This document shows, in pieces, positions 1-64,000 of a stretch of DNA of 64,000 bases. The stretch's first letter is position 1. Each line of letters opens with the position of its first letter. Source of the DNA: Winslowiella toletana (lineage in GTDB: Bacteria; Pseudomonadota; Gammaproteobacteria; Enterobacterales; Enterobacteriaceae); the NCBI RefSeq assembly GCF_032164335.1, contig NZ_CP134152.1, positions 1,860,001 to 1,924,000 of the forward strand. Direction: 5' to 3'. The position numbers were made by a program, and so were the translations under genes. The notes beneath the pieces were generated by a model. That model was not told the origin of the DNA, made no database searches, and was given only the letters and a program-made list of their open reading frames with translations.

Positions 1-142
1 AGTGGCGCTCTTCATCGCTGATGCTGCCATTTTCATGAGAGGCAAAATGCGTCATTGGCGCAACGGTAAATCGGTTTTTGATCGTGACACCGTTATTCAG
101 GGTAAAGGGCTCGAATAATGGGGCGTATTTCGGGTTCATCAT
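1..142 (-). CDS. Old Yellow Enzyme-family NADH:flavin oxidoreductase, N-terminal part only
   Basis: The first 47 codons of a minus-strand gene that continues beyond the left edge. The protein begins MMNPKYAPLFEPFTLNNG and carries KNRFTVAPMTH, the N-terminal signature of FMN-binding TIM-barrel ene-reductases (Old Yellow Enzyme, NemA-like), which reduce activated double bonds of electrophiles with NAD(P)H. Two ATG codons are adjacent (142 and 139); an AGGAAG ribosome-binding site lies a few bases upstream. About 165 bp upstream is paired operator-like element A (307-346), also found near the TetR gene at 898 and the NTF2-like gene at 2095, so control by that TetR protein is likely. This recalls the NemR/NemA arrangement of E. 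coli, but the cognate pairing is inference. Confidence 0.8.
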   Translation of the reverse strand, partial: MMNPKYAPLFEPFTLNNGVTIKNRFTVAPMTHFASHENGSISDEERH

Positions 143-306
143 ATTTTCTTCCTGGTAATAATCATCTCGCCGTTTTGCCGTTGGCACCAGCGATATGCTG
201 TCGGTAAGCTTATAAATTCTCTGACCGAAACGGATGATGGAGCCTTATCGTTTCGTGATGTTGTTTGTTCCGCTGCGCGTCAGAAGAGGTTGCTTGCCTA
301 TTTATG

Positions 307-346
307 TATCGATCACTAAGTATTTGTATATTTATAGCGATCGATA
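307..346. promoter_or_regulatory. Paired TetR-type operator-like element A
   Basis: Two 12-bp palindrome-like boxes, TATCGATCACTA (307-318) and TAGCGATCGATA (335-346), start 28 bp apart. The same pair of boxes occurs at 600-641 and 2215-2252, fitting the shared pattern TAkyGATCrmTA. The element lies upstream of the Old Yellow Enzyme gene (start 142). The repetition is directly visible; binding by the TetR protein encoded at 898 is inferred. Confidence 0.6.
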
Positions 347-599
347 CATAAAAAGGCAAGCTGATTTTCTTCAATTTTCTATAGAAAAATCTCTTATGGA
401 TTTTACGGCTGGATGAATTATTTATCAGGTGGCTGAATTTAAAGATAAAACTGCATTTATCCCCGGGGTGCATGCGGGCCGCGTATTCTACCGTTTCCTC
501 CCGGTCAAGACTTCGCGGATGCCCTTTGAACGGCAGCAAGGCTGGCTGTTGCGTTCGAATTGTCATTGATTAGCTCAATAACAAAACACAAAGCTTATG

Positions 600-641
600 T
601 ATCAATCGCTATATAATAATACTAATATGTAGTGTCCGATA
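600..641. promoter_or_regulatory. Paired TetR-type operator-like element B
   Basis: Boxes TATCAATCGCTA (600-611) and TAGTGTCCGATA (630-641), starts 30 bp apart. This is the most diverged of the three copies. It lies about 260 bp upstream of the TetR gene, possibly as an autoregulatory site or the leftover promoter of the decayed gene between 669 and 845. Confidence 0.5.
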
Positions 642-897
642 CAGTTTAAGGTGCTCCAGAGATTCTTCATGTTACAGGGATCGTTTTCTGTCGCCGATGT
701 CATTGAGATCGATGTGACAGCATCTGCATGATAGACGTTCGGTAGCCAGCAACAGAGTCTGAGAATGAAGCATTGCGCCGTGAGATAATCCTGACCAGCG
801 ATGACGGATTACGCTCTTTTATGGAGCGGCGCGATAGCTCCCGTTAAAATCTTGTATAGTGAGCCATTAGTTTTTTCTTTTTTATCAGGCTGGATAT

Positions 898-1530
898 ATG
901 ACAGATTCAACGCACAACACGCCCTCACGACGAGGAAGACCGCGTAATTTCGATCGAGACAAAGCCCTGGTCAGCGCGCTGGGTCTGTTTTGGCGATGCG
1001 GATACGAACCGGCTTCGGTCGGTGAACTTTGCCGGATAATGAATATCAATCCGCCGAGCCTGTATGCGGCATTCGGCAGCAAAGCGGAGCTGTTTCTTGA
1101 AGCGGTAAACTTTTACGAAAGAACTTACTGGGATGCCCCGTGGGAAAGGATGCTGCAGAAAGCGAATGTGCATGACGCGATTCGTGACTTTTTTGAGGAG
1201 TCCGCCGTCATTCTGACGTCGCAGGATGCTCCTTGCGGCTGCCTGGTTGTTCTCGCCGCGATCAATGTTTCGCCAGAATCTAAAGATGTCTACGACGCGG
1301 TGAAGGCACTCAGAGAAGAGGGGCGTGTCTATTTCAGGCAGCGCCTGCAGGCAGGCATTGAGTCGGGTCAACTGCCGCCTGATACCGATGTTGATGGCAT
1401 TGCCCTGACGCTGAATACGCTTCTGGAAGGGATGTCGATCCCGGCGCAGGATGGTATTACGCAGGAAGAACTGAAACGCGTCGCCAGTCAGGCCGTGCTG
1501 CTTTTACCTCGCCCGGTAAATCATCGCTGA
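898..1530 (+). CDS. TetR/AcrR-family transcriptional regulator
   Basis: A 210-residue DNA-binding repressor. The N-terminal helix-turn-helix (about residues 20-65) has the family hallmarks RGRPRNFDRDKAL, a tri-helical core and the SLYAAFGSKAELF recognition-helix end. The ligand domain follows and contains a CGC motif (Cys113, Cys115), which suggests, without proof, thiol-based sensing of electrophiles as in NemR-type regulators. The start ATG has a GGAT-type ribosome-binding site. Neighbours are an Old Yellow Enzyme gene and an NTF2-like gene, and all three share a paired operator-like element. It probably represses detoxification genes and is released by a reactive small molecule. The family call is firm; the ligand is unknown. 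Confidence 0.9.
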   Translation: MTDSTHNTPSRRGRPRNFDRDKALVSALGLFWRCGYEPASVGELCRIMNINPPSLYAAFGSKAELFLEAVNFYERTYWDAPWERMLQKANVHDAIRDFFEESAVILTSQDAPCGCLVVLAAINVSPESKDVYDAVKALREEGRVYFRQRLQAGIESGQLPPDTDVDGIALTLNTLLEGMSIPAQDGITQEELKRVASQAVLLLPRPVNHR

Positions 1531-1644
1531 TAAAAGCCGTTCCCTTTGAAAGGGGAGACTGTTTCAGCCTCATGGGATGCCAGCGGGCGCTGATACGCGG
1601 CGATACACGTTGTAAATCAGCAAACGGCCTGATGACGGACGAAA

Positions 1645-1681
1645 ATGTTGCCACCCCGGAGTGGACGCCGGGGGGCAACAT
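1645..1681 (-). terminator. Intrinsic terminator of the NTF2-like gene
   Basis: A 14-bp stem with one bulged base: ATGTTGCC and CCCCGG (1645-1659) pair with CCGGGG and GGCAACAT (1668-1681) around an 8-base loop. Read on the minus strand the stem is followed by ATTTT. It lies 30 bp past the stop of the minus-strand gene at 1712. Confidence 0.7.
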
Positions 1682-1711
1682 TGAAGGGGTTACACCCTCA
1701 ATATCAGAGCA

Positions 1712-2095
1712 TTATGGCGCGACATGGGTGTGGTAGATTTTGCTGACTACCGTCCATTTTCCTTCGACCTTCAGCAGATTGAAAAAATCCGTGAAGCAGA
1801 AGCCAGAGATATCGTTGGTGTCAATGCGTGCGCTGGCCGCCGTTCCGACGATATCAATATTTACAATTACGCCCTGTGCCTCAGGCGACGGACGGAAAGC
1901 GGAGTCAATGGTGTCAAACAGCCCCTTGATCGCCCCACCGGTCAGTTTACCGTCACCGTCCACACCAAAAATGGTGGCTTGTGGGCTAAAAGCCGGTTTC
2001 ATAATGCTGCTGTCAGCTTGCTTACCACCTTCATTGTACTTATTCAGTACCCTAACGATTTCGTTATATTCCTGCACATAAACGGGTTTGGTCAT
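1712..2095 (-). CDS. NTF2-like / SnoaL-like small protein (putative lumazine-binding family)
   Basis: 127 residues, matching the usual length of the cone-shaped NTF2-like fold. An N-terminal helix region (YVQEYNEIVRVLNKYNEGG) leads to FSPQATIFGVDGDGKLTGG, a central segment with the family's variable pocket, and a C-terminal strand pair ending NLLKVEGKWTVVSKIYHTH. The segment VEGKWTVVSKIYH is typical of the putative lumazine-binding group. Such proteins bind or isomerise small hydrophobic molecules, but this member's substrate is not known. AGGA lies just upstream of the ATG. The gene is monocistronic, ends at a strong terminator, and has paired operator-like element C upstream (2215-2252), so it likely belongs to the same TetR regulon as the Old Yellow Enzyme. 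Confidence 0.8.
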   Translation of the reverse strand: MTKPVYVQEYNEIVRVLNKYNEGGKQADSSIMKPAFSPQATIFGVDGDGKLTGGAIKGLFDTIDSAFRPSPEAQGVIVNIDIVGTAASARIDTNDISGFCFTDFFNLLKVEGKWTVVSKIYHTHVAP

Positions 2096-2214
2096 GATTC
2101 AATCCTCACATCAAAAAGATGTATTACGGTTTGCTGGCTGAACAAGAGGGCGGCCTGCCCCCGCGTTAATCATTCCTTGCTGACGTGTCCGACAGCGCAG
2201 AGGTTCATAATATG

Positions 2215-2252
2215 TAGTGATTGCTATTTAATTATATTTATAGTGATCACTA
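2215..2252. promoter_or_regulatory. Paired TetR-type operator-like element C
   Basis: Boxes TAGTGATTGCTA (2215-2226) and the perfect palindrome TAGTGATCACTA (2241-2252), starts 26 bp apart, about 120 bp upstream of the NTF2-like start codon. This copy has the most symmetric right box and probably best shows the true operator. The rest of the 2096-2473 gap shows nothing I can assign. Confidence 0.6.
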
Positions 2253-2473
2253 AATATTAAGTCAACCTGAAAGTGAAAATTTTGCGGCACGTTCAGCCCA
2301 TTGGTTGTCATTAAAACAGCCGATAAAGGTGACAACGCGTTGATATATAGATGATCAGATGGGGGGGGTATCAGAGGGGGATGAGATTGATATCTCAGCT
2401 TTTAACGTGGTCAGGCTTGAGTGGTTAAGGCGCTATTTTTCGCCAGCCACCAATGAGGTAGCTGGCAGCGTTA

Positions 2474-3874
2474 TTATGGCTGTCGAACCAGCGCTCTGTG
2501 CTTATCCAGCAGGAAAGGGCGCAGATATCCCACGGTATTAGACAGCAGGATAACGTCCTCTGACACGGTAATATTCAGCACATCATGCAGATAGGCTTTG
2601 CGCGTCTCCATGCGCTGCCAGACTTCCGGAAAGTGGCTTTGCAGCTCCTTTCTCAAGGTGGCATCAGCCAGCGCGACAGTATCTTCAATACTGCAGCCGC
2701 CATAACCTGGCAACGAAGGAATAATGTCGATCTGAAAAATCATGCCGCTCTCCAGCTTGATCGCTGAATCCGCAGATACCGGTGAGCAGAGCCACTCTTC
2801 ATCTGCCACCAGATGACCGGGATTCAGATGCCAGTGCCATTTCTCTTTGGGCATGACGTTTTCGATGGTTTGATAAAGTTCACCGCCCGTCAGGCCGGGA
2901 CGAAGGGTTTCCAGCCAGCTTGTTACCGCACGATAGTAAGGAATGGCCAGCGCTGAAAGATAATCGGCCACGGCTGGGGGCAGTTCATTCTCATCCGCCA
3001 CGACATAGGCAGCACGGCTGGTCAGTCCGCCCTTAAAACCAACGGTCAGCGAGAATTTATCCCCGCGCTGAATCTGCTTATCCGAGGGATACAAACAGGC
3101 ATCGGCAAAACGTTCGCCGGTTGCTGCAATCATCACTACGTTGCCCGGTTGCCCGTCGGCAGACAGCCAGTGCCCTATCTGCTTCTCCGTTTTACCCGGT
3201 TCAATCTGGTCCAGCGCCGCCATCACGTTGGTCGATGCCAGATTTGCACCAAACTCATAAAAGGCTATTTCGCTGGCGGTATTCAATCGACGCGCGCCAT
3301 CAGCAGGAGAGATAAACAGTGAGGTCGCATTGACCACCTTTTTCCGGTCGCCAGCGGTTTCAATAATTGCCTCAAGAATAAAAGCAGGCACATCGAACTG
3401 ATACTGAGTATCACTAAGCTTGCTGGTAAATAGCTTCCAGCCAACTACGCCAATCTGATTTCCGTTCTTCAGGCCCGCCTGAGCCAGCACGTCAGACAGC
3501 GGCGCATCGTTATCCATTGGCTGATTCGGCAGCGAGAAGGCCGGAGCATGAAGACACTTTCCGCTGTTTCGCGCATGCGGCACCAGTTTGAGGTTCTCAT
3601 TCCCCATAACATAACTGAGTTGTCCGTCAGCCGTGAGAATCAACAATGCCTCTTCAAAGCGTGGAATAAAGCCAGCAAGGTATTCAAAATTTCCACCATG
3701 TTCTTTATCGGCATAGATAATCACAGCATCGAGTTTATGCTGATGCAGCGCGTTCAGAATTTTCTTCAGGCGCTGGGTCATAACCTCATCGCTAATCACC
3801 GGGGTTTTGACGTTGGGAAAGGTTTTGGGTGCCGGAACAGCGATCAGTTCAAAACGGGCTTCGGACGGATTCAT
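2474..3874 (-). CDS. M24-family (aminopeptidase P/creatinase fold) protein with degenerate metal site
   Basis: 466 residues from ATG 3874, chosen because AGTGAGG lies six bases upstream; the in-frame ATG at 3880 abuts that motif. The first half is a creatinase-like N-terminal domain (LDAVIIYADKEHGGNFEYLAGFIPRFEEA). The second half is a pita-bread domain with NPGHLVADE and GGCSIEDTV. In metal-dependent M24 peptidases two aspartates lie in a lvDlG..y..sD.tR motif. Here that stretch reads FSLTVGFKGGLTSRAA and lacks both, and the usual EPG is replaced by IDIIP. The protein is therefore probably not a classical metallopeptidase; metal-free chemistry as in creatinase is possible. It follows a DeoR-type regulator by 19 bp, forming a two-gene operon. 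Confidence 0.75.
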   Translation of the reverse strand: MNPSEARFELIAVPAPKTFPNVKTPVISDEVMTQRLKKILNALHQHKLDAVIIYADKEHGGNFEYLAGFIPRFEEALLILTADGQLSYVMGNENLKLVPHARNSGKCLHAPAFSLPNQPMDNDAPLSDVLAQAGLKNGNQIGVVGWKLFTSKLSDTQYQFDVPAFILEAIIETAGDRKKVVNATSLFISPADGARRLNTASEIAFYEFGANLASTNVMAALDQIEPGKTEKQIGHWLSADGQPGNVVMIAATGERFADACLYPSDKQIQRGDKFSLTVGFKGGLTSRAAYVVADENELPPAVADYLSALAIPYYRAVTSWLETLRPGLTGGELYQTIENVMPKEKWHWHLNPGHLVADEEWLCSPVSADSAIKLESGMIFQIDIIPSLPGYGGCSIEDTVALADATLRKELQSHFPEVWQRMETRKAYLHDVLNITVSEDVILLSNTVGYLRPFLLDKHRALVRQP

Positions 3875-3893
3875 GGTCATCCTCACTAAGTGA

Positions 3894-4658
3894 TTAAATA
3901 ACGGTAATTTGTCTTTTTTGCATTAGCTGGCTCATCTCGCTATCCAGCGTGCCATTGATCAGCAGCGTGCTGGCCAGCGTTAAGTCGCCGATGGTAAAAG
4001 GAGAAGCCGAATTTAACTTTTCCGGTGAAGCCATCACCATCGTTTCGGCAGCTCTTGCGCATAACGCCTGCTTTACACAGGCTTCTTCATAATTACCGGT
4101 GGTGAAGCCTGCGCTTTGATGAACACCGGTCACCCCCATGAAAAACAGATCGGCATTGATTCGCCTGATGCCTTCCAGCATCGAGGCGCCAACCGTCACC
4201 AGAGATTGCTTCATCAGCTGTCCGCCGATCACAATGACTTCTACCAGCGGATAATCGGCCAGTCCCACGGCAATGGCTGGGCTGTGAGTAACGGCGGTGA
4301 AGGCAAGATCGCCAGGCAACAGTTTAATCATCTCACCCGTGGTGGTGCCGCCATCAATAATCACGACCTGACCGGGTTGAATCAGGTTTACGGCTTTCTG
4401 CGCAATAATCCGCTTTGAGTCCATCTGCACGCTTTTTCTGGTTTCAAACGGCGCGTTTGCCGCTGAAACCGGAAGGGCACCGCCATGCACACGTTGTAAT
4501 AGTCCTTCAGCGGCTAACTCTCTCAGGTCGCGACGGATTGAGTCTTCGGATATCGAAAATCGCTGGCTGAGCTCGGTTGATAATACCTGCTTATCCCGGG
4601 CGAGAAGCTCGAGAATCAGCTTTTTTCTCTGGCTGGAAAGCATAACGGCTCCATTCAT
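3894..4658 (-). CDS. DeoR/GlpR-family transcriptional regulator
   Basis: 254 residues from ATG 4658, which has AGGA six bases upstream; an earlier in-frame ATG at 4688 lacks a clear site, and MLSSQRKK slightly downstream is another option. The N-terminal winged helix (ELSQRFSISEDSIRRDLREL) and the loop QRVHGGA are standard for DeoR repressors. The C-terminal DeoRC sensor has IDGGTTTGEMIKLL and VIVIGGQL, which bind sugar phosphates in characterised members. It is cotranscribed with the M24-fold gene downstream, which suggests local control of a catabolic function whose inducer cannot be read from sequence. Confidence 0.88.
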   Translation of the reverse strand: MNGAVMLSSQRKKLILELLARDKQVLSTELSQRFSISEDSIRRDLRELAAEGLLQRVHGGALPVSAANAPFETRKSVQMDSKRIIAQKAVNLIQPGQVVIIDGGTTTGEMIKLLPGDLAFTAVTHSPAIAVGLADYPLVEVIVIGGQLMKQSLVTVGASMLEGIRRINADLFFMGVTGVHQSAGFTTGNYEEACVKQALCARAAETMVMASPEKLNSASPFTIGDLTLASTLLINGTLDSEMSQLMQKRQITVI

Positions 4659-4909
4659 GTTTAATCCTGATTTTGCACGATTATGCATGATAATTCGGTT
4701 TTGTCATCACAGTAATGTGCGAAATGTGCACCAGGCGTCACAGACTGGTCCGGTTGATGATAGCGTGTTGATCTGTATGCCGAGGGAAGGGACGAAATGG
4801 AGGGAATAGATACCTTCAGTCAGGTAATGATGGTGTGCAGCGATGTCGCAGTCATCTCATTGATTTGCTGCTGGTGGAAGTTACAGGGGCGTCCCGGCCC
4901 CAAAAAAAA

Positions 4910-5545
4910 TTACTCGAAGCAAACATCCGGATTATCGGACAGAGTAACAAACTCTTTGCTGGTTTTATCCAGGGCACGGATTACGCCGCTTTCAATATCG
5001 TAGACCCAGCCATGCAGGCGTAATGTCTTGTCACGTAAACCGACGGCTACCGACGGATGGGTTTTGATATTGTTCAGCTGTGCAATGACGTTTTCCTGCA
5101 CCATCGCATTAACTTTATCAATCTCACTGGCATAGCTTTTCTTCTCAACGACGGCTTTCGCTGCATCAGCATAATGCAACCAGTGGTCCACTGCCGGCAT
5201 AGAATCAAGGCACTGGCAGGTAGCAATCGCCTTCATCGCTCCGCAGTTAGAGTGACCGCAAATAACGATATCGGTGACGCCCAGTGCCACAACGGCATAT
5301 TCGATGGTCGCCGATACGCCACCCGGCTCGGGACCGAAAGATGGCACGATGTTACCCGCGTTGCGAATTACAAACAGCTGACCCGGATCCTGTTGAGTGA
5401 CCAGTTCCGGCACCAGACGGCTGTCTGAACAGGAAATGAATAACGCTTTAGGATTTTGGCTGGAAGCCAGGCTGCGAAACAGGTCTTTCTGGTCGGGGAA
5501 AATGTCTTTCTGGAAGTTTAAAAAACCCTCAACAATATGTTTCAT
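4910..5545 (-). CDS. Beta-class carbonic anhydrase (CynT/Can type)
   Basis: 211 residues. It catalyses CO2/bicarbonate interconversion in the cytoplasm, supplying bicarbonate for carboxylations. The zinc ligands are in place: Cys39 and Asp41 in CSDSR, and His98 and Cys101 in HSNCGAM. RNAGN (61-65) and [12 protein letters not shown], the dimer and active-site segments, are also present. Length fits the bacterial beta class (about 200-220). It stands alone, with no cyanase or permease gene beside it. The ATG sits downstream of a weak AGGAAAA site. Confidence 0.93.
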
Positions 5546-5979
5546 AGCGTTAACTTTTCCTCGTATCAGAGCATCAATTAAATTTCATTATGGCATCGTC
5601 ATGCCGGGAGATCCAACTGTCGTGGCGTAAGGAAACTGGCCAACCGCGCAGAGTTTAGCCTGGTGGCGGCAGAGCACCTCCGGCATCCCCGATCGGCAGC
5701 AGCTATAAAATAGTTATTATTATGTGACAGATGAGGAATTTAACGGGCTGAGAAATAAATATACCTTTTAGATAACCATATTCTGATGCCACTAACTTTG
5801 ACCTGATGCAATAAAATATGGCTTATTCCTGGATGAATTGTAAGTCATTTTAATGAATGTTTTAAAAGGTAAAGAACCGACGACAAGCAGATTTTTCTTA
5901 GGTGAAATCTTTAATGCTGGGTATGGTAAAACCTATTTAAAGATATTCGCGGTGAAACTCAGCTAAGGGGTGATGCCTG
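5546..5979. other. Intergenic region between divergent carbonic anhydrase and LuxR-type genes
   Basis: About 430 bp, A/T-rich toward the right end, with no convincing open frame. It must contain the divergent promoters, but I could not assign -35/-10 boxes with confidence. Nothing else is seen. Confidence 0.4.
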
Positions 5980-6600
5980 GTGACACACACTATAAAAAAA
6001 ACGTTGAGTTGCATGGGATGCGGGCTCGGTTGTCGTATTAGTTACGATGAAAACATGAAGATAGATTTTTGCACGGATAAAAAACTCTTCGTCTGGCCTG
6101 AAGATAATCACTACTTCAGACTGGCATTAAATGAACTGATTTTTAAGCGTTGCCCCTGTTACCTCTCTGAAGGGGTGATTGTTATCGACTTTTCATTCAG
6201 GAATGTCGCACTACTTATCAATGATGAGTGGTTGAAGTTCCTCAGTAAAACGGACATGAGTATTGTACTCATTTCTGACAGAAGAATGATCGCAATTGCT
6301 AACTACTGGCTTAAACAGTCCAGTAGCATAAAAGCCATCATCAGAACGGACGATGGGATCGCAGGTTTTACCGAAGAGTTGAAAAAAATACTTTGTGGAA
6401 GAAGCTGTATACGCGTTAAAGCACCAGCCGCCACTGCGCGTGAGATGCACGTACTAAGCATGATATCTCTTGGCAGAAATACCCACGAGATTGCGACAAA
6501 GCTTAACTGCAGTCTGAAGAGCGTTTATGTTCATAAGTCAGCATTAAAGAAAAAAATGGGGAATGATATTACCTTCCATATGCTTTCTCATAAGTACTGA
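5980..6600 (+). CDS. EcpR/MatA-like LuxR-type regulator, second copy
   Basis: 206 residues from GTG 5980, preceded by AAGGGG nine bases upstream. The layout matches EcpR: a short N-terminal region with FVWPEDNHYFRLAL, a central alpha/beta segment (SIVLISDRRMIAIANYW) and a C-terminal LuxR helix-turn-helix (SLGRNTHEIATKLNCSLKSVYVHKSALKKK). It resembles the ecpR product at 12218 in all three segments. It differs in an N-terminal Cys-rich motif, CMGCGLGC (Cys11, Cys14, Cys18), which could bind a metal or respond to redox. It converges on the ecp operon terminator, so the two EcpR-like genes flank the pilus operon. Likely role: transcription control of the pilus or nearby adhesins (inferred). Confidence 0.8.
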   Translation: MTHTIKKTLSCMGCGLGCRISYDENMKIDFCTDKKLFVWPEDNHYFRLALNELIFKRCPCYLSEGVIVIDFSFRNVALLINDEWLKFLSKTDMSIVLISDRRMIAIANYWLKQSSSIKAIIRTDDGIAGFTEELKKILCGRSCIRVKAPAATAREMHVLSMISLGRNTHEIATKLNCSLKSVYVHKSALKKKMGNDITFHMLSHKY

Positions 6601-6621
6601 AGCAACATTTTTCCAGCCTTT

Positions 6622-6647
6622 AAAAAACCGCCCCGACGTGGGGCGGT
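6622..6647 (-). terminator. Intrinsic terminator of the ecp operon
   Basis: A perfect 8-bp GC-rich stem, ACCGCCCC (6627-6634) with GGGGCGGT (6640-6647), a 5-base loop and six T on the minus strand after the stem. It lies 12 bp past the ecpD stop, closing the operon exactly where ecpE would be expected. Confidence 0.9.
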
Positions 6648-6658
6648 ATCAGTCAGAT

Positions 6659-8272
6659 TTATTTATCCACTCCCACCCAGGTTGCCGTTACTTTGACCTC
6701 ACCACTGGCGCTTACGGTACCCATCCAGTCATCACCGGCTACTGTCAGTCGTGAGCGGGAGTCATTCATTGGAAACAGCAATTTCAATGTGGTGGTGTAA
6801 AAGAAGCCATCATTAACTGCGGCATCCCAGGCAGTCTGTACCCAGTTAGCGGCGGTCATATCAATCGGCGCCTCTGCACAGCTGTTGCGCTCGGTGACGG
6901 TGGAGCCGGATTGCGCGGTATAGGATAAATAGGCCGGAATGGGCACGCTATATGTGCCGTCTGTCGAGGTAAACAGGCAGTAAGGTATTCCATTGATCGT
7001 GGTGCTGTCACCGGTCACCTGGGCGGTAATACTGTCTGCCTGACGCACGGCCGAGGTCGTGACTTTATATTCAAACTCCACCGGTTGGGCGCTACCAATA
7101 TTGCCCGCGTTTTTCGGCTTGCTGCTGCCGTCACTCGATATAATACTAATGCCATATTCTCTTGGCGTGATGTTCACCTGATTGGATGCGGTAAACTGGT
7201 AGTAGCCGGAGGTTGGATAGGCGGTGTTATTAAATGCGAAGGTAAATAACGCATCGTTATTGGTAATATTATTGCCACTATTCAGCACGTTGCGGAAAAA
7301 GGTGTTTGACAGGAAAACATACACATATTGTCCTCCGGTGGTGAAAATATCGGAATAGACTGTATTAGTTGCGTTGTAAAGCTTCCAGTTGGCATTGTCA
7401 CCGCTAAACTGAATATCACGGTTGCCAGGGGTAAAGCCCAAAGTCGCGGTATCGATAATCATGCTGATAAACAGCTGGTTGGTGACCTGCTGCGTCTGTT
7501 GATAGTTATAGGAAACCATTTTGCAGATGACACCGTTAACGTTTCCAACCACGCCAACGTTGCACAAGTCGCCACTGCCGGTGACGCTGGCGCTGCCATC
7601 ACTGGCAACCATAATTTCAGACATTGAACCGGTGCTCAGCAAATTAAGATGGCCGACTTTGGTTACCGTTTGCGTGTAGTATCGCCAGGTTGCACCGCCG
7701 GTAGTGATATCTTTACAGCGTACCCCAGACTCATAATCGTAATTGGTGGTGGTATAGCAGAAATTCAGCTCAAAGGCATTGGTACTGCCAACCGGAAGCT
7801 GACGAAAATATTCGAAGGAGGAGGGGCTGAACGTGCCATAGCTGGAGTTACCATTATTAATGCTATTACCGTTCATCGTATGATATAAGCCCTGACTGTC
7901 GAGATAGGTCGCCGGAATATGACCAACCGACGGGCAGTTACCGCCATCCTGGCGACAGCGGAGACCGACGAAGGGCGTTGCAATCGGCGAGTCTGTTATC
8001 CAGAAATCCACATAGCGATTACTGGCCGCCAGAGCCCACCCCATATATCCCAGTGCTTCCTGGCCATTGTTATATCGCGTCCAGATGTTAGCTCCGCTAA
8101 AACGCGGAGTACGGGTATTTGAAGTAATAAAATACTCATTATCGACCGCATTTTCGATAAACAGGTAACTATTTGCACCGCTGCCAGCGTTGCCGGCGGT
8201 GGCCGCCAGTACGGACGGTGCCATCAACATACACGCTGAGGTCAGCAGTAGCGATTTAAGATTAATAGACAT
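6659..8272 (-). CDS. ecpD: EcpD-like polymerised tip adhesin of the common pilus
   Basis: 537 residues from ATG 8272, close to E. coli EcpD (about 547). The open frame extends further upstream inside ecpC, but MSINLKSLLLTSACMLMAPSVLA is a clean signal peptide and AGGAAAA precedes it, so 8272 is the start; this gives an 11-bp overlap with ecpC. The product is the minor pilin that caps and decorates the EcpA fibre. Asn/Thr/Ser-rich beta domains and several cysteines fit an exported, disulfide-bonded adhesin. The C-terminus DWMGTVSASGEVKVTATW is intact; a near copy of this end is found at 34476-34547. The terminator follows directly and ecpE is missing here. Confidence 0.88.
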   Translation of the reverse strand: MSINLKSLLLTSACMLMAPSVLAATAGNAGSGANSYLFIENAVDNEYFITSNTRTPRFSGANIWTRYNNGQEALGYMGWALAASNRYVDFWITDSPIATPFVGLRCRQDGGNCPSVGHIPATYLDSQGLYHTMNGNSINNGNSSYGTFSPSSFEYFRQLPVGSTNAFELNFCYTTTNYDYESGVRCKDITTGGATWRYYTQTVTKVGHLNLLSTGSMSEIMVASDGSASVTGSGDLCNVGVVGNVNGVICKMVSYNYQQTQQVTNQLFISMIIDTATLGFTPGNRDIQFSGDNANWKLYNATNTVYSDIFTTGGQYVYVFLSNTFFRNVLNSGNNITNNDALFTFAFNNTAYPTSGYYQFTASNQVNITPREYGISIISSDGSSKPKNAGNIGSAQPVEFEYKVTTSAVRQADSITAQVTGDSTTINGIPYCLFTSTDGTYSVPIPAYLSYTAQSGSTVTERNSCAEAPIDMTAANWVQTAWDAAVNDGFFYTTTLKLLFPMNDSRSRLTVAGDDWMGTVSASGEVKVTATWVGVDK

Positions 8273-10802
8273 TATTTTGCTTTTCCTCTGTAAGCGATGC
8301 AGTTTGCTGCAATACCTGACACTGAATATCACCCACCCAGACCGCACCACGCGCTTCGCGCAGATCGAGATCGGCTTCACAAGTGCCACCTTTATTGTCA
8401 ATCAGCGTGATCACCGGATAACGCTTATCAACATCCATCGCAAATTCACCGCGTTCATCGGTCTTACTTTTACCAATGTGGTTATGAATATCAGTGAAAG
8501 CGTAAACTCCCCCGGCAGGATTTTTAACCCGACCAAATACGGTGACTAACTGTTTAATCTCAGGATTAAGCACGCTGACGTTCCCAGGGTAGAGCACGAC
8601 GTTATTAGTCCGTCCGCTAACGATATCGACGCTGTCCTCAGATTTTTTGTCATTCATCAACTCAACCTTGTACTGAGCATAAGGAGGCAGGCTGATAAAG
8701 TTTTTCTTACCGCTCAGGGGATATGCGCGGCCATTGATCTGTGCAATCATTTTTCCTGCTTCGCTGAAGTTGGTGTTAACCATCACTCCAGAGGTCTGGG
8801 TGCCCTTACCGAGGGCGACATTGTCTTTGGTCCAGGCCACGCTACCCTGTGAGCTAAGGCTGAAGTTACTGCTGTTATTCGAGGTTTGAGTGGCTGACAG
8901 CGTACCGGCATTGTATTTGGTGTCATACGAGAGGTAGCCATTGGCAGAGAAATCGTCAGAGCGATAACTGTTATCATTATTACTACTTTTTATACGCTTC
9001 GACAGTGAGGCGCCTGCCTGAGTAATCGGGCTGTTATCAAAGTTTTTACGCAGCGTAGCATTGGCCAGCATATTGCCATTTTCGCTGGAGACGCCGGCAC
9101 TAAACCAGGTGGAAAGCGGCAGCGAGATATCGAGGTTGATGTATTTATCACTAACGCCATCGCGGTTATCATAATAGTAACGCTGGATACCGGCGCGCAT
9201 TGAAATCGAAGCATAGCGGTTAGCTAACAATGACTGGCTATAATCCGCATTGGTGTATTTGTTACCGTTATACTTATTGTCTGTTCTACTAACGGTAAGT
9301 GACCCCAGATACTGTGTGAATTTGCTTAAATTGGCAGTAACACCGACAGAGAAATAATCTCCTTTTTGCATCGGCAAACGATCGCCAATCGAACTGAATT
9401 CGCGTGAGGTCCATACTGAGCCATAGCCATTCGGTATGCTCAGATTAAGCGTACTGATACTTTGCCAGCTGGAATCATTGGCCAGCAGCGTCTGTTGGTT
9501 GGCGGTCACTAACTCATTAAAGGCAACGTTAACTTCGCTCTCGTTCACCAAATTACGATCAAAACCATACAGCGTGGACTTAAAATTAACCCCGGATAGC
9601 CATGGCTGACTGAGCGATGCTGCCACACCGGAGATCCAGGTATCTTTGTCGCCATAATTGATGTTTTTGCGATCGCGATAATCCATTCGTGAATACTGGA
9701 GCATACCGCCAAAGAATTGCCATGATAAATCGCCGGTTACGCTGGAACTACGCGCAAAGGATTTATTGATTTGTGCGGTGCGGGAACTGACGATTCTGCC
9801 GTTCACCACCACTTCAACATTGACGTTATAAACACCGAAGGGCAGGCGGGACGTATCCACCTCATAACTTCCCATCGAGAAGTTTTGGATGCTAAGCAAC
9901 CGCTCTTCGCGATAAATACGGACTTCGCCGGCTGCGGGTAAAAACACCGTTATCGGGATCAGAGAAAGCGTATTGTCTTCAATTTGCGTGCTGCTTTTAT
10001 TACCGTAGCTGACGCCATAGATACGGCTCGAGTTGAGCGCACTCATGCTGGCAATCGACTGTAAGTTCCAGGTGTCGACCATGCCCATCGCCAGGCGACG
10101 ACCCTGAAAATCGCGTTCATACATGCTGCGATACAGCTGACCGCTGGTACCCCCGGTAGAGCCGATACCATAAATACTGCCGTTTAGATTGAAATGATGT
10201 TCGCGCAGGGAAGTGGTGTTATCCAGGGTAATATAGCTGCTGGCATTATCAGAATTGTTGAATTTGCTGTAATAGCTACCGACTGAATAATTCAGTATAT
10301 TTGAAACATTTTCTGCTGAAGATTCGCCGAGAATGTTAGTACGTGGAAGTACCGCAGCGGCCATTGCTTCCTTGTTTACCGTCATCTCCAGATAAAATGT
10401 TCGGGTATCAAGAGATATTGATGCATCTTTACTGATATGGATGATATTGCTTTCACCGAGGCTTCGATTTTTTAGCTCAGCAAGCCCTGATTTGAGGTTT
10501 TGCGCTAGCTCAGTGCGGTTGGGTAGTTCATTCAGCGTGATTTGATTAATTTGAAAAGCACCATCTTTGATGGAAATTATCGCGTCCGCAATTTTTTGAT
10601 TGCTTCGCTGAGTGCCTTGCTCCTCTTCATACCGAATAAATACCGGCACGGTCATACCCTGATTAAGTGCATTAGCGAACACTGCCGGAATAACATAATT
10701 ATTTATCCGTACTGGCGCATTAATGTTAGCTGAATATGCAGTGCTGGCAGTAAGCAGTATTCCAATGAAAAGCGTTCCCTTTGCCTGATCTAACTTATCC
10801 AT
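8262..10802 (-). CDS. ecpC: EcpC-like outer-membrane usher (alternate chaperone-usher family)
   Basis: 846 residues (E. coli EcpC about 841). An N-terminal signal (LFIGILLTASTAYSANINAP) is followed by an N-terminal domain that engages chaperone-subunit complexes, a long barrel segment rich in alternating Tyr/Ser/Asn strands (about 190-650), a plug-like insertion (VFLPAAGEVRIYREERLLSIQ), and C-terminal domains including VFGRVKNPAGG and a final Cys pair (CEADLDL, DIQCQ). It assembles EcpA and EcpD at the cell surface. It overlaps ecpD by 11 bp and starts 10 bp after ecpB. This is the usher type of CS1/Ecp pili, unlike the classical usher at 38471. Confidence 0.9.
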   Translation of the reverse strand: MDKLDQAKGTLFIGILLTASTAYSANINAPVRINNYVIPAVFANALNQGMTVPVFIRYEEEQGTQRSNQKIADAIISIKDGAFQINQITLNELPNRTELAQNLKSGLAELKNRSLGESNIIHISKDASISLDTRTFYLEMTVNKEAMAAAVLPRTNILGESSAENVSNILNYSVGSYYSKFNNSDNASSYITLDNTTSLREHHFNLNGSIYGIGSTGGTSGQLYRSMYERDFQGRRLAMGMVDTWNLQSIASMSALNSSRIYGVSYGNKSSTQIEDNTLSLIPITVFLPAAGEVRIYREERLLSIQNFSMGSYEVDTSRLPFGVYNVNVEVVVNGRIVSSRTAQINKSFARSSSVTGDLSWQFFGGMLQYSRMDYRDRKNINYGDKDTWISGVAASLSQPWLSGVNFKSTLYGFDRNLVNESEVNVAFNELVTANQQTLLANDSSWQSISTLNLSIPNGYGSVWTSREFSSIGDRLPMQKGDYFSVGVTANLSKFTQYLGSLTVSRTDNKYNGNKYTNADYSQSLLANRYASISMRAGIQRYYYDNRDGVSDKYINLDISLPLSTWFSAGVSSENGNMLANATLRKNFDNSPITQAGASLSKRIKSSNNDNSYRSDDFSANGYLSYDTKYNAGTLSATQTSNNSSNFSLSSQGSVAWTKDNVALGKGTQTSGVMVNTNFSEAGKMIAQINGRAYPLSGKKNFISLPPYAQYKVELMNDKKSEDSVDIVSGRTNNVVLYPGNVSVLNPEIKQLVTVFGRVKNPAGGVYAFTDIHNHIGKSKTDERGEFAMDVDKRYPVITLIDNKGGTCEADLDLREARGAVWVGDIQCQVLQQTASLTEEKQNNVY

Positions 10803-10812
10803 AAAAGAATCT

Positions 10813-11490
10813 CTATTCTACGTTTATATACTTCCCGTCATGCCAGATGCCAATGCGGGTTTTTTTATTAGTAAGATCGGTATACTGAATCTTTGTGCTT
10901 ATTCCTGGCATTAAGTAATATCTTTCACGACAGCCTTTACCGATATCTCTGCTGGCATCACGGCACGGTCCATAGGAAATCACACGAAAAGAAGAGTTGC
11001 CGGTATTGGTTATCTTTCCATCCTTGCTGACAAAGTCGAAGCGTTCCTTGCGAGGAGCGACTACCAGAATGGTACTAATAATTGCCGAGGTTGTGGCCTG
11101 ACCAAGTTTGGCACTTTTACTGGCGTCCTGTTCAGTCACCGGTTCGTCAGTCCAGGAGAGACGGTAATAGCGTTCTTTATCATCTTCTGGCCCTTTATAA
11201 ATAAACCTGAAGTTCTCACTGGCGTCAGCCGGCATAATCAGACTGGCCGGAGTAGAGAGTAATTCTGACTTGCTCTCCATCGGAATAACGACACCCCCAG
11301 CCATTGGGGAGGAAATACGTTCCACACTGAGACTGACATAGCGTGCGGTATCGGTGGTATTTGAGACCTCTTTAGCCAGAATACTGCTATCGGCAGACAT
11401 CATTGACGTGATCTCTCCGACATTAATTGCCTCGGCTGAAAAGGACATCATGGCGGTAAGAGCCAGACTAATGGAGTATTTTTTTTTCAC
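10813..11490 (-). CDS. ecpB: EcpB-like periplasmic pilus chaperone
   Basis: 225 residues starting at GTG 11490, with AAGGA a few bases upstream. A signal peptide (ISLALTAMMSFSAEA) is followed by INVGEITSMMSADSSILAKEV, ASENFRFIYKGPEDDKERYYRLSW, ILVVAPRKERF and SYGPCRDASRDIGKGCRERYYLMPG, which match the EcpB chaperone pattern, including the KGP.D..ERYYR motif shared with EcpE. It holds pilin subunits in the periplasm before handover to the usher. It sits between ecpA and ecpC. An imperfect hairpin separates it from ecpA and may lower expression relative to the major pilin. Confidence 0.9.
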   Translation of the reverse strand: MKKKYSISLALTAMMSFSAEAINVGEITSMMSADSSILAKEVSNTTDTARYVSLSVERISSPMAGGVVIPMESKSELLSTPASLIMPADASENFRFIYKGPEDDKERYYRLSWTDEPVTEQDASKSAKLGQATTSAIISTILVVAPRKERFDFVSKDGKITNTGNSSFRVISYGPCRDASRDIGKGCRERYYLMPGISTKIQYTDLTNKKTRIGIWHDGKYINVE

Positions 11491-11501
11491 GGGGAATCCT
11501 T

Positions 11502-11526
11502 AAAAGGAGGCCAGAAGCCCCCTTTT
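11502..11526 (-). promoter_or_regulatory. Hairpin between ecpA and ecpB
   Basis: AAAAGGaGG (11502-11510) pairs with CCcCCTTTT (11518-11526), one internal mismatch and a 7-base loop, in the 61-bp ecpA-ecpB gap. On the minus strand the stem ends in TTTT. It probably acts as a leaky terminator or mRNA-stabilising structure giving an excess of major pilin message. Confidence 0.5.
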
Positions 11527-11551
11527 TTTAATTTACTGAATTAAAACGGTA

Positions 11552-12142
11552 TTACTCAGTAGCAGCGGGTACGGTCCAGACGGCAGTGAACTGAACTTTC
11601 ACATCGCCACTCCAGTAACCGTCAGCCAGCTCGCTGAATGCAGTGGTCTGAGTGCCGTTTGAAGCAGATTCGATAGAGAAGTCAAAATTACCCTGGGTGC
11701 TTACGCGCTCAGAACCGGCATATGCGGAGGCAACTGCCAGTGCATCCAGACCTGAAGAAACACCTTCAGAGGTATCAATCAGAGTAACCGGAGCGGTTTT
11801 GCTCAGTTTTTCACCGTTCCATGCTACACCAACATCCAGGGTAGAAGCATCGGAAGTGCGTGCAAGGGTGTTAGAGACAATCTGAGAAGTCAGTTCAAAA
11901 TCAGTTGCACCTGACTGACCTTCGATAGTGACATCAAAAGCACCTTTCTGAGTGTTAAACGCCTGCAGGCCCTGAGCATACTGGAAAGTCAGGGATTTCA
12001 GCGGAGTGACCACCAGAATGCTGTTGGTGTCTTTAGTTGCACTTGCATCCCAGCTTGCAGTTGCGCTGGCAGTAACGTCAGCCATGGCGTTGGCAGATAA
12101 CAGAGCGGTTGCAACAGAAGCAGCTAATACTAATTTTTTCAT
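11552..12142 (-). CDS. ecpA: EcpA-like major pilin of the common pilus (Mat fimbria)
   Basis: 196 residues. The signal peptide (LVLAASVATALLSANAMA) precedes DVTASATASWDASATKDT. The core ILVVTPLKSLTFQYAQGLQAFN followed by TQKGAFDVTIEGQSGATDF is the signature of EcpA (MatB), and the end WSGDVKVQFTAVW also fits. It polymerises into the thin common pilus used in biofilm and epithelial or plant-surface attachment in E. coli. AAGGA lies seven bases before the ATG. First structural gene after ecpR; followed by a hairpin and then ecpB. Confidence 0.93.
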   Translation of the reverse strand: MKKLVLAASVATALLSANAMADVTASATASWDASATKDTNSILVVTPLKSLTFQYAQGLQAFNTQKGAFDVTIEGQSGATDFELTSQIVSNTLARTSDASTLDVGVAWNGEKLSKTAPVTLIDTSEGVSSGLDALAVASAYAGSERVSTQGNFDFSIESASNGTQTTAFSELADGYWSGDVKVQFTAVWTVPAATE

Positions 12143-12217
12143 TATTTAATCCTTAATTAAAATATAGATACATTCCATAGTAGGAATCTTTTCAATGATT
12201 TTACTTCGACTTACACT

Positions 12218-12844
12218 TCAAATAACGCTACAAGATAGAAAAAGTTTGTTTATCTCCCCGCTCAATTTTCTTTGTAAAGAATACTTAGTGTTGTATAACT
12301 TCTTTTTATCCAGACCAAGGCGCTCTGCAATATCTTTTACCGAGTGCTCTTTTATTAGCAGAGTTAGCACATCGGCTTCAAGAGAAGTCAGGCTGCGAGA
12401 CTTGATATCTCTGCGCCAGCGCCCAATGAATACATCTTTTATTTTTCTTCTGATCGTGTATTTGCTGTCGCTGGAATAGATGACTGTTGCAATGCTATGA
12501 TTTTTCTTCCACCAGTAAGAAGCAAAGTTATCCATCTTATAATCAGATAATAAGATTAAACCGGTGCCGGTTGTGGCTAACTTTTCAATCCACTGCGAAT
12601 CTGTGAAAAGTTTGATGTTGTAGTGTGAAAAATCAACAAAGATTAAATTGCTATTCAGATGATTGTAATGCTTTTCAATTAGTTTTGAGTAAATCCCAAC
12701 GCGCAGATAGAGATTGTTATCCGGCCATATAGAATATTTTTTATCTGAATAGTTATTGTTTTCTATTGACGGTTCGCCGCTCGTTTCGGGATTGAAATGA
12801 TCCCCGTCAATTTCGATTTTTTCACTTTGCATTAGAATCAACAT
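12218..12844 (-). CDS. ecpR: EcpR/MatA LuxR-type activator of the common pilus operon
   Basis: 208 residues; first gene of the ecp operon, as in E. coli, 75 bp ahead of ecpA. It has the EcpR pattern KYSIWPDNNLYLRVGI, a middle segment GLILLSDYKMDNFASYWW, and a C-terminal LuxR helix-turn-helix (HSVKDIAERLGLDKKKLYNTKYSLQRKL). It lacks a receiver domain, so activity is not set by phosphorylation. The ATG at 12844 is only one base after AGGG; an ATG five codons in is an alternative start. The coding region and its upstream region are A/T-rich, as expected for H-NS-silenced pilus loci. Confidence 0.85.
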   Translation of the reverse strand: MLILMQSEKIEIDGDHFNPETSGEPSIENNNYSDKKYSIWPDNNLYLRVGIYSKLIEKHYNHLNSNLIFVDFSHYNIKLFTDSQWIEKLATTGTGLILLSDYKMDNFASYWWKKNHSIATVIYSSDSKYTIRRKIKDVFIGRWRRDIKSRSLTSLEADVLTLLIKEHSVKDIAERLGLDKKKLYNTKYSLQRKLSGEINKLFLSCSVI

Positions 12845-14503
12845 ACCCTGTCAAATTTCCATTGAGACGCATAATACAAATCAATAAATAATGTGACAAG
12901 ATGTGGATATGATATTAATGATTTTTTCCCAGGGGGAAAATTCTTAAAGATTATGTACATGGGGAGGGTAAAAAATTGATCATATTCAATCGGATATGGC
13001 ATTGAAAAGAACTACATTTGTATAATTAGATAAGATTATTTCCTGCTGATATAAGAATAATTCCTATATTTTCATTGAATTGGTTAAAAAAAAACAGCAC
13101 AAAAAGTCAAAAATGAGCTATAAAGCGAATTCAGGCGGAGATTTTGTAAATTTATGTTTCAAATTTGTTAATAGGTAAGCAGTTTAATTAACATTTACAA
13201 TGTTACAAGCCAGACGCCCGTGTTAAGGCGATACCAAGAGGTGGACCAGGGTCTTTCTGATCTGATCACTAAGCGCATCGCAGATAAGATTGATGCCGGA
13301 CGAAATAGTTCAAATTATTCTGACTGGCCTGAATCAGGATGTTGCGTTTCGATTTCCGTTCTGTCGATTGCAGCATGCAAATCTTTGGCATGACATGAGC
13401 AGATGTACTTATGTTGGAGGAGTGCATACGGCTCACGTACAGATGAAGTGCAGGTTGCAAATCCCTGACACGGTAGGATAAACGTTGAGTCGGCCGTGAA
13501 ATCTGTATTCTCTGCAAGTAATCTCTCCTTTTCTGCCTTCTGTAACCGCATTCATCGCCGGAAATGGCTACCAGGAATATATAAAGCACTGGGCAAGGTA
13601 GTGAACCGATCCTCACTGACTTTATTACCGGATGATATAAATCTAGATTACGTAGCTACTAAGAGCCAATTTTATTACTACTCTATTTGCCAGCGCCTGA
13701 TATAACGCCGATAAACAATTGAAATAAAATGCCAGCTGACTCCAATTAGAGAAATTTGAAGGAGGATGTTTTTTAGATTTACTCTTAGCATTACAAGTAT
13801 AGTCTGATGTAGGTTAGCAATTGTCTGATTGCGATAACTAAACCTATTCTTAGTCTCAGGATGTCAACGATGGCCAGTATTTCCTGTGGAACGAGGAGAA
13901 GAGATTTTTCTCATGGAAATTATTTGTCATTTGCAGTTACCAATTACTTGACATTGGAACGGAAAACATGAAAAGTAATATTGAAAACAGCACAACAAAA
14001 CAAACAAAAAGAAATCTCAACACATCTTCTGTCCACTGACTGTGCAAGGATGATACAACGACATGGAGTCGATAAATTTAAGCAAAATTCCTAATTTACC
14101 CGGCAGTAATCTTAAAAAAACTTATTTCAGTCGCAGTGTTTAGCTGGCTGTAAGAAACTTCTGTGAATATATCCATCATGGATTTCTGACGTGCTTGCTG
14201 GCTGTGTAAAACCTTATTTAAATGAAATGTCGATAGGCATAAAGCTATAGCCCGATAATGAGGGTTTATCATGGCAGGCCAGATTGAAGTCAAAAATAGT
14301 TTCTACAATTTGAAGCGCGCTTAACCGCACTTCAGCTTTGATGCCCTGACGCTTGCCGGGCATGCTGGCGTTTTAATATCAATTTGAAATTAGTGATTAT
14401 GTTGAAAAATTAGATACTTAAATATAAGTTTTTCTAATTTTTCGACTGGAAATCACTATTTTAGCGTTAAAAAGTAAACACTAACTTATAAAGTAGGTAA
14501 AAA
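12845..14503. other. Long A/T-rich intergenic region between ecpR and tpsA
   Basis: About 1.66 kb separating two divergent adhesin clusters. It must hold the ecpR and tpsA promoters. The stretch 13210-13620 is less A/T-rich and has broken open frames on both strands (for example one ending near 13402 containing YQEVDQGLSDLITKRIADKID), suggesting a decayed gene I cannot identify. Near 14341-14375 ATGCCC pairs with GGGCAT and the structure is followed by TTTTAAT, which may be an orphan terminator. A nested inverted repeat occupies 14391-14458. No intact gene is seen. Confidence 0.5.
14391..14458. repeat. Nested inverted repeat upstream of tpsA
   Basis: Outer arms TAGTGATT (14391-14398) and AATCACTA (14451-14458), and inner arms GAAAAATTAGA (14404-14414) and TCTAATTTTTC (14433-14443), are perfect and nearly share one centre. 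The whole 68-bp element ends 45 bp before the tpsA start codon. It could be a cruciform, a long leader-RNA hairpin or a double operator for an unknown regulator. Confidence 0.6.
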
Positions 14504-17047
14504 ATGAAAAGTAAGCATGGCTTAATGAAATTTAATCCGTTAGCGGTATCGATTCTGCTGGCACTGCCAGTGGTCGTCAATGCTGCCGATCTCAGCATGA
14601 CAAATGGCAGCACCACCATGGCAAACGGTGTGCCGGTAGTTAATATCAATGAAGCTAATGCCAATGGTATTTCACATAACATTTATGACAAGCTAAATGT
14701 CGGTAAAGAAGGCTTAATCTTCAACAACAGCCAGAATGGAGCTAATACTACCCTCGCTGGCCAGATTGCGGGTAACAGCAACTTAGCTTCAGGAACCGCC
14801 AAAGTTATCCTGAACGAAGTGACCTCGCGAAATAAAAGTACCCTGAGTGGCATGATGGAAGTGGCCGGTGATAAAGCGCACCTGATTATCGCCAACCCAA
14901 ACGGTATTACCTGTGAAAGCTGCGGCTTTATCAACACGGATAGAGTGACTGTCACCACCGGTAAACCGGATCTGGATAATGGTGAGCTGAAAGGATATTC
15001 AGTTAACGGTGGCATTATTACAACCAATGGCTTAACCAGCGATTCACCAACCGCGATTCTGGCGCGTTCGATTGTGGTTAATGGCGACATCAATGTTTCT
15101 GGCGAAGAGCTCTCTCTGATTGCCGGCAATAATTATGTCGATATGGATAATCAGGTAACCGGCACCGTTTCCGCCACTGGTTCCAGAAATACTTATGCGG
15201 TTGATGTTGCCAAACTGGGTGGCATGTACGCAAATAAAATCAATTTGATCAGTACTGAAAGCGGTATCGGCGTGCGTAACGTCGGCGTGCTGGCTGCCGG
15301 TACCGGTGGCATTCAGATCGATACTAAGGGCCGTCTGATTAATAACGCTGCGCAGATTAAATCTACCGGTGCTATTGGCGTGAAAACGAATGGTGCGATT
15401 GATAATATCACCGGTAAGATTGTCAGCGATCAGACCGTTTCTATTGATACCAATAAAAACGCTATCAACAATAGCCGTGCGGGTAACATTATGTCCGGCG
15501 CCAATGTCTATATCAGTAGCGGAGCATTTAACAACACCAACGGTAAGGTGGCTGCCGGCAACACTCTGGCGCTTAATACCAATAATAATACGCTGACTAA
15601 CTACGGCAAGGGAACCACCGTCGGTATGGAAGCGGCAATCGTGGCACTGGAAACCGGTACGCTGAACAACAGTAATGGTCAGATTAAGGGCTATTATGTT
15701 GGTTCTAAGTCAACCAGCGTTAACAACACCAGCGGCATTATCGAGTCTGCAGGTAACATTGATATGTCCAGCACCGGTGCAATTAATAATACCGGTGGAC
15801 TGATCCGCGCCGCAGCGGGATATCTGAAAATTGATGCTTCGAAAAGTACTCTGACAAACAATCGTACCAAAACTGCTGATGCATCAAGTGCCGACTCGCT
15901 GGGGCTTGTTGCCGGTGAAGGTGGTATCGAAATTTCCGTAGCAAATCTGAACAACAGTAATGGACAGATAGCCTCTTCTGGCGATATCGGATTACTGGCG
16001 ACCTCCAGCGTAAATAACGCCAATGGCAAAGTCGCGACTGTGAAGAATGTTTCTATCAAAGCAGCCTCGCTGAACAACAATGAGTCGAGCATTGTTGGCA
16101 AGACCGGTATCAACATCGATTTAAGCGGTGACGTTACTAACCGTATCGGTACCATCTCTTCTGAAGATGGTGATGTGAATATTCAGGCTCGTCGCATTAA
16201 CAACACCGCTGGCCTGGTGTTAGGACAAAATATTAATCTTAATGCGGTTAATAATGTCGATAACAATACCGCGCTGATCGTTGCTAAAAAGAAACTGACC
16301 GTTAATGCTGGCGCTACGGTTACCAACCAGGATAGCAAAGGTTTCGCGACCTGGTATGGTCTGTACTTCGGTATGCCTGAACAGCAGGGTGGCATGATTG
16401 GTAACGGCGGCGTAGAGATTACTGCAAAAGAGCTGAATAATAATAACAGCCGTATTATTGCCCAATCTGCACCGTTAACTCTGGCTATTACCAATGCTTT
16501 ATATAATGACCGTAGCATGCTGGTCGGTGCTGGCGAGTCAAGCATTAAGGCTGGAACCATGAGCAGCAACTACTCAACCGTCTACTCAACAGGTGACCTG
16601 TCGATTGATACCCGTACTCTGTCTTTATACAGCAGCGGCAATATGATCGATAATAATGCTACCGGTATTATTGCAGCCGATGGCGCACTGACGCTGAATG
16701 TCGGCAGCAACTTTACCAACTACGGCTGGATTACCGGTAAAGAAAAAGTGACCGTTAATTCAGAAGGAACGTTGTATAACCGTAATACTATCTACTCAGA
16801 TAAAGAAACCAATGTTTACGGAAAAACCGCGATTTACAACTACAACGATATGGTTGGTGAAAATAAGTTAACCGTTAACTCCACTGGCACGGTGTATAAC
16901 TCCGGTAATATGTTCACCGAAGGTACCGCAAGTGTTACGGGTAAAACTGTTAACAACACTGGCAGTTCAGCCGTGCTTGGCGGTCGCCAGGGACTGGAAC
17001 TGATTGCAAATACCGTTACTGGTAACGGTAAAGTAGTTGGACTGTAA
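14504..17047 (+). CDS. Two-partner-secretion exoprotein (TpsA, filamentous-haemagglutinin type, short)
   Basis: 847 residues. A signal peptide (VSILLALPVVVNA) is followed by a TPS secretion domain (about residues 30-270) with GANTTLAGQIAGN, the NPNGI motif and the CESCGF pair that FHA-like proteins carry in this domain. Residues 270-840 are a beta-helix made of degenerate repeats rich in NNSNGQI, NTSGII and NNTGGL. It ends abruptly at GLELIANTVTGNGKVVGL, with no pretoxin, no CDI toxin domain and no obvious anchor. Predicted role: surface or released adhesin threaded out by the TpsB at 17105. AGTAGG lies six bases ahead of the ATG. It heads the operon with the acyl synthase genes, an unusual partnership. 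Confidence 0.92.
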   Translation: MKSKHGLMKFNPLAVSILLALPVVVNAADLSMTNGSTTMANGVPVVNINEANANGISHNIYDKLNVGKEGLIFNNSQNGANTTLAGQIAGNSNLASGTAKVILNEVTSRNKSTLSGMMEVAGDKAHLIIANPNGITCESCGFINTDRVTVTTGKPDLDNGELKGYSVNGGIITTNGLTSDSPTAILARSIVVNGDINVSGEELSLIAGNNYVDMDNQVTGTVSATGSRNTYAVDVAKLGGMYANKINLISTESGIGVRNVGVLAAGTGGIQIDTKGRLINNAAQIKSTGAIGVKTNGAIDNITGKIVSDQTVSIDTNKNAINNSRAGNIMSGANVYISSGAFNNTNGKVAAGNTLALNTNNNTLTNYGKGTTVGMEAAIVALETGTLNNSNGQIKGYYVGSKSTSVNNTSGIIESAGNIDMSSTGAINNTGGLIRAAAGYLKIDASKSTLTNNRTKTADASSADSLGLVAGEGGIEISVANLNNSNGQIASSGDIGLLATSSVNNANGKVATVKNVSIKAASLNNNESSIVGKTGINIDLSGDVTNRIGTISSEDGDVNIQARRINNTAGLVLGQNINLNAVNNVDNNTALIVAKKKLTVNAGATVTNQDSKGFATWYGLYFGMPEQQGGMIGNGGVEITAKELNNNNSRIIAQSAPLTLAITNALYNDRSMLVGAGESSIKAGTMSSNYSTVYSTGDLSIDTRTLSLYSSGNMIDNNATGIIAADGALTLNVGSNFTNYGWITGKEKVTVNSEGTLYNRNTIYSDKETNVYGKTAIYNYNDMVGENKLTVNSTGTVYNSGNMFTEGTASVTGKTVNNTGSSAVLGGRQGLELIANTVTGNGKVVGL

Positions 17048-17053
17048 TTAAAT

Positions 17054-17092
17054 AGGATAATAAAGCAGCAGCTATGCTGCTGCTTTTATCCT
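17054..17092 (+). promoter_or_regulatory. Strong hairpin between tpsA and tpsB
   Basis: AGGATA, a 2-base bulge and AAAGCAGCAGC (17054-17072) pair with GCTGCTGCTTT and TATCCT (17076-17092) around a 3-base loop, seven bases after the tpsA stop and 12 bases before the tpsB start. Part of the lower stem is TTTTAT. It should act as a leaky terminator or a nuclease barrier, giving more tpsA than tpsB message. Confidence 0.7.
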
Positions 17093-17104
17093 GGCAAAGG
17101 CGTT

Positions 17105-18763
17105 ATGAAAAGCACAATAAAACCGTTATTGATTTTTGTTGCTCTGGGTTTTAGCGAGCAATCTGTTGCTGACGTTGATTTAAACCGGCTGATTAAAGCG
17201 CAGCAGGACATTGACCGCAGCACGCGTCAGGAAAACAGGGTTGTTAAAAAGGATGTCTGGTCAAAAGTAGAGAGTTTTAAGATCAATAACATTGATTTTC
17301 CGATAGAGGAACATTGTATTGAGATCGATGAACTGATTTTAAACAATGATTTTCTGCATGACGCCAGTATTAAAAAAATTAAAGCGGATGTGGCCGGGCG
17401 TTGTCTGGGTTCGGTGGGTGTTGGCAAACTGGCGACTGAATTGCAGGATTACTTCATTAATTCTGGTTATGTCACCACGCGAATCGACGTACCCAGTCAG
17501 GATTTATCGACGAAGAAATTAATCCTCGATATTGTTCCTGGCCGAATTGAAAGCGTCATCATTGAGGGTAACGATGTTCGCGACTGGATTTTACCGTTTA
17601 AATCCGGCGAGATTCTGAACGTCAGGGATATCGAACAGGGGCTGGAAGTGCTGCAGAAAGTGCCTGGCCTTAACGTAAAAATAAATATCGAACCGGGCAG
17701 TCAGGGCGGCTACAGCAATGTGCTGATTAATACCGGTCGCACTAAAAACTGGAATGCACGCGCCTGGGTTAACAACTGGGGTGATAAAGGTACCGGTCGA
17801 AATTTAATGGGTGGTGCAGGTTATCTCTATAACCTGACCAAAATGAACGACGTATTTTACCTGTCTGGTACCACCAATGCCGAACATGAAAGCGGTCGTT
17901 ACAACAGCGTCAGTGCTTATTACTCGATACCTTATGGTTACTGGGATTACGAGCTGTTCTACAGTAACAGTAAATCCCGACAGGTCATTAATATTGACCC
18001 TTACGCCTTCAACTACAACGGTAACAGTGAGTATTTAAGCCTGAAGGCAGCCAGAACCGTTTATCGTGACATGGACAAGAAGGTCACTCTCAGTGCAGAG
18101 TTATTGCGCAGAAAGGTCAATTATAAATTAGAAGACGTTGAGTTAGCGCTACAAAAACGTGATATGAACAACGTGCGCTTTGGTGTTAATTTTAAGAAGA
18201 ATATGCCAGGTGCGCTGCTGGATACGACGCTTTCGTATCAGCGATTTTTACCCTGGCTTGGCGCTGAGTACACGCCGGACATGGACTCAGGTGACGTCAG
18301 TCGACAAAGTAACCTGTTTAACCTGGACGTGAACTACACAAAATTATTGAATTTGCCGTTGGTCGAGAGTTATTACGAACTCCGAATGGGCGGGCAGTAT
18401 TCTCCTGATGCTTTGACGTTACAGGATCAGTTTACAATAGGTAACCGCTGGAACGTGCGCGGATTTGAGAACAGCGCCGGGCTTTATGGCGATAGCGGAT
18501 TTTATGCGCAGAACACCGTTAATTTTATTACAGGGCTGAGCAATCTTGAATGGTACGTCGGTACCGATTATGGCGCTATTTTCAATGATCATAATTCGCA
18601 GGATAGCTATAATAATAAACAGTTGCTGGGCGCAACCACCGGTTTAAAAGGCAGCTTCAAGTCATTGGGTTATGATATTTCATTATCCAGGCCACTGATC
18701 TCTCCAGATGCTTTTAATACCGATAAGTTTACCGCTAATTTTAATATTTACTATCAACTGTAA
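17105..18763 (+). CDS. Two-partner-secretion outer-membrane transporter (TpsB, ShlB/FhaC type)
   Basis: 552 residues. A signal peptide (LLIFVALGFSEQSVA) leads to an N-terminal helix, two POTRA domains (about 60-210; KINNIDFPIEEHCIEIDELIL, LDIVPGRIESVIIEGN) and a 16-strand barrel to the C-terminus. Family landmarks are the NWGDKGTGR strand, TIGNRWNVRGFENSAGLYGDSG (the conserved VRGF motif in loop 6) and the terminal aromatic strand NIYYQL. It exports the TpsA encoded just upstream across the outer membrane. The PPTase gene starts 17 bp after its stop, so the secretion pair and the acyl synthase genes are very likely cotranscribed. Confidence 0.93.
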   Translation: MKSTIKPLLIFVALGFSEQSVADVDLNRLIKAQQDIDRSTRQENRVVKKDVWSKVESFKINNIDFPIEEHCIEIDELILNNDFLHDASIKKIKADVAGRCLGSVGVGKLATELQDYFINSGYVTTRIDVPSQDLSTKKLILDIVPGRIESVIIEGNDVRDWILPFKSGEILNVRDIEQGLEVLQKVPGLNVKINIEPGSQGGYSNVLINTGRTKNWNARAWVNNWGDKGTGRNLMGGAGYLYNLTKMNDVFYLSGTTNAEHESGRYNSVSAYYSIPYGYWDYELFYSNSKSRQVINIDPYAFNYNGNSEYLSLKAARTVYRDMDKKVTLSAELLRRKVNYKLEDVELALQKRDMNNVRFGVNFKKNMPGALLDTTLSYQRFLPWLGAEYTPDMDSGDVSRQSNLFNLDVNYTKLLNLPLVESYYELRMGGQYSPDALTLQDQFTIGNRWNVRGFENSAGLYGDSGFYAQNTVNFITGLSNLEWYVGTDYGAIFNDHNSQDSYNNKQLLGATTGLKGSFKSLGYDISLSRPLISPDAFNTDKFTANFNIYYQL

Positions 18764-18779
18764 ACGTCAAGGAAAGATA

Positions 18780-19148
18780 ATGTTTGTCGGTACGGATATC
18801 GTGGAAGTCGAACGTATTAAGCATGCGATTGTGCGCCTCGATATGGCATTTATGCAGCGAATATTCACCGAGGCGGAAATTGTTAAAATTGATGCTAAAA
18901 ATCCTGATTATGAAAGGGCATCGGGTTTTTGGGCAGCCAAAGAGTCAATTGTCAAAGCGACAGGCTTAGGATTTCGTAACGGGATTCGTTTTCATGACGC
19001 TGAAATTTCTCACGATGAATTTGGCGCGCCATGCTTTCTGCTGCAGGGTCGGCTAAAGGAAATTATTCATGAAAAAGGCTTATCAAAAATATCGTTAAGT
19101 ATTTCGCATTGTCGAACGCATGCTATTGCGGTCACGATTCTTTCTTAA
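18780..19148 (+). CDS. AcpS-type 4'-phosphopantetheinyl transferase (holo-ACP synthase)
   Basis: 122 residues from ATG 18780, with AAGGAAAG upstream; the longer open frame into tpsB has no such site. The magnesium and CoA residues are present: Asp6 in GTDIVEVERI and Glu55 in FWAAKESIVKATG. The end SISHCRTHAIA is also typical of AcpS. It transfers phosphopantetheine from CoA to a serine of an acyl carrier protein. A housekeeping acpS is normally elsewhere (beside pdxJ), so this copy is probably dedicated to the ACP at 20501. Confidence 0.92.
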   Translation: MFVGTDIVEVERIKHAIVRLDMAFMQRIFTEAEIVKIDAKNPDYERASGFWAAKESIVKATGLGFRNGIRFHDAEISHDEFGAPCFLLQGRLKEIIHEKGLSKISLSISHCRTHAIAVTILS

Positions 19149-19172
19149 TTATTAACTATCTGAAGTGTAGCT

Positions 19173-19928
19173 ATGTATAAATATAACGACCTTATTGACA
19201 AGAATGTCCTGGTGACCGGTGCCAGTGGTGATATTGGCCTGGGAATATGCGCCGAGTTTTTACAGCAGCAAAGCCATGTTTATGCGCTGTATAAATCAAA
19301 TTCTGCGGATCTGGAGCAGCTGAAAGAGACGCATCCTCATGGTGATCGACTGCATATTCTGCAATGCGATCTGGCTGACAAAGATTCAGTGATTCAGTTA
19401 TGTCAGCATCTGAGTCAGCAGGCTAAAAAGCTGGATGTTCTGGTTAATAATGCCGGTATCGTGCGCGACAGCTTGTTTGCCTCAATGAGTTTTGATGACT
19501 TCAATACGGTCATTGATACCAACCTGCTGAGTACTTTTGTTCTGACTAAAGAAGCGCTGTTGCTGTTAAGAGCATCTGAAAGTGCGGCAATTGTTAACGT
19601 GGCCTCTATCGCCGCCATTATCCCCAGTGTCGGCCAGTGTAATTACAGCGCATCCAAGGGCGCATTGCTGGGATTCACTCGTACGCTGGCGGCTGAACTG
19701 GCCCCTCGAGGGGTGCGGGTTAATGCGGTAGCGCCGGGAATGATCGAATCAAAGATGGTGAAGAAGGTGCCGCGTACCGTGGTGCGCGATGTGATCGCTT
19801 CCGTGCCATTACGACGCCTGGGAAAATGTGAGGAAGTCGCTAATACCATCGTTTATTTAAGCTCTTCAGCTTCCAGCTATATTGTTGGCCAGACCATCGT
19901 TATCGATGGTGGCCTGGTGATGCGGTGA
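19173..19928 (+). CDS. FabG-like 3-oxoacyl-ACP reductase (SDR)
   Basis: 251 residues, classical short-chain dehydrogenase length. The cofactor motif TGASGDIGLG lies at about 15-24, NNAGIVRDS at 92-100, and the catalytic Ser145, Tyr158 and Lys162 (in NYSASKGALLGFTR) are intact. The C-terminus VGQTIVIDGGLV is typical of FabG. It would reduce a 3-oxoacyl-ACP to the 3-hydroxy compound using NADPH. It lies 24 bp after the PPTase gene and 3 bp before the dehydratase, inside the acyl synthase operon. Confidence 0.92.
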   Translation: MYKYNDLIDKNVLVTGASGDIGLGICAEFLQQQSHVYALYKSNSADLEQLKETHPHGDRLHILQCDLADKDSVIQLCQHLSQQAKKLDVLVNNAGIVRDSLFASMSFDDFNTVIDTNLLSTFVLTKEALLLLRASESAAIVNVASIAAIIPSVGQCNYSASKGALLGFTRTLAAELAPRGVRVNAVAPGMIESKMVKKVPRTVVRDVIASVPLRRLGKCEEVANTIVYLSSSASSYIVGQTIVIDGGLVMR

Positions 19929-19931
19929 TTT

Positions 19932-20495
19932 ATGTCTAAATATGCGATTCCTTCCAGAGTATTTCTGGAAATGGGCGGCTGGCGTCAGCCGCTGGTGATG
20001 GTCGACAGAATTGATGATTATAAATATGGCGATAATGGCTACATTAAGATTATAAAACATGTAACTTATAATGAACCCTATATGGCCGGGCACTTTCCTG
20101 AAGACCCAATTATGCCCGGCGTGCTTATCTCAGAAATATTTGGTCAGGCAAGTGAATATCTCTCTTTCCTGACGGATATCTGTGATATCTGGCAAGAAAA
20201 ATATCAGCAAGAGATGAGAACGCTGCGCGATATTCATAGCAATATCTACGATGAAAATATGCGTTCGATTATCCGCACCCGACGTTCTCAGGTTCGCGGC
20301 GTGCTGGCATCACAAAATTTGAAGTTCAAAGAAATTGCCTGGCCGGGGGATACCATTGAGGTCGTCAGTAAGCTCTCCTTCGCAGACAGCAATGGCTTCA
20401 AGCATTATGCGGTATCTGCTCATGTGGGCAAAAAGCTGATTAGTCAGGGTGTAATCATTAATTTTCGAGAAACAAATAACCAAAGTACGGAGTAA
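19932..20495 (+). CDS. FabZ/FabA-like 3-hydroxyacyl-ACP dehydratase (hotdog fold)
   Basis: 187 residues, longer than FabZ (about 150). The hotdog active-site motif GHFPEDPIMPGV carries His54, and the partner acid is Glu68 in VLISEIFGQAS. A charged insert of about 40 residues (residues 80-115, DIWQEKYQQEMRTLRDIHSN) separates the central helix from the C-terminal strands and is unusual. It would dehydrate the 3-hydroxyacyl-ACP made by the preceding reductase. It abuts the KR gene (3 bp) and the ACP gene (5 bp), so the three are translated as a set. Confidence 0.88.
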   Translation: MSKYAIPSRVFLEMGGWRQPLVMVDRIDDYKYGDNGYIKIIKHVTYNEPYMAGHFPEDPIMPGVLISEIFGQASEYLSFLTDICDIWQEKYQQEMRTLRDIHSNIYDENMRSIIRTRRSQVRGVLASQNLKFKEIAWPGDTIEVVSKLSFADSNGFKHYAVSAHVGKKLISQGVIINFRETNNQSTE

Positions 20496-20500
20496 CAACC

Positions 20501-20785
20501 ATGAATACCATGCAAGAAAATATTGATGAGCGTAAAGCCGTTTTACTAACCATTAAAACGGAAATTATTCAACGTCTGCATATCCAGAAAAATGAGTCGC
20601 AGATCGATGATGATACCGCACTGTTTGGTAACGGGCTGAAGCTGGACTCCGTTGACGCCACTGAAATTCTGGTACTGCTGGATAAAATCTTTGGTATCCA
20701 GGTCAGCGAAAGCGATGATCCTTCTTATATGAGAAGTATTAACAACCTGGCATCCTTTGTACTGAAAAACCGAACTCAACACTAA
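20501..20785 (+). CDS. Acyl carrier protein
   Basis: 94 residues, acidic, four-helix ACP fold. The phosphopantetheine attachment serine is Ser50 in GLKLDSVDATEILVLLD; the usual DSL is DSV here. Helix 2 has the ACP pattern ATEILVLLDKIFGIQV. It is the carrier on which the KR, DH and KS proteins of this operon are expected to act, after modification by the AcpS-like enzyme at 18780. AAGTACGGAG lies ahead of the ATG. Confidence 0.92.
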   Translation: MNTMQENIDERKAVLLTIKTEIIQRLHIQKNESQIDDDTALFGNGLKLDSVDATEILVLLDKIFGIQVSESDDPSYMRSINNLASFVLKNRTQH

Positions 20786-20816
20786 TTATTTCAATTTAAA
20801 TCTACAGGATTATTTT

Positions 20817-21977
20817 ATGAGCGCTCTCTATAATATGCATTTAGAAAAGAACGTAAAAATGGGCGTTTACAACGGAAAATCTGTTCCGTCCTCTTATAAC
20901 GCCCCGGACGTGACTTACAAAGCCGCCAGAGAAAATGCCGTACTGGTTGACTACTCACATATGTCGATCGTTAGCGTGGTCGGCGAAGATGCGTGGTCGC
21001 TGGTTAATCACATGGCTTCGGCCGATATTTCGATTATTCGCGACGAACAGGGTATTTATACGCTGATACTGAATGAAGATGGTTCGGTGTGGGGGGACGC
21101 TTACGTTCTTTGTACCGATGAAGGCTATTTCATTCTTTCCGAGTCGCTATCTTGCAGCGAAATTATTGAACGACTGAACTGTATTTTAGAAAACGGTCAG
21201 GACCTGGATATTCAGGAAACCCCTGAAATCAGTTCCATGGATGCCAAAGAGTGGGGCGCTATCCTGCTGGAAGGCCCGTACGCCTGGGAACTGCTGTCTG
21301 AGATTTATGGCTTCGACATTGTTGGCCTGCCGTACCACGAATATATGAATACTGACGATGGCCTGATTACTTTCCGCTGTGGTAAGCACGGTGAATTCGC
21401 TTATTTGCTGGCGGGTGAACAGCAGCAGCTGGTTGAGGTATGGAATCAGCTGCTTGATAAGGGTGAAAAGTATCAGCTGAAAACCGGCGGCCTGGATTAT
21501 CAGGATGTACTGCGCGTTGAGAACCCGTGCTGGGATGCGTCAGTTTATCAAAACTACTCCCGCAATCCGGTTGAACTGCAATTGCAGTGGGCTGTTCAGT
21601 ATGACAAAGAAGATTTTATTGGCAAATCTGCGGTTGAAGGGCTTTCCAGCGCCGGTGCTGCACGCAAATTAGTCGGCATCGTCCCGCTGACCGACTGCAA
21701 CGGCATTACTGCCGATGACAAAGTGCTGGTTGATGGCGCTGAGGTCGGAGTGATTGTTAAGGGCGTTTATTCGCCGGCCATGCAGTCTTATATCGCGCTG
21801 GCGCTGATTGACAGCCAGTATGCCTGGTCCGACATCGCCGGTTTCGATATTCAGACCCGCAAGGGTGACGTTGCCGCTAAAACGCATAACGTACCGTTCC
21901 TGTACAACTTCAGTATGTTGGTTAACCCGACTGAACACAGTTATATCGACGCATCAAAGCCAAAAAGCGCGCTGTGA
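20817..21977 (+). CDS. GcvT/DmdA-like folate-dependent aminomethyltransferase-fold protein
   Basis: 386 residues, the length of the glycine-cleavage T-protein family. N-terminal TYKAARENAVLVDYSHMSIVSVVGEDAW and DEQGIYTLILNEDGSVWGDAYVL match the T-protein pattern (arrival of an acid-rich strand, folate pocket). LLEGPYAWELL and the C-terminal barrel with GKSAVEG and VKGVYSPAMQSYIALALID follow. It is not YgfZ: the KGCYxGQE motif is absent. No glycine-cleavage H or P gene is near. Family members move one-carbon units between amines, thioethers or phenol ethers and tetrahydrofolate. Inside an acyl synthase operon it may methylate, demethylate or hydroxymethylate the carrier-bound product; that is inference. 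Confidence 0.82.
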   Translation: MSALYNMHLEKNVKMGVYNGKSVPSSYNAPDVTYKAARENAVLVDYSHMSIVSVVGEDAWSLVNHMASADISIIRDEQGIYTLILNEDGSVWGDAYVLCTDEGYFILSESLSCSEIIERLNCILENGQDLDIQETPEISSMDAKEWGAILLEGPYAWELLSEIYGFDIVGLPYHEYMNTDDGLITFRCGKHGEFAYLLAGEQQQLVEVWNQLLDKGEKYQLKTGGLDYQDVLRVENPCWDASVYQNYSRNPVELQLQWAVQYDKEDFIGKSAVEGLSSAGAARKLVGIVPLTDCNGITADDKVLVDGAEVGVIVKGVYSPAMQSYIALALIDSQYAWSDIAGFDIQTRKGDVAAKTHNVPFLYNFSMLVNPTEHSYIDASKPKSAL

Positions 21978-22110
21978 TGTTAATTGCACCTTAAGTGTGT
22001 ACCAGAGCAACGCTTTAATTTCCCTGGCAGCGTAAATTTTTGCGGCTGTGAGCCATAACAGATTTGCGCTGCCTGCGTGACGTCAGGAATAAAGGTTTAG
22101 TGGATTAGTT

Positions 22111-24669
22111 ATGAAGACGAACAGAAAAAGAGTCGTAATTACCGGGATGGGAATTTTATCCTCCCTGGCGGACAATATCGCCGACTTCAGGCAGGCATTA
22201 CTGAGTAAAAAATGCGGCGTGACTGACAGCGTGCGCTTTTCCCAATGGTTTGAAAATGCCCGCGCTGCAGAAATATTACATGAGATTGATTATTCAGATA
22301 TTCCGGCAGATATTCTTGAATCACAGGATAATGCCGCGCTTTGGGCCTATAAAGTCAGCAAAGATGCCTTAAGCCAGGCGGGTCTGGTTAACGATCAGGC
22401 CAGCCTTGATAACACCGGTTTAGTGATTGGCGTCTCTTCCGCCGGTACCGAAGCATTCCTGCCGCTGTTTGAACAGCGTATTAAAGATTTCTCGCTGAAG
22501 AAAGCGATGTATTCCGGCGGCTTCTCTTCCTGCTGCTCCAGCGTATCGACGCTGCTGGGCCTGAAAGGCGGCACGGAGCTGGTCGCCACGGCCTGTACCG
22601 CCAGCCCGAACGCGATCGGTATCGCGTTTGACTTTATTCAGAATGGTAAGAGTAAAACCATGCTGGCAGTCGGCACCGAGCCGATCTATCTGCCGACCTT
22701 CGCCGGCTTTTATGCGCTGAACGTGATGCACTCTGAATCTTGCACCCCGTTCTCTGGCCGCTCCGGCATGTCAATCGGTGAAGGCGCGGGTGCCATTGTG
22801 CTGGAAGAGTATGAGCACGCGGTTGCCCGTGGCGCCACAATTTATGGCGAAATTCTCTCCTACGCGACCTCCTGCGATGCTTATCACGAGACCGGGCCAG
22901 ACCCGCGTGCCAGCGGGGCGGTGCAGGTAATGAACAAAGCGATGCAGAATGCCGGCGTCACGCCGGATCAGATCGACTATGTCAACGTGCATGGCACCGG
23001 CACCGAAGCTAACGATCGTATCGAAACGCTGGCGATGAAAAAAGTGTTTCCGCAGGTGGAAAATCTGCCGGTCAGTTCAACCAAATCTTTCTTTGGCCAT
23101 AACATTGGTGCCGCCGGTATTGTTGAGCTGATCGGTTGTCTGGTGACGCTGCCGGAAAACAACCTGTTGCCAACGCTGAATTTCACCGTACCGCGTTCAA
23201 ATTGCGATCTGGACTATGTACCAAACGAGTTCAGAGAAAAAGAAGTTAATATCTTTATGAAAAACAATTATGCGTTCGGCGGTAATAACTGCTGCATGAT
23301 TGTCAGTACCAAACCAGGCACCACGCCGGTTACCTCCTATAACGCGAAGCGCGTCGCAATTTCTGGTATCGGTGCGGTTTCAGCCATCGGCCACAGCATC
23401 AACGAAATCCTCGAACATATCTGGGCTAACGATAAAACCGTTGAGCTGGGTTCGGTGGCGTTCTATGAAGATACGCTGGAAGAGGCCAGAGAGTTACTCG
23501 ATGTGCTTAACACCACCGGCCAGTTTGAAGCGCTGCTTGGGGCAGATTATGCCAGTGAAGCACACGCGCTGCCGGAAAATGAAGCGAACTTTAAAACCTT
23601 CCAGGTTCAGAACCTCGAGCCGCGTAAACACTTACGTCGTTTTGATCCGCGCAAAGCAACGCGTGGCGGTACCTTTGCATTGATCGCCCTGGCCGAAGCA
23701 CTAAACAGCGCGAAGCGGAAGATCAAGCGCGATGGCGAAGAGCTGGGAATGGTTATGGGGATGTCACGTGGCCCGCAGGAGACAACCTACAAATATCTGC
23801 AAAGCCTGAAGCCGGACCCGCGTAAAGTGCGTACCTCCGAGTTTCCTGGATCGCTGATGAACTCGATCGCCACCTTCTGTGGTATCTCTGAAGGCATTAA
23901 AGGCTACACCACTACGCTGGCAACCGGCCAGAACGCGGCGCTTGGTGCATTGGCCTATGGCTATGAAATTGTGCGTCAGCAGTTGCAGTCTCAGGTGCTG
24001 GTCGGTGGCGCAGATGAATATTTCCCTTCAATGGCGCTGTATATGGATGCGGTAACGCAGAAAATCCAGATGACGTCGGATGCGCGTGAATACCAGGTGT
24101 ACGGTAAAAATCCGAAAGGTTTTGTACCGGGCGAAGGTGCCTGCATGCTGCTGGTTGAAGACCTGGAAGCGGCTGAGGCGCGTAATGTCGAGGTGCAGGC
24201 GGAAATCATCGGCTACGGCAAATCTAACAGCAACAGCTATTTTGACGCGAAGCAGACAGAAGAGAAGGCCGATGCCATGGCACTGGCTATCCAACGGGCG
24301 TTTACTGACGCGGGTATCTCGGCGCGGGATATTGACCTGGTCTGCGGTACCACCAGCGGCGCAGATGAGAGCGTGCAAATTGAACTCGGCGCCATTCATC
24401 GGGCATTCCAGCAGGAAAATCCGCAGGTGCCGGTGGTTAACTATAACGCCTGCTTTGGTTTTGTAGAATCTTGCGCTGCGCTGATGAACCTTGCGGTGAT
24501 CGTTGACTGTATTAAGAAACAAGCCGTTCCTGCTATCCCCTATACCGAAACCTTCTGTGACGATCGTATTAACTTTGTTCGTGAGCCTTTGAAGAAGGCC
24601 ATCAGGCATGTCCTGCTGGTCGGCGCCAATGAAGGCGGGAACTACTATGCGTTTGTGATTAAGGGATAG
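22111..24669 (+). CDS. Ketosynthase fused to a chain-length-factor-like ketosynthase
   Basis: 852 residues, two KS domains in one chain. Domain 1 (1-400) is FabF-like and complete: Cys162 (ATACTASPNAIG), His294 (NVHGTGTEANDR) and His330 (SFFGHNIGAAG). Domain 2 (413-852) has the same fold, but the triad positions are Ala604 (TLATGQNAALG), Cys745 (LVCGTTSGADES) and Phe784 (YNACFGFVESC). It therefore cannot condense and resembles the chain-length factors (KS-beta) of type II polyketide and aryl-polyene systems, which are normally separate proteins. It likely sets the length of a chain extended on the ACP at 20501. A 133-bp gap precedes it, so an internal promoter is possible. Confidence 0.92.
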   Translation: MKTNRKRVVITGMGILSSLADNIADFRQALLSKKCGVTDSVRFSQWFENARAAEILHEIDYSDIPADILESQDNAALWAYKVSKDALSQAGLVNDQASLDNTGLVIGVSSAGTEAFLPLFEQRIKDFSLKKAMYSGGFSSCCSSVSTLLGLKGGTELVATACTASPNAIGIAFDFIQNGKSKTMLAVGTEPIYLPTFAGFYALNVMHSESCTPFSGRSGMSIGEGAGAIVLEEYEHAVARGATIYGEILSYATSCDAYHETGPDPRASGAVQVMNKAMQNAGVTPDQIDYVNVHGTGTEANDRIETLAMKKVFPQVENLPVSSTKSFFGHNIGAAGIVELIGCLVTLPENNLLPTLNFTVPRSNCDLDYVPNEFREKEVNIFMKNNYAFGGNNCCMIVSTKPGTTPVTSYNAKRVAISGIGAVSAIGHSINEILEHIWANDKTVELGSVAFYEDTLEEARELLDVLNTTGQFEALLGADYASEAHALPENEANFKTFQVQNLEPRKHLRRFDPRKATRGGTFALIALAEALNSAKRKIKRDGEELGMVMGMSRGPQETTYKYLQSLKPDPRKVRTSEFPGSLMNSIATFCGISEGIKGYTTTLATGQNAALGALAYGYEIVRQQLQSQVLVGGADEYFPSMALYMDAVTQKIQMTSDAREYQVYGKNPKGFVPGEGACMLLVEDLEAAEARNVEVQAEIIGYGKSNSNSYFDAKQTEEKADAMALAIQRAFTDAGISARDIDLVCGTTSGADESVQIELGAIHRAFQQENPQVPVVNYNACFGFVESCAALMNLAVIVDCIKKQAVPAIPYTETFCDDRINFVREPLKKAIRHVLLVGANEGGNYYAFVIKG

Positions 24670-24673
24670 TATT

Positions 24674-25891
24674 TTGGATAATGCCACTATCATCTCTGGC
24701 TACAGCGCGAGCCTGGCGTTTGCTAACGACTGTGAAGAATTAATCAATAACCTCAAGCAGGGTAGAACGGTTGCGAAGGATTATTGGTTTGAATCTGACA
24801 GAGCCGCAATTAAATGCGGAGTAAAAGAAAATAAGCTTGCAGCCAGGCTTGCGCCAGCGAAAGAAAGTTTTTTTGAACGGATATGTGGCCTGATTAATCA
24901 ATCACTGAAACAAGCAATGCTCGATGAGCATTGCTTATCAGGTGAAAACGTCCGGGTATATCTTACCGGTCTTGGCCCCAGAGCGGACGTGATCGATTAT
25001 CTGGCTTTTTATGATCACAATGATATTGAAGATGTCACGCTCAATAAGTCGATTACTCATTTACACGTTGGAGAAATGGGTCAGGATAAACTGGCACACC
25101 GTCTCACAAAAAAATATCGCCTGAAATACAGTCCTCCGAATTTGCAGTGCACCAGTAATTCGTCTCTGTCTGCGGTGCATCTGGCGATTCAGGCAATAGA
25201 GAGTGGTGACATTGACCTGGTTGTGGTGATTAACTGCTCGCAGATCACCACGCAGGATATTGCTTTTCTTGCCGGGCAATCGATGCTGGACAGTGAAGTG
25301 GTGCAACCCTTTGGCGAAGAGAGCAAAAGTGTGCTGTTTGCCGAAGGCCACTGCGCGATGGTGCTGGAAAGTGCCAGACATCGCCGTGCCAGAGGGCTGT
25401 CGCATGGCATCAGCTTAGCCTCCAGCTATGCACAAATTAGCTCTGGCAGAGGAAACGATGCGACGCAGCTGAGCGCTAATTGGCTAAAAGTGATCAATAA
25501 GGCTATCGACAAAGCCGGCATCAGTATTGACAGTCTGTGTGCCATAGTTCCACACGGTAATGGTTCAGAGGCCACAGATAAGGCAGAGGCGCAGGCGATT
25601 GCCGCGTTATTAACTGAACACTCTATTCCGGTGCTGGCCTATAAAGGGCAGATGGGCTATACCCCGACCGGATCTGGCATTGTTGATTTAATTATTGGTC
25701 ACTATTCATTATGCAGCGGTGAATTAATTTCCCCGGTGGGAACCACGGCAATACGTGAAAATATGGCCCGGCATTTGTTGCTGAATAAAGGCATCGTCAA
25801 ACACGATAAACATCATCTGCTGAAAGTGGGGCTGGGTGTTGATGGTTCGATTATTGCTGTGGTGATGTCTGATAATGACATTGGTCAGTAA
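24674..25891 (+). CDS. Ketosynthase-fold protein with altered active site
   Basis: 405 residues from TTG 24674, with AAGGGA seven bases upstream and overlapping the end of the KS-CLF gene. The thiolase/KS fold is clear: AVHLAIQAIESGDIDLVVVINC, AEGHCAMVLESA, IVPHGNGSEATDKAE and KGQMGYTPTGSGIVDLI. Aligned on the helix after the nucleophile, the catalytic position holds Ser161 (CTSNSSLS, with a cysteine two residues earlier). The first His is present (His294), Lys324 is present, and the second His is Tyr329. It may be an acyltransferase-like or starter-selecting KS rather than an elongating enzyme. Neighbours and orientation place it in the synthase operon. Confidence 0.85.
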   Translation: MDNATIISGYSASLAFANDCEELINNLKQGRTVAKDYWFESDRAAIKCGVKENKLAARLAPAKESFFERICGLINQSLKQAMLDEHCLSGENVRVYLTGLGPRADVIDYLAFYDHNDIEDVTLNKSITHLHVGEMGQDKLAHRLTKKYRLKYSPPNLQCTSNSSLSAVHLAIQAIESGDIDLVVVINCSQITTQDIAFLAGQSMLDSEVVQPFGEESKSVLFAEGHCAMVLESARHRRARGLSHGISLASSYAQISSGRGNDATQLSANWLKVINKAIDKAGISIDSLCAIVPHGNGSEATDKAEAQAIAALLTEHSIPVLAYKGQMGYTPTGSGIVDLIIGHYSLCSGELISPVGTTAIRENMARHLLLNKGIVKHDKHHLLKVGLGVDGSIIAVVMSDNDIGQ

Positions 25892-25909
25892 ACTGATTTA
25901 GGAAGTGTG

Positions 25910-26890
25910 ATGTATTTATCTTCATTCTCGATGACGGAACCACAGGAAAGCATTTATTTATACCATCCCTGCTGGTTAAACGTCTGGGAGTCTCATCTGT
26001 ATAAGAAGGCACTTAAGTCGACAGCGGCGCACGCGTGGGGCTTTAAACGTTTTGGCACCCATAAAGATGCCTATGCCAGAGAGATGATCAGAACTCCTCG
26101 CTATAAAGAGTATATCGATGCGATGGAACAAGTTTCTGACGCCGCTTTGCAGCAATTAACTGCTAAACAGCGTATGCAGCTGCTAAAGTCGCGCACCGCA
26201 TTTATTTATGTTGATAGTTGGGGAGAATCCGGCCCGCTGGAAGATATCTCCAGTGCACTGCATACGGCAATCATCGATACACTACCGAAAAATTTAGTAA
26301 AGAAATTTTCGGTAAAAGATTTTACCTGCAAAATCAGAGGGGAAAAACAGTCTCTGGTGCAGGCGATGAGAGTAGCAGAGGACTACCTGAATTGGGGTGT
26401 TTTTGACTTTGTGGTGATATTAGCCGCTTATCGGGCGATACCGGTACTGGTTTTCTCTGAAGAAGATATTCCGATTAATAAGAAAGAAAAAATCAGAGAC
26501 AAGGAATTCAAAATGAACTTGTCTGTTGAGCGAACGGGCTGTTTTATTTTTAGTCATCACGAAAGTGATCTTAAGATTAACTGCGGGCATTACTCGGCTG
26601 CTGACTCTGATAATAGCTTGAGCATGGAAATGATGGGAAGGGATTCTGATATTAATCTGATCACCTTCTCCGGTTTAAGAAAAAGCGCCACCGAGCGTGA
26701 GTTGCTGAGCAATACGGCTGGATCGGAAATTAAAACGATTAATCTCACTGAACTCTATGGCGGCAGCGGATGCCTTTCGCCTGCGCTGAGCTGGATCTAT
26801 CTTGACCAGCAAACAGATTGTCACGGCAAAATGCGCACGGTGATACCCGATAATTTTGGCGGCTTTAGCTGGTTCGATACCCGCTATTAA
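25910..26890 (+). CDS. Uncharacterised protein, possible degenerate ketosynthase-like subunit
   Basis: 326 residues from ATG 25910 (AGGAAG four bases upstream; a GTG one codon earlier is too close). I do not recognise a named family. AMRVAEDYLNWGVFDFVVILAAYRAIPVLVFSEEDI resembles the KS segment in which a helix leads to a core strand, and the C-terminal ATERELLSNTAGSEIKTINLTELYGGSGCLSPALSWIYL resembles the KS stretch around the second His and the glycine-rich turn. No catalytic Cys or His is placed as in an active KS. It has no signal peptide. Probably a non-catalytic partner of the KS proteins encoded just upstream; this is a weak structural inference. Confidence 0.55.
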   Translation: MYLSSFSMTEPQESIYLYHPCWLNVWESHLYKKALKSTAAHAWGFKRFGTHKDAYAREMIRTPRYKEYIDAMEQVSDAALQQLTAKQRMQLLKSRTAFIYVDSWGESGPLEDISSALHTAIIDTLPKNLVKKFSVKDFTCKIRGEKQSLVQAMRVAEDYLNWGVFDFVVILAAYRAIPVLVFSEEDIPINKKEKIRDKEFKMNLSVERTGCFIFSHHESDLKINCGHYSAADSDNSLSMEMMGRDSDINLITFSGLRKSATERELLSNTAGSEIKTINLTELYGGSGCLSPALSWIYLDQQTDCHGKMRTVIPDNFGGFSWFDTRY

Positions 26891-26909
26891 CGAATACTGG
26901 CAGGGATAA

Positions 26910-27620
26910 ATGATGGCAAGCAGCATAAAAGCACTGCCGGCAATACTATTGATTGATATTTTCAAAAGTTATGGCGTCGGAGATAACAAAGTTGATGCGC
27001 TCAGGAATATTAACCTTGAGATTAACAAAGGGGAGTTTCTCGCATTATGCGGCCCATCAGGAAGTGGAAAGAGCACTTTGCTCAATATATTGTCAGGTAT
27101 AGATAAACCAACGGCTGGATCGACACTGTTTCTGGACAAAGCGCTTAACGATTTAAATGAAAATCAGCTGTCAATAATCAGAAGTAAACACCTGGGCTTT
27201 ATCTTCCAGTTTTTCAACCTGATTCCGGTACTGAGTGCCTTTGATAACGTTTATTACCCGTTGATTTTGAACGGAAATTACACCAAAAAAACAGCAAAAG
27301 AGCAGGCGCTGCATTACCTCGACAGCGTTGGCATTAGCACGCTGCGCGATCGTAAACCAGGCCAGCTATCGGGCGGTCAGCAACAGCGCGTAGCCATTGC
27401 CCGAGCGCTGGCAAATAATCCGCAAGTGGTGGTAGCCGATGAGCCAACCGGTAATCTTGATCTCGCAACCGGTGAAGCGATTCTCGACCTGCTAATGAAG
27501 ATTAATCAGGACACCGGCACCACATTTATTATTTCAACACACTCAACCCAGCTTAAAGACCGGGCCAGACGTGTTATCGAAATTGAAGATGGAGAGTTAG
27601 TCCGTGACTCCGCTAAATAA
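26910..27620 (+). CDS. ABC transporter ATPase, LolD/MacB type
   Basis: 236 residues. Walker A GPSGSGKST (48-56), Q-loop FIFQFFNLIPVLSAFDNV, signature LSGGQQQR, Walker B VVVADEPTGNLD and the switch His in IISTHS are all intact. FQFFNLIP and DEPTGNLD are typical of the LolD/MacB/FtsE subfamily, whose partners are FtsX-like permeases working on envelope substrates without moving them through the inner membrane. The matching permease is at 28258. CAGGG lies upstream of two tandem ATGs. Overlaps the next gene by 17 bp. Confidence 0.93.
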   Translation: MMASSIKALPAILLIDIFKSYGVGDNKVDALRNINLEINKGEFLALCGPSGSGKSTLLNILSGIDKPTAGSTLFLDKALNDLNENQLSIIRSKHLGFIFQFFNLIPVLSAFDNVYYPLILNGNYTKKTAKEQALHYLDSVGISTLRDRKPGQLSGGQQQRVAIARALANNPQVVVADEPTGNLDLATGEAILDLLMKINQDTGTTFIISTHSTQLKDRARRVIEIEDGELVRDSAK

Positions 27621-28257
27621 ACTTATGCTGTTTTTTTTGCTTGGCTTATTCATTGCTGCACAGAAGATAGCTGTGGCTGCACCGCTACCGGCAGTGGAGA
27701 AAGTAATACAACAAGGTTTTCCCAGCCAGGCTGACGCGTTGTTAAACACCAGCAATCAGCTGTTTGATGAATATCACAGCGAAAAAAATATCACCTCACT
27801 GATATTTTACTCCTACGCTATGCTGCGACTGGCAAATCACTTTGAAGCGGTTAACGACTACGTCAACGCTTCAGAGTACGCCAAATTGGGATTTTTTTAC
27901 CTCGATGAAGCGGTGGATTCCCATGAAGAGAATCTGCGCGTTCGTTATTTACGTGCGCGTATCGATGCTTATTTACCGGCAGGTTTGGGGCGCTGCGTGG
28001 TTACGTTGAATGATACCGATATATTGTTAAAACAGAGCGATAAGTTTGATGCTGATATCCTTGCGCAGATTAACTATATGCGTTATCGCGCGTTGTCCAG
28101 TTGCAAGGAAAATGCACGCGCTGATGCATTGCTGAAACAGATGAAAAACGGCAGCGCGACGCAATTAAGATTATTGGCGCTGGAGGCTGACAGCACGCCT
28201 GCATGGGATTTGAATGAAGTCTCACAGATTCTGATGCCTTTGGTAAAAGGTGAGTAA
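27604..28257 (+). CDS. Secreted helical-repeat protein of the ABC export module
   Basis: 217 residues from GTG 27604, inside the 3' end of the ATPase gene, with GGAG nine bases upstream. An N-terminal hydrophobic signal (LMLFFLLGLFIAAQKIAVAAP) precedes an all-helical body with paired-helix repeats (YAMLRLANHFEAVNDYVNASEYAKLGFFYLDEAV) resembling TPR units. Two cysteines (GRCVV, LSSCKEN) may form a disulfide. No known family is recognised. It lies between the ATPase and the permease, overlapping one and abutting the other, so it is probably a periplasmic accessory subunit of that transporter. Confidence 0.65.
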   Translation: MTPLNKLMLFFLLGLFIAAQKIAVAAPLPAVEKVIQQGFPSQADALLNTSNQLFDEYHSEKNITSLIFYSYAMLRLANHFEAVNDYVNASEYAKLGFFYLDEAVDSHEENLRVRYLRARIDAYLPAGLGRCVVTLNDTDILLKQSDKFDADILAQINYMRYRALSSCKENARADALLKQMKNGSATQLRLLALEADSTPAWDLNEVSQILMPLVKGE

Positions 28258-29571
28258 ATGAATATTGGAATGATATTAACCAGCATTGCTGTTTTAATGA
28301 TTTTATGCTTTTTAATGTATAGCGTATTATTCACCGCGCAGGATACCAAATTTGCCTTTCTGAATTTGTTCCGACATAAAAGACGCTCATTTTCGACCAT
28401 TTTTGCCATCATCCTTGGTGGCGTAGCGATATTCCTCTACGGCGGCTTTATCGACTACTCCTTCTGGATTCTGAAGCAGCAAACGGTACGCACCAATATC
28501 GGTCATATTCAGATCTATGATAAGTCATACTTTGAGACCTCGAACAAAAGTAAAAGCATCATTAATAATTATCAGGGGTTGAAAGCCGATATTATTCATG
28601 ATCCGGAGTTATCGAAGTATATTTCGACCATCTCTGGCCAGCTTGAGTTCACCGGGGTAATTTCACAATATGAGCACGAAACCTCCAGCTATTTTTCCGC
28701 ACTGGGAGTGGAGCCGTTACCGGCATTAAAACTCGGTTCTTTCGACAAACTGGTTTCCGGTAGCGATCTGTCACGTATTAAACATGACGAAATAACTCTG
28801 GGAAGTGGTCTGGCAAATACCCTCAGCGCACGCTATGCCGACTGGGTGGATCTGCTGGTGGTCAACAGTCACGGCGGACAGGGGGCATTATCGCTTAAGG
28901 TTCGCGGTATTTTTTCTTCAGGAATCAAAGATTACGATGATGTCGCAATGAAAATGCCGCTGCAAACCGCGCAGCGAGTGATGGCCACTGACGGCGTCAG
29001 CAAATTTGTTATTTTGCTGAAAGACGATCGGCAACTGGATGAATTTAGCATCAAGCTGGAAAAATTTATCGCTGATAAGCAGCTGCCGTTGATAGTGAAA
29101 AACTGGAAAGAGTTATCGATATTTTATCAGCAGGTAGAAGGTCTGCTGTCAGGTATCTACTTCTTTATCAAAGTGATCGTCGCGCTGATCGTGATCTTTA
29201 TGATCGGTAATTCGATGAGCATGAACATTCTCGAAAGAACCCGTGAAATCACCACATTGAGGGCTATTGGTCTGCGACCTGCCCATGTCTCGCGACTGTT
29301 TCTGTTAGAGGGAATCTTTATTGGCGCGATTGGCGCGATCGGCAGTCTGATTATCGGTTTTGCTCTGGCCGGGATAATTAACCTGAAAGGCATTGCGATG
29401 CCGCCGTCACCGGGCCAGTCCCAGGGTTACAACGCCTTTATCAAAACCGATAACTTCGATTTGTACTGGATTACCCTGGTGCTGCCAATCCTGACGGCGT
29501 CACTGGCATCAATACTGCCGGCGCTTAAGGCATCCAGACTCAATATTTCAGATGCATTTAAATCAGTCTAG
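28258..29571 (+). CDS. FtsX/MacB-like ABC transporter permease
   Basis: 437 residues. Hydrophobic segments lie at about 4-22, 45-62, 298-320, 345-375 and 395-425. A large periplasmic MacB_PCD-type domain (65-295) sits between the second and third, and the FtsX domain is at the C-terminus (RTREITTLRAIGLRPAHVSRLFLLEG is the FtsX coupling segment that touches the ATPase). The extra N-terminal helix is not usual. It starts directly at the stop of the upstream gene. With the LolD-like ATPase and the LolA-like protein that follows, it should extract or push a hydrophobic or lipidated substrate from the inner membrane. Confidence 0.9.
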   Translation: MNIGMILTSIAVLMILCFLMYSVLFTAQDTKFAFLNLFRHKRRSFSTIFAIILGGVAIFLYGGFIDYSFWILKQQTVRTNIGHIQIYDKSYFETSNKSKSIINNYQGLKADIIHDPELSKYISTISGQLEFTGVISQYEHETSSYFSALGVEPLPALKLGSFDKLVSGSDLSRIKHDEITLGSGLANTLSARYADWVDLLVVNSHGGQGALSLKVRGIFSSGIKDYDDVAMKMPLQTAQRVMATDGVSKFVILLKDDRQLDEFSIKLEKFIADKQLPLIVKNWKELSIFYQQVEGLLSGIYFFIKVIVALIVIFMIGNSMSMNILERTREITTLRAIGLRPAHVSRLFLLEGIFIGAIGAIGSLIIGFALAGIINLKGIAMPPSPGQSQGYNAFIKTDNFDLYWITLVLPILTASLASILPALKASRLNISDAFKSV

Positions 29572-29581
29572 GAACAACCAA

Positions 29582-30364
29582 ATGAAAGTTTGCGCATCTT
29601 TATCGTTATTCTCTTCTCTGCTGCTTTCGACGCTGGCATGGGCTGATTCTGCACAAACTACCGCGCTGGAAATTATTCGCCAGTCTGACGATGTACGTTC
29701 ACCGAATCAACCCTTCCGCTACACCGTTACGGTGCTGGAGTATAAACCGGGCGCGGCCGATCCGACCAACAAGCAGGTTCTGGATGTTTCCATGCGCTTT
29801 CTTAAACCTGAGGCGAATAGCGAGGCCGATGCACGCTCGCTGGTACGCTTTATTTTCCCGCCAAGGGACAGGGGGAAAGTGATGTTATCCGACTGGTATG
29901 ATTTGTGGTTTTACACGCCGGAATTGCGACGCCCAATTCCCATCTCCCGCCAGCAAAGACTGTTAGGTCAGATTTCCAATGGGGACGTCATTGTCACTAA
30001 CTTTGAATATGCCTATAACGCTAAGCGGCTGGACGACCAACCTTGCGGTGACAATATCTGCTACCAGCTGGCGCTGGAGCGCAAGTCGCCGGATGTAACC
30101 TATCCAAAAGTAAACTATCTCGTTGAACAGGGTAGCTATCGTCCGTTTAAAGCCTCCTATTTTTCACTGGATGACAAACTTATGAAAGAGGTGCTGTATC
30201 AGGATTATCAGCCGCTGCTTGGTAAGCACAGGCCAGCGAAAATCGTGGTAACCGATGCGCGCCACGGCAGTGGTTATACCGTAATGGAATACAGCAATTT
30301 AAGATTTGAATCGCTGCCGCTGTCGCATTTTACTAAGGAGTATATTCAGCGGGGGGGCAATTAA
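29582..30364 (+). CDS. LolA-like outer-membrane lipoprotein-sorting family protein
   Basis: 260 residues from ATG 29582 (AGGAAC upstream); an in-frame ATG at 29552 lies in the permease gene and would spoil the signal peptide MKVCASLSLFSSLLLSTLAWA. The mature part has the unclosed beta-barrel pattern of the LolA-like sorting family (RYTVTVLEYKP, DWYDLWFYTPELRRPIPISRQQRLLGQISNGDV, YPKVNYLVEQGSYRPFKASYFSLDDKLMKEVLY). Such proteins often accompany RND or ABC systems carrying lipids or lipoproteins through the periplasm. The stop overlaps the next start (TAATG), showing tight coupling with the barrel protein. Confidence 0.86.
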   Translation: MKVCASLSLFSSLLLSTLAWADSAQTTALEIIRQSDDVRSPNQPFRYTVTVLEYKPGAADPTNKQVLDVSMRFLKPEANSEADARSLVRFIFPPRDRGKVMLSDWYDLWFYTPELRRPIPISRQQRLLGQISNGDVIVTNFEYAYNAKRLDDQPCGDNICYQLALERKSPDVTYPKVNYLVEQGSYRPFKASYFSLDDKLMKEVLYQDYQPLLGKHRPAKIVVTDARHGSGYTVMEYSNLRFESLPLSHFTKEYIQRGGN

Positions 30365-31731
30365 TGTCTGTTATTCGCTGGCTGATGCTGCCGATGCTGT
30401 TGCTGCCAGCGGAAAGGGTGGCGGCCTGCCTGTCTGACGCCGATCTGGAACTGTTTGGCCAGATCGCTTACGTGCGGAAAATGCCTTCAGCCTGGCAAAT
30501 AGACGGGGATAATCCATACCGCGCCAATAATGGTTATAACGACCTGGCGGTTAAATACAGTAATCGCTGTCAGCTGATTGAAGATCGGCTGAGTTTCAGT
30601 GTTGCTCTGTATGGGCTGGCTTATTATCCGTTCCAGACAACCGGCGCATTTGAAAAAGATGATAACCGGATGAGAGTGCTGTTTGATCGGTTAAGTCTCT
30701 CTTACAACCTTTCCGATACTGTCAGGCTGGATGCTGGCAAAATCAGAAATAAGGGAGGGCTGTTTTACCTTAAATCCCCGGCTGGTCTGTTGAATAACGA
30801 CTATGCAGGATTTAAACCGACGCGGATAAACCATCCCGCTATGAAGCAGGCCTATACCGAGTCCTTCTGGGGCGCAGTGCTGTCAGAGGATAGTGCGGTT
30901 CGCTCCCTGTCATTAACGGTAGCGCCAAAATTTACGCACATTGATAAGCGCTATGAGTCCTCCAGTAACTGGTCTGCGCTCGAACGTTCGAACAGCAGCG
31001 ATCGTTATTTACTGACTTACACCGATTATCGCTTTGACAATTTTACGCCGTCAGCCAGCCTCATGCTGGGTGATTCAAAATCCCTGGCGCTGGCTAACAG
31101 TTATAACCTGTCTCCGCAGTTGATCTTCAATGCCGAATTAGCCTGGCATATGCAACAGCAGTGGCGTCATCTGGATAGGGATAGTGCTGAGAGAGTGCAG
31201 AATTACGCTTTTCCAGAGGAGCTGTACCGCACCAATGATAAACAGGGAATTGAGCTGGCGCTGGGAATGCAGTACACCACCGACCGCTTCAGCCAGTTTG
31301 GCGTAGAGTATTATTTTCAGAGCGAAGGCTATTCTGCTGCGCAATGGCGCAAACAGACCGATTTAATAAAATTTCTCAATCAGAGAACCCATTACGCGCC
31401 GCTGGATAACGCCTTCGATGCGTATAAATATTTAATGGCATCTGAAATCTACAACACATCCAGTAAAGGTAACTTGCTGGGCAGGCATTACCTTAACAGT
31501 TACGCCAGTATCCTGATGCAGGATCAGTCCAGCCTGAAACCCTGGGTTGTGATTAATATGCTTGATAAGAGTTCGATTGTGGGGATTACCTATACCAAAC
31601 CGCTGGATAAATGGAGCAAGCAGCTGGAAATCTACACCGGCGTGTATGCCGCTTTTGGCAACAAGGATTCCGAATTCGGCCTGTTTGGCGAAACGCTCGG
31701 AAATTATTTAGGTTTTAATTATCATTTCTAA
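30364..31731 (+). CDS. Predicted outer-membrane beta-barrel protein of the export module
   Basis: 455 residues. A signal peptide (LMLPMLLLPAERVAACLS) precedes a run of amphipathic strands with many Tyr/Trp/Phe, such as RLSFSVALYGLAYYPF, VRLDAGKI and QFGVEYYFQSEGYS. The protein ends LGNYLGFNYHF; a terminal Phe is the outer-membrane assembly signal. I do not recognise the exact family; it resembles the DUF1302-like and alginate-export barrels that sit next to lipid transporters. TAATG coupling with the LolA-like gene suggests it receives that protein's cargo at the outer membrane. Confidence 0.7.
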   Translation: MSVIRWLMLPMLLLPAERVAACLSDADLELFGQIAYVRKMPSAWQIDGDNPYRANNGYNDLAVKYSNRCQLIEDRLSFSVALYGLAYYPFQTTGAFEKDDNRMRVLFDRLSLSYNLSDTVRLDAGKIRNKGGLFYLKSPAGLLNNDYAGFKPTRINHPAMKQAYTESFWGAVLSEDSAVRSLSLTVAPKFTHIDKRYESSSNWSALERSNSSDRYLLTYTDYRFDNFTPSASLMLGDSKSLALANSYNLSPQLIFNAELAWHMQQQWRHLDRDSAERVQNYAFPEELYRTNDKQGIELALGMQYTTDRFSQFGVEYYFQSEGYSAAQWRKQTDLIKFLNQRTHYAPLDNAFDAYKYLMASEIYNTSSKGNLLGRHYLNSYASILMQDQSSLKPWVVINMLDKSSIVGITYTKPLDKWSKQLEIYTGVYAAFGNKDSEFGLFGETLGNYLGFNYHF

Positions 31732-31741
31732 GGTTTTTGTT

Positions 31742-32662
31742 ATGGAAATTAAGCAATCACAGCCGGTCGCCTTTATGTTTGCCGGTCAGGGCAATCCCGT
31801 CATCGGTATGGGTTCAGATTTATGGGATATTAATGATGTTACCCGGCAGATCTGGGATTGTGCCAGCGATATTTCTCAGACGGATATTCGCCGTCTTTGT
31901 CTGAAAGGGCCAATGAATAAACTGGTGCAAACCACCTGTCAACAGGTGGCGGTTACGGCGATTAATGCCACGCTGTTTACATTGTGTCGTGAGAAAATTG
32001 AGACGTCGAAGGTGGTGGGATTATGTGGCCACAGTGTAGGTGAATACGCTGCATTATATGCGGCCAATTCCGTCACGCTCGAAGACCTGTTTAAAATGAT
32101 CCACTTTCGCTCAACGTTGATGAATGATCTGAGTAAAGTGAATAAAGGTGCAATGTACGCCGTAAAAGGTATTGATTATCAAACGATAATCGACCTGATT
32201 GCCCGATCTGACGCAGAAGTGGATGTCAGTTGTGATAATAGTCATCGGCAGCAGGTTATCGGCGGAACCAGTGCATCATTGACGGAATTTTCCCGCACTC
32301 TGACGGCTGGCAGCTATGAGACGGCAAAACTTGGTGTCAGCGGCGCCTGGCATACCCGACTGATGGCAGCGGGAGTGCAGCAGATGCGAGACTTTTTAGC
32401 CACGGTAGAGATTAAACGCCCACAGTACGACGTGCTGATGAATGTTACCGGCAGGCCAGAAGCCGATCCGGCGATGATTAAAGAGAATTTATCGCTGCAC
32501 TTAACCCATACCGTTAAATGGACTGAGTCGATGGAGCATTTATTAAACAATCCTATGGCACCATTGCTGATTGAGGTGAGTAATAAAGCTTATCTCGGGC
32601 ATATGCTGAATGATTTTGACGGCTTCGCGCCGGAAATGACGCTGCATTGCAGAAAGTTTTAA
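31742..32662 (+). CDS. FabD-like malonyl-CoA:ACP acyltransferase
   Basis: 306 residues. It begins with the oxyanion motif FMFAGQGNPVIGMG. The nucleophile is Ser98 in GHSVGEYAA, the conserved arginine is in HFRSTLM (Arg123), and His204 lies in SGAWHTRLM. This is the full catalytic set of malonyl transferases, which load the extender unit on ACP. A separate housekeeping fabD is expected elsewhere, so this copy serves the cluster. In many discrete-AT systems the usual GAFHS or HAFHS motif follows the active site; here it is GAWHT, which may signal a different extender preference. Confidence 0.92.
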   Translation: MEIKQSQPVAFMFAGQGNPVIGMGSDLWDINDVTRQIWDCASDISQTDIRRLCLKGPMNKLVQTTCQQVAVTAINATLFTLCREKIETSKVVGLCGHSVGEYAALYAANSVTLEDLFKMIHFRSTLMNDLSKVNKGAMYAVKGIDYQTIIDLIARSDAEVDVSCDNSHRQQVIGGTSASLTEFSRTLTAGSYETAKLGVSGAWHTRLMAAGVQQMRDFLATVEIKRPQYDVLMNVTGRPEADPAMIKENLSLHLTHTVKWTESMEHLLNNPMAPLLIEVSNKAYLGHMLNDFDGFAPEMTLHCRKF

Positions 32663-32679
32663 ATATTTACTGGTGCGCT

Positions 32680-33675
32680 ATGATTCCCGATTATCTTAAA
32701 TTTATCCGTTTTCAGGATAAAAGGCTGGTTCTTTTTTTCTATTCTGTGCTGTTTGTTGTTCTGGGTTTTTACTGGAAGAATAATGACTACAAGGTGACAC
32801 AGCACGATGTGTGGTTCATTAGTGGGCTACTGTCTATTATGCTGTTTAATTTTATTTATGAACTAAAAGCCTGGTGGGCATACAGTTATGTTATAGGTCG
32901 TGTCGATGTCGATGCTTTTACAGGGAAACACTGTAGTCCTGCGCTGATTTTTTTCTCACGGCCAACGATTATCAGTGCGCTGTCAATATTCGTCTTTTGG
33001 CTCATCGTTAAATGTTGCCTGATGCTACCCTCGATGATCTACAGCGTCATCTGTCTGTATGTCTTGTCACCGCTATATATCTTGTTGATATTTCGTTGGC
33101 TCAGGACCGTTTATATCAGGCAGTTGCTGACAACGGTTTCAACTGGAGTACGCTATAGAAATCTTTATCAATATCTGGGATGCTATATTTTACCGGTTGC
33201 CTTGATTAACCTGATATCTGTCAGTCCGTTGGCTGCTAATTCGGACTTTTCCTTAACTGAGGGATTCTTTTCAGCCAGGCTAATGATTGCCATGCTGATT
33301 TTATGTGCGGTGGTATTGGCGATTAACCTGATATTTTCTTTGTTATCAAAACGGTATGTTTTTCTCGGCCGAGTGTTCTTAAAGGAGATTGACTTTTTCT
33401 TCTCGAAATCAATCCCTTTCCATTCGCTGTATGCAAAGCCGTTTATCATCAGAGTTCTGCTATTGCTGCTGGTTGTGGCAGTGTGGATTATCTGTATCAG
33501 CAGCGCACTTAGCCTGTTACAGTGGCAGATCGGATTTCAAACCTACTTCATACTCTGTTTTATGCCTTGCCTGGCTTATTACTTCTTGCATACATACTGG
33601 CACTGGCATAACGAATTTATGATGTCGTGTGATATGTACTTCCGTTATGAAGAGTTTAATAAGCGTAATAACTGA
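32680..33675 (+). CDS. Polytopic inner-membrane protein, unknown function
   Basis: 331 residues from ATG 32680. An upstream TTG at 32647 overlaps the transferase gene and neither start has a good ribosome-binding site, so translation is probably coupled to that gene. About eight hydrophobic segments are visible (LVLFFYSVLFVVLGFYW, WFISGLLSIMLFNFIYEL, PTIISALSIFVFWLIV, LSPLYILLIF, YILPVALINLISV, LMIAMLILCAVVLAINLIF, VLLLLLVVAVWIICI, TYFILCFMPCLAYYFL). Late HWHNE and KPF residues are polar. No family is recognised. It is the last gene before the terminator, so it may transfer, attach or flip the product of the synthase. Confidence 0.65.
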   Translation: MIPDYLKFIRFQDKRLVLFFYSVLFVVLGFYWKNNDYKVTQHDVWFISGLLSIMLFNFIYELKAWWAYSYVIGRVDVDAFTGKHCSPALIFFSRPTIISALSIFVFWLIVKCCLMLPSMIYSVICLYVLSPLYILLIFRWLRTVYIRQLLTTVSTGVRYRNLYQYLGCYILPVALINLISVSPLAANSDFSLTEGFFSARLMIAMLILCAVVLAINLIFSLLSKRYVFLGRVFLKEIDFFFSKSIPFHSLYAKPFIIRVLLLLLVVAVWIICISSALSLLQWQIGFQTYFILCFMPCLAYYFLHTYWHWHNEFMMSCDMYFRYEEFNKRNN

Positions 33676-33711
33676 CGGCTAACGGATTTATGACGCAGTC
33701 GTAGCTGAAAA

Positions 33712-33738
33712 CACCCCGTAGATGCGGGGCGTTTTTTT
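33712..33738 (+). terminator. Intrinsic terminator of the TPS/acyl-synthase operon
   Basis: The stem CCCCG (33714-33718) with CGGGG (33725-33729), loop TAGATG, is followed by CG and seven T. It lies about 35 bp past the last gene and is the only strong intrinsic terminator I see between 18.7 and 33.7 kb. Confidence 0.85.
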
Positions 33739-33777
33739 CAGCATTCTATCCTGCAACAAGGCTAAACAAGCCAAAAG

Positions 33778-34461
33778 TTAGCTTGCTGATTTAAAACAAC
33801 CTTCACCCAGATTTTGATAACGTCCCATGGCGACAATAAACTTCTTATTATTGGCTTTGGCAATGGGGGAGCGGTACTCCTCACCGGGCAGCATATAAAA
33901 TTGAGTAGAGCTTTCATCATCGCCATTACAGCCTTTTTGAATAATCACCCGAAAAAAGGTGTTGCCGGTGTTACGAATCGTGCCGTTGGCTTCATCAATC
34001 TTGAATTCCAGTTTCGCCTTACGCGGTCTGACCACGAGGAAGGTACTCATGGATACCACCGGAATAATATCGGTATTCTGGTTTTGATTCCTGAACGGGA
34101 AAATCTGAATGGGTGACTCTTTGAATACTACCCGGTAGTAACGCTCAATATCATCCTGCGGGCCGCGATAGTACAACTTGAAATACTCTTTGCCATCAGG
34201 CTGAACGGTAAATTTCAGCGGTGAGTACACCACTTCCATCTCTCCGCCGTCGATACGGTTTTCCCCGTGTTTACCGGGCTTATCGATTTTATACGCCGAT
34301 ACGGTGTACAGATTGGTACGTGATGTGTCATTGACCATCGGGCGAGAGATAAATTTTTCGTCCGGCTGCATATCGAAAACCAGAGAATTAAAGTATGCCG
34401 CACCGGCAGGAAATATAAAGCTGTTAAGGCACACCAGTAAGCAAGGCCGGCAGAGTTTCAT
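33778..34461 (-). CDS. ecpE: EcpE-like pilus chaperone, displaced from the ecp operon
   Basis: 227 residues from ATG 34461, with GGAGAAG six bases upstream; an ATG at 34476 overlaps the ecpD-tail stop and may also serve. The signal peptide (CLLVCLNSFIFPAGA) and the motifs GEMEVVYSPLKFTVQPDGKEYFKLYYRGPQDDIERYYRVVF, STFLVVRPRKAKLEF, GTIRNTGNTFFRVII and KGCNGDD match E. coli EcpE, the second Ecp chaperone. It is preceded by the 3' tail of an ecpD gene, as in an intact ecp operon. Yet it lies about 25 kb from the ecp operon at 6.6-12.8 kb, which lacks ecpE. It may still supply the chaperone in trans if a promoter lies in 34548-35329. Confidence 0.88.
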   Translation of the reverse strand: MKLCRPCLLVCLNSFIFPAGAAYFNSLVFDMQPDEKFISRPMVNDTSRTNLYTVSAYKIDKPGKHGENRIDGGEMEVVYSPLKFTVQPDGKEYFKLYYRGPQDDIERYYRVVFKESPIQIFPFRNQNQNTDIIPVVSMSTFLVVRPRKAKLEFKIDEANGTIRNTGNTFFRVIIQKGCNGDDESSTQFYMLPGEEYRSPIAKANNKKFIVAMGRYQNLGEGCFKSAS

Positions 34462-34475
34462 GTTTTTCTTCTCCA

Positions 34476-34547
34476 TTACAGGTCAACACCCATCCAGCTG
34501 GCAGTGACCTTGATCTCACCGCTGGCGCTCAGGGTATCCATCCAGTT
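34476..34547 (-). pseudogene. 3' remnant of a second ecpD gene
   Basis: The last 23 codons and the stop of an ecpD homologue: NWMDTLSASGEIKV then TASWMGVDL, against DWMGTVSASGEVKV and TATWVGVDK in the intact gene at 6659. The stop TAA overlaps the ATG of ecpE (TAATG). Homology stops sharply at 34547; upstream sequence is unrelated A/T-rich DNA. The remnant differs at several residues from the intact copy, so it is not a recent exact duplication. Confidence 0.85.
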
Positions 34548-35329
34548 AAGAGATGGTAAAATTTGAGCGTGAATAGGTTCAATCATAATATCCATTTGAT
34601 TTTAGGTTGATATAGTACGAAGTGAAACTGTAATTGGCAAGCTATCAAGCAGATTCACGATATATTTATCAATTAGCAATATTCTTAATATCTCGCGACT
34701 AATAAGATCCGATTTATGTATAACTAAGCCGATTGCAGTAAGAAGATAATTTACTGACCAGGATTATCTCTTAGGGGATTAAGAATAATTCCTGAGCAGG
34801 AATGCACGTTTTGTGCGAGTGGCGGTAAAATAAACAGAGACTCGACTTCCGCGTTGAAAGAGGTCAGCAAACCTGCTCCGGGTTAAGAGGGCTGAAGAGT
34901 TGTCAGCATTTAACTAATTTACTTTAGCAGATTATCCCGTAGAGTGGTGGTATATTAAGGTAATCAACTGGTCGTCATTTTACGTATGGTAAAAAATGTT
35001 AGCTTTATCGCCTAATGCCAAACAAAATAGCATTTGCTGTATAGTTTAAAATTGGGAAAATTCCTATTATACTGGCCATGACCTGACTAACAGTTGTACT
35101 TAACTTAAATTCACCAATTCTTAAATATTGATTAACCTTTTGCATAAGTTTGCAACGATTCTGGCACATTCATGTTATGTAGTCTATATGTTTAGTTAAT
35201 GTGACGGGATTGTGGTTGTGGATCTTCGCTATCGAAGAAAATTTAAAATCATTAAGTGCAGTTAACAAGTGAAATATTTATTAATAAATAGTAAATATTA
35301 AGTTATTAATTAATTTTAGCAGGTAGCTT
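34548..35329. other. A/T-rich intergenic region upstream of the MarT-like gene
   Basis: About 780 bp with no open frame of note. It marks the breakpoint of the ecpD remnant on the left and should hold the promoter of the MarT/FidL-like pair on the right. Its base composition resembles other H-NS-silenced adhesin promoters in the window. I see no clear repeat or operator. Confidence 0.4.
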
Positions 35330-36142
35330 GTGGCTATTTATACCATCAACTCTCGTGTTATTTTTAACGATCAAATGGGTTCTTTAAGCCTTACAGAAGG
35401 GCGTGAAGACCCAACTATCCTTGCTGCGCCAGCATCAAGGTTATTGACCCTGTTGATTAAGAACAACAATAAAGTCCTCACCCGTGATGAGATACTGACA
35501 GAGGTTTGGGAAAATCATGGACTGGTGGCGTCGAGTAATAATCTGTATCACTACATCTCGGTTATCAGGAAATCCCTGGCAAGCCTCGGAGAAGACAATA
35601 TTATCGTTACACTGCCAAAAGTCGGATTTTCTATGAAGGCTTTATCAATAGTGACCGAAAGTGAAGAGAAAAAAAACGTATTGCCTTATGTGGAAGAGGT
35701 TCTTGATAAGCAGGACCTTCACAAGATTAAGTTAACAGAAAACAATACGCATATCAAAAAAAAGCCATTTAATTTTGTAAACTATAAGAGGAATATAGCT
35801 ATTGCTGCAGGATTTTGTATATTGTTAGTAATCATTTTAGTGATTTTTCTAAGTTACTACAAAAGTAATCAGGTTTATTTTAATTATCCTCCAATTGATA
35901 AAATAAATAATTGCAACATTTATCCCTTAAAGAAAGCTTCACCGGGCCAGGATAATCTGACTGTCAATGAGGTGAAATCTAAACTGGAAAAATATAAATT
36001 GGATTGCAACAGAGATGCCAATGTATATTTTTCTAATGAGAGAGGATATAAGTTAATATACTACTGTACACTTCTGTCTGGCACCATCCCCAATCCGCAA
36101 GACTGCTTTAATATCATTGTCGATGATGAGGTTTCATTATGA
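35330..36142 (+). CDS. MarT/CadC/ToxR-like membrane-anchored transcriptional regulator
   Basis: 270 residues from GTG 35330 (AGG six bases upstream). Residues 1-105 form an OmpR-type winged helix (RLLTLLIKNNNKVLTRDEILTEVWENHG, SSNNLYHYISVIRKSL, IVTLPKVGFSM). A charged linker leads to one transmembrane helix (about 154-172, IAIAAGFCILLVIILVIFLSYY). The periplasmic part has four cysteines that may form disulfides (NNCNIY, KLDCNRD, YYCTLL, QDCFN). ToxR-class proteins bind DNA from the membrane and sense periplasmic signals. It overlaps a FidL-like gene by ATGA, as in the marT-fidL pair of Salmonella SPI-3, and precedes a fimbrial operon it probably activates. Confidence 0.85.
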   Translation: MAIYTINSRVIFNDQMGSLSLTEGREDPTILAAPASRLLTLLIKNNNKVLTRDEILTEVWENHGLVASSNNLYHYISVIRKSLASLGEDNIIVTLPKVGFSMKALSIVTESEEKKNVLPYVEEVLDKQDLHKIKLTENNTHIKKKPFNFVNYKRNIAIAAGFCILLVIILVIFLSYYKSNQVYFNYPPIDKINNCNIYPLKKASPGQDNLTVNEVKSKLEKYKLDCNRDANVYFSNERGYKLIYYCTLLSGTIPNPQDCFNIIVDDEVSL

Positions 36143-36642
36143 CATTTTTTAGCAGAAAACTTAAAATTGTAGTTTATATTTTACTTTTTATCTTTTTTGC
36201 TTTTTTATTGACTTTCAGTGAAAATAGAAAAGGGAGTGCACCTGGCGTTTTCCCATACAGGATTTGTAAGGCGGAGTTAAAATTAATTGATCTCACAAGT
36301 GATAATATAAAAACTGCTAATATCAGGATTTTTTTTCTCTTCAACAGCAATCAATCGGGAAATATGGAGTTCTCAGGTAAAATTTTTAATGAGCAACAGG
36401 AATATTTAACGCGCGGAAGGATAGATTTTAACTATCAGTATAATAAGAATATTATGGAAATAACCGGCATACACAGAACGCTCAGTGACCGGGACATGTC
36501 TTCATTGCTGGGGGCAACTTTACCCGAATATTTGTCTGTGGATAAAGGCAGCATGATATTCAGCACGCGGATAATAAGCTCTTCGCAAGTGGTAGTTACT
36601 CGCTACAACGAACCGATTTATGTTATGACATGTAATAAATAG
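36139..36642 (+). CDS. FidL-like single-pass membrane protein, partner of the MarT-like regulator
   Basis: 167 residues. An N-terminal transmembrane helix (IVVYILLFIFFAFLLTF) is followed by a periplasmic beta-rich domain (RICKAELKLIDLTSDNIKTANIRIFFLF, NMEFSGKIFN, INYQYNKN-like strands, VVVTRYNEPIYVMTCNK). Two cysteines (RICKA and MTCNK) could form a disulfide. Length and layout match FidL, a ToxS-like partner that stabilises or tunes the ToxR-type regulator. Translation is coupled to the upstream gene (ATGA overlap). Confidence 0.8.
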   Translation: MTFFSRKLKIVVYILLFIFFAFLLTFSENRKGSAPGVFPYRICKAELKLIDLTSDNIKTANIRIFFLFNSNQSGNMEFSGKIFNEQQEYLTRGRIDFNYQYNKNIMEITGIHRTLSDRDMSSLLGATLPEYLSVDKGSMIFSTRIISSSQVVVTRYNEPIYVMTCNK

Positions 36643-37077
36643 TCGATACCCCCTGCTTCTGAATGATGCGGGGGTGTCACTGCTTACCGTTAAACCCTTC
36701 ACAGCCTACACTCTGAACACCCCTTCATCTTGTAATGCTACCCAACCCGCCTGGCTGGTCTGCACCTGTTTATTTCCAGTACTCCCTCCTCTGAGCTGAT
36801 AAAAAACGCTATTTATCAGCATGATCCGTCGAAAAGACAAGAATCCTCTTAATTAATTCCTTAATATTCTTAGTGTAAAATACTGCTTAAATACTTTTTT
36901 TGGTCATTTAAAACATGTATTAACCTTAAATGCAGTTAAATCTGTTGTGTTTTTCTTAATTGGCAATACATAGTTCCAAGCTTTTTTGGCAAAGATTAAC
37001 ATTATGCGGTCAGGTCAAACTAAGTAAATGTGACATTTTTTTATTAATAAGTGCTGGATCAAATTGAGGCGTAAGCA
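36643..37077. other. Promoter region of the chaperone-usher operon
   Basis: About 435 bp. At its left end ACCCCC and GC pair with GC and GGGGGT (36646-36675) around a loop, a likely end-of-transcript hairpin for the FidL-like gene although no T-run follows. The remainder is A/T-rich with long T and A tracts, as expected for a silenced and counter-silenced fimbrial promoter. No invertible-element repeats are visible. Confidence 0.45.
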
Positions 37078-37626
37078 ATGAAAGTTAGTCAAAAAGTGAT
37101 GTGTTTAAGCAGTGTGCTGCTATCAGTTTACTCAGTGAGTGCTGCAGCAGTTTCGGACAACACCATCAGTTTTGAAGGTGAGGTGACGGCGCAAACGTGC
37201 ACCGTACTGGTAAATGGTCAGGCGAGCCCGGTTGTTTTATTACCAACCGTATCGACTACTGATTTGACCGCGGCAGGCAGTACTGCTGGCACCACCAGTT
37301 TTGAATTTAATGTTAGTGGTTGCACAACCTCTGACGAGGCTTCCACTATCGGTGCGAAATTCACCGGTAATGCAGTTGATACTTCTACCGCAGGAGCGGG
37401 AACACTCGGTAATACGGGTACAGCAACCAATGTCAATATTCAGCTATTGGACAGTGCAAGTGCACCAATTGATCTCAATTCTACCTGGACAGGCAAAGGA
37501 GATATTGCGCTGCCAGCTGACTCTGCGGTCGCAACGCAAACCTATTATGCCCGCTATTTTGCAACGGGTGCCGCTGCTGCAGGTACGGTTAAAGCCTCTG
37601 TACAATATGCACTGAATTATCAATAA
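37078..37626 (+). CDS. Major fimbrial subunit, type 1-like
   Basis: 182 residues. A signal peptide (VMCLSSVLLSVYSVSAAA) leads to DNTISFEGEVTAQTCTVLVNG, the classical pilin N-terminal start, with Cys in TCTV and a partner in VSGCTTSDEA. The protein ends VKASVQYALNYQ, the donor-strand accepting C-terminus with the penultimate Tyr pattern. Ala/Thr-rich composition is typical. It polymerises through the chaperone and usher encoded downstream. Followed by a leaky terminator. Confidence 0.92.
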   Translation: MKVSQKVMCLSSVLLSVYSVSAAAVSDNTISFEGEVTAQTCTVLVNGQASPVVLLPTVSTTDLTAAGSTAGTTSFEFNVSGCTTSDEASTIGAKFTGNAVDTSTAGAGTLGNTGTATNVNIQLLDSASAPIDLNSTWTGKGDIALPADSAVATQTYYARYFATGAAAAGTVKASVQYALNYQ

Positions 37627-37641
37627 GCCGGTCTGAACCAG

Positions 37642-37675
37642 AATATGATGGCGGTTATCCTGCCATCATATTTTA
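37642..37675 (+). terminator. Leaky intrinsic terminator after the major pilin gene
   Basis: A perfect 11-bp stem, AATATGATGGC (37642-37652) with GCCATCATATT (37662-37672), with TTTTAT at its foot, lies in the pilin-chaperone gap. It probably stops most transcripts after the major pilin and lets a minority read into the assembly genes. Confidence 0.75.
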
Positions 37676-37734
37676 TCCAGTCTGAGATTTTTTATTCAGA
37701 GTCGACGTGGTGAAGAATAAATTAGGTTGTAAAA

Positions 37735-38493
37735 ATGATTGCTGATACTACTGCGATAAACAGAATTAAGGGCATTGTACTGTTGGTCGCGTTGATGATT
37801 TTTTCCACACTGACCAATGCCAGCGTCACCATGATCGGTACACGTATAATTTATCCTGCTGAAAGCGCATCAGTGAATGTTGAGTTCGCTAATAAGGATA
37901 TTATTCCTTATGCGGTGCAGGTGTGGATTGACAGTGGCGATGAAGAATCGACGCCAGCAACGGCGAAAGCTCCTTTTGTTGCGGCTCCTGCGTTGTTCCG
38001 CATTATGCCAGGCAGTGGTCAGGTTTTGCGTCTGGCGTACAGCGGTGGAAAAAACTTACCTCAGGATCGAGAATCGGTTTTTTACTTTAACTTTTTACAG
38101 ATTCCACCCGCTAACCTGGATAAAGACAGCGAGCAAAAACGTAACTCAGTGCTGGTGATGTTAAAAAATCGCGTAAAGATTTTCTATCGTCCTCAGTCAA
38201 TCGCTAAAAAAATCAGAAATAATAAAGACGATATTCAGATTGCTACCCGTCAGGCTGGTGATAAAACGATAGTGAAAATCAATAATACATCACCTTTTTT
38301 TGTTTCGCTGGTGAATGTTAATATCAAATCAGGAAATAAAAAATATAACCGCAGTGCCGATATGTTAGCACCTTTTTCCCAGACTGAAATTAAATTCGAA
38401 AAGTTGCCATCAATGAAGAATTTCAGCGTGGAGCTAACCTCTATTAACGATCAGGGTGCATATGTGAATCATGTATATGAAATCACTGGCTGA
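37735..38493 (+). CDS. PapD-like periplasmic fimbrial chaperone
   Basis: 252 residues. A signal region (IVLLVALMIFSTLTNA) is followed by SVTMIGTRIIYPAESASVNVEFANKD and PALFRIMPGSGQVLRLAYSGGKNLPQDRESVFYFNFLQIPP, the G1 and F1 strand motifs of classical pilus chaperones, including the LPxDRESxFxxN signature. The Lys and Arg that anchor subunit carboxylates are expected in RIIYP and in LKNRVKIFYRP. Its 3' end overlaps the usher gene by 23 bp. Confidence 0.93.
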   Translation: MIADTTAINRIKGIVLLVALMIFSTLTNASVTMIGTRIIYPAESASVNVEFANKDIIPYAVQVWIDSGDEESTPATAKAPFVAAPALFRIMPGSGQVLRLAYSGGKNLPQDRESVFYFNFLQIPPANLDKDSEQKRNSVLVMLKNRVKIFYRPQSIAKKIRNNKDDIQIATRQAGDKTIVKINNTSPFFVSLVNVNIKSGNKKYNRSADMLAPFSQTEIKFEKLPSMKNFSVELTSINDQGAYVNHVYEITG

Positions 38494-41047
38494 TAGCTTA
38501 TTGGCAAAACCTTATTCCTTGATAACGCTTTCAATCCTGGCTTGTTACCAGCCTGTGGCGTTGGCTGAGGACTTTTATTTTGATCCAGGGCTGCTGCAGG
38601 GGACCGGGTTATCGATTAATCTGGCGAAATTAAATGAAAAGGTGATAGAAACTGAAGCCGGGCGCTATCGGATTGATCTCTTTGTTAATAACAAGTTAAT
38701 TAAGGAGAATCTGGAGATCGCTTTTGGTTCTAAGCCCGGTGACTCTGCGGCCGTAACACAGCCCTGTTTTAGCGCAGAGGATATTAAACTGATTCAGCTT
38801 AAGCCAGACTCAGTGGCGGCTAATCCTGTAGATGGACAATGTGCATGGTTTTCAGATTTATCAGCAGGTTCTTCATGGGAGCTTGAGCAGTCTACACTGA
38901 AATTAAAGTTACTGATTCCGCAAAGCTCGCTGTATCGGCAGCCGCGCGGGTTTATTCCTGTTTCGCAGTGGGACAGTGGCGCATTAGGTTTGTTCAGTAA
39001 ACATAACACTAACTATTATGAAACCCACAGTAGCGGCGGCTATAAGACCAAGACCCTGTGGAGCAGTATTAATAGCGGTACCAATATCGGTCTGTGGCAA
39101 CTGAGGAATCTGTCTAACCTACGTTACAGCGAAAATAACAGCGTCAGGAGCCATAGCTGGGATAGCGTGCGTACTTTTGCACAGCGACCGCTGCCCTCAA
39201 TCAGTTCGTTGGTCACTTTGGGCGACAGTTATACTAAGAGTAGCCTTTTCGGCAGTCTGGCGTTTAATGGCGTTAAACTGGAAAATGATTTGCGCATGTA
39301 TCCACAAAGTAAACGTGGTTATGCGCCGGAAGTACGCGGCAGTGCGGATACAACTGCGCGGGTGGTCGTGAAACAGTTTGGTAATACCATTTATGAAACC
39401 GTGGTTTCACCCGGCCCGTTTGTTATTGATGATTTATATAACACCAGCGGTCAGGGTGATCTTCAGGTAACCGTATTTGAAGCTAACGGCAAGACCTCAA
39501 GCTTTACTGTGCCTTACTCCGCGGTGCCGGATTCTGTGCGCCCGGGGATCTGGAACTATCAACTGGCTTTGGGTCGGGTCCGGCAGCATTACGAAGTTGA
39601 TAACGAGTTCTTTGAAAGTGTTTTACAACACGGGTTAAGTAATCGCTTTACCGGTAATGCTGGCTTACGACTGGCAAAAGATTATCAGGCGTATCTGATT
39701 GGCGGTGTGATGGCCACACAGTTCGGTGCTGTCGGGATTAACGCCACTTACTCGCACGCTAAAGCGGAGGATGACCAGACGCAGTCCGGCTGGCGTGCCG
39801 AAACCAGTTACAGCCGTACATTTGACAGTGGAACCAACCTGACGCTGGCGGCTTATCGCTATTCGACCAGTGGCTTCAGGGATTTACAGGATGTGCTTGG
39901 GGTCAGACGTTACCAGAACGGGGATACACAATATTATTCCGATTCACTGAATCAAAAGAACCGCTTTAGCGCTACAGTAGTACAAAATTTTGATAGTTTG
40001 GGATCGCTGTCATTAAATGCCAGTACGTCGGACTATTACAGCAATAATTCACGGATTACCCAGTTTCAGCTGGGTTACAGTAACAGCTATAAAAAAATCA
40101 GTTACAGCATCAATGTTGGACGACAGAGAACCAGTTACAGCAGCAGAAATAATTATGTCAGTAATTATGAAGACGATCAAAGCCGACAGAAATATACGGA
40201 AAATACAATATCAGTAGGGTTTTCGATGCCGCTGGAATGGGGTGATAGCCGACCGAATATTTCAGTCAATATGAACAAAAATAAGTCTTCAGAGTCGCTA
40301 ACCACTTCGATGTCAGGAACATTGACCGAAAACAGGAATTTGTCATATTCGCTTTACAGTGGCGTAGAGAATTATCAACAGAGTAGTAATACTATGACGT
40401 GGGGCGGATCGTTGCAGCAGAATACTGCGAAGGGGACATTCCGTGGCTCATACTCTCAGGGCAGCGATTATAAGCAATTAGGGCTGGGAACCTCTGGAAC
40501 CTTGTTGATACATCCTGGTGGTGTCACCTATGGTCCATACGTCAGCGATACTTTTGCGTTGGTAAAAGCGAAAGGGGCTAAAGGAGCTGAAATTAAAAAT
40601 GGCCAGGGTGCAAAAATAGACAGTTTTGGTTACGCGATTTTGCCTTCACTTTCGCCTTACCAATACAACACCGTCAGTCTGGATCCCAAAGGGCTTGATT
40701 CTCAGATTGAGATTCAGGGAGGAAGTCAGCAGGTGGTGCCGTATGCCGGTGCCTTTGTCCAGGTCAACTTTGAAACGTTATCCGGCCAGCAGGTATTAAT
40801 TAATACCTTACTTGATCAGGGCCAGGTAATACCAATGGGGGCCGATGTTATGGATAAAGATGGCAATAATTTAGGCATGGTTGGACAGGCAGGGCAAATA
40901 TATGCGCGCATCAGTGAACACTCTGGGGTTTTATTCATCTCATGGGGTGCGACTCAATCAGAGCAGTGCAAAATAAATTATCAATTACCTACAAAATCTG
41001 ACGGTGAGCTAATTCAGTTGACGTTACCTTGTAAGTTTGAATTGTAG
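38471..41047 (+). CDS. Classical fimbrial usher (FimD/PapC family)
   Basis: 858 residues. A signal peptide (SLITLSILACYQPVALA) precedes DFYFDPGLLQGTGLSINLAKLNE, the usher N-terminal domain that recruits chaperone-subunit complexes. The barrel with plug domain (RGYAPEVRGSADTTARVVVKQFGNTIYETVVSPGPFVIDDLY) and two C-terminal domains ending in a Cys pair (SEQCKINY, LPCKFEL) follow. All expected domains are present and length is normal. Translation is probably coupled to the chaperone gene; an ATG two codons downstream is an alternative start. Confidence 0.95.
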   Translation: MYMKSLADSLLAKPYSLITLSILACYQPVALAEDFYFDPGLLQGTGLSINLAKLNEKVIETEAGRYRIDLFVNNKLIKENLEIAFGSKPGDSAAVTQPCFSAEDIKLIQLKPDSVAANPVDGQCAWFSDLSAGSSWELEQSTLKLKLLIPQSSLYRQPRGFIPVSQWDSGALGLFSKHNTNYYETHSSGGYKTKTLWSSINSGTNIGLWQLRNLSNLRYSENNSVRSHSWDSVRTFAQRPLPSISSLVTLGDSYTKSSLFGSLAFNGVKLENDLRMYPQSKRGYAPEVRGSADTTARVVVKQFGNTIYETVVSPGPFVIDDLYNTSGQGDLQVTVFEANGKTSSFTVPYSAVPDSVRPGIWNYQLALGRVRQHYEVDNEFFESVLQHGLSNRFTGNAGLRLAKDYQAYLIGGVMATQFGAVGINATYSHAKAEDDQTQSGWRAETSYSRTFDSGTNLTLAAYRYSTSGFRDLQDVLGVRRYQNGDTQYYSDSLNQKNRFSATVVQNFDSLGSLSLNASTSDYYSNNSRITQFQLGYSNSYKKISYSINVGRQRTSYSSRNNYVSNYEDDQSRQKYTENTISVGFSMPLEWGDSRPNISVNMNKNKSSESLTTSMSGTLTENRNLSYSLYSGVENYQQSSNTMTWGGSLQQNTAKGTFRGSYSQGSDYKQLGLGTSGTLLIHPGGVTYGPYVSDTFALVKAKGAKGAEIKNGQGAKIDSFGYAILPSLSPYQYNTVSLDPKGLDSQIEIQGGSQQVVPYAGAFVQVNFETLSGQQVLINTLLDQGQVIPMGADVMDKDGNNLGMVGQAGQIYARISEHSGVLFISWGATQSEQCKINYQLPTKSDGELIQLTLPCKFEL

Positions 41048-41057
41048 AGGATATATA

Positions 41058-42386
41058 GTGAATAAAATATTAAATTTTATATTAACTTCGATACTACTTT
41101 TACCTCTAACTGCTCAAGCGGCATGTAGTAAAGTGACGAGCACCACATCACTATCGGCTGACATGATTGCGGCGGGCTATACTGCCGCAAGCTGGGCCGG
41201 TGCATGCAGAAGTTGTAATGGTCCACTTGGCTTACCGCCAGTGATATCGGTGAGTTCCAGTGATAGTTTTATGCCTGGTGGCACATTACTGGCGAGTTCA
41301 GTCGCTAATTTTACTACAGCTGCGACAACGAATGGCTTCAGTGCAAATCAAATTCTGTTTCGTTGTGCACTGGCTGATGCTGATTCTCTGTATGAGGTCT
41401 ATGCCACACAATCTTATTCTGCTCATGCGGGGGCTAATGAAACGAGTGATATCCCGGGAGCATATCATACTTATGTTAGAGGCGTGGCTATAAGATTAAC
41501 CAATATGAAATCAGGTAACTACTTTACCGGTTACTGGCAATCAAGAAAAATGACTGCTGATGAATACATCCAGGATGAAACCTATATATATATTCCTGCC
41601 AGTGCTTTCAGTGATGTTTTTGTTGAGCTTTTTAAAACAGCATCAACCGTTTATACGGGTGGTAACTCTTCAAACTATTATGTATTCACCAATAATCTCG
41701 GAAACGGATTCAGTACCCTCAGAGGTCCAGGTATAAATGCCACCTTAGTTGACGGTGCATGGGAAGGAAATACCTATGGCGGATGGCCTGCTAGTTGGCC
41801 GGGAAAATTCGGCATGACTAATGATTTAACTTTTGTGCGGGGCGCAATGTGTTTGATTAAGGATTTTCCATCAGTTGTACTCATGCCGACTATTACCGAG
41901 TCTGAACTTAATTCCGGAAGTACAAGTCAACAAAACTTCTCGGTAAATTTAAGTTGTGAGGACAATGCCATATCCAGCGTCAGCAAATCAACTGCTTCAA
42001 GCGCCAATGTGGCGATGGGGTTTATGGTTAACCAGCCTGGTTCAGTTGCGGCGGCCACTAATTTAGGCCTGGTACAAACTGGCGGGGGTATAACCTATTT
42101 GTTGGATAACAATTATGGTGCTTCCGGCGTGGCCTCTGGAGTGGGTATCAGAATTTTCAATGAAAGTGGTACAGCACTGAATTTATTGCCCAGCAGGACA
42201 ACCAATACCGGCAATGCCGGCGGTTGGTACGCTTATAAAGATCTAACTACCAGTCAGGGTGATTCTACCGACGGTGTCACAACGTATACCGGAAATTTCA
42301 CTGCCTCTCTTGAGGCCATCAGTGGTCAAACAGCTACAGCAGGTACCGTCAATGCACAGCTTCAGGTGGTGGTCAGTTTTCAATAA
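41058..42386 (+). CDS. Two-domain fimbrial tip adhesin
   Basis: 442 residues from GTG 41058, with AGAGGA six bases upstream; an in-frame TTG at 41037 has no site. The signal peptide (FILTSILLLPLTAQA) is followed by a lectin-like N-terminal domain (about 25-270) with Cys pairs (ACSKV, GACRSCNG) and Tyr/Trp-rich loops. A linker leads to a C-terminal pilin domain (VVLMPTITESELNSGSTSQQNFSVNLSCED to LQVVVSFQ). This is the usual layout of FimH/MrkD-type tip adhesins. The receptor cannot be told from sequence. Confidence 0.85.
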   Translation: MNKILNFILTSILLLPLTAQAACSKVTSTTSLSADMIAAGYTAASWAGACRSCNGPLGLPPVISVSSSDSFMPGGTLLASSVANFTTAATTNGFSANQILFRCALADADSLYEVYATQSYSAHAGANETSDIPGAYHTYVRGVAIRLTNMKSGNYFTGYWQSRKMTADEYIQDETYIYIPASAFSDVFVELFKTASTVYTGGNSSNYYVFTNNLGNGFSTLRGPGINATLVDGAWEGNTYGGWPASWPGKFGMTNDLTFVRGAMCLIKDFPSVVLMPTITESELNSGSTSQQNFSVNLSCEDNAISSVSKSTASSANVAMGFMVNQPGSVAAATNLGLVQTGGGITYLLDNNYGASGVASGVGIRIFNESGTALNLLPSRTTNTGNAGGWYAYKDLTTSQGDSTDGVTTYTGNFTASLEAISGQTATAGTVNAQLQVVVSFQ

Positions 42387-43086
42387 AACCCTTTTTATAA
42401 TGGGTTTTATGCTTTGCAGCACGGCGTTTAACGCCAATGCAGTGGTGAATGCGGAAAAAACTCGGGTGGTGTTTAACTCGGGTAGCCAGTCTGAATCACT
42501 TTCATTAGTGAACTCAGAGAAACAGCCAGTGGTGGTCCAGGTCTGGACTGATAAAGGTGACCCAACGGTCACACCGGATAAAGTGCAGACGCCGATTGTG
42601 ATTGATCCTCCGGTTTTTAAAATGAAGCCGGGAGAGATACGTAACTTGAGACTGATATTACTGTCGTCGGGTAACTTGCCGCAGGATCGGGAAAGCGTAT
42701 TTTGGCTTAATATTTTCCAGATTCCCCCTAATACCGCCAGCCAACAAGCCGGAGCGAGGCGGTTGGTGCTACCGCTGAAAATCAGGATGAAGGTATTTGT
42801 CAGGCCTGAAAGCATTGGTGAATTAAAAGAGGCCGATGTTAATAAAATGAAGTTTGAAGTGGTCGGCATCGGAGCAGAAAAAAAGCTCATTATTAATAAT
42901 CCGACCCCCTGGCATATTTCGCTGGCTGGATTAAAACTGGGTAAGGCAGAGTTTTCGCCGCTGATGGTTGAGCCTTATTCAAAGGTTGCATTGCCGATAG
43001 CGGCGGGAGTCACGCTCTCTGATAGCGTTGCGTATGAGGCTTTAAATGATCTGGGAACTCGCTGGCAAGGCAGGCAGGCATTATAA
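42352..43086 (+). CDS. Second PapD-like fimbrial chaperone
   Basis: 244 residues from ATG 42352, inside the last 35 bases of the adhesin gene; this start gives a good signal peptide (MHSFRWWSVFNKTLFIMGFMLCSTAFNA, cut after NANA). The G1 and F1 motifs are present: EKTRVVFNSGSQSESLSLVNSEKQPVVVQVWTD and PPVFKMKPGEIRNLRLILLSSGNLPQDRESVFWLNIFQIPP. It likely serves the tip adhesin while the first chaperone serves the shaft. Cotranslation with the adhesin supports that reading. Confidence 0.9.
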   Translation: MHSFRWWSVFNKTLFIMGFMLCSTAFNANAVVNAEKTRVVFNSGSQSESLSLVNSEKQPVVVQVWTDKGDPTVTPDKVQTPIVIDPPVFKMKPGEIRNLRLILLSSGNLPQDRESVFWLNIFQIPPNTASQQAGARRLVLPLKIRMKVFVRPESIGELKEADVNKMKFEVVGIGAEKKLIINNPTPWHISLAGLKLGKAEFSPLMVEPYSKVALPIAAGVTLSDSVAYEALNDLGTRWQGRQAL

Positions 43087-43174
43087 GCGCTTAGGTAAAT
43101 ATATTTTTATTACCAATCAAACTTATTGTGGTTGAGATGAATATTGTATTGAATTCCTTATGTATCTTTTTTAA

Positions 43175-43786
43175 ATGAGTTTTAATATGAATATTTCAAT
43201 AAATACTAAAAATAATTTTTATGCTAATGCGTTACTCGAACTGATCAAAGACGTTTATCATGACACTGTCTGTGAAAGTCCGCTGATAATTTTTGGAGAA
43301 CAGGGGCGTTTTGAATCTGATATTGTGCTCAGTGAGTCTGAACAGAGCTTAAATTTTCCTGGGATCAGGATTTGTGAAGTTAAAACTCAGGTTTTTGTTC
43401 TGCTTGCAAAGGAGAGTGATAGGGATTATTGCGCCGATACTTGTAACCATGCCTGCAATTTGATTATCTGGCGTGACGATGATCTCGCCAGAGCCAGAGC
43501 CAAGATATCCCGGGCCATCTCCTTATTTCATGAAGTTTCCGCCGCAGAGTTCTGCATTCCGGATAAAGGAATCATAGCCGACTATTCTGCCTTAAACCAA
43601 CGAGAGATAAGCGTTATTAAGTATTTTGGTCAGGGACTGAATACCAATTCAATAGCCAAAAAATTATATTTAAATTTTAAAACCGTCAGTCATTATAAAC
43701 GCTCGGCAATGCGTAAACTTGGCGTGTCAGATGAGGCTGGTTTTTACTTTCATGCGTTAAAAATTGTTGGTCGCTATACATTGTAA
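43175..43786 (+). CDS. LuxR-type helix-turn-helix regulator at the end of the fimbrial operon
   Basis: 203 residues. The N-terminal part is an unrecognised alpha/beta region (NALLELIKDVYHDTVCESPLIIFGEQ) with four cysteines (VCES, ICEVK, DYCADTCNHAC). The C-terminus is a LuxR/GerE helix-turn-helix (ALNQREISVIKYFGQGLNTNSIAKKLYLNFKTVSHYKRSAMRKLGV). No receiver-domain aspartates are evident. ATG 43187 is an alternative start. Placement 88 bp after the last fimbrial gene suggests it regulates this operon or another surface phase, as LuxR-type genes do at the ends of several enterobacterial fimbrial loci. Confidence 0.85.
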   Translation: MSFNMNISINTKNNFYANALLELIKDVYHDTVCESPLIIFGEQGRFESDIVLSESEQSLNFPGIRICEVKTQVFVLLAKESDRDYCADTCNHACNLIIWRDDDLARARAKISRAISLFHEVSAAEFCIPDKGIIADYSALNQREISVIKYFGQGLNTNSIAKKLYLNFKTVSHYKRSAMRKLGVSDEAGFYFHALKIVGRYTL

Positions 43787-44017
43787 ACGGTTGTTCTGAC
43801 CAGAGCAGGGCTGTAACTCTGCTTGCTGATTATGCGGTGACTTAATGCGGTCAGAGAAAAAAATTTGTGACTTGTCACTGTAGTATGCTCCATTTCTGAG
43901 GGTTACTTGTGTCTGACTGATAACAGAGAGTCGACAGAGTAATCCCTCTATCCGCCAATCCGATAAATTTGCTATTGTGTTTTTATCAGTCAATTCTGCG
44001 AAGAAATCGGATAACGA

Positions 44018-44914
44018 ATGATGAATCACACCCTACAACAGATGCCGCCAAAGCAGAGTAGCAGCCATATCATCGGAGTCGTCAGCGATCAATTCACGCA
44101 TCCTGCCAGCCTAAAGCTGCTGAATGAGTTGACCCGGCAACTTGATAAGCGTGGCTTTATCACCCTGTTGCTGAACGTCGACTCGCCAGAGAACTATTCA
44201 TCGCTACTGGTGAACGCGGGAAGGCTACAGATTGATGGGCTGGTTTTCCTCGCCACCGTTTGCAGTGAAGAACTGAATCTCGCTGCCGCTCAGTTACCCT
44301 CTGTTCCGGCTGTTTATCTTTGTCGCAGTGAAAACGCCGATGCGCAGGTCGTCAGCGCAGATGATTACTATGCTGGCGCGGAAATAGGCCGTTTGCTGGT
44401 TGGGCAGGGGTTTCAGCGCTTTGGCTATATGAAAGGGCGGGATGATTCCAGCCATCAACGGCGGATGGAGGGCTATGCCGCCAGTCTGGCGTCGGCCAAC
44501 ATCATCGTTGATCAGCTTCTGGTGGCGGGCAGCAATGACCGGGAGCTGGCTTATCAGGCGATGATGCGTTACCTGAAACAGGCGCGGGCATCCGAGCGTA
44601 TCAACGCGCTATTTTGTGAAAATGATCTGCTGGCGTTTGGTGCGATGCAGGCCGTTCGCGATTTTGGCCAGGGTGCGCATATTGCGGTTGTGGGTTTTGA
44701 TGATGTAGATGAAGCGCGTTCATCAACCTGGCATCTGACCAGCTGGGCGCAGCGACAAGATTTACAGATTACCGAGGCGTTAAACCGCTTGTTAGATAAT
44801 CGTGCCGATCGCAGCGGCGCATGGCAGCAAGGGGAGTTGCAAATTCGTCATTCGCATCTGGGTAAAACCGTGCAGGGCGAAATGTCAAAATGTGGCTGTG
44901 CCAGTCGTCATTGA
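44018..44914 (+). CDS. LacI/GalR effector-domain protein lacking the DNA-binding domain
   Basis: 298 residues. The periplasmic-binding-protein-like fold of LacI regulators is clear: HIIGVVSDQFTHPASLKLLNELTRQLDKRGF, LQIDGLVFLATV, VSADDYYAGAEIGRLLVGQG, INALFCENDLLAFGAMQAVRD and IAVVGFDDVDEARSS. The N-terminal 55-residue helix-turn-helix and hinge are missing, and the upstream 230 bp does not encode them in any frame. No signal peptide is seen, so it is cytoplasmic. It may be a decayed regulator or a sugar-sensing partner of another protein. It has its own terminator. Confidence 0.8.
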   Translation: MMNHTLQQMPPKQSSSHIIGVVSDQFTHPASLKLLNELTRQLDKRGFITLLLNVDSPENYSSLLVNAGRLQIDGLVFLATVCSEELNLAAAQLPSVPAVYLCRSENADAQVVSADDYYAGAEIGRLLVGQGFQRFGYMKGRDDSSHQRRMEGYAASLASANIIVDQLLVAGSNDRELAYQAMMRYLKQARASERINALFCENDLLAFGAMQAVRDFGQGAHIAVVGFDDVDEARSSTWHLTSWAQRQDLQITEALNRLLDNRADRSGAWQQGELQIRHSHLGKTVQGEMSKCGCASRH

Positions 44915-44951
44915 TTGCTTACGGGATTACAGGCAAAGCCGTTAACCAGTG

Positions 44952-44987
44952 ATACGGGTGTTGAGGCAGGCACAACACCCGTATTTT
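44952..44987 (+). terminator. Intrinsic terminator after the LacI-like gene
   Basis: A perfect 11-bp stem, ATACGGGTGTT (44952-44962) with AACACCCGTAT (44974-44984), followed by TTT. It can also serve the convergent sotB gene, whose stop is at 45010. Confidence 0.88.
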
Positions 44988-45009
44988 AGGCGATTGTACG
45001 CGATACTCG

Positions 45010-46224
45010 CTATTTAACTTCGCTTACCAGTGATTGTTCATCGTGGCGAGTCTGGCTGGTCGATTTTCGAAACATCAGGAAAGCCACTACCAGCGCCAGC
45101 AATGCAGGTACCGCCCCGATATAGCCCACTGAAGCCATTGAGATCTCAGTGCTGACTTTATTACCCAGCAGTGCGCCTGCGCCAATGCCGATATTGAAGA
45201 TGCCTGAAAACATCGCCATCGCCACATCAGTGGCATCAGGTGCCAGCGTCAGCACTTTCATCTGCATACTCATGCCGATGATCATAAACGCCACTCCCCA
45301 TAATAAGCAGAGGATCACCATGCCTGTTTCACTGACCGCCGCGCCAGATAACAACATCAGACAGAGCAATAACAGCGCGATCGATCCGGTGAGAATCCGG
45401 TTCAGATTAGCTTCGCCATATTTACTGAAAATATAGCTACCAGCGATGCCCGCTGCGCCCAGCACTAATAACAGCAGGGTGGCAAAATTCTCACTGAACC
45501 CCGCGACCTTCGCGACAAAAGGCTCAATATAGGTAAACGCGGTGAAATGCGCGGTGACGATGCTGACGGCAAGCAGATAAAGCCCCAGCAGCGCCGGACG
45601 GCGAAACAGCGCGTTCAGGCTTCTGATGGAGCCTGCATGTTCGGAAGACAAGTTCGGCATCACTTTTACTATCAGCCATAACAGCAGAAACGCCACGGCG
45701 GCGATCGCCAGAAACGTGACGCGCCAGCCGAAACCCTGGCCAATCATTCTGCCGAGCGGTAAGCCGAGTACCGACGCCAGTGCTGTAGCGGTGGCAATCA
45801 GTCCGAGCGCCTGCGCCCGCTTACCGGCTGGTGCCAGCCGTACTGCCAGCGAGGCGGTAATCGACCAGAATAATGCGTGAGCCAGAGCGACACCGGCGCG
45901 ACTGACCAGCAAAATATTAAAACTGCTGGACCAAAATGACAGCAGATGGCTGCCGATAAACAAGCTGAATACCGTAATCAGCAGCGTGCGGCGATTGATA
46001 TGGCTGGTCATCAGCATCAACGGCAAAGACATCAGCGCCACAATCCACGCATAGACGGTGAGCATAATTCCTGTTTGTGCTGATGCCATACCAAAGCTAC
46101 TGCCAATGTCCGAGAGCAGCCCTACCGGGATATATTCGGTGGTATTGAAAATAAAGGCGGCCACAGCGAGAGTCAGTACGCGTGTCCAGGCGGTTTTACG
46201 TGAAACGGCGTTGATATCAGACAT
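45010..46224 (-). CDS. sotB: Sugar/arabinose efflux MFS transporter SotB (YdeA)
   Basis: 404 residues from ATG 46224. It matches E. coli SotB over its whole length: [29 protein letters not shown] at the start, [29 protein letters not shown] in the middle and [28 protein letters not shown] near the end. Twelve transmembrane helices are visible, plus the MFS loop after helix 2 ([10 protein letters not shown]). It exports arabinose and related sugars or thiogalactosides, limiting sugar stress. Monocistronic. Confidence 0.93.
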
Positions 46225-46386
46225 AGGCAATCAGCTCAGGTGGTGAAAAAGAAAGCGGGAGATTTTAGGCCCGCCTTAACAAATTTCAACCTAAATGTGA
46301 TCTATGTCGCATTTTTCGCTTAGCTGAAGCATTGGCGATAAAAAATTTTTATTGCGCAGCTGCTGCTGTTCTACGGGGCGGCGTCT

Positions 46387-46836
46387 TCAACCATACTTAG
46401 CCTGATGATTTTTTTTACGCGCCAGGTAATCGTTATCCTGACGAATTTTATCCCAGTAAGCCTTAAAGATGGCGGCGGCTTCGGCTTTTTCCTCATTCAG
46501 TTGATAAGGCAAAACCTTACCGTCAGCATCATATTTGCGTCCGCCCTGATGATTGGCGTAACGCCGGGCGCGGGTATAGCCCATCTGGATAAACTTGCGC
46601 GCCATATCCATACCGACAAACTCCTCAGCCGCGCGATATTCTTCGTATAATTGAAAGATTTTTTTGGCTGATACCTCAGCAATCGCCGGAGTTTTGAACC
46701 GCCAGTGCGGCAAGATTTCACTTTTATACGGTTCCACCATCAGTACGCCTTGCTCGCCGCGACCGACCTGATAGCGTTCAGGCTGCTGACGAAAATTAAT
46801 CGTTTTGAAATCCTGCTGATAGTCAAATTCTTTCAC
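46387..46836 (-). CDS. DUF4385-family protein
   Basis: 149 residues, soluble and rich in Arg/Lys/Tyr. The conserved block NFRQQPERYQVGRGEQGVLMVEPYKSEILPHWRFKTP and MARKFIQMGYTRARRYANHQGGRKYD identifies the DUF4385 family, small proteins found in bacteria and some phages. The function is not established. It has no cofactor motif that I recognise. It stands alone, with an A/T-rich 278-bp gap to the next gene on the right. Confidence 0.85.
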   Translation of the reverse strand: MKEFDYQQDFKTINFRQQPERYQVGRGEQGVLMVEPYKSEILPHWRFKTPAIAEVSAKKIFQLYEEYRAAEEFVGMDMARKFIQMGYTRARRYANHQGGRKYDADGKVLPYQLNEEKAEAAAIFKAYWDKIRQDNDYLARKKNHQAKYG

Positions 46837-47114
46837 GGCTTATTCTCTGAAGGACAATAGTGGGCTGTTAAGCAACGAGGCCTGAAGCCGTTTTATTTCT
46901 GCTATTCCGATAAAAATAAAGCAGATATCAGGCAGGCGTTTTTCATCGTTACTTTGCTGGCTGGCTATTTTAAAAGTAGATGAGAAAGTTAATAAATATA
47001 ATTTATATCAACACGCTGTCAGCATCGTTTCAGTTTATTCTGCTTCCGCTTCTGTTATCTGAGGCTAAGCTGAATAAGTTATGACTGGAGTACAGGCTTT
47101 TTCCCATAACCATA

Positions 47115-47867
47115 ATGGTGAATAATTTGCTGATTAAAAAGAAGAAAGCAAGGTCTCATACTGAAGACCGCTCGCTGGCATTAGTGCTGGCGACAACAGC
47201 AGGTGTGCTTAATGCGATGGCCTTTGGTGCATTTGGCTTTTTCCCTTCCCATATGACCGGTAATGCCTCTCAAATCTCCACGGAAGTTTCGGGTTCCGAT
47301 CTTGATGATCTGCTGTTTCTTGCGCTGCTGATCGGCGCATTTATCGTCGGCTCAACCACTGCCCGATTGAGTGTAGTTGCCGGCCTGAAGAAAAATTTGC
47401 GGACGATTTATTGTCTTATTCTGTTGGTTGAAGGGGTGGCATTAACCCTGACGTCAATTTTTGAGACCGCTTTCTACGCGCGAAAAAACAACAATGAAAT
47501 TTTGATGCTGCTCGGTTTTCTGATGGGCGTGCATAACTCCACCTCGACCCAGCTTTCAAACGGCCGGGTGAGGTCAACACACGTTACCGGTACGCTGACC
47601 GATGCGGGTATTGCCTTAGGATCGTTTATCTCGTCACTGGTCACCCATGCAGCTTATGCCGAGCGACGATTGCATCAGAAACAGCTTTATACGCATCTGA
47701 CGACAATTTTCTCTTTTCTCTCTGGCTGTATTGCCGGATTTTTGCTGTTCAGATGGTTTGGTTTTGTGGCGATGATTGCTCTCGGCGTGGTGCTGATGCT
47801 GGTGGCGGTATCAGCCATTGTCGCCACGCTGCATCGGGCAGGTTTACGTAAATCCTCTGATATTTAG
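47115..47867 (+). CDS. YoaK-like DUF1275 membrane protein
   Basis: 250 residues with six or seven hydrophobic helices (LALVLATTAGVLNAMAFGAFG, LLFLALLIGAFIVGSTTARLSVV, IYCLILLVEGVALTLTSIF, FLSGCIAGFLLF, MIALGVVLMLVAVSAIVA). The motif FFPSHMTGNASQIS and the later VHNSTSTQLSNGRVRSTHVTGTLTDAGIALG are the two hallmark blocks of DUF1275/YoaK. Function is unknown in general; it is probably a transporter. A GTG one codon downstream is an alternative start. Confidence 0.88.
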   Translation: MVNNLLIKKKKARSHTEDRSLALVLATTAGVLNAMAFGAFGFFPSHMTGNASQISTEVSGSDLDDLLFLALLIGAFIVGSTTARLSVVAGLKKNLRTIYCLILLVEGVALTLTSIFETAFYARKNNNEILMLLGFLMGVHNSTSTQLSNGRVRSTHVTGTLTDAGIALGSFISSLVTHAAYAERRLHQKQLYTHLTTIFSFLSGCIAGFLLFRWFGFVAMIALGVVLMLVAVSAIVATLHRAGLRKSSDI

Positions 47868-48011
47868 TGGCGCGGCTCACCTGTTGTGCAATCAACGGCA
47901 GGTGGGCAACAGAATTCTCTGAGATCGCCCCCGCGCACGTTCATCTCATTCGCGATATCCGCTATATTGCTGCGCAGGATCACAAAAAGCCTCTCAGGAA
48001 GCACAAGCATC

Positions 48012-48824
48012 ATGATTAACCGATTTACCTTGGCCGCGATTACGGCGGCTGTATCACTTAGCGGATGCGCAAAACATTCAGTAAATGAAACCGTGGCCGA
48101 TTTTAGCCAGGGTGACACGCTGGTCGAAGTGACGCATCTTCCGGCGCGTACCGCTGATGGGGCAACGATATTTGTTACCGTCGACGGTAGCGAAGCGGGT
48201 GCTCTGCCGGTGGGTGAAAGTATGGCGCTCCATGTGCCCGCAGGCGCACATCAGGTAGGAGGCTATGCGCGGTCGCTGATTGGTCGTGTCACTATCCCCT
48301 CGGTAAAAATCACTACCGCGCCCGACAGTACTCGTTATGTTGCTTACACCGTGACCAAAAGCAAACCGTTGTTTACTGAACTGAGCGAAGATCCGCATCC
48401 AGAAACGCCGCCGGTTCCGGCAGCGACCAAAAGCGAGAGCGCAAAAATATCGCCAACTGTTCAGAAAACAGAGCCGGCGCCGGCGGCGGAAACCGTTCAG
48501 AAACCTGAGATAGCTCAGGCAACGTCAGCGGCGGAGACCACCGAAACCGCAGCAGCAGAACCGGCTCAGGCAACGGTAGCGACTCCGGCAGCAGAACCGA
48601 CTCAGACAACCGAAGCCAGTCCGGCAGCGGAGGCAGCTCAGACCACCGAAACCGCAGCAGCAGAGCCAGCCCAGGCAGCAGAAGCCGCTGCGGCAACGCC
48701 AGTGGATCAGACCACCGAAACCATGCAGGCAACGGAGACCCGTCAGGCATCTGAAACTGCAAAAACCTCAGATTCAGCGCCAGTCTCAGAGTCCGCACCA
48801 GCCTCAGAGACGCCGCAGTCTTAA
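48012..48824 (+). CDS. Lipoprotein with long Ala/Thr/Glu/Pro-rich repetitive tail
   Basis: 270 residues from ATG 48012 (AGGAAG upstream); a longer open frame has no site. MINRFTLAAITAAVSLSGC is a lipobox signal, with Cys19 the lipidated residue, and the next residue Ala suggests outer-membrane sorting. Residues 20-130 form a small beta domain (VEVTHLPARTADGATIFVTVDGSEAGALPVGESMALHVPAGAHQVGGYA). Residues 140-270 are low-complexity repeats built on TTETAAAEPAQA, probably a flexible, disordered spacer through the periplasm. No known family was recognised for the tail. Confidence 0.8.
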   Translation: MINRFTLAAITAAVSLSGCAKHSVNETVADFSQGDTLVEVTHLPARTADGATIFVTVDGSEAGALPVGESMALHVPAGAHQVGGYARSLIGRVTIPSVKITTAPDSTRYVAYTVTKSKPLFTELSEDPHPETPPVPAATKSESAKISPTVQKTEPAPAAETVQKPEIAQATSAAETTETAAAEPAQATVATPAAEPTQTTEASPAAEAAQTTETAAAEPAQAAEAAAATPVDQTTETMQATETRQASETAKTSDSAPVSESAPASETPQS

Positions 48825-48908
48825 TCAACGCGGAATGTCATTTTTCCAGGTGCAGCCAGGCGCTTTTTGTGTAGGATCAGGCTATTGGCATTGGTCCCTG
48901 GGAGAGTT

Positions 48909-49904
48909 ATGGCTTCGCTGAAAGAAGTGGCAAAGCTGGCATCGGTTTCGCTGATGACGGTATCAAGAGCAATCAATCAACCGCAGCAGCTGAAGCCTGA
49001 AACGCTGGCGCGAGTCCAGCGTGCCATTGATGCGCTGAATTACGTGCCCGATTTCTCAGCGCGCAAAATTCGCGGCAAAAGCAGTAAAGTCTCTACTCTC
49101 GGCGTTCTGGCGCTGGAAACCGCCACTACGCCGTTTTCCGTTGAGATGCTGCTGTCAATTGAGATGACCGCCAGAGAGTTTGGCTGGAGCAGCTTTCTGG
49201 TCAGTATTACTTCGCAGCAGGACAGTGAGCGGGCGGTGAATCAGCTGCTCTCTCAGCGCCCCGACGGAATTATTTACACCAGTATGGGCCTGCGTGAGGT
49301 CGATATCCCTGACAATCTGCTGGATAAAAATCTGGTGCTGGCTAACTGCATTAACCGTGGCAAGCCGCTGCCGGGCTATATTCCGGATGATTTTGCTGGC
49401 CAGTATCAGGCGATGAAAACGGTTATTCAGCGTGGCTATCGTCATCCTTTGTGCTTTTGGTTACCGCAATGCACGCCCGCCAGCATCAGCCGCCGTGCTG
49501 GCGCTGAGCAGGCATGGCGCGAAACCGGGCTGCCTGAGACGCAGTTGCGCCAGGTCCATATGACGTGGGGAGACGAGCATTATCGTGATGTGGTGGCGAT
49601 ACTGGACGCGGCGATAGTGCAGGGCAAAGCGAATTTTGACGTGCTGATTTGTGGCAATGACCGCATCGCGTTTCTTGCCTATCAGGTGCTGCTGTCCAGA
49701 GGGATTGCGATACCGCAACAGGTGGCGGTGCTGGGTTATGACAATATGGTCGGAATCGGCGACCTGTTTCTGCCGCCGCTGACGACCGTACAGCTTCCAC
49801 ATGTCGAAATTGGCCGCGAAGCGGTATTGCATCTGATTGAGCAACGCGGCAGTCAGGGGTTAGTAAAAATAGCCTCGCCCCTGCTGGAGCGGGCTTCTTT
49901 ATAA
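48909..49904 (+). CDS. cscR: Sucrose operon repressor CscR (LacI family)
   Basis: 331 residues from ATG 48909 (GGGAGAG upstream). The N-terminal helix-turn-helix SLKEVAKLASVSLMTVSRAINQPQQL and hinge ALNYVPDFSARKIRGKSSKV are typical of LacI, followed by the sugar-binding domain. It ends three bases before the cscA stop on the other strand, so cscR and cscA are convergent. It probably represses cscBA by binding the two GTTAACGTTAAC palindromes upstream of cscB, with release by sucrose or fructose. Confidence 0.88.
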   Translation: MASLKEVAKLASVSLMTVSRAINQPQQLKPETLARVQRAIDALNYVPDFSARKIRGKSSKVSTLGVLALETATTPFSVEMLLSIEMTAREFGWSSFLVSITSQQDSERAVNQLLSQRPDGIIYTSMGLREVDIPDNLLDKNLVLANCINRGKPLPGYIPDDFAGQYQAMKTVIQRGYRHPLCFWLPQCTPASISRRAGAEQAWRETGLPETQLRQVHMTWGDEHYRDVVAILDAAIVQGKANFDVLICGNDRIAFLAYQVLLSRGIAIPQQVAVLGYDNMVGIGDLFLPPLTTVQLPHVEIGREAVLHLIEQRGSQGLVKIASPLLERASL

Positions 49905-49907
49905 ATC

Positions 49908-51347
49908 TTAGTTGGCGGCCAGCGTCCAGTGGTCGCCGCTCAGCAATTCAGCCTGACCATTGCGGGCAAACAGCGACAGTGCGCGCTGACCCTGCTGCGG
50001 CCAGATGCGGCTGGAGAGCGTCGCTTCACCATGATTAACAAATACCTCTACCGACGAGCTGTCGATAAAGACCCGCAGATGCAGGGTATCCGTCGCCGGT
50101 AAAGCCACGCTGCGATATCCCTGAATATCATGCTGCGGATAGTGACGTTGCAGAATCAGCCGCCGGGACTGGCTGTCAACCGCAATGGTCAGGCCATCGC
50201 CAAGTTGCAGGCCAAAGCTTTCGGCAGTCGATGCCGTGAGATCCCAGTGGGTAATCAATTCGACCGCATCTGCCTCAGCCACCAGCGGTTGGTCACAATT
50301 GCGCAACTGAGCGGCCGGAATGGCGTGATGAGTGCGGCGTAGCGTATCGACTTCAGCTACCGGTGACATTCGGATCTGATTGTGTTGCAGGGTCAGCTCA
50401 CGCGGTAACGTCATGCAGCCCGCCCAGCCACCGGCTTTTGATGGCATGGTCGATTCCCACATATCCATCCACGCTATCACTATCCGCCGACCATCTGCGG
50501 CGATAAACGATTGTGGTGCATAGAAATCATGCCCGTGATCCAGTTCGGTAAATTGATGGCTGACGGTAAAATCACTGCCTGGCTGCCACTGGCCGCGCAG
50601 GCAGCCGCTCTGAAACAGGTTGCGATAATCATAACCCTGTGCGGCGATACCCTGCGGCGAGCAAAGTAAAATGTGTTCCTCACCGAGCGGGAAAAAATCC
50701 GGGCACTCCCACATATAGCCACACTGATCGTCGGCCTGCGCCAGCACGCGATCCAGCTGCCAGTCGCGCAGGCTGCTGCCGCGATAAAGCAGTACCTGGC
50801 CGCGATCGTCAGCGTCACGGGCACCAATAACCATCCACCAGTTGTCGTCTCCACGCCATACTTTCGGATCGCGAAAATGCATAATGCCCGGTGGCGGTGT
50901 CAGCACTACGCCCTGTTTGGTGAAATGAATGCCGTCTTCGCTGGTGGCCAGACACTGCACTTCACGAATTGCGCTGTCATTACCTTCACCGTTTAGCCAG
51001 ACGTGACCGGTGTAAATCAGGCTGAGGATGCCGTGGTCGTCGACAGCGCTGCCGGAAAAGCAGCCGTCAGCATCGTACTCATCGCCTGGCGCCAGTGCGA
51101 TCGGTTGATGCTGCCAGTGCACCATGTCATGGCTGGTGGCGTGTCCCCAGTGCATCGGCCCCCAGTTTTCACTGAACGGATGATGCTGATAAAACGCATG
51201 ATACAGACCCTGATGATAGATCAAGCCATTCGGGTCGTTCATCCAGCCTGCTGGCGGAGCCAGATGATAATGGGGATAAAAAGCATCATCACGCTGCTTA
51301 ACCGCGGTGCTCAGCGCCTGTTCGGCGCGTTCCAGTCGCTGTTTCAT
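49908..51347 (-). CDS. cscA: Sucrose hydrolase/invertase CscA (GH32)
   Basis: 479 residues, glycoside hydrolase family 32 with a five-bladed propeller and a C-terminal beta-sandwich. The nucleophile Asp38 lies in WMNDPNGLIYHQG. MHFRDPKVW supplies the transition-state aspartate and MWECPDFFPL the acid/base glutamate. It splits sucrose into glucose and fructose in the cytoplasm; no signal peptide is present. It is translated with cscB (ATGA overlap). Confidence 0.92.
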   Translation of the reverse strand: MKQRLERAEQALSTAVKQRDDAFYPHYHLAPPAGWMNDPNGLIYHQGLYHAFYQHHPFSENWGPMHWGHATSHDMVHWQHQPIALAPGDEYDADGCFSGSAVDDHGILSLIYTGHVWLNGEGNDSAIREVQCLATSEDGIHFTKQGVVLTPPPGIMHFRDPKVWRGDDNWWMVIGARDADDRGQVLLYRGSSLRDWQLDRVLAQADDQCGYMWECPDFFPLGEEHILLCSPQGIAAQGYDYRNLFQSGCLRGQWQPGSDFTVSHQFTELDHGHDFYAPQSFIAADGRRIVIAWMDMWESTMPSKAGGWAGCMTLPRELTLQHNQIRMSPVAEVDTLRRTHHAIPAAQLRNCDQPLVAEADAVELITHWDLTASTAESFGLQLGDGLTIAVDSQSRRLILQRHYPQHDIQGYRSVALPATDTLHLRVFIDSSSVEVFVNHGEATLSSRIWPQQGQRALSLFARNGQAELLSGDHWTLAAN

Positions 51348-52594
51348 AAGGACTCACTCTGTTTCAATTGCAGGGAAGGGGGCATGCTGGCTTTGTCACC
51401 CAGCAGCAGGAAGCAGGAGATTAGGGTCAGGCCGAGTACCAGCGTGCCCATGATCATGTAGGTATTGGCAAAACCGATCAGGTCGTAGCCGTGTCCGGCG
51501 AGCGGTGACAGCACGCTGGCACAAACCTGAGTGACAAACTGGAAGCCGACCAGATACAGCGTGGCGGAGAGTCGCGCGTCGAAGCGGGTGGTAATGTACT
51601 TAAACATCGCGATAAGCAGAATTGGCAGCTCGACCGCATGCAGCAGCTTCATCAGCGAGATGGTCACTGCATCCGCCGCCAGTCCGGAACCAATCACCCG
51701 CAGCGCCATAATCATGCCGCTCAGCAGCAGGCCATTTTTGGCACCGATACGGTTGACCACCAGGGGGGCGAGAAACATGCCACCCGCCTCAAGCAACACC
51801 TGGAATGAGTTAAGGAAGCCGTACATCTCATTGCCGTTTTTAACGTCAGAAAATAGCGACGAGAAGTACACCGGGAATTGCTGATCGTAAACGTTATACA
51901 CACTGACGCCGGAGACAAACACAATCAGCGCCCAGAAGCGGGGCAACCGAAACAGAGCGGCGACATCCGCCAGCGTCAGGCCGTCGGATTTGCCATATTC
52001 CAGCTGGCTCAGCGCCTCCGTTTTCACTTCGCGCAGGCAGGCTAACAGCAGCAGGAATACTACCGCCGCTGACGACGCCATCCAGAAGTTAAGATTGGGA
52101 TCGATATTAAACAGAAAACCGGCGAAGAAAGTGGCGGTTGCCCAGCCAAGCGAACCCCACATCCGCGCCTTGCCAAACTCAAAGCCCAGAATGCGGCTGA
52201 CGCGTTCGGTGTAGGATTCCAGCGCGCCGATACCGGCAAAAAAAGTCGCACCGACATACAGGCCGCCAGCAACCGCGCCCAGCAGAATATTAATTTGCAG
52301 CAGCGGCGCGAAGACAAAAATAAAGAATGGCCCGCTGATCAACAGCAACCCGCCGATCATCCACAGCAGGTTTTTGCGCAATCCCAGCTTATCCTGGATA
52401 AAACCATACAGCGGTTGGGCGCAGAGCGCCGTCAGTGCGGTGGCGGAAAATATCAGTCCGGTTTCGCTGCCGCGCAACCCAACTTTCTGACTCAGCCATA
52501 AGGAGATCAGTGAGAATGCCGAGGACCAGGTGTAAAAAAAGCAAAATAGCAGCCCGCTAAGCAATAGGTAGTGACTACGTTTACTGGTTTTCAT
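51344..52594 (-). CDS. cscB: Sucrose:proton symporter CscB (LacY family)
   Basis: 416 residues from ATG 52594; the open frame reaches TTG 52618, but MKTSKRSHYLLLSGLLFCFFYTWSSAF matches the LacY/CscB start. Twelve transmembrane helices and the family blocks FSLISLWLSQKVGLRGSETGLIFSATALTALCAQPLYGFIQDKLGLRKNL, FEFGKARMWGSLGWA and YLVGFQFVTQVCASVLSPLAGHGYD are seen. It imports sucrose with a proton. First gene of the cscBA operon; there is no fructokinase gene (cscK) between or beside these genes. Confidence 0.92.
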   Translation of the reverse strand: MKTSKRSHYLLLSGLLFCFFYTWSSAFSLISLWLSQKVGLRGSETGLIFSATALTALCAQPLYGFIQDKLGLRKNLLWMIGGLLLISGPFFIFVFAPLLQINILLGAVAGGLYVGATFFAGIGALESYTERVSRILGFEFGKARMWGSLGWATATFFAGFLFNIDPNLNFWMASSAAVVFLLLLACLREVKTEALSQLEYGKSDGLTLADVAALFRLPRFWALIVFVSGVSVYNVYDQQFPVYFSSLFSDVKNGNEMYGFLNSFQVLLEAGGMFLAPLVVNRIGAKNGLLLSGMIMALRVIGSGLAADAVTISLMKLLHAVELPILLIAMFKYITTRFDARLSATLYLVGFQFVTQVCASVLSPLAGHGYDLIGFANTYMIMGTLVLGLTLISCFLLLGDKASMPPSLQLKQSESL

Positions 52595-52634
52595 GTTGCG
52601 CTTTTTTCCGCTTATCAACGAGGTTGGCCGTATT

Positions 52635-52646
52635 GTTAACGTTAAC
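52635..52646. promoter_or_regulatory. CscR operator, proximal copy
   Basis: The perfect 12-bp palindrome GTTAACGTTAAC lies 40 bp upstream of the cscB start codon. An identical copy lies 64 bp further upstream (52699). LacI-family repressors bind such palindromes; two copies allow looping or cooperative binding. Confidence 0.75.
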
Positions 52647-52698
52647 TTTGTGATTTTTGAAGCATCATAAGCTAAATTATGCGATGTCGATCACTATT

Positions 52699-52710
52699 GT
52701 TAACGTTAAC
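52699..52710. promoter_or_regulatory. CscR operator, distal copy
   Basis: A second identical GTTAACGTTAAC palindrome, 64 bp centre-to-centre from the first (about six helical turns), between the CRP site and the proximal operator. Confidence 0.75.
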
Positions 52711-52720
52711 ATTAAAGCTT

Positions 52721-52736
52721 TGTGATCGATTTCACA
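52721..52736. promoter_or_regulatory. CRP (cAMP receptor protein) site of the cscBA promoter
   Basis: TGTGA-6-TCACA (TGTGATCGATTTCACA) is an exact consensus CRP site, 127 bp upstream of the cscB start. It implies catabolite activation of sucrose use. Confidence 0.8.
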
Positions 52737-52895
52737 ATAAGCGACCAGGGCAGGGCGTTTATGCATGCTATCAGAGGGTTAAAGCAGGGTAAAAATTAAT
52801 AACCACAAATTTATTCAGGTTGTTACTGCGCCGTCAATCAGGGAAAATCCTCGCTTTCTGAGATAAGATTTTGTTATGACCGAGCGAATTAAGTA

Positions 52896-53624
52896 ATGGA
52901 ACAACAATCCCCACCCCGCCTGGCGAAAAAAATGCGCATTTTCTTCGGGCGACTGTGGCCGCATCCGCTGGCGGTGGCACGCAAACAGATACTGCTGGCC
53001 AGCCTGGGTGCAGGCATTGGTCTGGCAATCACCAGTTTGTTTAGCCACTGGCTGCTGGGAGAGGTAAATCTCTGGTTTGTGGCACCGATGGGGGCATCTG
53101 CCGTACTGCTGTTTGGTGTACCGAACAGCCCGCTGGCGCAGCCATGGTCGGTGGTGGGGGGCAATTTTGTTTCTGCACTGTCGGGCGTCACTGTCAGTAT
53201 GTGGATCAGCAATCCGGCGATTGCCTGTGGCGTTGCCGCCTGTCTTGCCATTGCGTTGATGTTCCAACTGCGCTGCCTGCATCCACCGGGTGGTGCGGTG
53301 GCATTAACCGTGATACTGGGCGGGTCAGCGACGCATCAGGCCGGTTATCTGTTTGCCTTTACGCCAATATTACTTAATTCTGTGTCCCTGGCGCTGTTGG
53401 CAATTGTGTTTAATAACCTGGCAGGCCGTCGCTATCCTCATCCGCTGGCCGCAGTTGAAGCCAAACCGCAGCCGGTAGCCATTGACGTACCAATCACGCG
53501 TCATGATTTGCATGAAGCGCTGATGCAGGGGCAGTTGATTGATATTGATGAAGATGATTTGCAGGAGCTGCTGCTGCAGGCGGAAAAAATTGCCTTAAGC
53601 CGCCAGATTAACCGCGCAGCATAA
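52896..53624 (+). CDS. HPP-family integral membrane protein
   Basis: 242 residues with four or more transmembrane helices (LLASLGAGIGLAITSLFSHWL, LWFVAPMGASAVLLFGVPN, CGVAACLAIALMFQL, AVALTVILGGSATHQAGYLFAF, SVSLALLAIVFNNLAG). The defining HPP motif appears in LRCLHPPGGAVALT. The C-terminal 60 residues are an acidic cytoplasmic tail (LIDIDEDDLQELLLQAEK). HPP proteins are proposed transporters; nitrite transport is reported for chloroplast members, and the bacterial substrate is unknown. Confidence 0.88.
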   Translation: MEQQSPPRLAKKMRIFFGRLWPHPLAVARKQILLASLGAGIGLAITSLFSHWLLGEVNLWFVAPMGASAVLLFGVPNSPLAQPWSVVGGNFVSALSGVTVSMWISNPAIACGVAACLAIALMFQLRCLHPPGGAVALTVILGGSATHQAGYLFAFTPILLNSVSLALLAIVFNNLAGRRYPHPLAAVEAKPQPVAIDVPITRHDLHEALMQGQLIDIDEDDLQELLLQAEKIALSRQINRAA

Positions 53625-53644
53625 GTCGGACAGGGCAAAACGAA

Positions 53645-53663
53645 GGCGACACACTGTGTCGCC
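53645..53663. terminator. Hairpin between convergent HPP and SDR genes
   Basis: GGCGACACA (53645-53653) and TGTGTCGCC (53655-53663) form a near-perfect palindrome. On the minus strand it is followed by TTCGTTTT, so it can end the SDR transcript; it may act on both strands. Confidence 0.5.
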
Positions 53664-53679
53664 CGGGTCATTATGCCGG

Positions 53680-54444
53680 TTACGCCTGTTTAGGCTGCCC
53701 GTTTGAGGCCGTCAGGCCGCCATCAACCGGCAAATTAACACCGGTAATATAAGCGGCATCATCGCTGGCGATAAAGGCGACCGCAGCGGCAATATCGTCA
53801 GGCTGACCGGCACGAGCCAGTGGGATGCGCTCGTAAAACTTATTCAGTAGTTGCTGATTACTTTCCACTTCTTCAGTGAGTTCAGTCAGGGTAAAGCCAG
53901 GGCAGACGGCATTGATGCGCACGCCATCGGTACCGTAGTCCATGGCCAGCGCGCGGGTAAAGTTGGTTACTGCACCTTTAGCCGCATTGTAGATGCTCAT
54001 TCCCCAGTCGCCACCTAAACCAGATACCGAAGAAATGTTTACCACGTTACCTTTGCTGCTAAGCAGTGCGGGCATAAAGTAGTGAATGCAGTGAAACACG
54101 CCGTCCAGATCCACTTTCATCAACTGCTTCCAGTCGTCGAGTGCCACTTCATGGATACGTCCCTGCACGATAACGCCCGCATTGTTCACCAGCACGTCAA
54201 CCTGACCATATTTCTCCAGCACGCGGCGTGACAAGGTTTCAACCTGTTCAGCCTCACCGACATCGCAGGGGGCCACAAGGTGGTTGCCGGGAGTGAGTGT
54301 GGCAAGGGTTTTTTCCAGCTTTTGTTCAGTGCGGCCGACTAAAACGACTGCCGCTCCCTCACTGGCAAAGCGTTTGGCGGTAGCTGCTCCAATCCCAGAA
54401 CCGGCACCGGTGACCACCACAACTTTTTGATTAAAACGTGCCAT
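53680..54444 (-). CDS. Short-chain dehydrogenase/reductase
   Basis: 254 residues. The cofactor motif TGAGSGIG (12-19), NNAG, Ser139, Tyr152 and Lys156 (IYNAAKGAVTNFTR), and the end YITGVNLPVDGGL are all canonical, so it is an active NAD(P)-dependent oxidoreductase of the classical SDR type. The arginine and threonine of VGRTEQ after the second strand favour NADP(H). The substrate cannot be told from sequence. Not linked to the acyl synthase cluster. Monocistronic. Confidence 0.9.
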   Translation of the reverse strand: MARFNQKVVVVTGAGSGIGAATAKRFASEGAAVVLVGRTEQKLEKTLATLTPGNHLVAPCDVGEAEQVETLSRRVLEKYGQVDVLVNNAGVIVQGRIHEVALDDWKQLMKVDLDGVFHCIHYFMPALLSSKGNVVNISSVSGLGGDWGMSIYNAAKGAVTNFTRALAMDYGTDGVRINAVCPGFTLTELTEEVESNQQLLNKFYERIPLARAGQPDDIAAAVAFIASDDAAYITGVNLPVDGGLTASNGQPKQA

Positions 54445-54637
54445 TTTGACTCCTTGTTCGCTGCTGTTATTGGCTAAATTACTGTATTAACCCTGGCAGT
54501 CACCTCAAAGAGTGCAAGTGCGGCAGACCGATTCTTCCATAACCTGTTGTTATAGATGATGGTTTCAGACGTTAGAAAATGTTAATGACAAACGGTGGCT
54601 ATTTATTGCAGGACAAATGACTGGCGGCTGCGTAGCG

Positions 54638-54871
54638 TTACAACCGGCCATTAATACGCTGATTGTCTCTGAGCACATCAATCGCCGTCTGCATAGCAAT
54701 CTTATCATCGCGGCGCTTTTGCTTAGCCTGAGCGACTTGCAGATATTCAAGCAGAGTTCGGGTATTGATCGGACGGCCAAGCTTGCAGACCTCAAGGATC
54801 GCGTTGCCAAGAATGAGTTTTACCGGTGGGAGCTGGGCTGGATACCAGTCAAGCGTGTCTTCTGATTTCAT
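54638..54871 (-). CDS. YmgB/AriR-like small biofilm or stress regulatory protein
   Basis: 77 residues from ATG 54871 (GGA nine bases upstream; a TTG two codons earlier is possible). The core VKLILGNAILEVCKLGRPINTRTLLEYLQVAQ followed by DDKIAMQTAIDVLRDN resembles the YmgB/AriR/YcgZ group: an all-helical fold with a GNAI...EILKxGRxLxxKxLxxxL pattern. In E. coli these small proteins act on the Rcs phosphorelay or on biofilm and acid-stress responses. It is a single gene with its own short promoter region. The family call is moderate. Confidence 0.55.
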   Translation of the reverse strand: MKSEDTLDWYPAQLPPVKLILGNAILEVCKLGRPINTRTLLEYLQVAQAKQKRRDDKIAMQTAIDVLRDNQRINGRL

Positions 54872-55132
54872 ATGCAAAATTTCCGGGATGGGCAGTATAG
54901 CACAGAATATGCTGTATCACGGTAAGTGACTGCCGGATACCACCTTAAATACGGCACTTTTCGCATATTAATTTTGATGTTAGCGTTACATCATTTCAAT
55001 GCGACTCCTTCGATAGCCGACTGCCGCGCTGGACACCAGGCAGCACGCACTGGCTGTGTCTGGTCATACGGAAAAAAGGTGATAATGAGCATTTTCACTG
55101 CCACATTTTCGCAAGTTAATCGCTAACGTTAC

Positions 55133-55282
55133 CGCAGGCAACTGGCGTCAAAAGCGGTGCTGGAAAAAGCGGGATTAGTGCAGAAAGGTACGCTGCGTGA
55201 AAACTATTTTCTTTATGGCAAGTGGCAGGATGACTGGGTATTCGATCTATTCAAAGCCGATTTCAGACTGAAGAGTCCGTAA
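55133..55282 (+). pseudogene. C-terminal fragment of a GNAT acetyltransferase
   Basis: About 49 codons ending in TAA at 55280. The frame RRQLASKAVLEKAGLVQKGTLRENYFLYGKWQDDWVFDLF matches the end of RimJ/RimL-type N-acetyltransferases (the N.aS..vlEKaGF..eG.lR.n motif). No start codon or upstream two-thirds is present; stops interrupt all upstream frames. The rest of 54872-55317 shows nothing else I can assign. Confidence 0.7.
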
Positions 55283-55317
55283 TAATTCCCGTGCACCAGC
55301 TGATACACGGGAGAAAA

Positions 55318-56271
55318 TCAGTGTGCCAGTTGGGTCGTATAATTCGACGCCACCCAGCGGTAGCCATCAGTTGCTTTCTTCACATGTCCCAGCCCCGGAA
55401 AGGCGATATGTGCGGCTGCCACCCAGTAACCTTGATCTGCCGCCTGCGCCAGCACTTTTTCACGGGTCAGCACCGCATCAGGCTGACTGACATCAAAATG
55501 AATCGCCACATGCGGGTCAGGCATCTGCACCGCTTTGGCATGGATAATATCACCCCACAGCACCAGTACCTGGCCTTCACTTTCTATCCGGTACAGCACG
55601 CTGCCCGGCGTATGTCCGGCGGCCGGAATCGCCTGAATACCGGCAACTACGCTGGCAGGTGCGGTAAAGGTGGAGAAGCGTCCGGCATCAATCACCGGGC
55701 GCAGCGTCTGTTCAGACTCGGCGAAGGTGTGCTGCTGGCTTACTTCCACTTTGTTGATATTGTTCTGGTTTAACCAAAAATCTGCATCTTTATTATCTAC
55801 ATAAACCTCGGCATTCGGAAAGGCCGGCTTGCCATCGCGTGACACCCCGCCGGAGTGGTCAGCATGAATATGGGTCAGTAATACCGCATTGATCGATTCC
55901 GCCGGGTAGCCTGCCGCGGCCAGATTCTCCAGCAGATGGCCGCCGCTGTGGCCAAAAAGATCGCCGGCACCGGCATCGATCAGAATTCGCTGCTGGCCGT
56001 TATCGATAACAAAGGCATTAATTGAGGTTTCTGCCTCTGGAGTCATCGCCTCATTCGCCATCCTTTCCCGCAGTTCTTCCGCAGTGATGTGGGTCAGCAG
56101 CTTCTCAAGTGGAATGGTTACCGTGCCGTCAGAGACGGCGGTAATACGCAGTTTGCCGAGCATCATGCGGTAGTATCCCGGAGCCTGGCGATCCAGCGGT
56201 GTCTGCGTCTCAGCCGCCAGCGTAGCGCTGGAAAACGTCAGGGTGGCGATCAGCGCCATCAGTAGTTTCAT
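55318..56271 (-). CDS. Exported metallo-beta-lactamase-fold hydrolase
   Basis: 317 residues. A signal peptide (LLMALIATLTFSSATLA) directs export. The dizinc motif HIHADH (His134, His136, Asp138, His139) is intact, followed by AAGHTPGSVLYRI and the bridging-Asp segment LVLWGDIIH, and a distal His in AAHIAFPGLGH. This layout fits the large MBL group of lactonase/AttM/quorum-quenching-like and glyoxalase-like hydrolases rather than an antibiotic-resistance enzyme. It is divergent from the LysR gene at 56353 (81-bp gap), which probably controls it. The ATG is preceded by GAGGAAAT. Confidence 0.9.
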   Translation of the reverse strand: MKLLMALIATLTFSSATLAAETQTPLDRQAPGYYRMMLGKLRITAVSDGTVTIPLEKLLTHITAEELRERMANEAMTPEAETSINAFVIDNGQQRILIDAGAGDLFGHSGGHLLENLAAAGYPAESINAVLLTHIHADHSGGVSRDGKPAFPNAEVYVDNKDADFWLNQNNINKVEVSQQHTFAESEQTLRPVIDAGRFSTFTAPASVVAGIQAIPAAGHTPGSVLYRIESEGQVLVLWGDIIHAKAVQMPDPHVAIHFDVSQPDAVLTREKVLAQAADQGYWVAAAHIAFPGLGHVKKATDGYRWVASNYTTQLAH

Positions 56272-56352
56272 TATTTCCTCATTAACAGTTGTTGTTATCA
56301 GCTGACAGGCAGTATCCTGCGGCTATGAACATCATTCAAATCGATTAAAATA

Positions 56353-57285
56353 ATGAACAACATCAGGGAAAGTGATTTTAGTCGCGTTGATCTTAATCTG
56401 CTGACGGTGCTGCTGGTGCTGCACCGCGAAGGCAGTGTATCGCGCACCGCAGACAAATTGCACCTTGGGCAGCCAGCGGTCAGCGGCGCGCTGAGCCGAT
56501 TACGTGAAATGTTTAACGATCCACTGTTTGTTCGTAGCGCGCAGGGGATGATCGCCACGCCGCGTGCCGAGTCGCTGGTGGCTGCCCTGTTGCCGATGAT
56601 GGAGCAGATGCAGCAGGTACTGTTTCAGCCCCCGAGGTTTTCACCGGCGACGGACAGCCACACTTTTCGCATGGGTATGAGCGACTGGGTAGAGAGCTGG
56701 CTGATGCCAGGTTTGCTGGCGCGTACCGCACGGGAAGCGCCGGGGATAACGTTGCAGGTCAGCGCCAGCGATCCTTTCCAGGATGTATTAAGCATCCAGC
56801 AGGATAAAATCGAGGTAGCGATTTCGGTCGCTGAAGAGACTCCCGCTGGCCTGATCAGAGAAAACATTCGCCAAATGCGTTTTTGCACTTTATGGCATCC
56901 ACGCCAGTTAGCGTTGAGTACGCCAATAACTCTTGATGAGTTTGTCGCTGCCGATCATGTACTGGTTTCCTATCGGGGGGCCAGTCACAGCAAAGTGGAT
57001 GAACAGCTGGCCTTACAGAGAAGGTCGCGCAGGATTCGCTACGTCACGCCGCATTTTTCTTCGCTGCCATTGATGCTTGAACAGATGCCGCTGCTGGCTA
57101 CGGTACCGGAAGGGCTGGCCGCCAGCTGGAAAGAGCATTATGGCCTGATAAGCAGCCAGGTGCCGGTCAGCATTACTCCTTTCAGGCTTTCGTTACTGTG
57201 GCATAAGCGGCGTGATAACGACCCGGCGCTGCACTGGCTACTGGCGCAGCTGCGTTCGCGAATGTCACAAGGAACGGGTCAGTAA
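56353..57285 (+). CDS. LysR-family transcriptional regulator
   Basis: 310 residues. The winged helix-turn-helix (about 10-70) reads LLVLHREGSVSRTADKLHLGQPAVSGALSRLREMFNDPLFVRS, and the LysR effector-binding domain follows (TFRMGMSDWVESWLMPGLLARTAREAPGITLQVSASDPFQ). Divergence from the MBL hydrolase gene across 81 bp is the standard LysR arrangement. It most resembles the NodD/TrpI-like group that senses aromatic or small organic ligands, but the ligand is unknown. Confidence 0.92.
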   Translation: MNNIRESDFSRVDLNLLTVLLVLHREGSVSRTADKLHLGQPAVSGALSRLREMFNDPLFVRSAQGMIATPRAESLVAALLPMMEQMQQVLFQPPRFSPATDSHTFRMGMSDWVESWLMPGLLARTAREAPGITLQVSASDPFQDVLSIQQDKIEVAISVAEETPAGLIRENIRQMRFCTLWHPRQLALSTPITLDEFVAADHVLVSYRGASHSKVDEQLALQRRSRRIRYVTPHFSSLPLMLEQMPLLATVPEGLAASWKEHYGLISSQVPVSITPFRLSLLWHKRRDNDPALHWLLAQLRSRMSQGTGQ

Positions 57286-57301
57286 ACCCATACTAAAGTT
57301 A

Positions 57302-57329
57302 TTGAAAAAATACCGCCGGATGGTAGAAT
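57302..57329 (+). promoter_or_regulatory. Sigma-70-like promoter of the candidate small RNA
   Basis: TTGAAA (57302-57307), 16 bases, TAGAAT (57324-57329). It lies 17 bp past the LysR stop, with no large gene following. Confidence 0.55.
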
Positions 57330-57335
57330 GCGCGT

Positions 57336-57424
57336 CATTATCCGATTGTGTTAACGTCGTGATTAGACAGAATAAATAAAAGCAATGTGTAGTAATGTCG
57401 TAACCGCCGAAAGGCGGTTTTTTT
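57336..57424 (+). ncRNA. Candidate small regulatory RNA
   Basis: A predicted transcript of about 89 bases from the promoter at 57302-57329 to a textbook terminator at 57402-57424 (AACCGCC-GAAA-GGCGGTT followed by seven T). Its body has an A/T-rich single-stranded stretch (AATAAATAAAAG) typical of Hfq contact regions, and no open frame of note. It does not match small RNAs I know by sequence, such as RyhB, ChiX, CyaR or RybB. Expression is unproven. Confidence 0.5.
57402..57424 (+). terminator. Intrinsic terminator with GAAA tetraloop
   Basis: A 7-bp stem, AACCGCC (57402-57408) with GGCGGTT (57413-57419), GAAA tetraloop, and a T-run to 57424. Strong. Confidence 0.92.
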
Positions 57425-57650
57425 ATGTCTGAAATTCTCTGTTGTACTATTCCTTCCTCGACGCTGCTTAAGCTATATCGATATAATTGCCCATGCTGAT
57501 TTAGCTATTTACACCCAGATTAACGACCTGCCTTGATTTTGATTATGGAAAATTGTCAATATTTTCAGTTTAATATGATTTTAACTTACAAATATTTACA
57601 TAACGCCGCGCGATTAAAACCCCGATATTTATAGTGATGATCTACCTTAT

Positions 57651-57686
57651 ACAGATAAGCAATATTTAACAATGTTGCTTATCTGT
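57651..57686. repeat. Perfect 12-bp inverted repeat upstream of a small protein gene
   Basis: ACAGATAAGCAA (57651-57662) and TTGCTTATCTGT (57675-57686) are perfectly complementary with a 12-base spacer. It lies 94 bp before the start of the 45-residue membrane protein and may be an operator or a leader hairpin. Confidence 0.6.
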
Positions 57687-57780
57687 TAACGACGAAGGGT
57701 AAGGGAGCTTTTGGCGCAACAGGTGCCAGAAGGGAATTACTGAGCAGTATTCTCTGACTGAAATTTAGTGAGGTCACACT

Positions 57781-57918
57781 ATGACGTATTCAGCTATCGA
57801 AAAATGGGTAACCGGGGCACTGGCGGCGCTTATTTCACTGTTTTTTGCTGCGGTATTTACGCTACTACTGTTACAGGCTTTTGGTATTCCGCATCGCTGG
57901 CCTTGCCCGCTGCATTGA
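57781..57918 (+). CDS. Small single-pass membrane protein (45 residues)
   Basis: ATG 57781 is preceded by GAGGT seven bases upstream, a good ribosome-binding site. The protein starts MTYSAIEKWVTGALAALISL, has one strongly hydrophobic helix (about 11-34, with FFAAVFTLLLLQAFG), and ends IPHRWPCPLH. No homologue is known to me. Its clean start signal, single helix and the inverted repeat upstream favour a real gene. It lies between a LysR gene and the convergent amidohydrolase gene. Function unknown. Confidence 0.65.
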   Translation: MTYSAIEKWVTGALAALISLFFAAVFTLLLLQAFGIPHRWPCPLH

Positions 57919-58051
57919 TCAATCGTCGTTGATGCCGAGGATTTATCCGAACGGGAGCCGAAAACGGCTCCACGATATGCAAAGGTGTTAACCGAACGCG
58001 GCGAAGAGTAACGTTGTTACCGCAGCGATGTTGCCGCCGCCCACTTCACTA

Positions 58052-59449
58052 TTACGCTTTTGCCACGCCGCCAAAAACCAAACGGCCCTGGTGGAATGTG
58101 GCTTTCACTTCAGAAATACGTGCCACCGCTTCGGCAGAGCAGCTGGCATCCACCAGTATCATCTCCGCATCATCATTGACCGCAGGCCACTGGCGCTTAC
58201 CGCTGCTATCCAGCGGCAGCACATCACCGGTGGCAATTGCCAGTGAGCGCGTCAGGCCAAACTCGTCAGAGTGGCCGTACAGCTGTGCATACAGGTTAGC
58301 TTTCTCCAGCATGCTGCCGCTGCCAAACGGCGACCAGTGATCGATCACGCTGTCGGTGCCGGTCATTACCGTCACGCCTTGCGCACTTAGCTGCGGTAAT
58401 GGCATGGTCAGTTTGCCCAGTGGTATCGTTGAGGCGACGCTAAACTGCTGCTCAGCCATGTCACGAATCACCGTATCCAGTTCATTGCCAGACAAAGTCG
58501 CCAGCGCAAAGCCGTGACTAAGGGTCACTTTACCTTTCAGCGTGGGATTTTCTTTGACGGTCTTAATCATATATTTGATGGCGGCAACGCCAGCCGGGCT
58601 GGTTTCATGCAGATGAATATCCACGCCGGTATTAGTATCGAGTGCAATACGGAACATCGCGTCGAGTGATTTTTCCATATCACCATCGACATTGGTCGGA
58701 TCAAGCCCGCCGACAAACTGCACGCCCATCTGCATCGCTTCACGCATCAGACCATCGACCTTTGAATGCAGTAAGCCATGCTGTGGAAAAGCAACGATTT
58801 CACAACTGAAATCATTACGGTGTTTTTCCAGCGCGATTTGCAGATGTTCAAGACTTTTCAGCCCGCTCACCGGATCGATATTACAGTGGCTGCGCGCCAC
58901 CGTGGTGCCTTTGGCATGTAACAGATCGATGATCGCTTCAGCGCGCGCCACGGAGGTAGGCAGCAACTGTGGGATAAGTTGCTGCTCGCGGGCGATCATA
59001 TCCATAATCGTCTTGCCTTTGCGCGGGCGCGGCGCCTGCCACGGGCCACCGTAAAAGGTCTTATCCAGATGGATATGCATATCGCGTGTGGCAGGTAACA
59101 GCAATAAGCCACCGGCATCAAACACTGGCAGATCGCTGGCTGCGGCAGTCGTCGCGGGCTGAACGGCGACGATTTTGCCGTGATTGATTTCCAGCGTCCA
59201 CAGCCCGGTACGGGTGCCGATAATCATTTCACCCTCGCGTTCGAATCCCTCTTCGAGTCGCACATTGCGCAGCAGATAGTGACTGGCGTCAAACTGCTTA
59301 ACGCTGCGCGCGTCATCGGCACATTTTATGCTGCTTGCCGTTGACGGCGCGGCTGCTGCCATACCGGATGCCAGTAACACGCCACCAGCGGTAACTCTGG
59401 CACTTTGTGAGAGAAAGTTTCTGCGACTCGGTTGTTGAGGGTTTTGCAC
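58052..59449 (-). CDS. Tat-exported amidohydrolase (cytosine deaminase-like)
   Basis: 465 residues from GTG 59449, chosen because AAGGAA lies six bases upstream; the frame reaches ATG 59488 without a site. The N-terminus QQPSRRNFLSQSARV is a twin-arginine signal followed by VTAGGVLLASGMAAAAP. Metal and catalytic motifs are MHIHLDK, HCNIDP, HLHE and GTDSVIDHW, the pattern of the CodA/amidohydrolase superfamily. It would hydrolyse a cyclic amide or amine, in the periplasm if the Tat signal works. The following LysR gene (59564) lies upstream in the same direction and is a likely regulator. Confidence 0.87.
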   Translation of the reverse strand: MQNPQQPSRRNFLSQSARVTAGGVLLASGMAAAAPSTASSIKCADDARSVKQFDASHYLLRNVRLEEGFEREGEMIIGTRTGLWTLEINHGKIVAVQPATTAAASDLPVFDAGGLLLLPATRDMHIHLDKTFYGGPWQAPRPRKGKTIMDMIAREQQLIPQLLPTSVARAEAIIDLLHAKGTTVARSHCNIDPVSGLKSLEHLQIALEKHRNDFSCEIVAFPQHGLLHSKVDGLMREAMQMGVQFVGGLDPTNVDGDMEKSLDAMFRIALDTNTGVDIHLHETSPAGVAAIKYMIKTVKENPTLKGKVTLSHGFALATLSGNELDTVIRDMAEQQFSVASTIPLGKLTMPLPQLSAQGVTVMTGTDSVIDHWSPFGSGSMLEKANLYAQLYGHSDEFGLTRSLAIATGDVLPLDSSGKRQWPAVNDDAEMILVDASCSAEAVARISEVKATFHQGRLVFGGVAKA

Positions 59450-59563
59450 ATCGATTTCCTTAATCAGGCGAACGGAAAGGGTTTGCATTGCGTTACCACC
59501 CTAAAAGAATCGGCGCGTGCTGGCTGTGATATTTTCCACTGGTTATCAGTGGAAAAGACACTG

Positions 59564-60418
59564 CTAAGCCAGCTGACAAAATTGCCGCAGCTTTTCTGCC
59601 AGTTCCAGCTGCGCGGCAGAGGCGTTATCGCGATAAAACAGTGCCAGCTCAAAATTATCAACTGCCGGCAGGGCGCTTTCCGCGCCAAGCACCCGATGCT
59701 GGGGTAAACGGCAGCTGGCGGGCAGCAGCGTGACGCCCAGCCCGGCAGCGCTGGCGGCGACCAGTGCGGCAAGGCTGGCGCTGCTGTAACTGATGCGCCA
59801 GCGGCGGTCCAGCGCATCCATCGCCTGACACAGCTCATCACGATATAAACCATTTTGTGGAAACAGGACCAGCGGCACCGGCGACTGCTCAAACGTGGGC
59901 CATTCGGCGCTGTCCAGCCATAATAATGGCTCAGCGCGCGCCGCTTTCGGTTTGTCCCCTTTGGCTTGTTTAATCAGAATGATATCCAGCTCTTCCCGCT
60001 GCCAGGCACTGCGTAGCTCATTGCTTAATCCACTGGAGACATCCAGCCGCAACTGCGGGTGCGTGCGGCTGAATTCGGCCAGCAGGGCGGTAGTGGGGCC
60101 GGCAAAATCTTCCGGCATGCCGAGCCGTACCACGCCGTCGCGCCACAGATCCGTCAGCGCGTCATGAGCTTCACCATTCAGCGCAATAATTCGTCGCGCA
60201 TAGCCCAGCAGCTTTTCACCCTCCTCGGTCAGTAACACCTGATGTGACGAGCGCTCAAGCAGCGCTTTACCCAGCATCTCTTCCAGTCGGCGCACTTGCT
60301 GACTGACGGTCGACTGTGAGAGAAAGACGCGCTCGGCGGCACGGGTGAAGCTGCCGCTCTCACAAACGGCAACAAAGCTCAGCAACTGCTGCGGACTGAA
60401 CATCGGGTAGCGATTCAT
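59564..60418 (-). CDS. LysR-family transcriptional regulator
   Basis: 284 residues from ATG 60418 (GTGAG just upstream; a TTG at 60448 is less likely). The helix-turn-helix reads LLSFVAVCESGSFTRAAERVFLSQSTVSQQVRRLEEMLG, and the effector domain follows (GVVRLGMPEDFAGPTTALLAEFSRTHPQLRLDV). It lies 114 bp upstream of the Tat-exported amidohydrolase gene in the same direction and probably controls it. The ligand is unknown. Confidence 0.92.
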   Translation of the reverse strand: MNRYPMFSPQQLLSFVAVCESGSFTRAAERVFLSQSTVSQQVRRLEEMLGKALLERSSHQVLLTEEGEKLLGYARRIIALNGEAHDALTDLWRDGVVRLGMPEDFAGPTTALLAEFSRTHPQLRLDVSSGLSNELRSAWQREELDIILIKQAKGDKPKAARAEPLLWLDSAEWPTFEQSPVPLVLFPQNGLYRDELCQAMDALDRRWRISYSSASLAALVAASAAGLGVTLLPASCRLPQHRVLGAESALPAVDNFELALFYRDNASAAQLELAEKLRQFCQLA

Positions 60419-60616
60419 TTTCTCACTGTTATTTAGTCTGATATTCAATTTGATAATACTAACCGTTGTAATCTGGCTGGCAAGTGATGTCGATACGCGA
60501 GGCCATCTGCACGTTAACGTAATGAAATGTCAGCAATGTAAGGCAGTTAAAGCCCGCTTGAGCAGGTTGCGGCAGGAGAGTCTAATTGCGCTTCTGTTAT
60601 CAGAAGGGCAAGTAAC

Positions 60617-61489
60617 ATGTCGCGTCGAGCGCTACTTTTAATTAACCGTCAGTCACGCAATGGCGCCCGTAGTTTCGAAATGGCGATTGCGGCGCTGGGT
60701 CGTCATGATATTGAGATTGTGTATCCCGATCCGTCACTGACCCTCAGCGAGGCGATTTATGCCTGCGCCGATCGCATCGATCTGGTGATCGTCGGCGGCG
60801 GTGACGGCTCGTTAAACACCGCTGCGGCTGCGTTAATGGCAACCGGTTTGCCGCTGGGGATTTTACCGCTGGGAACCGCAAACGATCTGGCGCGCACGCT
60901 GGCTATCCCGAAAGATCTGAACCGTGCGGTGGCGATAATTGCCGCCGGAAATCTGCGCCAGTTGGATGTGGGGATGGTTAATGAGCGACCATTCTTCAAT
61001 GTTGCCAGCATCGGGTTCTCTGCCTCGCTGGCGAAAAACCTGACGGCTGCTTCAAAGAAGCGTTGGGGCGTGCTGGGTTACGCTTTTGCCGCGCTGAAGC
61101 TGTTTCGTCAAAGTCGTCCGTTTACCGTGCAGATTAACCACCATGGTCAGCAGGAAACGGTGAAAACCATGCAGATTTCAGTCGGTAATGGCCGTTTTTA
61201 TGGCGGCGGTATGACGGTAGAGCAGAGCGCCACGCCCGACGACGGCCAGCTTGATGTTTACAGTCTGGAGCTGGATCACTGGTGGGAGATGCTGGCGCTG
61301 GCCCCTTATCTGCGGCGCGGCACCCACGGTAAATGGCGCAAAGTGCGCGCTTTCCCGGCGACCGCACTGACCATCACCACCCGCCGCCCACATGCGATTA
61401 ATGCAGATGGTGAGATTGTCGGCACCACGCCCGCACAGTTTTCCATTCGCCCGCAGGCCATCAAGGTTTTTGCACCGCCCGCTAAGTGA
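60617..61489 (+). CDS. YegS/DAGK-family lipid kinase
   Basis: 290 residues. The nucleotide-binding GGGDGS (60-65) and LPLGTANDLARTL are the signature of the diacylglycerol-kinase catalytic domain. The C-terminal beta-sandwich (VGNGRFYGGGMTVEQSATPDDGQLDVYSL) is typical of YegS/BmrU. Members phosphorylate lipids such as phosphatidylglycerol or diacylglycerol. It is a single gene with AAGG upstream. No link to the acyl synthase cluster is visible. Confidence 0.92.
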   Translation: MSRRALLLINRQSRNGARSFEMAIAALGRHDIEIVYPDPSLTLSEAIYACADRIDLVIVGGGDGSLNTAAAALMATGLPLGILPLGTANDLARTLAIPKDLNRAVAIIAAGNLRQLDVGMVNERPFFNVASIGFSASLAKNLTAASKKRWGVLGYAFAALKLFRQSRPFTVQINHHGQQETVKTMQISVGNGRFYGGGMTVEQSATPDDGQLDVYSLELDHWWEMLALAPYLRRGTHGKWRKVRAFPATALTITTRRPHAINADGEIVGTTPAQFSIRPQAIKVFAPPAK

Positions 61490-61609
61490 AATGAGCAGCG
61501 AAGCGCTATTTTAGCTTTCGCTGCTAAACTACTTTTATCCACCTGAATTTTGCCACTTTGTGCACAACATCCAGCAACCAGGGACTTCACAACAGGATTT
61601 CTGCTTGCG

Positions 61610-61643
61610 TATAATTGCGGCTATTATTTAGTTAGATATCTAA
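61610..61643 (+). promoter_or_regulatory. Promoter and MarR-type operator of the efflux operon
   Basis: The -10 box TATAAT (61610-61615) has a plausible -35 TTCACA (61586-61591) 18 bases upstream. Just downstream lies the perfect palindrome TTAGATATCTAA (61632-61643), placed to block transcription. It is probably bound by the MarR protein encoded 15 bp downstream, giving autorepression of the operon. Confidence 0.65.
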
Positions 61644-61658
61644 TCATCAGGCCTCTAT

Positions 61659-62093
61659 ATGTTGGACACTCAGCAGCATAATTTCTCGCGTTTACTTCAT
61701 CTCACTGCCCATGCGTGGCGGCTGGCGATCGATCGGCGCTTAAAAGCTAATGGCCTGAGCATGAACAGCTGGTTTGCCGTGGCCACTATCGCCAGCGAAA
61801 ATGAGCCGATGACGCAAAAGGCGCTGGCGCAGATACTCGGGCTGGAAGAAGCCAGCGTGGTGCCGCTAATCGATCGTCTGGTCAGGCAAAACCTGGTGCA
61901 GCGCGTTCAGCCGGAGGAGGATCGACGCAAGCGGCTGCTGCTGGTTACCGAACAGGGCAGTGAAGTGTTTCGTCGGGTGAAAATTGAAGCCGATACCCTA
62001 CGCGGTGAACTGCTGGCGAACGTCGATGAGCAGGAACTGGCGATTACACAGAAAGTTTTGCAGCAATTGTTGACGGCAACCGGAGCAAGCTGA
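61659..62093 (+). CDS. MarR/SlyA-family transcriptional repressor
   Basis: 144 residues. The winged-helix region (about 35-100) reads LSMNSWFAVATIASENEPMTQKALAQILGLEEASVVPLIDRLVRQNLVQRVQPEEDRRKRLLLVTEQG, with the DRR wing motif typical of MarR. It is the first gene of a marR-MFS-hlyD operon, so it most likely represses a multidrug exporter until a ligand binds. One base separates it from the MFS gene. Confidence 0.93.
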   Translation: MLDTQQHNFSRLLHLTAHAWRLAIDRRLKANGLSMNSWFAVATIASENEPMTQKALAQILGLEEASVVPLIDRLVRQNLVQRVQPEEDRRKRLLLVTEQGSEVFRRVKIEADTLRGELLANVDEQELAITQKVLQQLLTATGAS

Positions 62094-62094
62094 C

Positions 62095-63777
62095 GTGGCG
62101 AAAAACAGTCCTTATGGGCCGCGTGACTGGCAGCCGCATGAAAAACCGATGCTGCCGGGATCGCCGTCAACGCCGATCCACCCGGGCCATAAACGCATTG
62201 CCTTTGGCCTGATTGGCCTGCTGATTTCGATTACCGGTGCGCTGAGTAACGCGCTGGTTACCGCCAATCTGACCAATTTACAGGGAACCTTTGGCGCCTA
62301 TTCAAATGAGATTGCCTGGTTACCGGCGGTCTATGTCATGGGCAATATCTCAATTAACTTACTGTTGGTGAAGTTTCGCCAGCAGTTTGGCCTGCGTATT
62401 TTTACCGAAGCTTTTCTGGTGCTGTATGTGCTGGTGGCGTTTTTCCATCTGTTTGCCAACGATCTCAGCTCGGCGATTATCGTGCGCGCCGCGCATGGCA
62501 TGGTCGGTGCGGCGCTCAGTTCGCTCGGTATTTATTATCAGATTCAGGCGTGGCCAGCGAAGCATCGACTGAAAGCATTGACCATCGGTATCTGCGCCTC
62601 GCAGCTGGCGATCCCACTGGCGCGGCTGTTTTCTACCGAGCTGTTGCAGCTTGATGAGTGGCGCGGGCTGTATCTGTTCGAGCTGGGGCTGGCGATGATT
62701 GCGCTCGGCTGCGTTTTTCTGCTGAAGTTGCCGCCCGGCGATCGCAATAAAGTGTTCGAAAAAACCGACTTTCTCACTTTTGTGCTGCTGGCACCGGGCA
62801 TGGCGCTGCTGTGCGGCGTGCTGTCGCTGGGGCGCATTGAATGGTGGTTTACCACGCCGTGGCTGGGTGTCTGCCTGGCGCTGGCGCTGGTACTGATTGT
62901 CGCCGCGGTGGTGGTGGAGCATAACCGCACCAACCCGTTAATTAATACCCGCTGGCTCGGCAGCGGAGCGATAGTGCGGCTGGGCATTGTGATGATTATG
63001 ATGCGCGTGGTGCTGGCCGAGCAGAATACCGGCGCGATAGGCTTTTTACAGCAGATTGGCCTGCAAAACGATCAGATGCGCGGTCTGGCGCTGGCGATTA
63101 TTGCCGGAGTGATCGTCGGCATCATTGCCAGCGCGCTGACGATTAAGCCGACCCATCTTAGCTGGCCAATTGTCGTCTCGCTGCTGATTATGATGATCGC
63201 TTCGCTAATGGATGCTGATTCCAACCCGCTGACGCGCCCGGAAAATATGTATTTCAGCCAGTTTTTGCTTGGCTTCAGCAGCGCCTTTTTCCTTGCCCCG
63301 GCGATGCTGCTGGGCGTGGGCGGCGTGGTGACGCAGCCGAAAAATCTGGTCAGCTTTGTGGTGCTGTTCGGCATGAGCCAGAATCTTGGCGGGCTGATTG
63401 GCTCGGCGATCCTTGGCACCTTTCAGACCTGGCGGGAGAAGTACCACTCCAGTCTGCTGGGCGATCAGCTGTCGCTGCTTGACCCTAATGTTACGGAACG
63501 GCTTAGCCAGTATACCGCGCTGTATAACAGCCTGATTGGCGATGGCATTTTACGCAATGCCGAGGGCGTCGTGCAGCTGCAAAGCGTCGCCACATTGCAG
63601 GCCAATGTACTGGCATATAACGATACCTATTTACTGACTGCCGGTATGGCGCTGTGCACCCTGATGTGGGTGCTGTGGCGCTTAACCCGCCTGCGCTATC
63701 TCAACTGGCGTCAGGCAAAGCGTAACCAGCAAGCAGCACAACAAACACCAGCAATAACTGAATCTGGCAGGGATTAA
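62095..63777 (+). CDS. EmrB-like 14-helix MFS multidrug exporter
   Basis: 560 residues from GTG 62095. About fourteen hydrophobic helices are visible, starting at IAFGLIGLLISITGALSNALVTANLTNLQGTFG. The family motif near ITGALSNALVTANLTNLQGTFGAYSNEIAWLPAVYVMG and a central loop QPKN fit the DHA2 (EmrB/QacA) group. It works with the HlyD/EmrA-type membrane-fusion protein that starts 3 bp later to expel drugs across both membranes. Confidence 0.9.
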   Translation: MAKNSPYGPRDWQPHEKPMLPGSPSTPIHPGHKRIAFGLIGLLISITGALSNALVTANLTNLQGTFGAYSNEIAWLPAVYVMGNISINLLLVKFRQQFGLRIFTEAFLVLYVLVAFFHLFANDLSSAIIVRAAHGMVGAALSSLGIYYQIQAWPAKHRLKALTIGICASQLAIPLARLFSTELLQLDEWRGLYLFELGLAMIALGCVFLLKLPPGDRNKVFEKTDFLTFVLLAPGMALLCGVLSLGRIEWWFTTPWLGVCLALALVLIVAAVVVEHNRTNPLINTRWLGSGAIVRLGIVMIMMRVVLAEQNTGAIGFLQQIGLQNDQMRGLALAIIAGVIVGIIASALTIKPTHLSWPIVVSLLIMMIASLMDADSNPLTRPENMYFSQFLLGFSSAFFLAPAMLLGVGGVVTQPKNLVSFVVLFGMSQNLGGLIGSAILGTFQTWREKYHSSLLGDQLSLLDPNVTERLSQYTALYNSLIGDGILRNAEGVVQLQSVATLQANVLAYNDTYLLTAGMALCTLMWVLWRLTRLRYLNWRQAKRNQQAAQQTPAITESGRD

Positions 63778-63779
63778 CA

Positions 63780-64000
63780 ATGAGTCAACAGGAACAGGCG
63801 CAAGCCTCCGAGCGCGAGAGAACTAACAAGCTGCGTATTTTATCCATCGCCGTCGGCAGCGGTATCGCTATCGTCGGGGTTCTGGTGATTCTGTACGCCT
63901 GGCAGCTGTGGCCGTTTACCAGCAGCGCTCAGAGTACCGAAAATGCCTATGTGCGTGGCCAGATTACCTTTATCAGCCCTCAGGTTAACGGCTATGTCAC
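63780..64000 (+). CDS. HlyD/EmrA-type membrane-fusion protein, N-terminal part
   Basis: The first 73 codons of a gene cut by the right edge. An N-terminal cytoplasmic segment, one transmembrane helix (about 22-42, ILSIAVGSGIAIVGVLVILYAW) and the start of the periplasmic part (STENAYVRGQITFISPQVNGYV) match EmrA, whose TEnAYV.g....isp.v.G.V block begins the barrel-sandwich domain. Coupled to the MFS gene (3-bp gap). Confidence 0.9.
   Translation, partial: MSQQEQAQASERERTNKLRILSIAVGSGIAIVGVLVILYAWQLWPFTSSAQSTENAYVRGQITFISPQVNGYV

What the first reader, a model, noticed from the sequence alone, without database searches (positions are those of the whole stretch)
14391..33738. Two-partner-secretion adhesin operon carrying a complete dedicated acyl synthase and a Lol/Mac-like export line
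Seen: tpsA, tpsB, an AcpS-type PPTase, KR, DH, ACP, GcvT-like protein, KS-CLF fusion, two atypical KS-fold proteins, LolD-like ATPase, helical-repeat protein, FtsX-like permease, LolA-like protein, outer-membrane barrel, malonyl transferase and polytopic membrane protein, all on the plus strand with small gaps or overlaps and one strong terminator at the end. Known: type II fatty-acid/polyketide clusters such as aryl polyenes have PPTase, ACP, KS, CLF, KR, DH and LolA-like genes, but they are not fused to a TPS pair. Inference: the cluster makes a specialised acyl or polyketide that is moved to the outer membrane and modifies, anchors or accompanies the TpsA protein. I do not recognise this combination as a described system.
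Basis: partly seen in the sequence, partly recalled or inferred. Interest (0 to 1): 0.88.

Follow-up and report, generated by a model that had tools for sequence, protein, structure and literature searches.

The report
Adhesin and surface-lipid synthesis operon
A conserved bacterial operon joins a secreted surface adhesin to a complete enzyme line that probably builds an unusual polyene-type lipid and ships it to the outer membrane; the same gene set sits, its chemistry unstudied as far as we saw, in a known genomic island of E. coli O157.

Summary
17 plus-strand genes (tpsA, tpsB, PPTase, KR, DH, ACP, GcvT-like, KS-CLF, KS-like, thiolase-fold protein, LolD-like, unknown, FtsX-like, LolA-like, putative OM protein, malonyltransferase, YcdU) form one likely operon. 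The same order occurs in E. coli O157:H7 (O-island 47; 366 of 5426 E. coli genomes hold at least 80% of tpsA-to-GcvT, 369 of KS-to-malonyltransferase), Enterobacter and Rahnella. So the combination is not new; print calls it "adhesin and fatty-acid biosynthesis" or aryl-polyene type.

New here: (1) the enzyme set resembles granadaene (cyl)-type lists more than aryl-polyene clusters; (2) across 54 loci, upstream tpsA has, most simply, one origin, in the lineage lacking an enoyl-reductase-like gene carried by 25 of 25 other loci; (3) Proteus, Providencia and Morganella keep tpsA beside the acyl genes with no tpsB, LolA-like or OM gene there; (4) fimbriae, or a different TpsA, adjoin the acyl operon in other lineages; (5) K-12 ycdU is an orphan of this operon.

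Best reading: a surface polyene-lipid factory working with an adhesin. Covalent TpsA lipidation is weakly supported: the E. coli TpsA has no cysteine. The product is unknown.

The parts
14504..17047 (+). tpsA, 847 aa: signal-like N-terminus, TPS domain (NPNGI), beta-helix repeats, family-specific motif G-x-[YF]-x-G...Q-x-GG at about residues 619-630
17105..18763 (+). tpsB, 552 aa: POTRA + ShlB outer-membrane transporter
18708..19148 (+). AcpS-type phosphopantetheinyl transferase; start probably about 18780 (homologues mostly 121-135 aa)
19173..19928 (+). FabG-type ketoreductase, S/Y/K conserved in 56 of 56; CylG is among its PDB matches, not the best
19932..20495 (+). FabZ-type dehydratase, His/Glu conserved in 56 of 56
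20501..20785 (+). acyl carrier protein, attachment Ser conserved in 56 of 56
20817..21977 (+). GcvT-like protein; the 10 operon members in the tree form one clade apart from housekeeping GcvT
22111..24669 (+). KS-CLF fusion, 852 aa
24674..25891 (+). diverged KS-fold protein: second active-site His replaced by Tyr in 57 of 57
25907..26890 (+). thiolase-fold protein without family match; conserved K-x-R-G-E, SVER, Y-G-x-S
26910..27620 (+). LolD-like ABC ATPase
27604..28257 (+). 217-aa protein with signal-like N-terminus, no family
28258..29571 (+). FtsX/LolE-type permease with MacB_PCD domain
29552..30364 (+). LolA-like periplasmic carrier (PF17131)
30364..31731 (+). putative outer-membrane protein, signal-like N-terminus and C-terminal Phe; no family or PDB sequence match
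31742..32662 (+). malonyl-CoA:ACP transacylase, Ser/His conserved in 53 of 53
32647..33675 (+). YcdU homologue, polytopic membrane protein; start probably about 32680; predicted all-helical, no PDB fold match
33714..33729 (+). GC hairpin followed by a T run: likely operon terminator

Best explanation
The operon is a surface-lipid factory joined to an adhesin. Inferred sequence: the PPTase activates a dedicated ACP; the malonyltransferase loads it; the KS-CLF fusion elongates, KR reduces and DH dehydrates. With no enoyl reductase of its own the line should leave double bonds in the chain (polyene type, as in granadaene and aryl polyenes). The GcvT-like protein and the two non-canonical KS-fold proteins tailor or hand over the chain. 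YcdU and the LolD/FtsX transporter move the finished lipid out of the inner membrane; the LolA-like carrier and the putative OM protein place it in the outer membrane. TpsB secretes TpsA, and adhesin and lipid act together at the surface (coat, aggregation or attachment). Shown: gene content, intact active sites, no enoyl reductase gene in the operon, conserved gene order and spacing, T and P as sister clades that both carry upstream tpsA, repeated adjacency to adhesin genes. Inferred: product class, OM destination, cooperation without covalent bond, one transcript.
For: Active sites of KS, KR, DH, AT and ACP conserved in all rows with letters. A second SDR gene is present in 25 of 25 loci outside clades T and P and in 0 of the 27 T and P loci where the place is held; the three copies tested match NCBIfam FabL (enoyl reductase) best, below its curated cut-off, and one tested matches PDB FabL best. 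KR, ACP, DH, GcvT-like, one-piece KS-CLF and AT homologues lie together in a Priestia plasmid cluster, and the set covers most of the cyl functions listed in PMC6985545 (passages). LolD-, FtsX- and LolA-like families. tpsB adjacent in 23 of 23 and tpsA in 21 of 23 clade-T loci that reach upstream; tpsA adjacent in 4 of 4 such clade-P loci. T and P are sisters with 100/99 support. Fimbriae end at acpS, or at a LuxR-type gene before it, in 3 loci; a different TpsA follows ycdU in 4 Erwinia-group genomes.
Against: No product is known. The host FabI could reduce the chain. No head-group transferase of known family and no thioesterase was recognised. The Priestia cluster used as a bridge is not itself a proven cyl operon (no CylE, glycosyltransferase or ABC pair annotated in it). 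No adhesin of the kinds searched was seen next to the acyl operon in 18 of 24 genomes outside clades T and P (TPS genome-wide, fimbriae upstream only). Clade P has no LolA-like or OM gene at the locus and a diverged ABC pair, so the OM route is not universal. The only expression evidence seen is second-hand: PMC9205054 says, citing another paper, that this region and another are induced on contact with spinach roots.
Confidence: 0.5

Rival explanations
1. Dedicated modification: the acyl product is attached to TpsA or anchors it. The acyl line exists to lipidate the adhesin before or during TpsB-mediated export.
For: tpsA stays with the acyl genes even where tpsB is absent from the locus (clade P); operon TpsA carries a motif not seen in other TPS proteins (30 of 30 rows against 0 of 30 control loci); upstream tpsA occurs in the same lineage that lacks the enoyl-reductase-like gene.
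Against: No conserved Cys outside the TPS CxxC and none at all in the E. coli TpsA; no lipobox noticed in the N-termini printed there; the acyl/export set exists without tpsA in most loci outside T and P; two Kosakonia loci keep tpsB and the acyl genes but show no tpsA.
Confidence: 0.17
2. Exported polyene with an effect on other cells or on oxidants (granadaene-like pigment or cytolysin, or photoprotectant), for which TpsA is only a co-expressed adhesin.
For: Enzyme set close to the cyl list; KR matches CylG in the PDB, though not best; granadaene is a haemolytic pigment (PMC6985545 abstract; PMC7083881 passages).
Against: No glycosyltransferase in the operon and no CylE recognised; LolA-like and putative OM genes point to retention in the outer membrane; no pigment or haemolysis report for this locus was seen in the passages read.
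Confidence: 0.18
3. Coincidence in an adhesin hot spot: fimbriae, TPS genes and the acyl cluster were collected side by side without joint function.
For: The window carries an ECP-like fimbrial operon to the left and a chaperone-usher operon to the right; E. coli O157 has fimbriae next to it too.
Against: Tight tpsB-acpS spacing and conserved order over many genera; upstream tpsA shared by sister clades T and P; tpsA kept where tpsB is absent.
Confidence: 0.1

Closest known systems
E. coli O157:H7 O-island 47 / S-loop 71 (ECs_1282-ECs_1298)
   Same: Same 17 genes in the same order; so this is the same system
   Different: TpsA is longer there (1270 against 847 aa); the flanking fimbriae differ. 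Literature names it but gives no mechanism in the passages read
cyl (granadaene) polyene operons of Gram-positive bacteria
   Same: PPTase, AT, KR, DH, ACP, GcvT-like (CylF), KS and ABC-exporter functions (list from PMC6985545); a Priestia cluster with homologous KR, ACP, DH, GcvT-like, AT and one-piece KS-CLF serves as a bridge but is not itself shown to be cyl
   Different: No glycosyltransferase and no recognised CylE; Lol-type export genes; TPS pair; extra KS-fold proteins. No cyl gene was compared directly
Aryl polyene clusters (APE)
   Same: KS/CLF, KR, DH, ACP, LolA-like protein; antiSMASH finds an APE gene in the Sakai locus (PMC9205054)
   Different: No acyl-ACP synthetase, thioesterase or RND transporter, all listed for the E. 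coli APE cluster in PMC8253772; ABC/FtsX export and a GcvT-like gene instead
Lol lipoprotein-sorting system
   Same: LolD-type ATPase, LolCE/FtsX-type permease, LolA-like carrier
   Different: Both transporter proteins score far below the curated LolD and LolCE cut-offs
Two-partner secretion systems
   Same: TPS domain with NPNGI; ShlB/POTRA transporter
   Different: Operon-linked to an acyl line; short TpsA with its own motif

Membership tests
Two-partner secretion | TpsA with TPS domain and NPNG-type motif, next to a POTRA/ShlB TpsB | tested here: met
E. coli O-island 47 acyl/adhesin operon | Same gene set and order | tested here: met
cyl (granadaene) operons | KS, KR, DH, ACP, AT and PPTase functions together | tested here: met
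   families; function list from PMC6985545. A Priestia cluster with homologues of all but the PPTase, plus the GcvT-like gene, is not a proven cyl operon
cyl (granadaene) operons | CylF aminomethyltransferase orthologue | tested here: inconclusive
   GcvT-like protein present; CylF itself not compared; the Priestia protein matches operon GcvTs best by BLAST but falls outside their clade on a long branch
cyl (granadaene) operons | CylE N-acyltransferase (universal in cyl operons by PMC6985545) | tested here: inconclusive
   No gene of that annotation among the 17, but the unnamed proteins were not compared with CylE itself
cyl (granadaene) operons | Sugar-conjugating glycosyltransferase | tested here: not met
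   No glycosyltransferase family match among the 17 proteins
Aryl polyene cluster | Acyl-ACP synthetase for the aryl starter, thioesterase and RND transporter | tested here: not met
   None among the 17 proteins; APE gene list from PMC8253772
Aryl polyene cluster | KS plus chain length factor, KR, DH, ACP, LolA-like | tested here: met
Lol system | LolD and LolCE above curated cut-offs | tested here: not met
   LolD 233.4 against 307.75 bits; LolCE 95.9 against 362.45 bits
Type II fatty-acid synthase | Enoyl reductase in the gene set | tested here: not met
   None in the window operon; a FabL-like gene was found only in loci outside clades T and P
Polyene-lipid pathway | Conjugated polyene product | not testable with these tools
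   Needs lipid chemistry

The most novel reading that the evidence does not exclude
TpsA is a proteinaceous carrier or surface scaffold for a polyene lipid: an extracellular beta-helix adhesin whose conserved G-x-[YF]-x-G...Q-x-GG face binds the acyl product without a covalent bond, so that an insoluble polyene is displayed on, or delivered by, a two-partner-secretion protein. That would explain why tpsA is kept with the acyl genes where tpsB, the LolA-like gene and the OM gene are absent (Proteus, Providencia, Morganella), and why upstream tpsA and the missing enoyl reductase mark the same lineage. It would be the first lipid-loaded TPS protein known to me (recalled, not searched).
Probability: 0.17. 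Interest if true: 0.85.

Novelty: new variant of a known kind. Interest (0 to 1): 0.6.

Why it matters
If the reading is right, a cyl-like polyene-lipid pathway, surveyed in print in Gram-positive bacteria and one chloroflexi genus (PMC6985545, passages), has a counterpart in Gram-negative bacteria, including an O-island of E. coli O157 whose acyl genes have no mechanism in the passages read. It would also show an adhesin and a surface lipid made from one operon, with adhesin genes of different kinds placed beside the same acyl line in separate lineages. It explains the K-12 gene ycdU as a leftover of this operon, and it makes testable which chemistry the O-island 47 acyl genes perform.

Tried and rejected
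A GcvT tree with wrongly picked housekeeping ORFs was discarded and rebuilt (one search failed on an assertion in my script); the Priestia sequence remains a long branch, so orthology with CylF is left open. A regex for Y-x-x-[ST]-K in the second reductase matched 1 of 26 rows, not at the active site; looking at the sequences showed a Y-x5-K pattern, and the family search then gave FabL. My first reading that loci outside clades T and P hold no tpsA was wrong for Erwinia, because the 10-kb flanks stop near ycdU; longer stretches and genome-wide searches showed a short TpsA downstream. Profile comparison of the 327-aa protein with the KS gave nothing; only the fold search did. YcdU gave no fold match with E at or below 0.001; the putative OM protein gave no PDB sequence match. 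tpsA remnants in the two Kosakonia loci: no significant match. The Phaeobacter GcvT-like hit lies in no acyl cluster of this kind. Literature searches for this locus or its mechanism: searches returned no paper; some searches gave island names, regulators, aryl-polyene papers or unrelated papers. Two cyl papers were not held. Crozier et al. (PMC4940412), cited in PMC9205054 for the S-loop regions, showed no passage about this locus with my terms.
Full report
WHAT IS THERE. Seventeen plus-strand ORFs run from 14504 to 33675, with families as listed in parts. The window is G000:C1:1860001-1924000 of a 5.01-Mb genome. Two starts should move: AcpS to about 18780 (relatives are mostly 121-135 aa) and YcdU to about 32680 (invariant M12 and P14). 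The scan for promoters and terminators is no richer than shuffled sequence, but a GC hairpin with a T run follows ycdU at 33714-33729. A weaker hairpin sits in the tpsA-tpsB gap (17064-17081). Between tpsB and the PPTase gene there are about 16 nt, too few for a terminator and promoter.

IT IS A KNOWN LOCUS. blastn of 22111-26090 finds 370 of 5426 E. coli genomes, all in the 60-80% identity band, about 71% in the rows listed. The annotated regions show the same order from tpsA to ycdU in E. coli O157:H7 FRIK2455 and Sakai (ECs_1282-ECs_1298), on an Enterobacter bugandensis plasmid and on a Rahnella plasmid (KS-CLF broken there). tblastn confirms the match gene by gene. With E. coli's own sequence, 366 of 5426 genomes hold at least 80% of tpsA-to-GcvT (371 any match) and 369 of 5426 hold at least 80% of KS-to-AT. 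[quoted passage not shown] OI-47 as a 31.7-kb island with the regulator GrvA (PMC8565820); a c-di-GMP phosphodiesterase gene, vmpA, in OI-47 (PMC4076661); deletion of OI-47 raised type III secretion in a screen (PMC3378721); the Sakai region as S-loop 71 with an aryl-polyene gene found by antiSMASH (PMC9205054), which also says, citing others, that the region is induced on contact with spinach roots. I recall, from no call, that the 2001 EDL933 genome paper already listed an adhesin and polyketide or fatty-acid system in this island. No mechanism was found in the passages read or in ten library searches.

K-12 KEEPS THE TAIL. In one search, 2609 of 5426 genomes had some match; of the 40 rows listed at even steps, 33 are a short AT tail plus ycdU and one is a 44-base ycdU match. 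In an MG1655 derivative the AT gene is cut to its 3' end behind an IS3 copy, and ycdU follows intact between dgcT and a tRNA-Ser. So ycdU is the last gene of this operon, left behind after a deletion (inference from position and homology).

WHO HAS IT. In 394 Enterobacterales genomes, 5 have a KS-CLF at E up to 1e-150: rare and patchy. The three with the window's type (75% or more) are also the only ones with a TpsB above 50% identity (4 places), all within about 18 kb of the KS-CLF (one search scored at most three candidates per genome); the next best TpsB is 38%. One of them (G305) has, after ycdU, three more TpsA-like genes and a second tpsB. A scan of one genome per species gave 54 loci, annotated. 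Clade T: 24 loci (KS-CLF 73-87% identical; Enterobacteriaceae, Pantoea, Rahnella, Mixta, one Serratia sp. and one Acinetobacter contig). Clade P: 5 loci (Proteus, Providencia, Morganella). Others: 25 loci (Erwinia, other Serratia, Cedecea, Edaphovirga, Winslowiella, Entomohabitans, Paraburkholderia, Pseudomonas, Desulfatitalea, MAGs). A KS-CLF tree of 55 rows (rows under 780 aa or cut, and a duplicate, left out; window and fetched records L021, L022, L025 added) puts T and P together at 100/99; all labels together need 7 changes where 6 is the least possible.

THE tpsA LINK. In clade T, 23 of 24 loci reach upstream of acpS (L044 is cut). tpsB is there in 23 of 23 and tpsA in 21 of 23; L048 and L053 (Kosakonia) keep tpsB but show no tpsA. 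tpsB in L050 and tpsA in L052 look broken. With the window and records L021, L022 and L024, the called tpsB-acpS gap lies between -56 and +23 nt in 26 of 27; the exception is the broken L050, and the two most negative values come from long called acpS starts. In clade P, 4 of 4 loci with upstream sequence (L054 is cut) have tpsA 64-78 nt before acpS, but no tpsB, LolA-like or OM gene was found at the locus, and their ABC proteins are much more diverged than their enzymes. Their TpsA has NP[SA]GI instead of NPNGI, as do three clade-T members (NPSGI). Each of the four clade-P genomes has 1 to 4 TpsB genes outside the locus, and 6 of the 8 fetched TpsB loci show a clear TpsA beside them. So in clade P the TpsA gene is held by its acyl neighbours, not by a TpsB neighbour: the strongest hint of a functional tie between adhesin and acyl line. 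One origin of upstream tpsA is the simplest reading of the KS-CLF tree; no TpsA tree was built. Against the tie stand the two Kosakonia loci and the many loci without tpsA.

OTHER ADHESIN LINKS. In Winslowiella iniecta a pilin-chaperone-usher-tip operon ends 5 bp before acpS. Edaphovirga cremea and bacterium B14 have a related fimbrial set (ushers 46-59% identical), then a LuxR-type gene, then acpS. Three named Erwinia genomes and one unnamed genus-mate carry a TPS protein of about 732-754 aa on the same strand after ycdU; in the three read (ErVv1, E. oleae, the unnamed one), no TpsB was found beside it and the motif below is missing. Genome-wide TPS searches in 24 of the 25 genomes outside T and P found TPS genes near the operon only in those three named Erwinia; with the three fimbrial loci, 6 of 24 have such an adhesin adjacent and 18 do not. 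Fimbriae downstream and other adhesin kinds were not searched. In the window itself an ECP-like fimbrial operon lies to the left and a chaperone-usher operon to the right.

COMPARISON. A Priestia megaterium plasmid cluster has PPTase, AT, KR, ACP, DH, GcvT-like and a one-piece KS-CLF in a row; tblastn matches KR, DH, ACP, GcvT, AT and the whole KS-CLF (27.6% over residues 7-850, 7e-92), not the PPTase. In both, the GcvT-like gene directly precedes the KS-CLF. That cluster shows no annotated CylE, glycosyltransferase or ABC pair, so it is a bridge, not a proven cyl operon. PMC6985545 (abstract and passages) lists for cyl: PPTase or ACP synthase, ACP, malonyltransferase, CylH/I, CylG, CylZ, CylF aminomethyltransferase, CylE acyltransferase, glycosyltransferase and ABC export, in Gram-positive bacteria and one chloroflexi genus. 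The window's operon has most of these functions and lacks the sugar step; CylE was not recognised, and no cyl gene was compared directly. The window KR also matches CylG in the PDB, though not best. The 10 operon GcvTs tested form one clade apart from housekeeping GcvT (99/98); the Priestia protein's best BLAST partners are operon GcvTs, but in the tree it falls outside their clade on a long branch. Aryl-polyene clusters share KS/CLF, KR, DH, ACP and LolA-like genes, but the E. coli type has an acyl-ACP synthetase, thioesterase and RND transporter (PMC8253772, passages) that are missing here. So it works like a polyene-lipid pathway, closest in gene list to cyl, and is filed as a new Gram-negative variant, not as a member of either.

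TpsA. Operon TpsAs share a motif (window: GLYFGMPEQQGG) in 30 of 30 rows (two Proteus rows are near-identical), against 0 of 30 loci around other TPS domains (33,533 aa of long open frames scanned, but only about 1.5 kb beyond each TPS domain, so longer proteins were cut). The motif was read off the same 30 rows, so only the control side is a test. It is also in the G305 operon TpsA and not in its three paralogues or in the one other TpsA read. The E. coli TpsA has no Cys at all, and several others have none outside the N-terminal signal region. Thioester or lipoprotein-type attachment is thus unlikely as a family rule; attachment at other residues is not excluded.

VERDICT. Confirmed observation, known location, little-known function. 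Best reading at 0.5: a polyene-type surface lipid made and delivered to the outer membrane together with a secreted adhesin. The most novel reading, TpsA as carrier or scaffold for the lipid, is not excluded.

Noticed in passing
window 8262-12844 (minus strand): ECP/Mat-like fimbrial operon (usher, EcpB-like, MatB-like pilin, EcpR-like regulator) divergent from tpsA.
   Followed up: partly
window 35330-43786: Second, chaperone-usher fimbrial operon with a winged-helix regulator and a LuxR-type gene directly after the acyl operon; of the ushers compared, its usher is nearest to the one beside the E. coli O157 locus (39%).
   Followed up: partly
L128 5988-7327 (E. coli MG1655 derivative): K-12 keeps only the 3' end of the malonyltransferase gene and an intact ycdU, behind an IS3 copy.
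   Followed up: yes
L086 4076-12276 (G305): After ycdU, three short TpsA-like genes and a second tpsB on the same strand: expanded adhesin set beside the acyl operon.
   Followed up: partly
L131, L132, L133 (Erwinia group): A TPS protein of about 740 aa after ycdU with no TpsB found beside it.
   Followed up: partly
L045 (Acinetobacter sp. ANC 4558 contig): KS-CLF 87% identical to the window's, the highest of the 54 loci, outside Enterobacterales: recent transfer or misassigned contig.
   Followed up: no
L074, L081 (MAGs): Deep relatives with two KS-CLF genes in the cluster (L074).
   Followed up: no
L067, L068, L077, L078 (Pseudomonas): LolA-like, OM and AT genes lie upstream of acpS instead of downstream: rearranged operon.
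   Followed up: no
window 17064-17081: Terminator-like hairpin in the tpsA-tpsB gap; may lower tpsB and acyl expression relative to tpsA.
   Followed up: no
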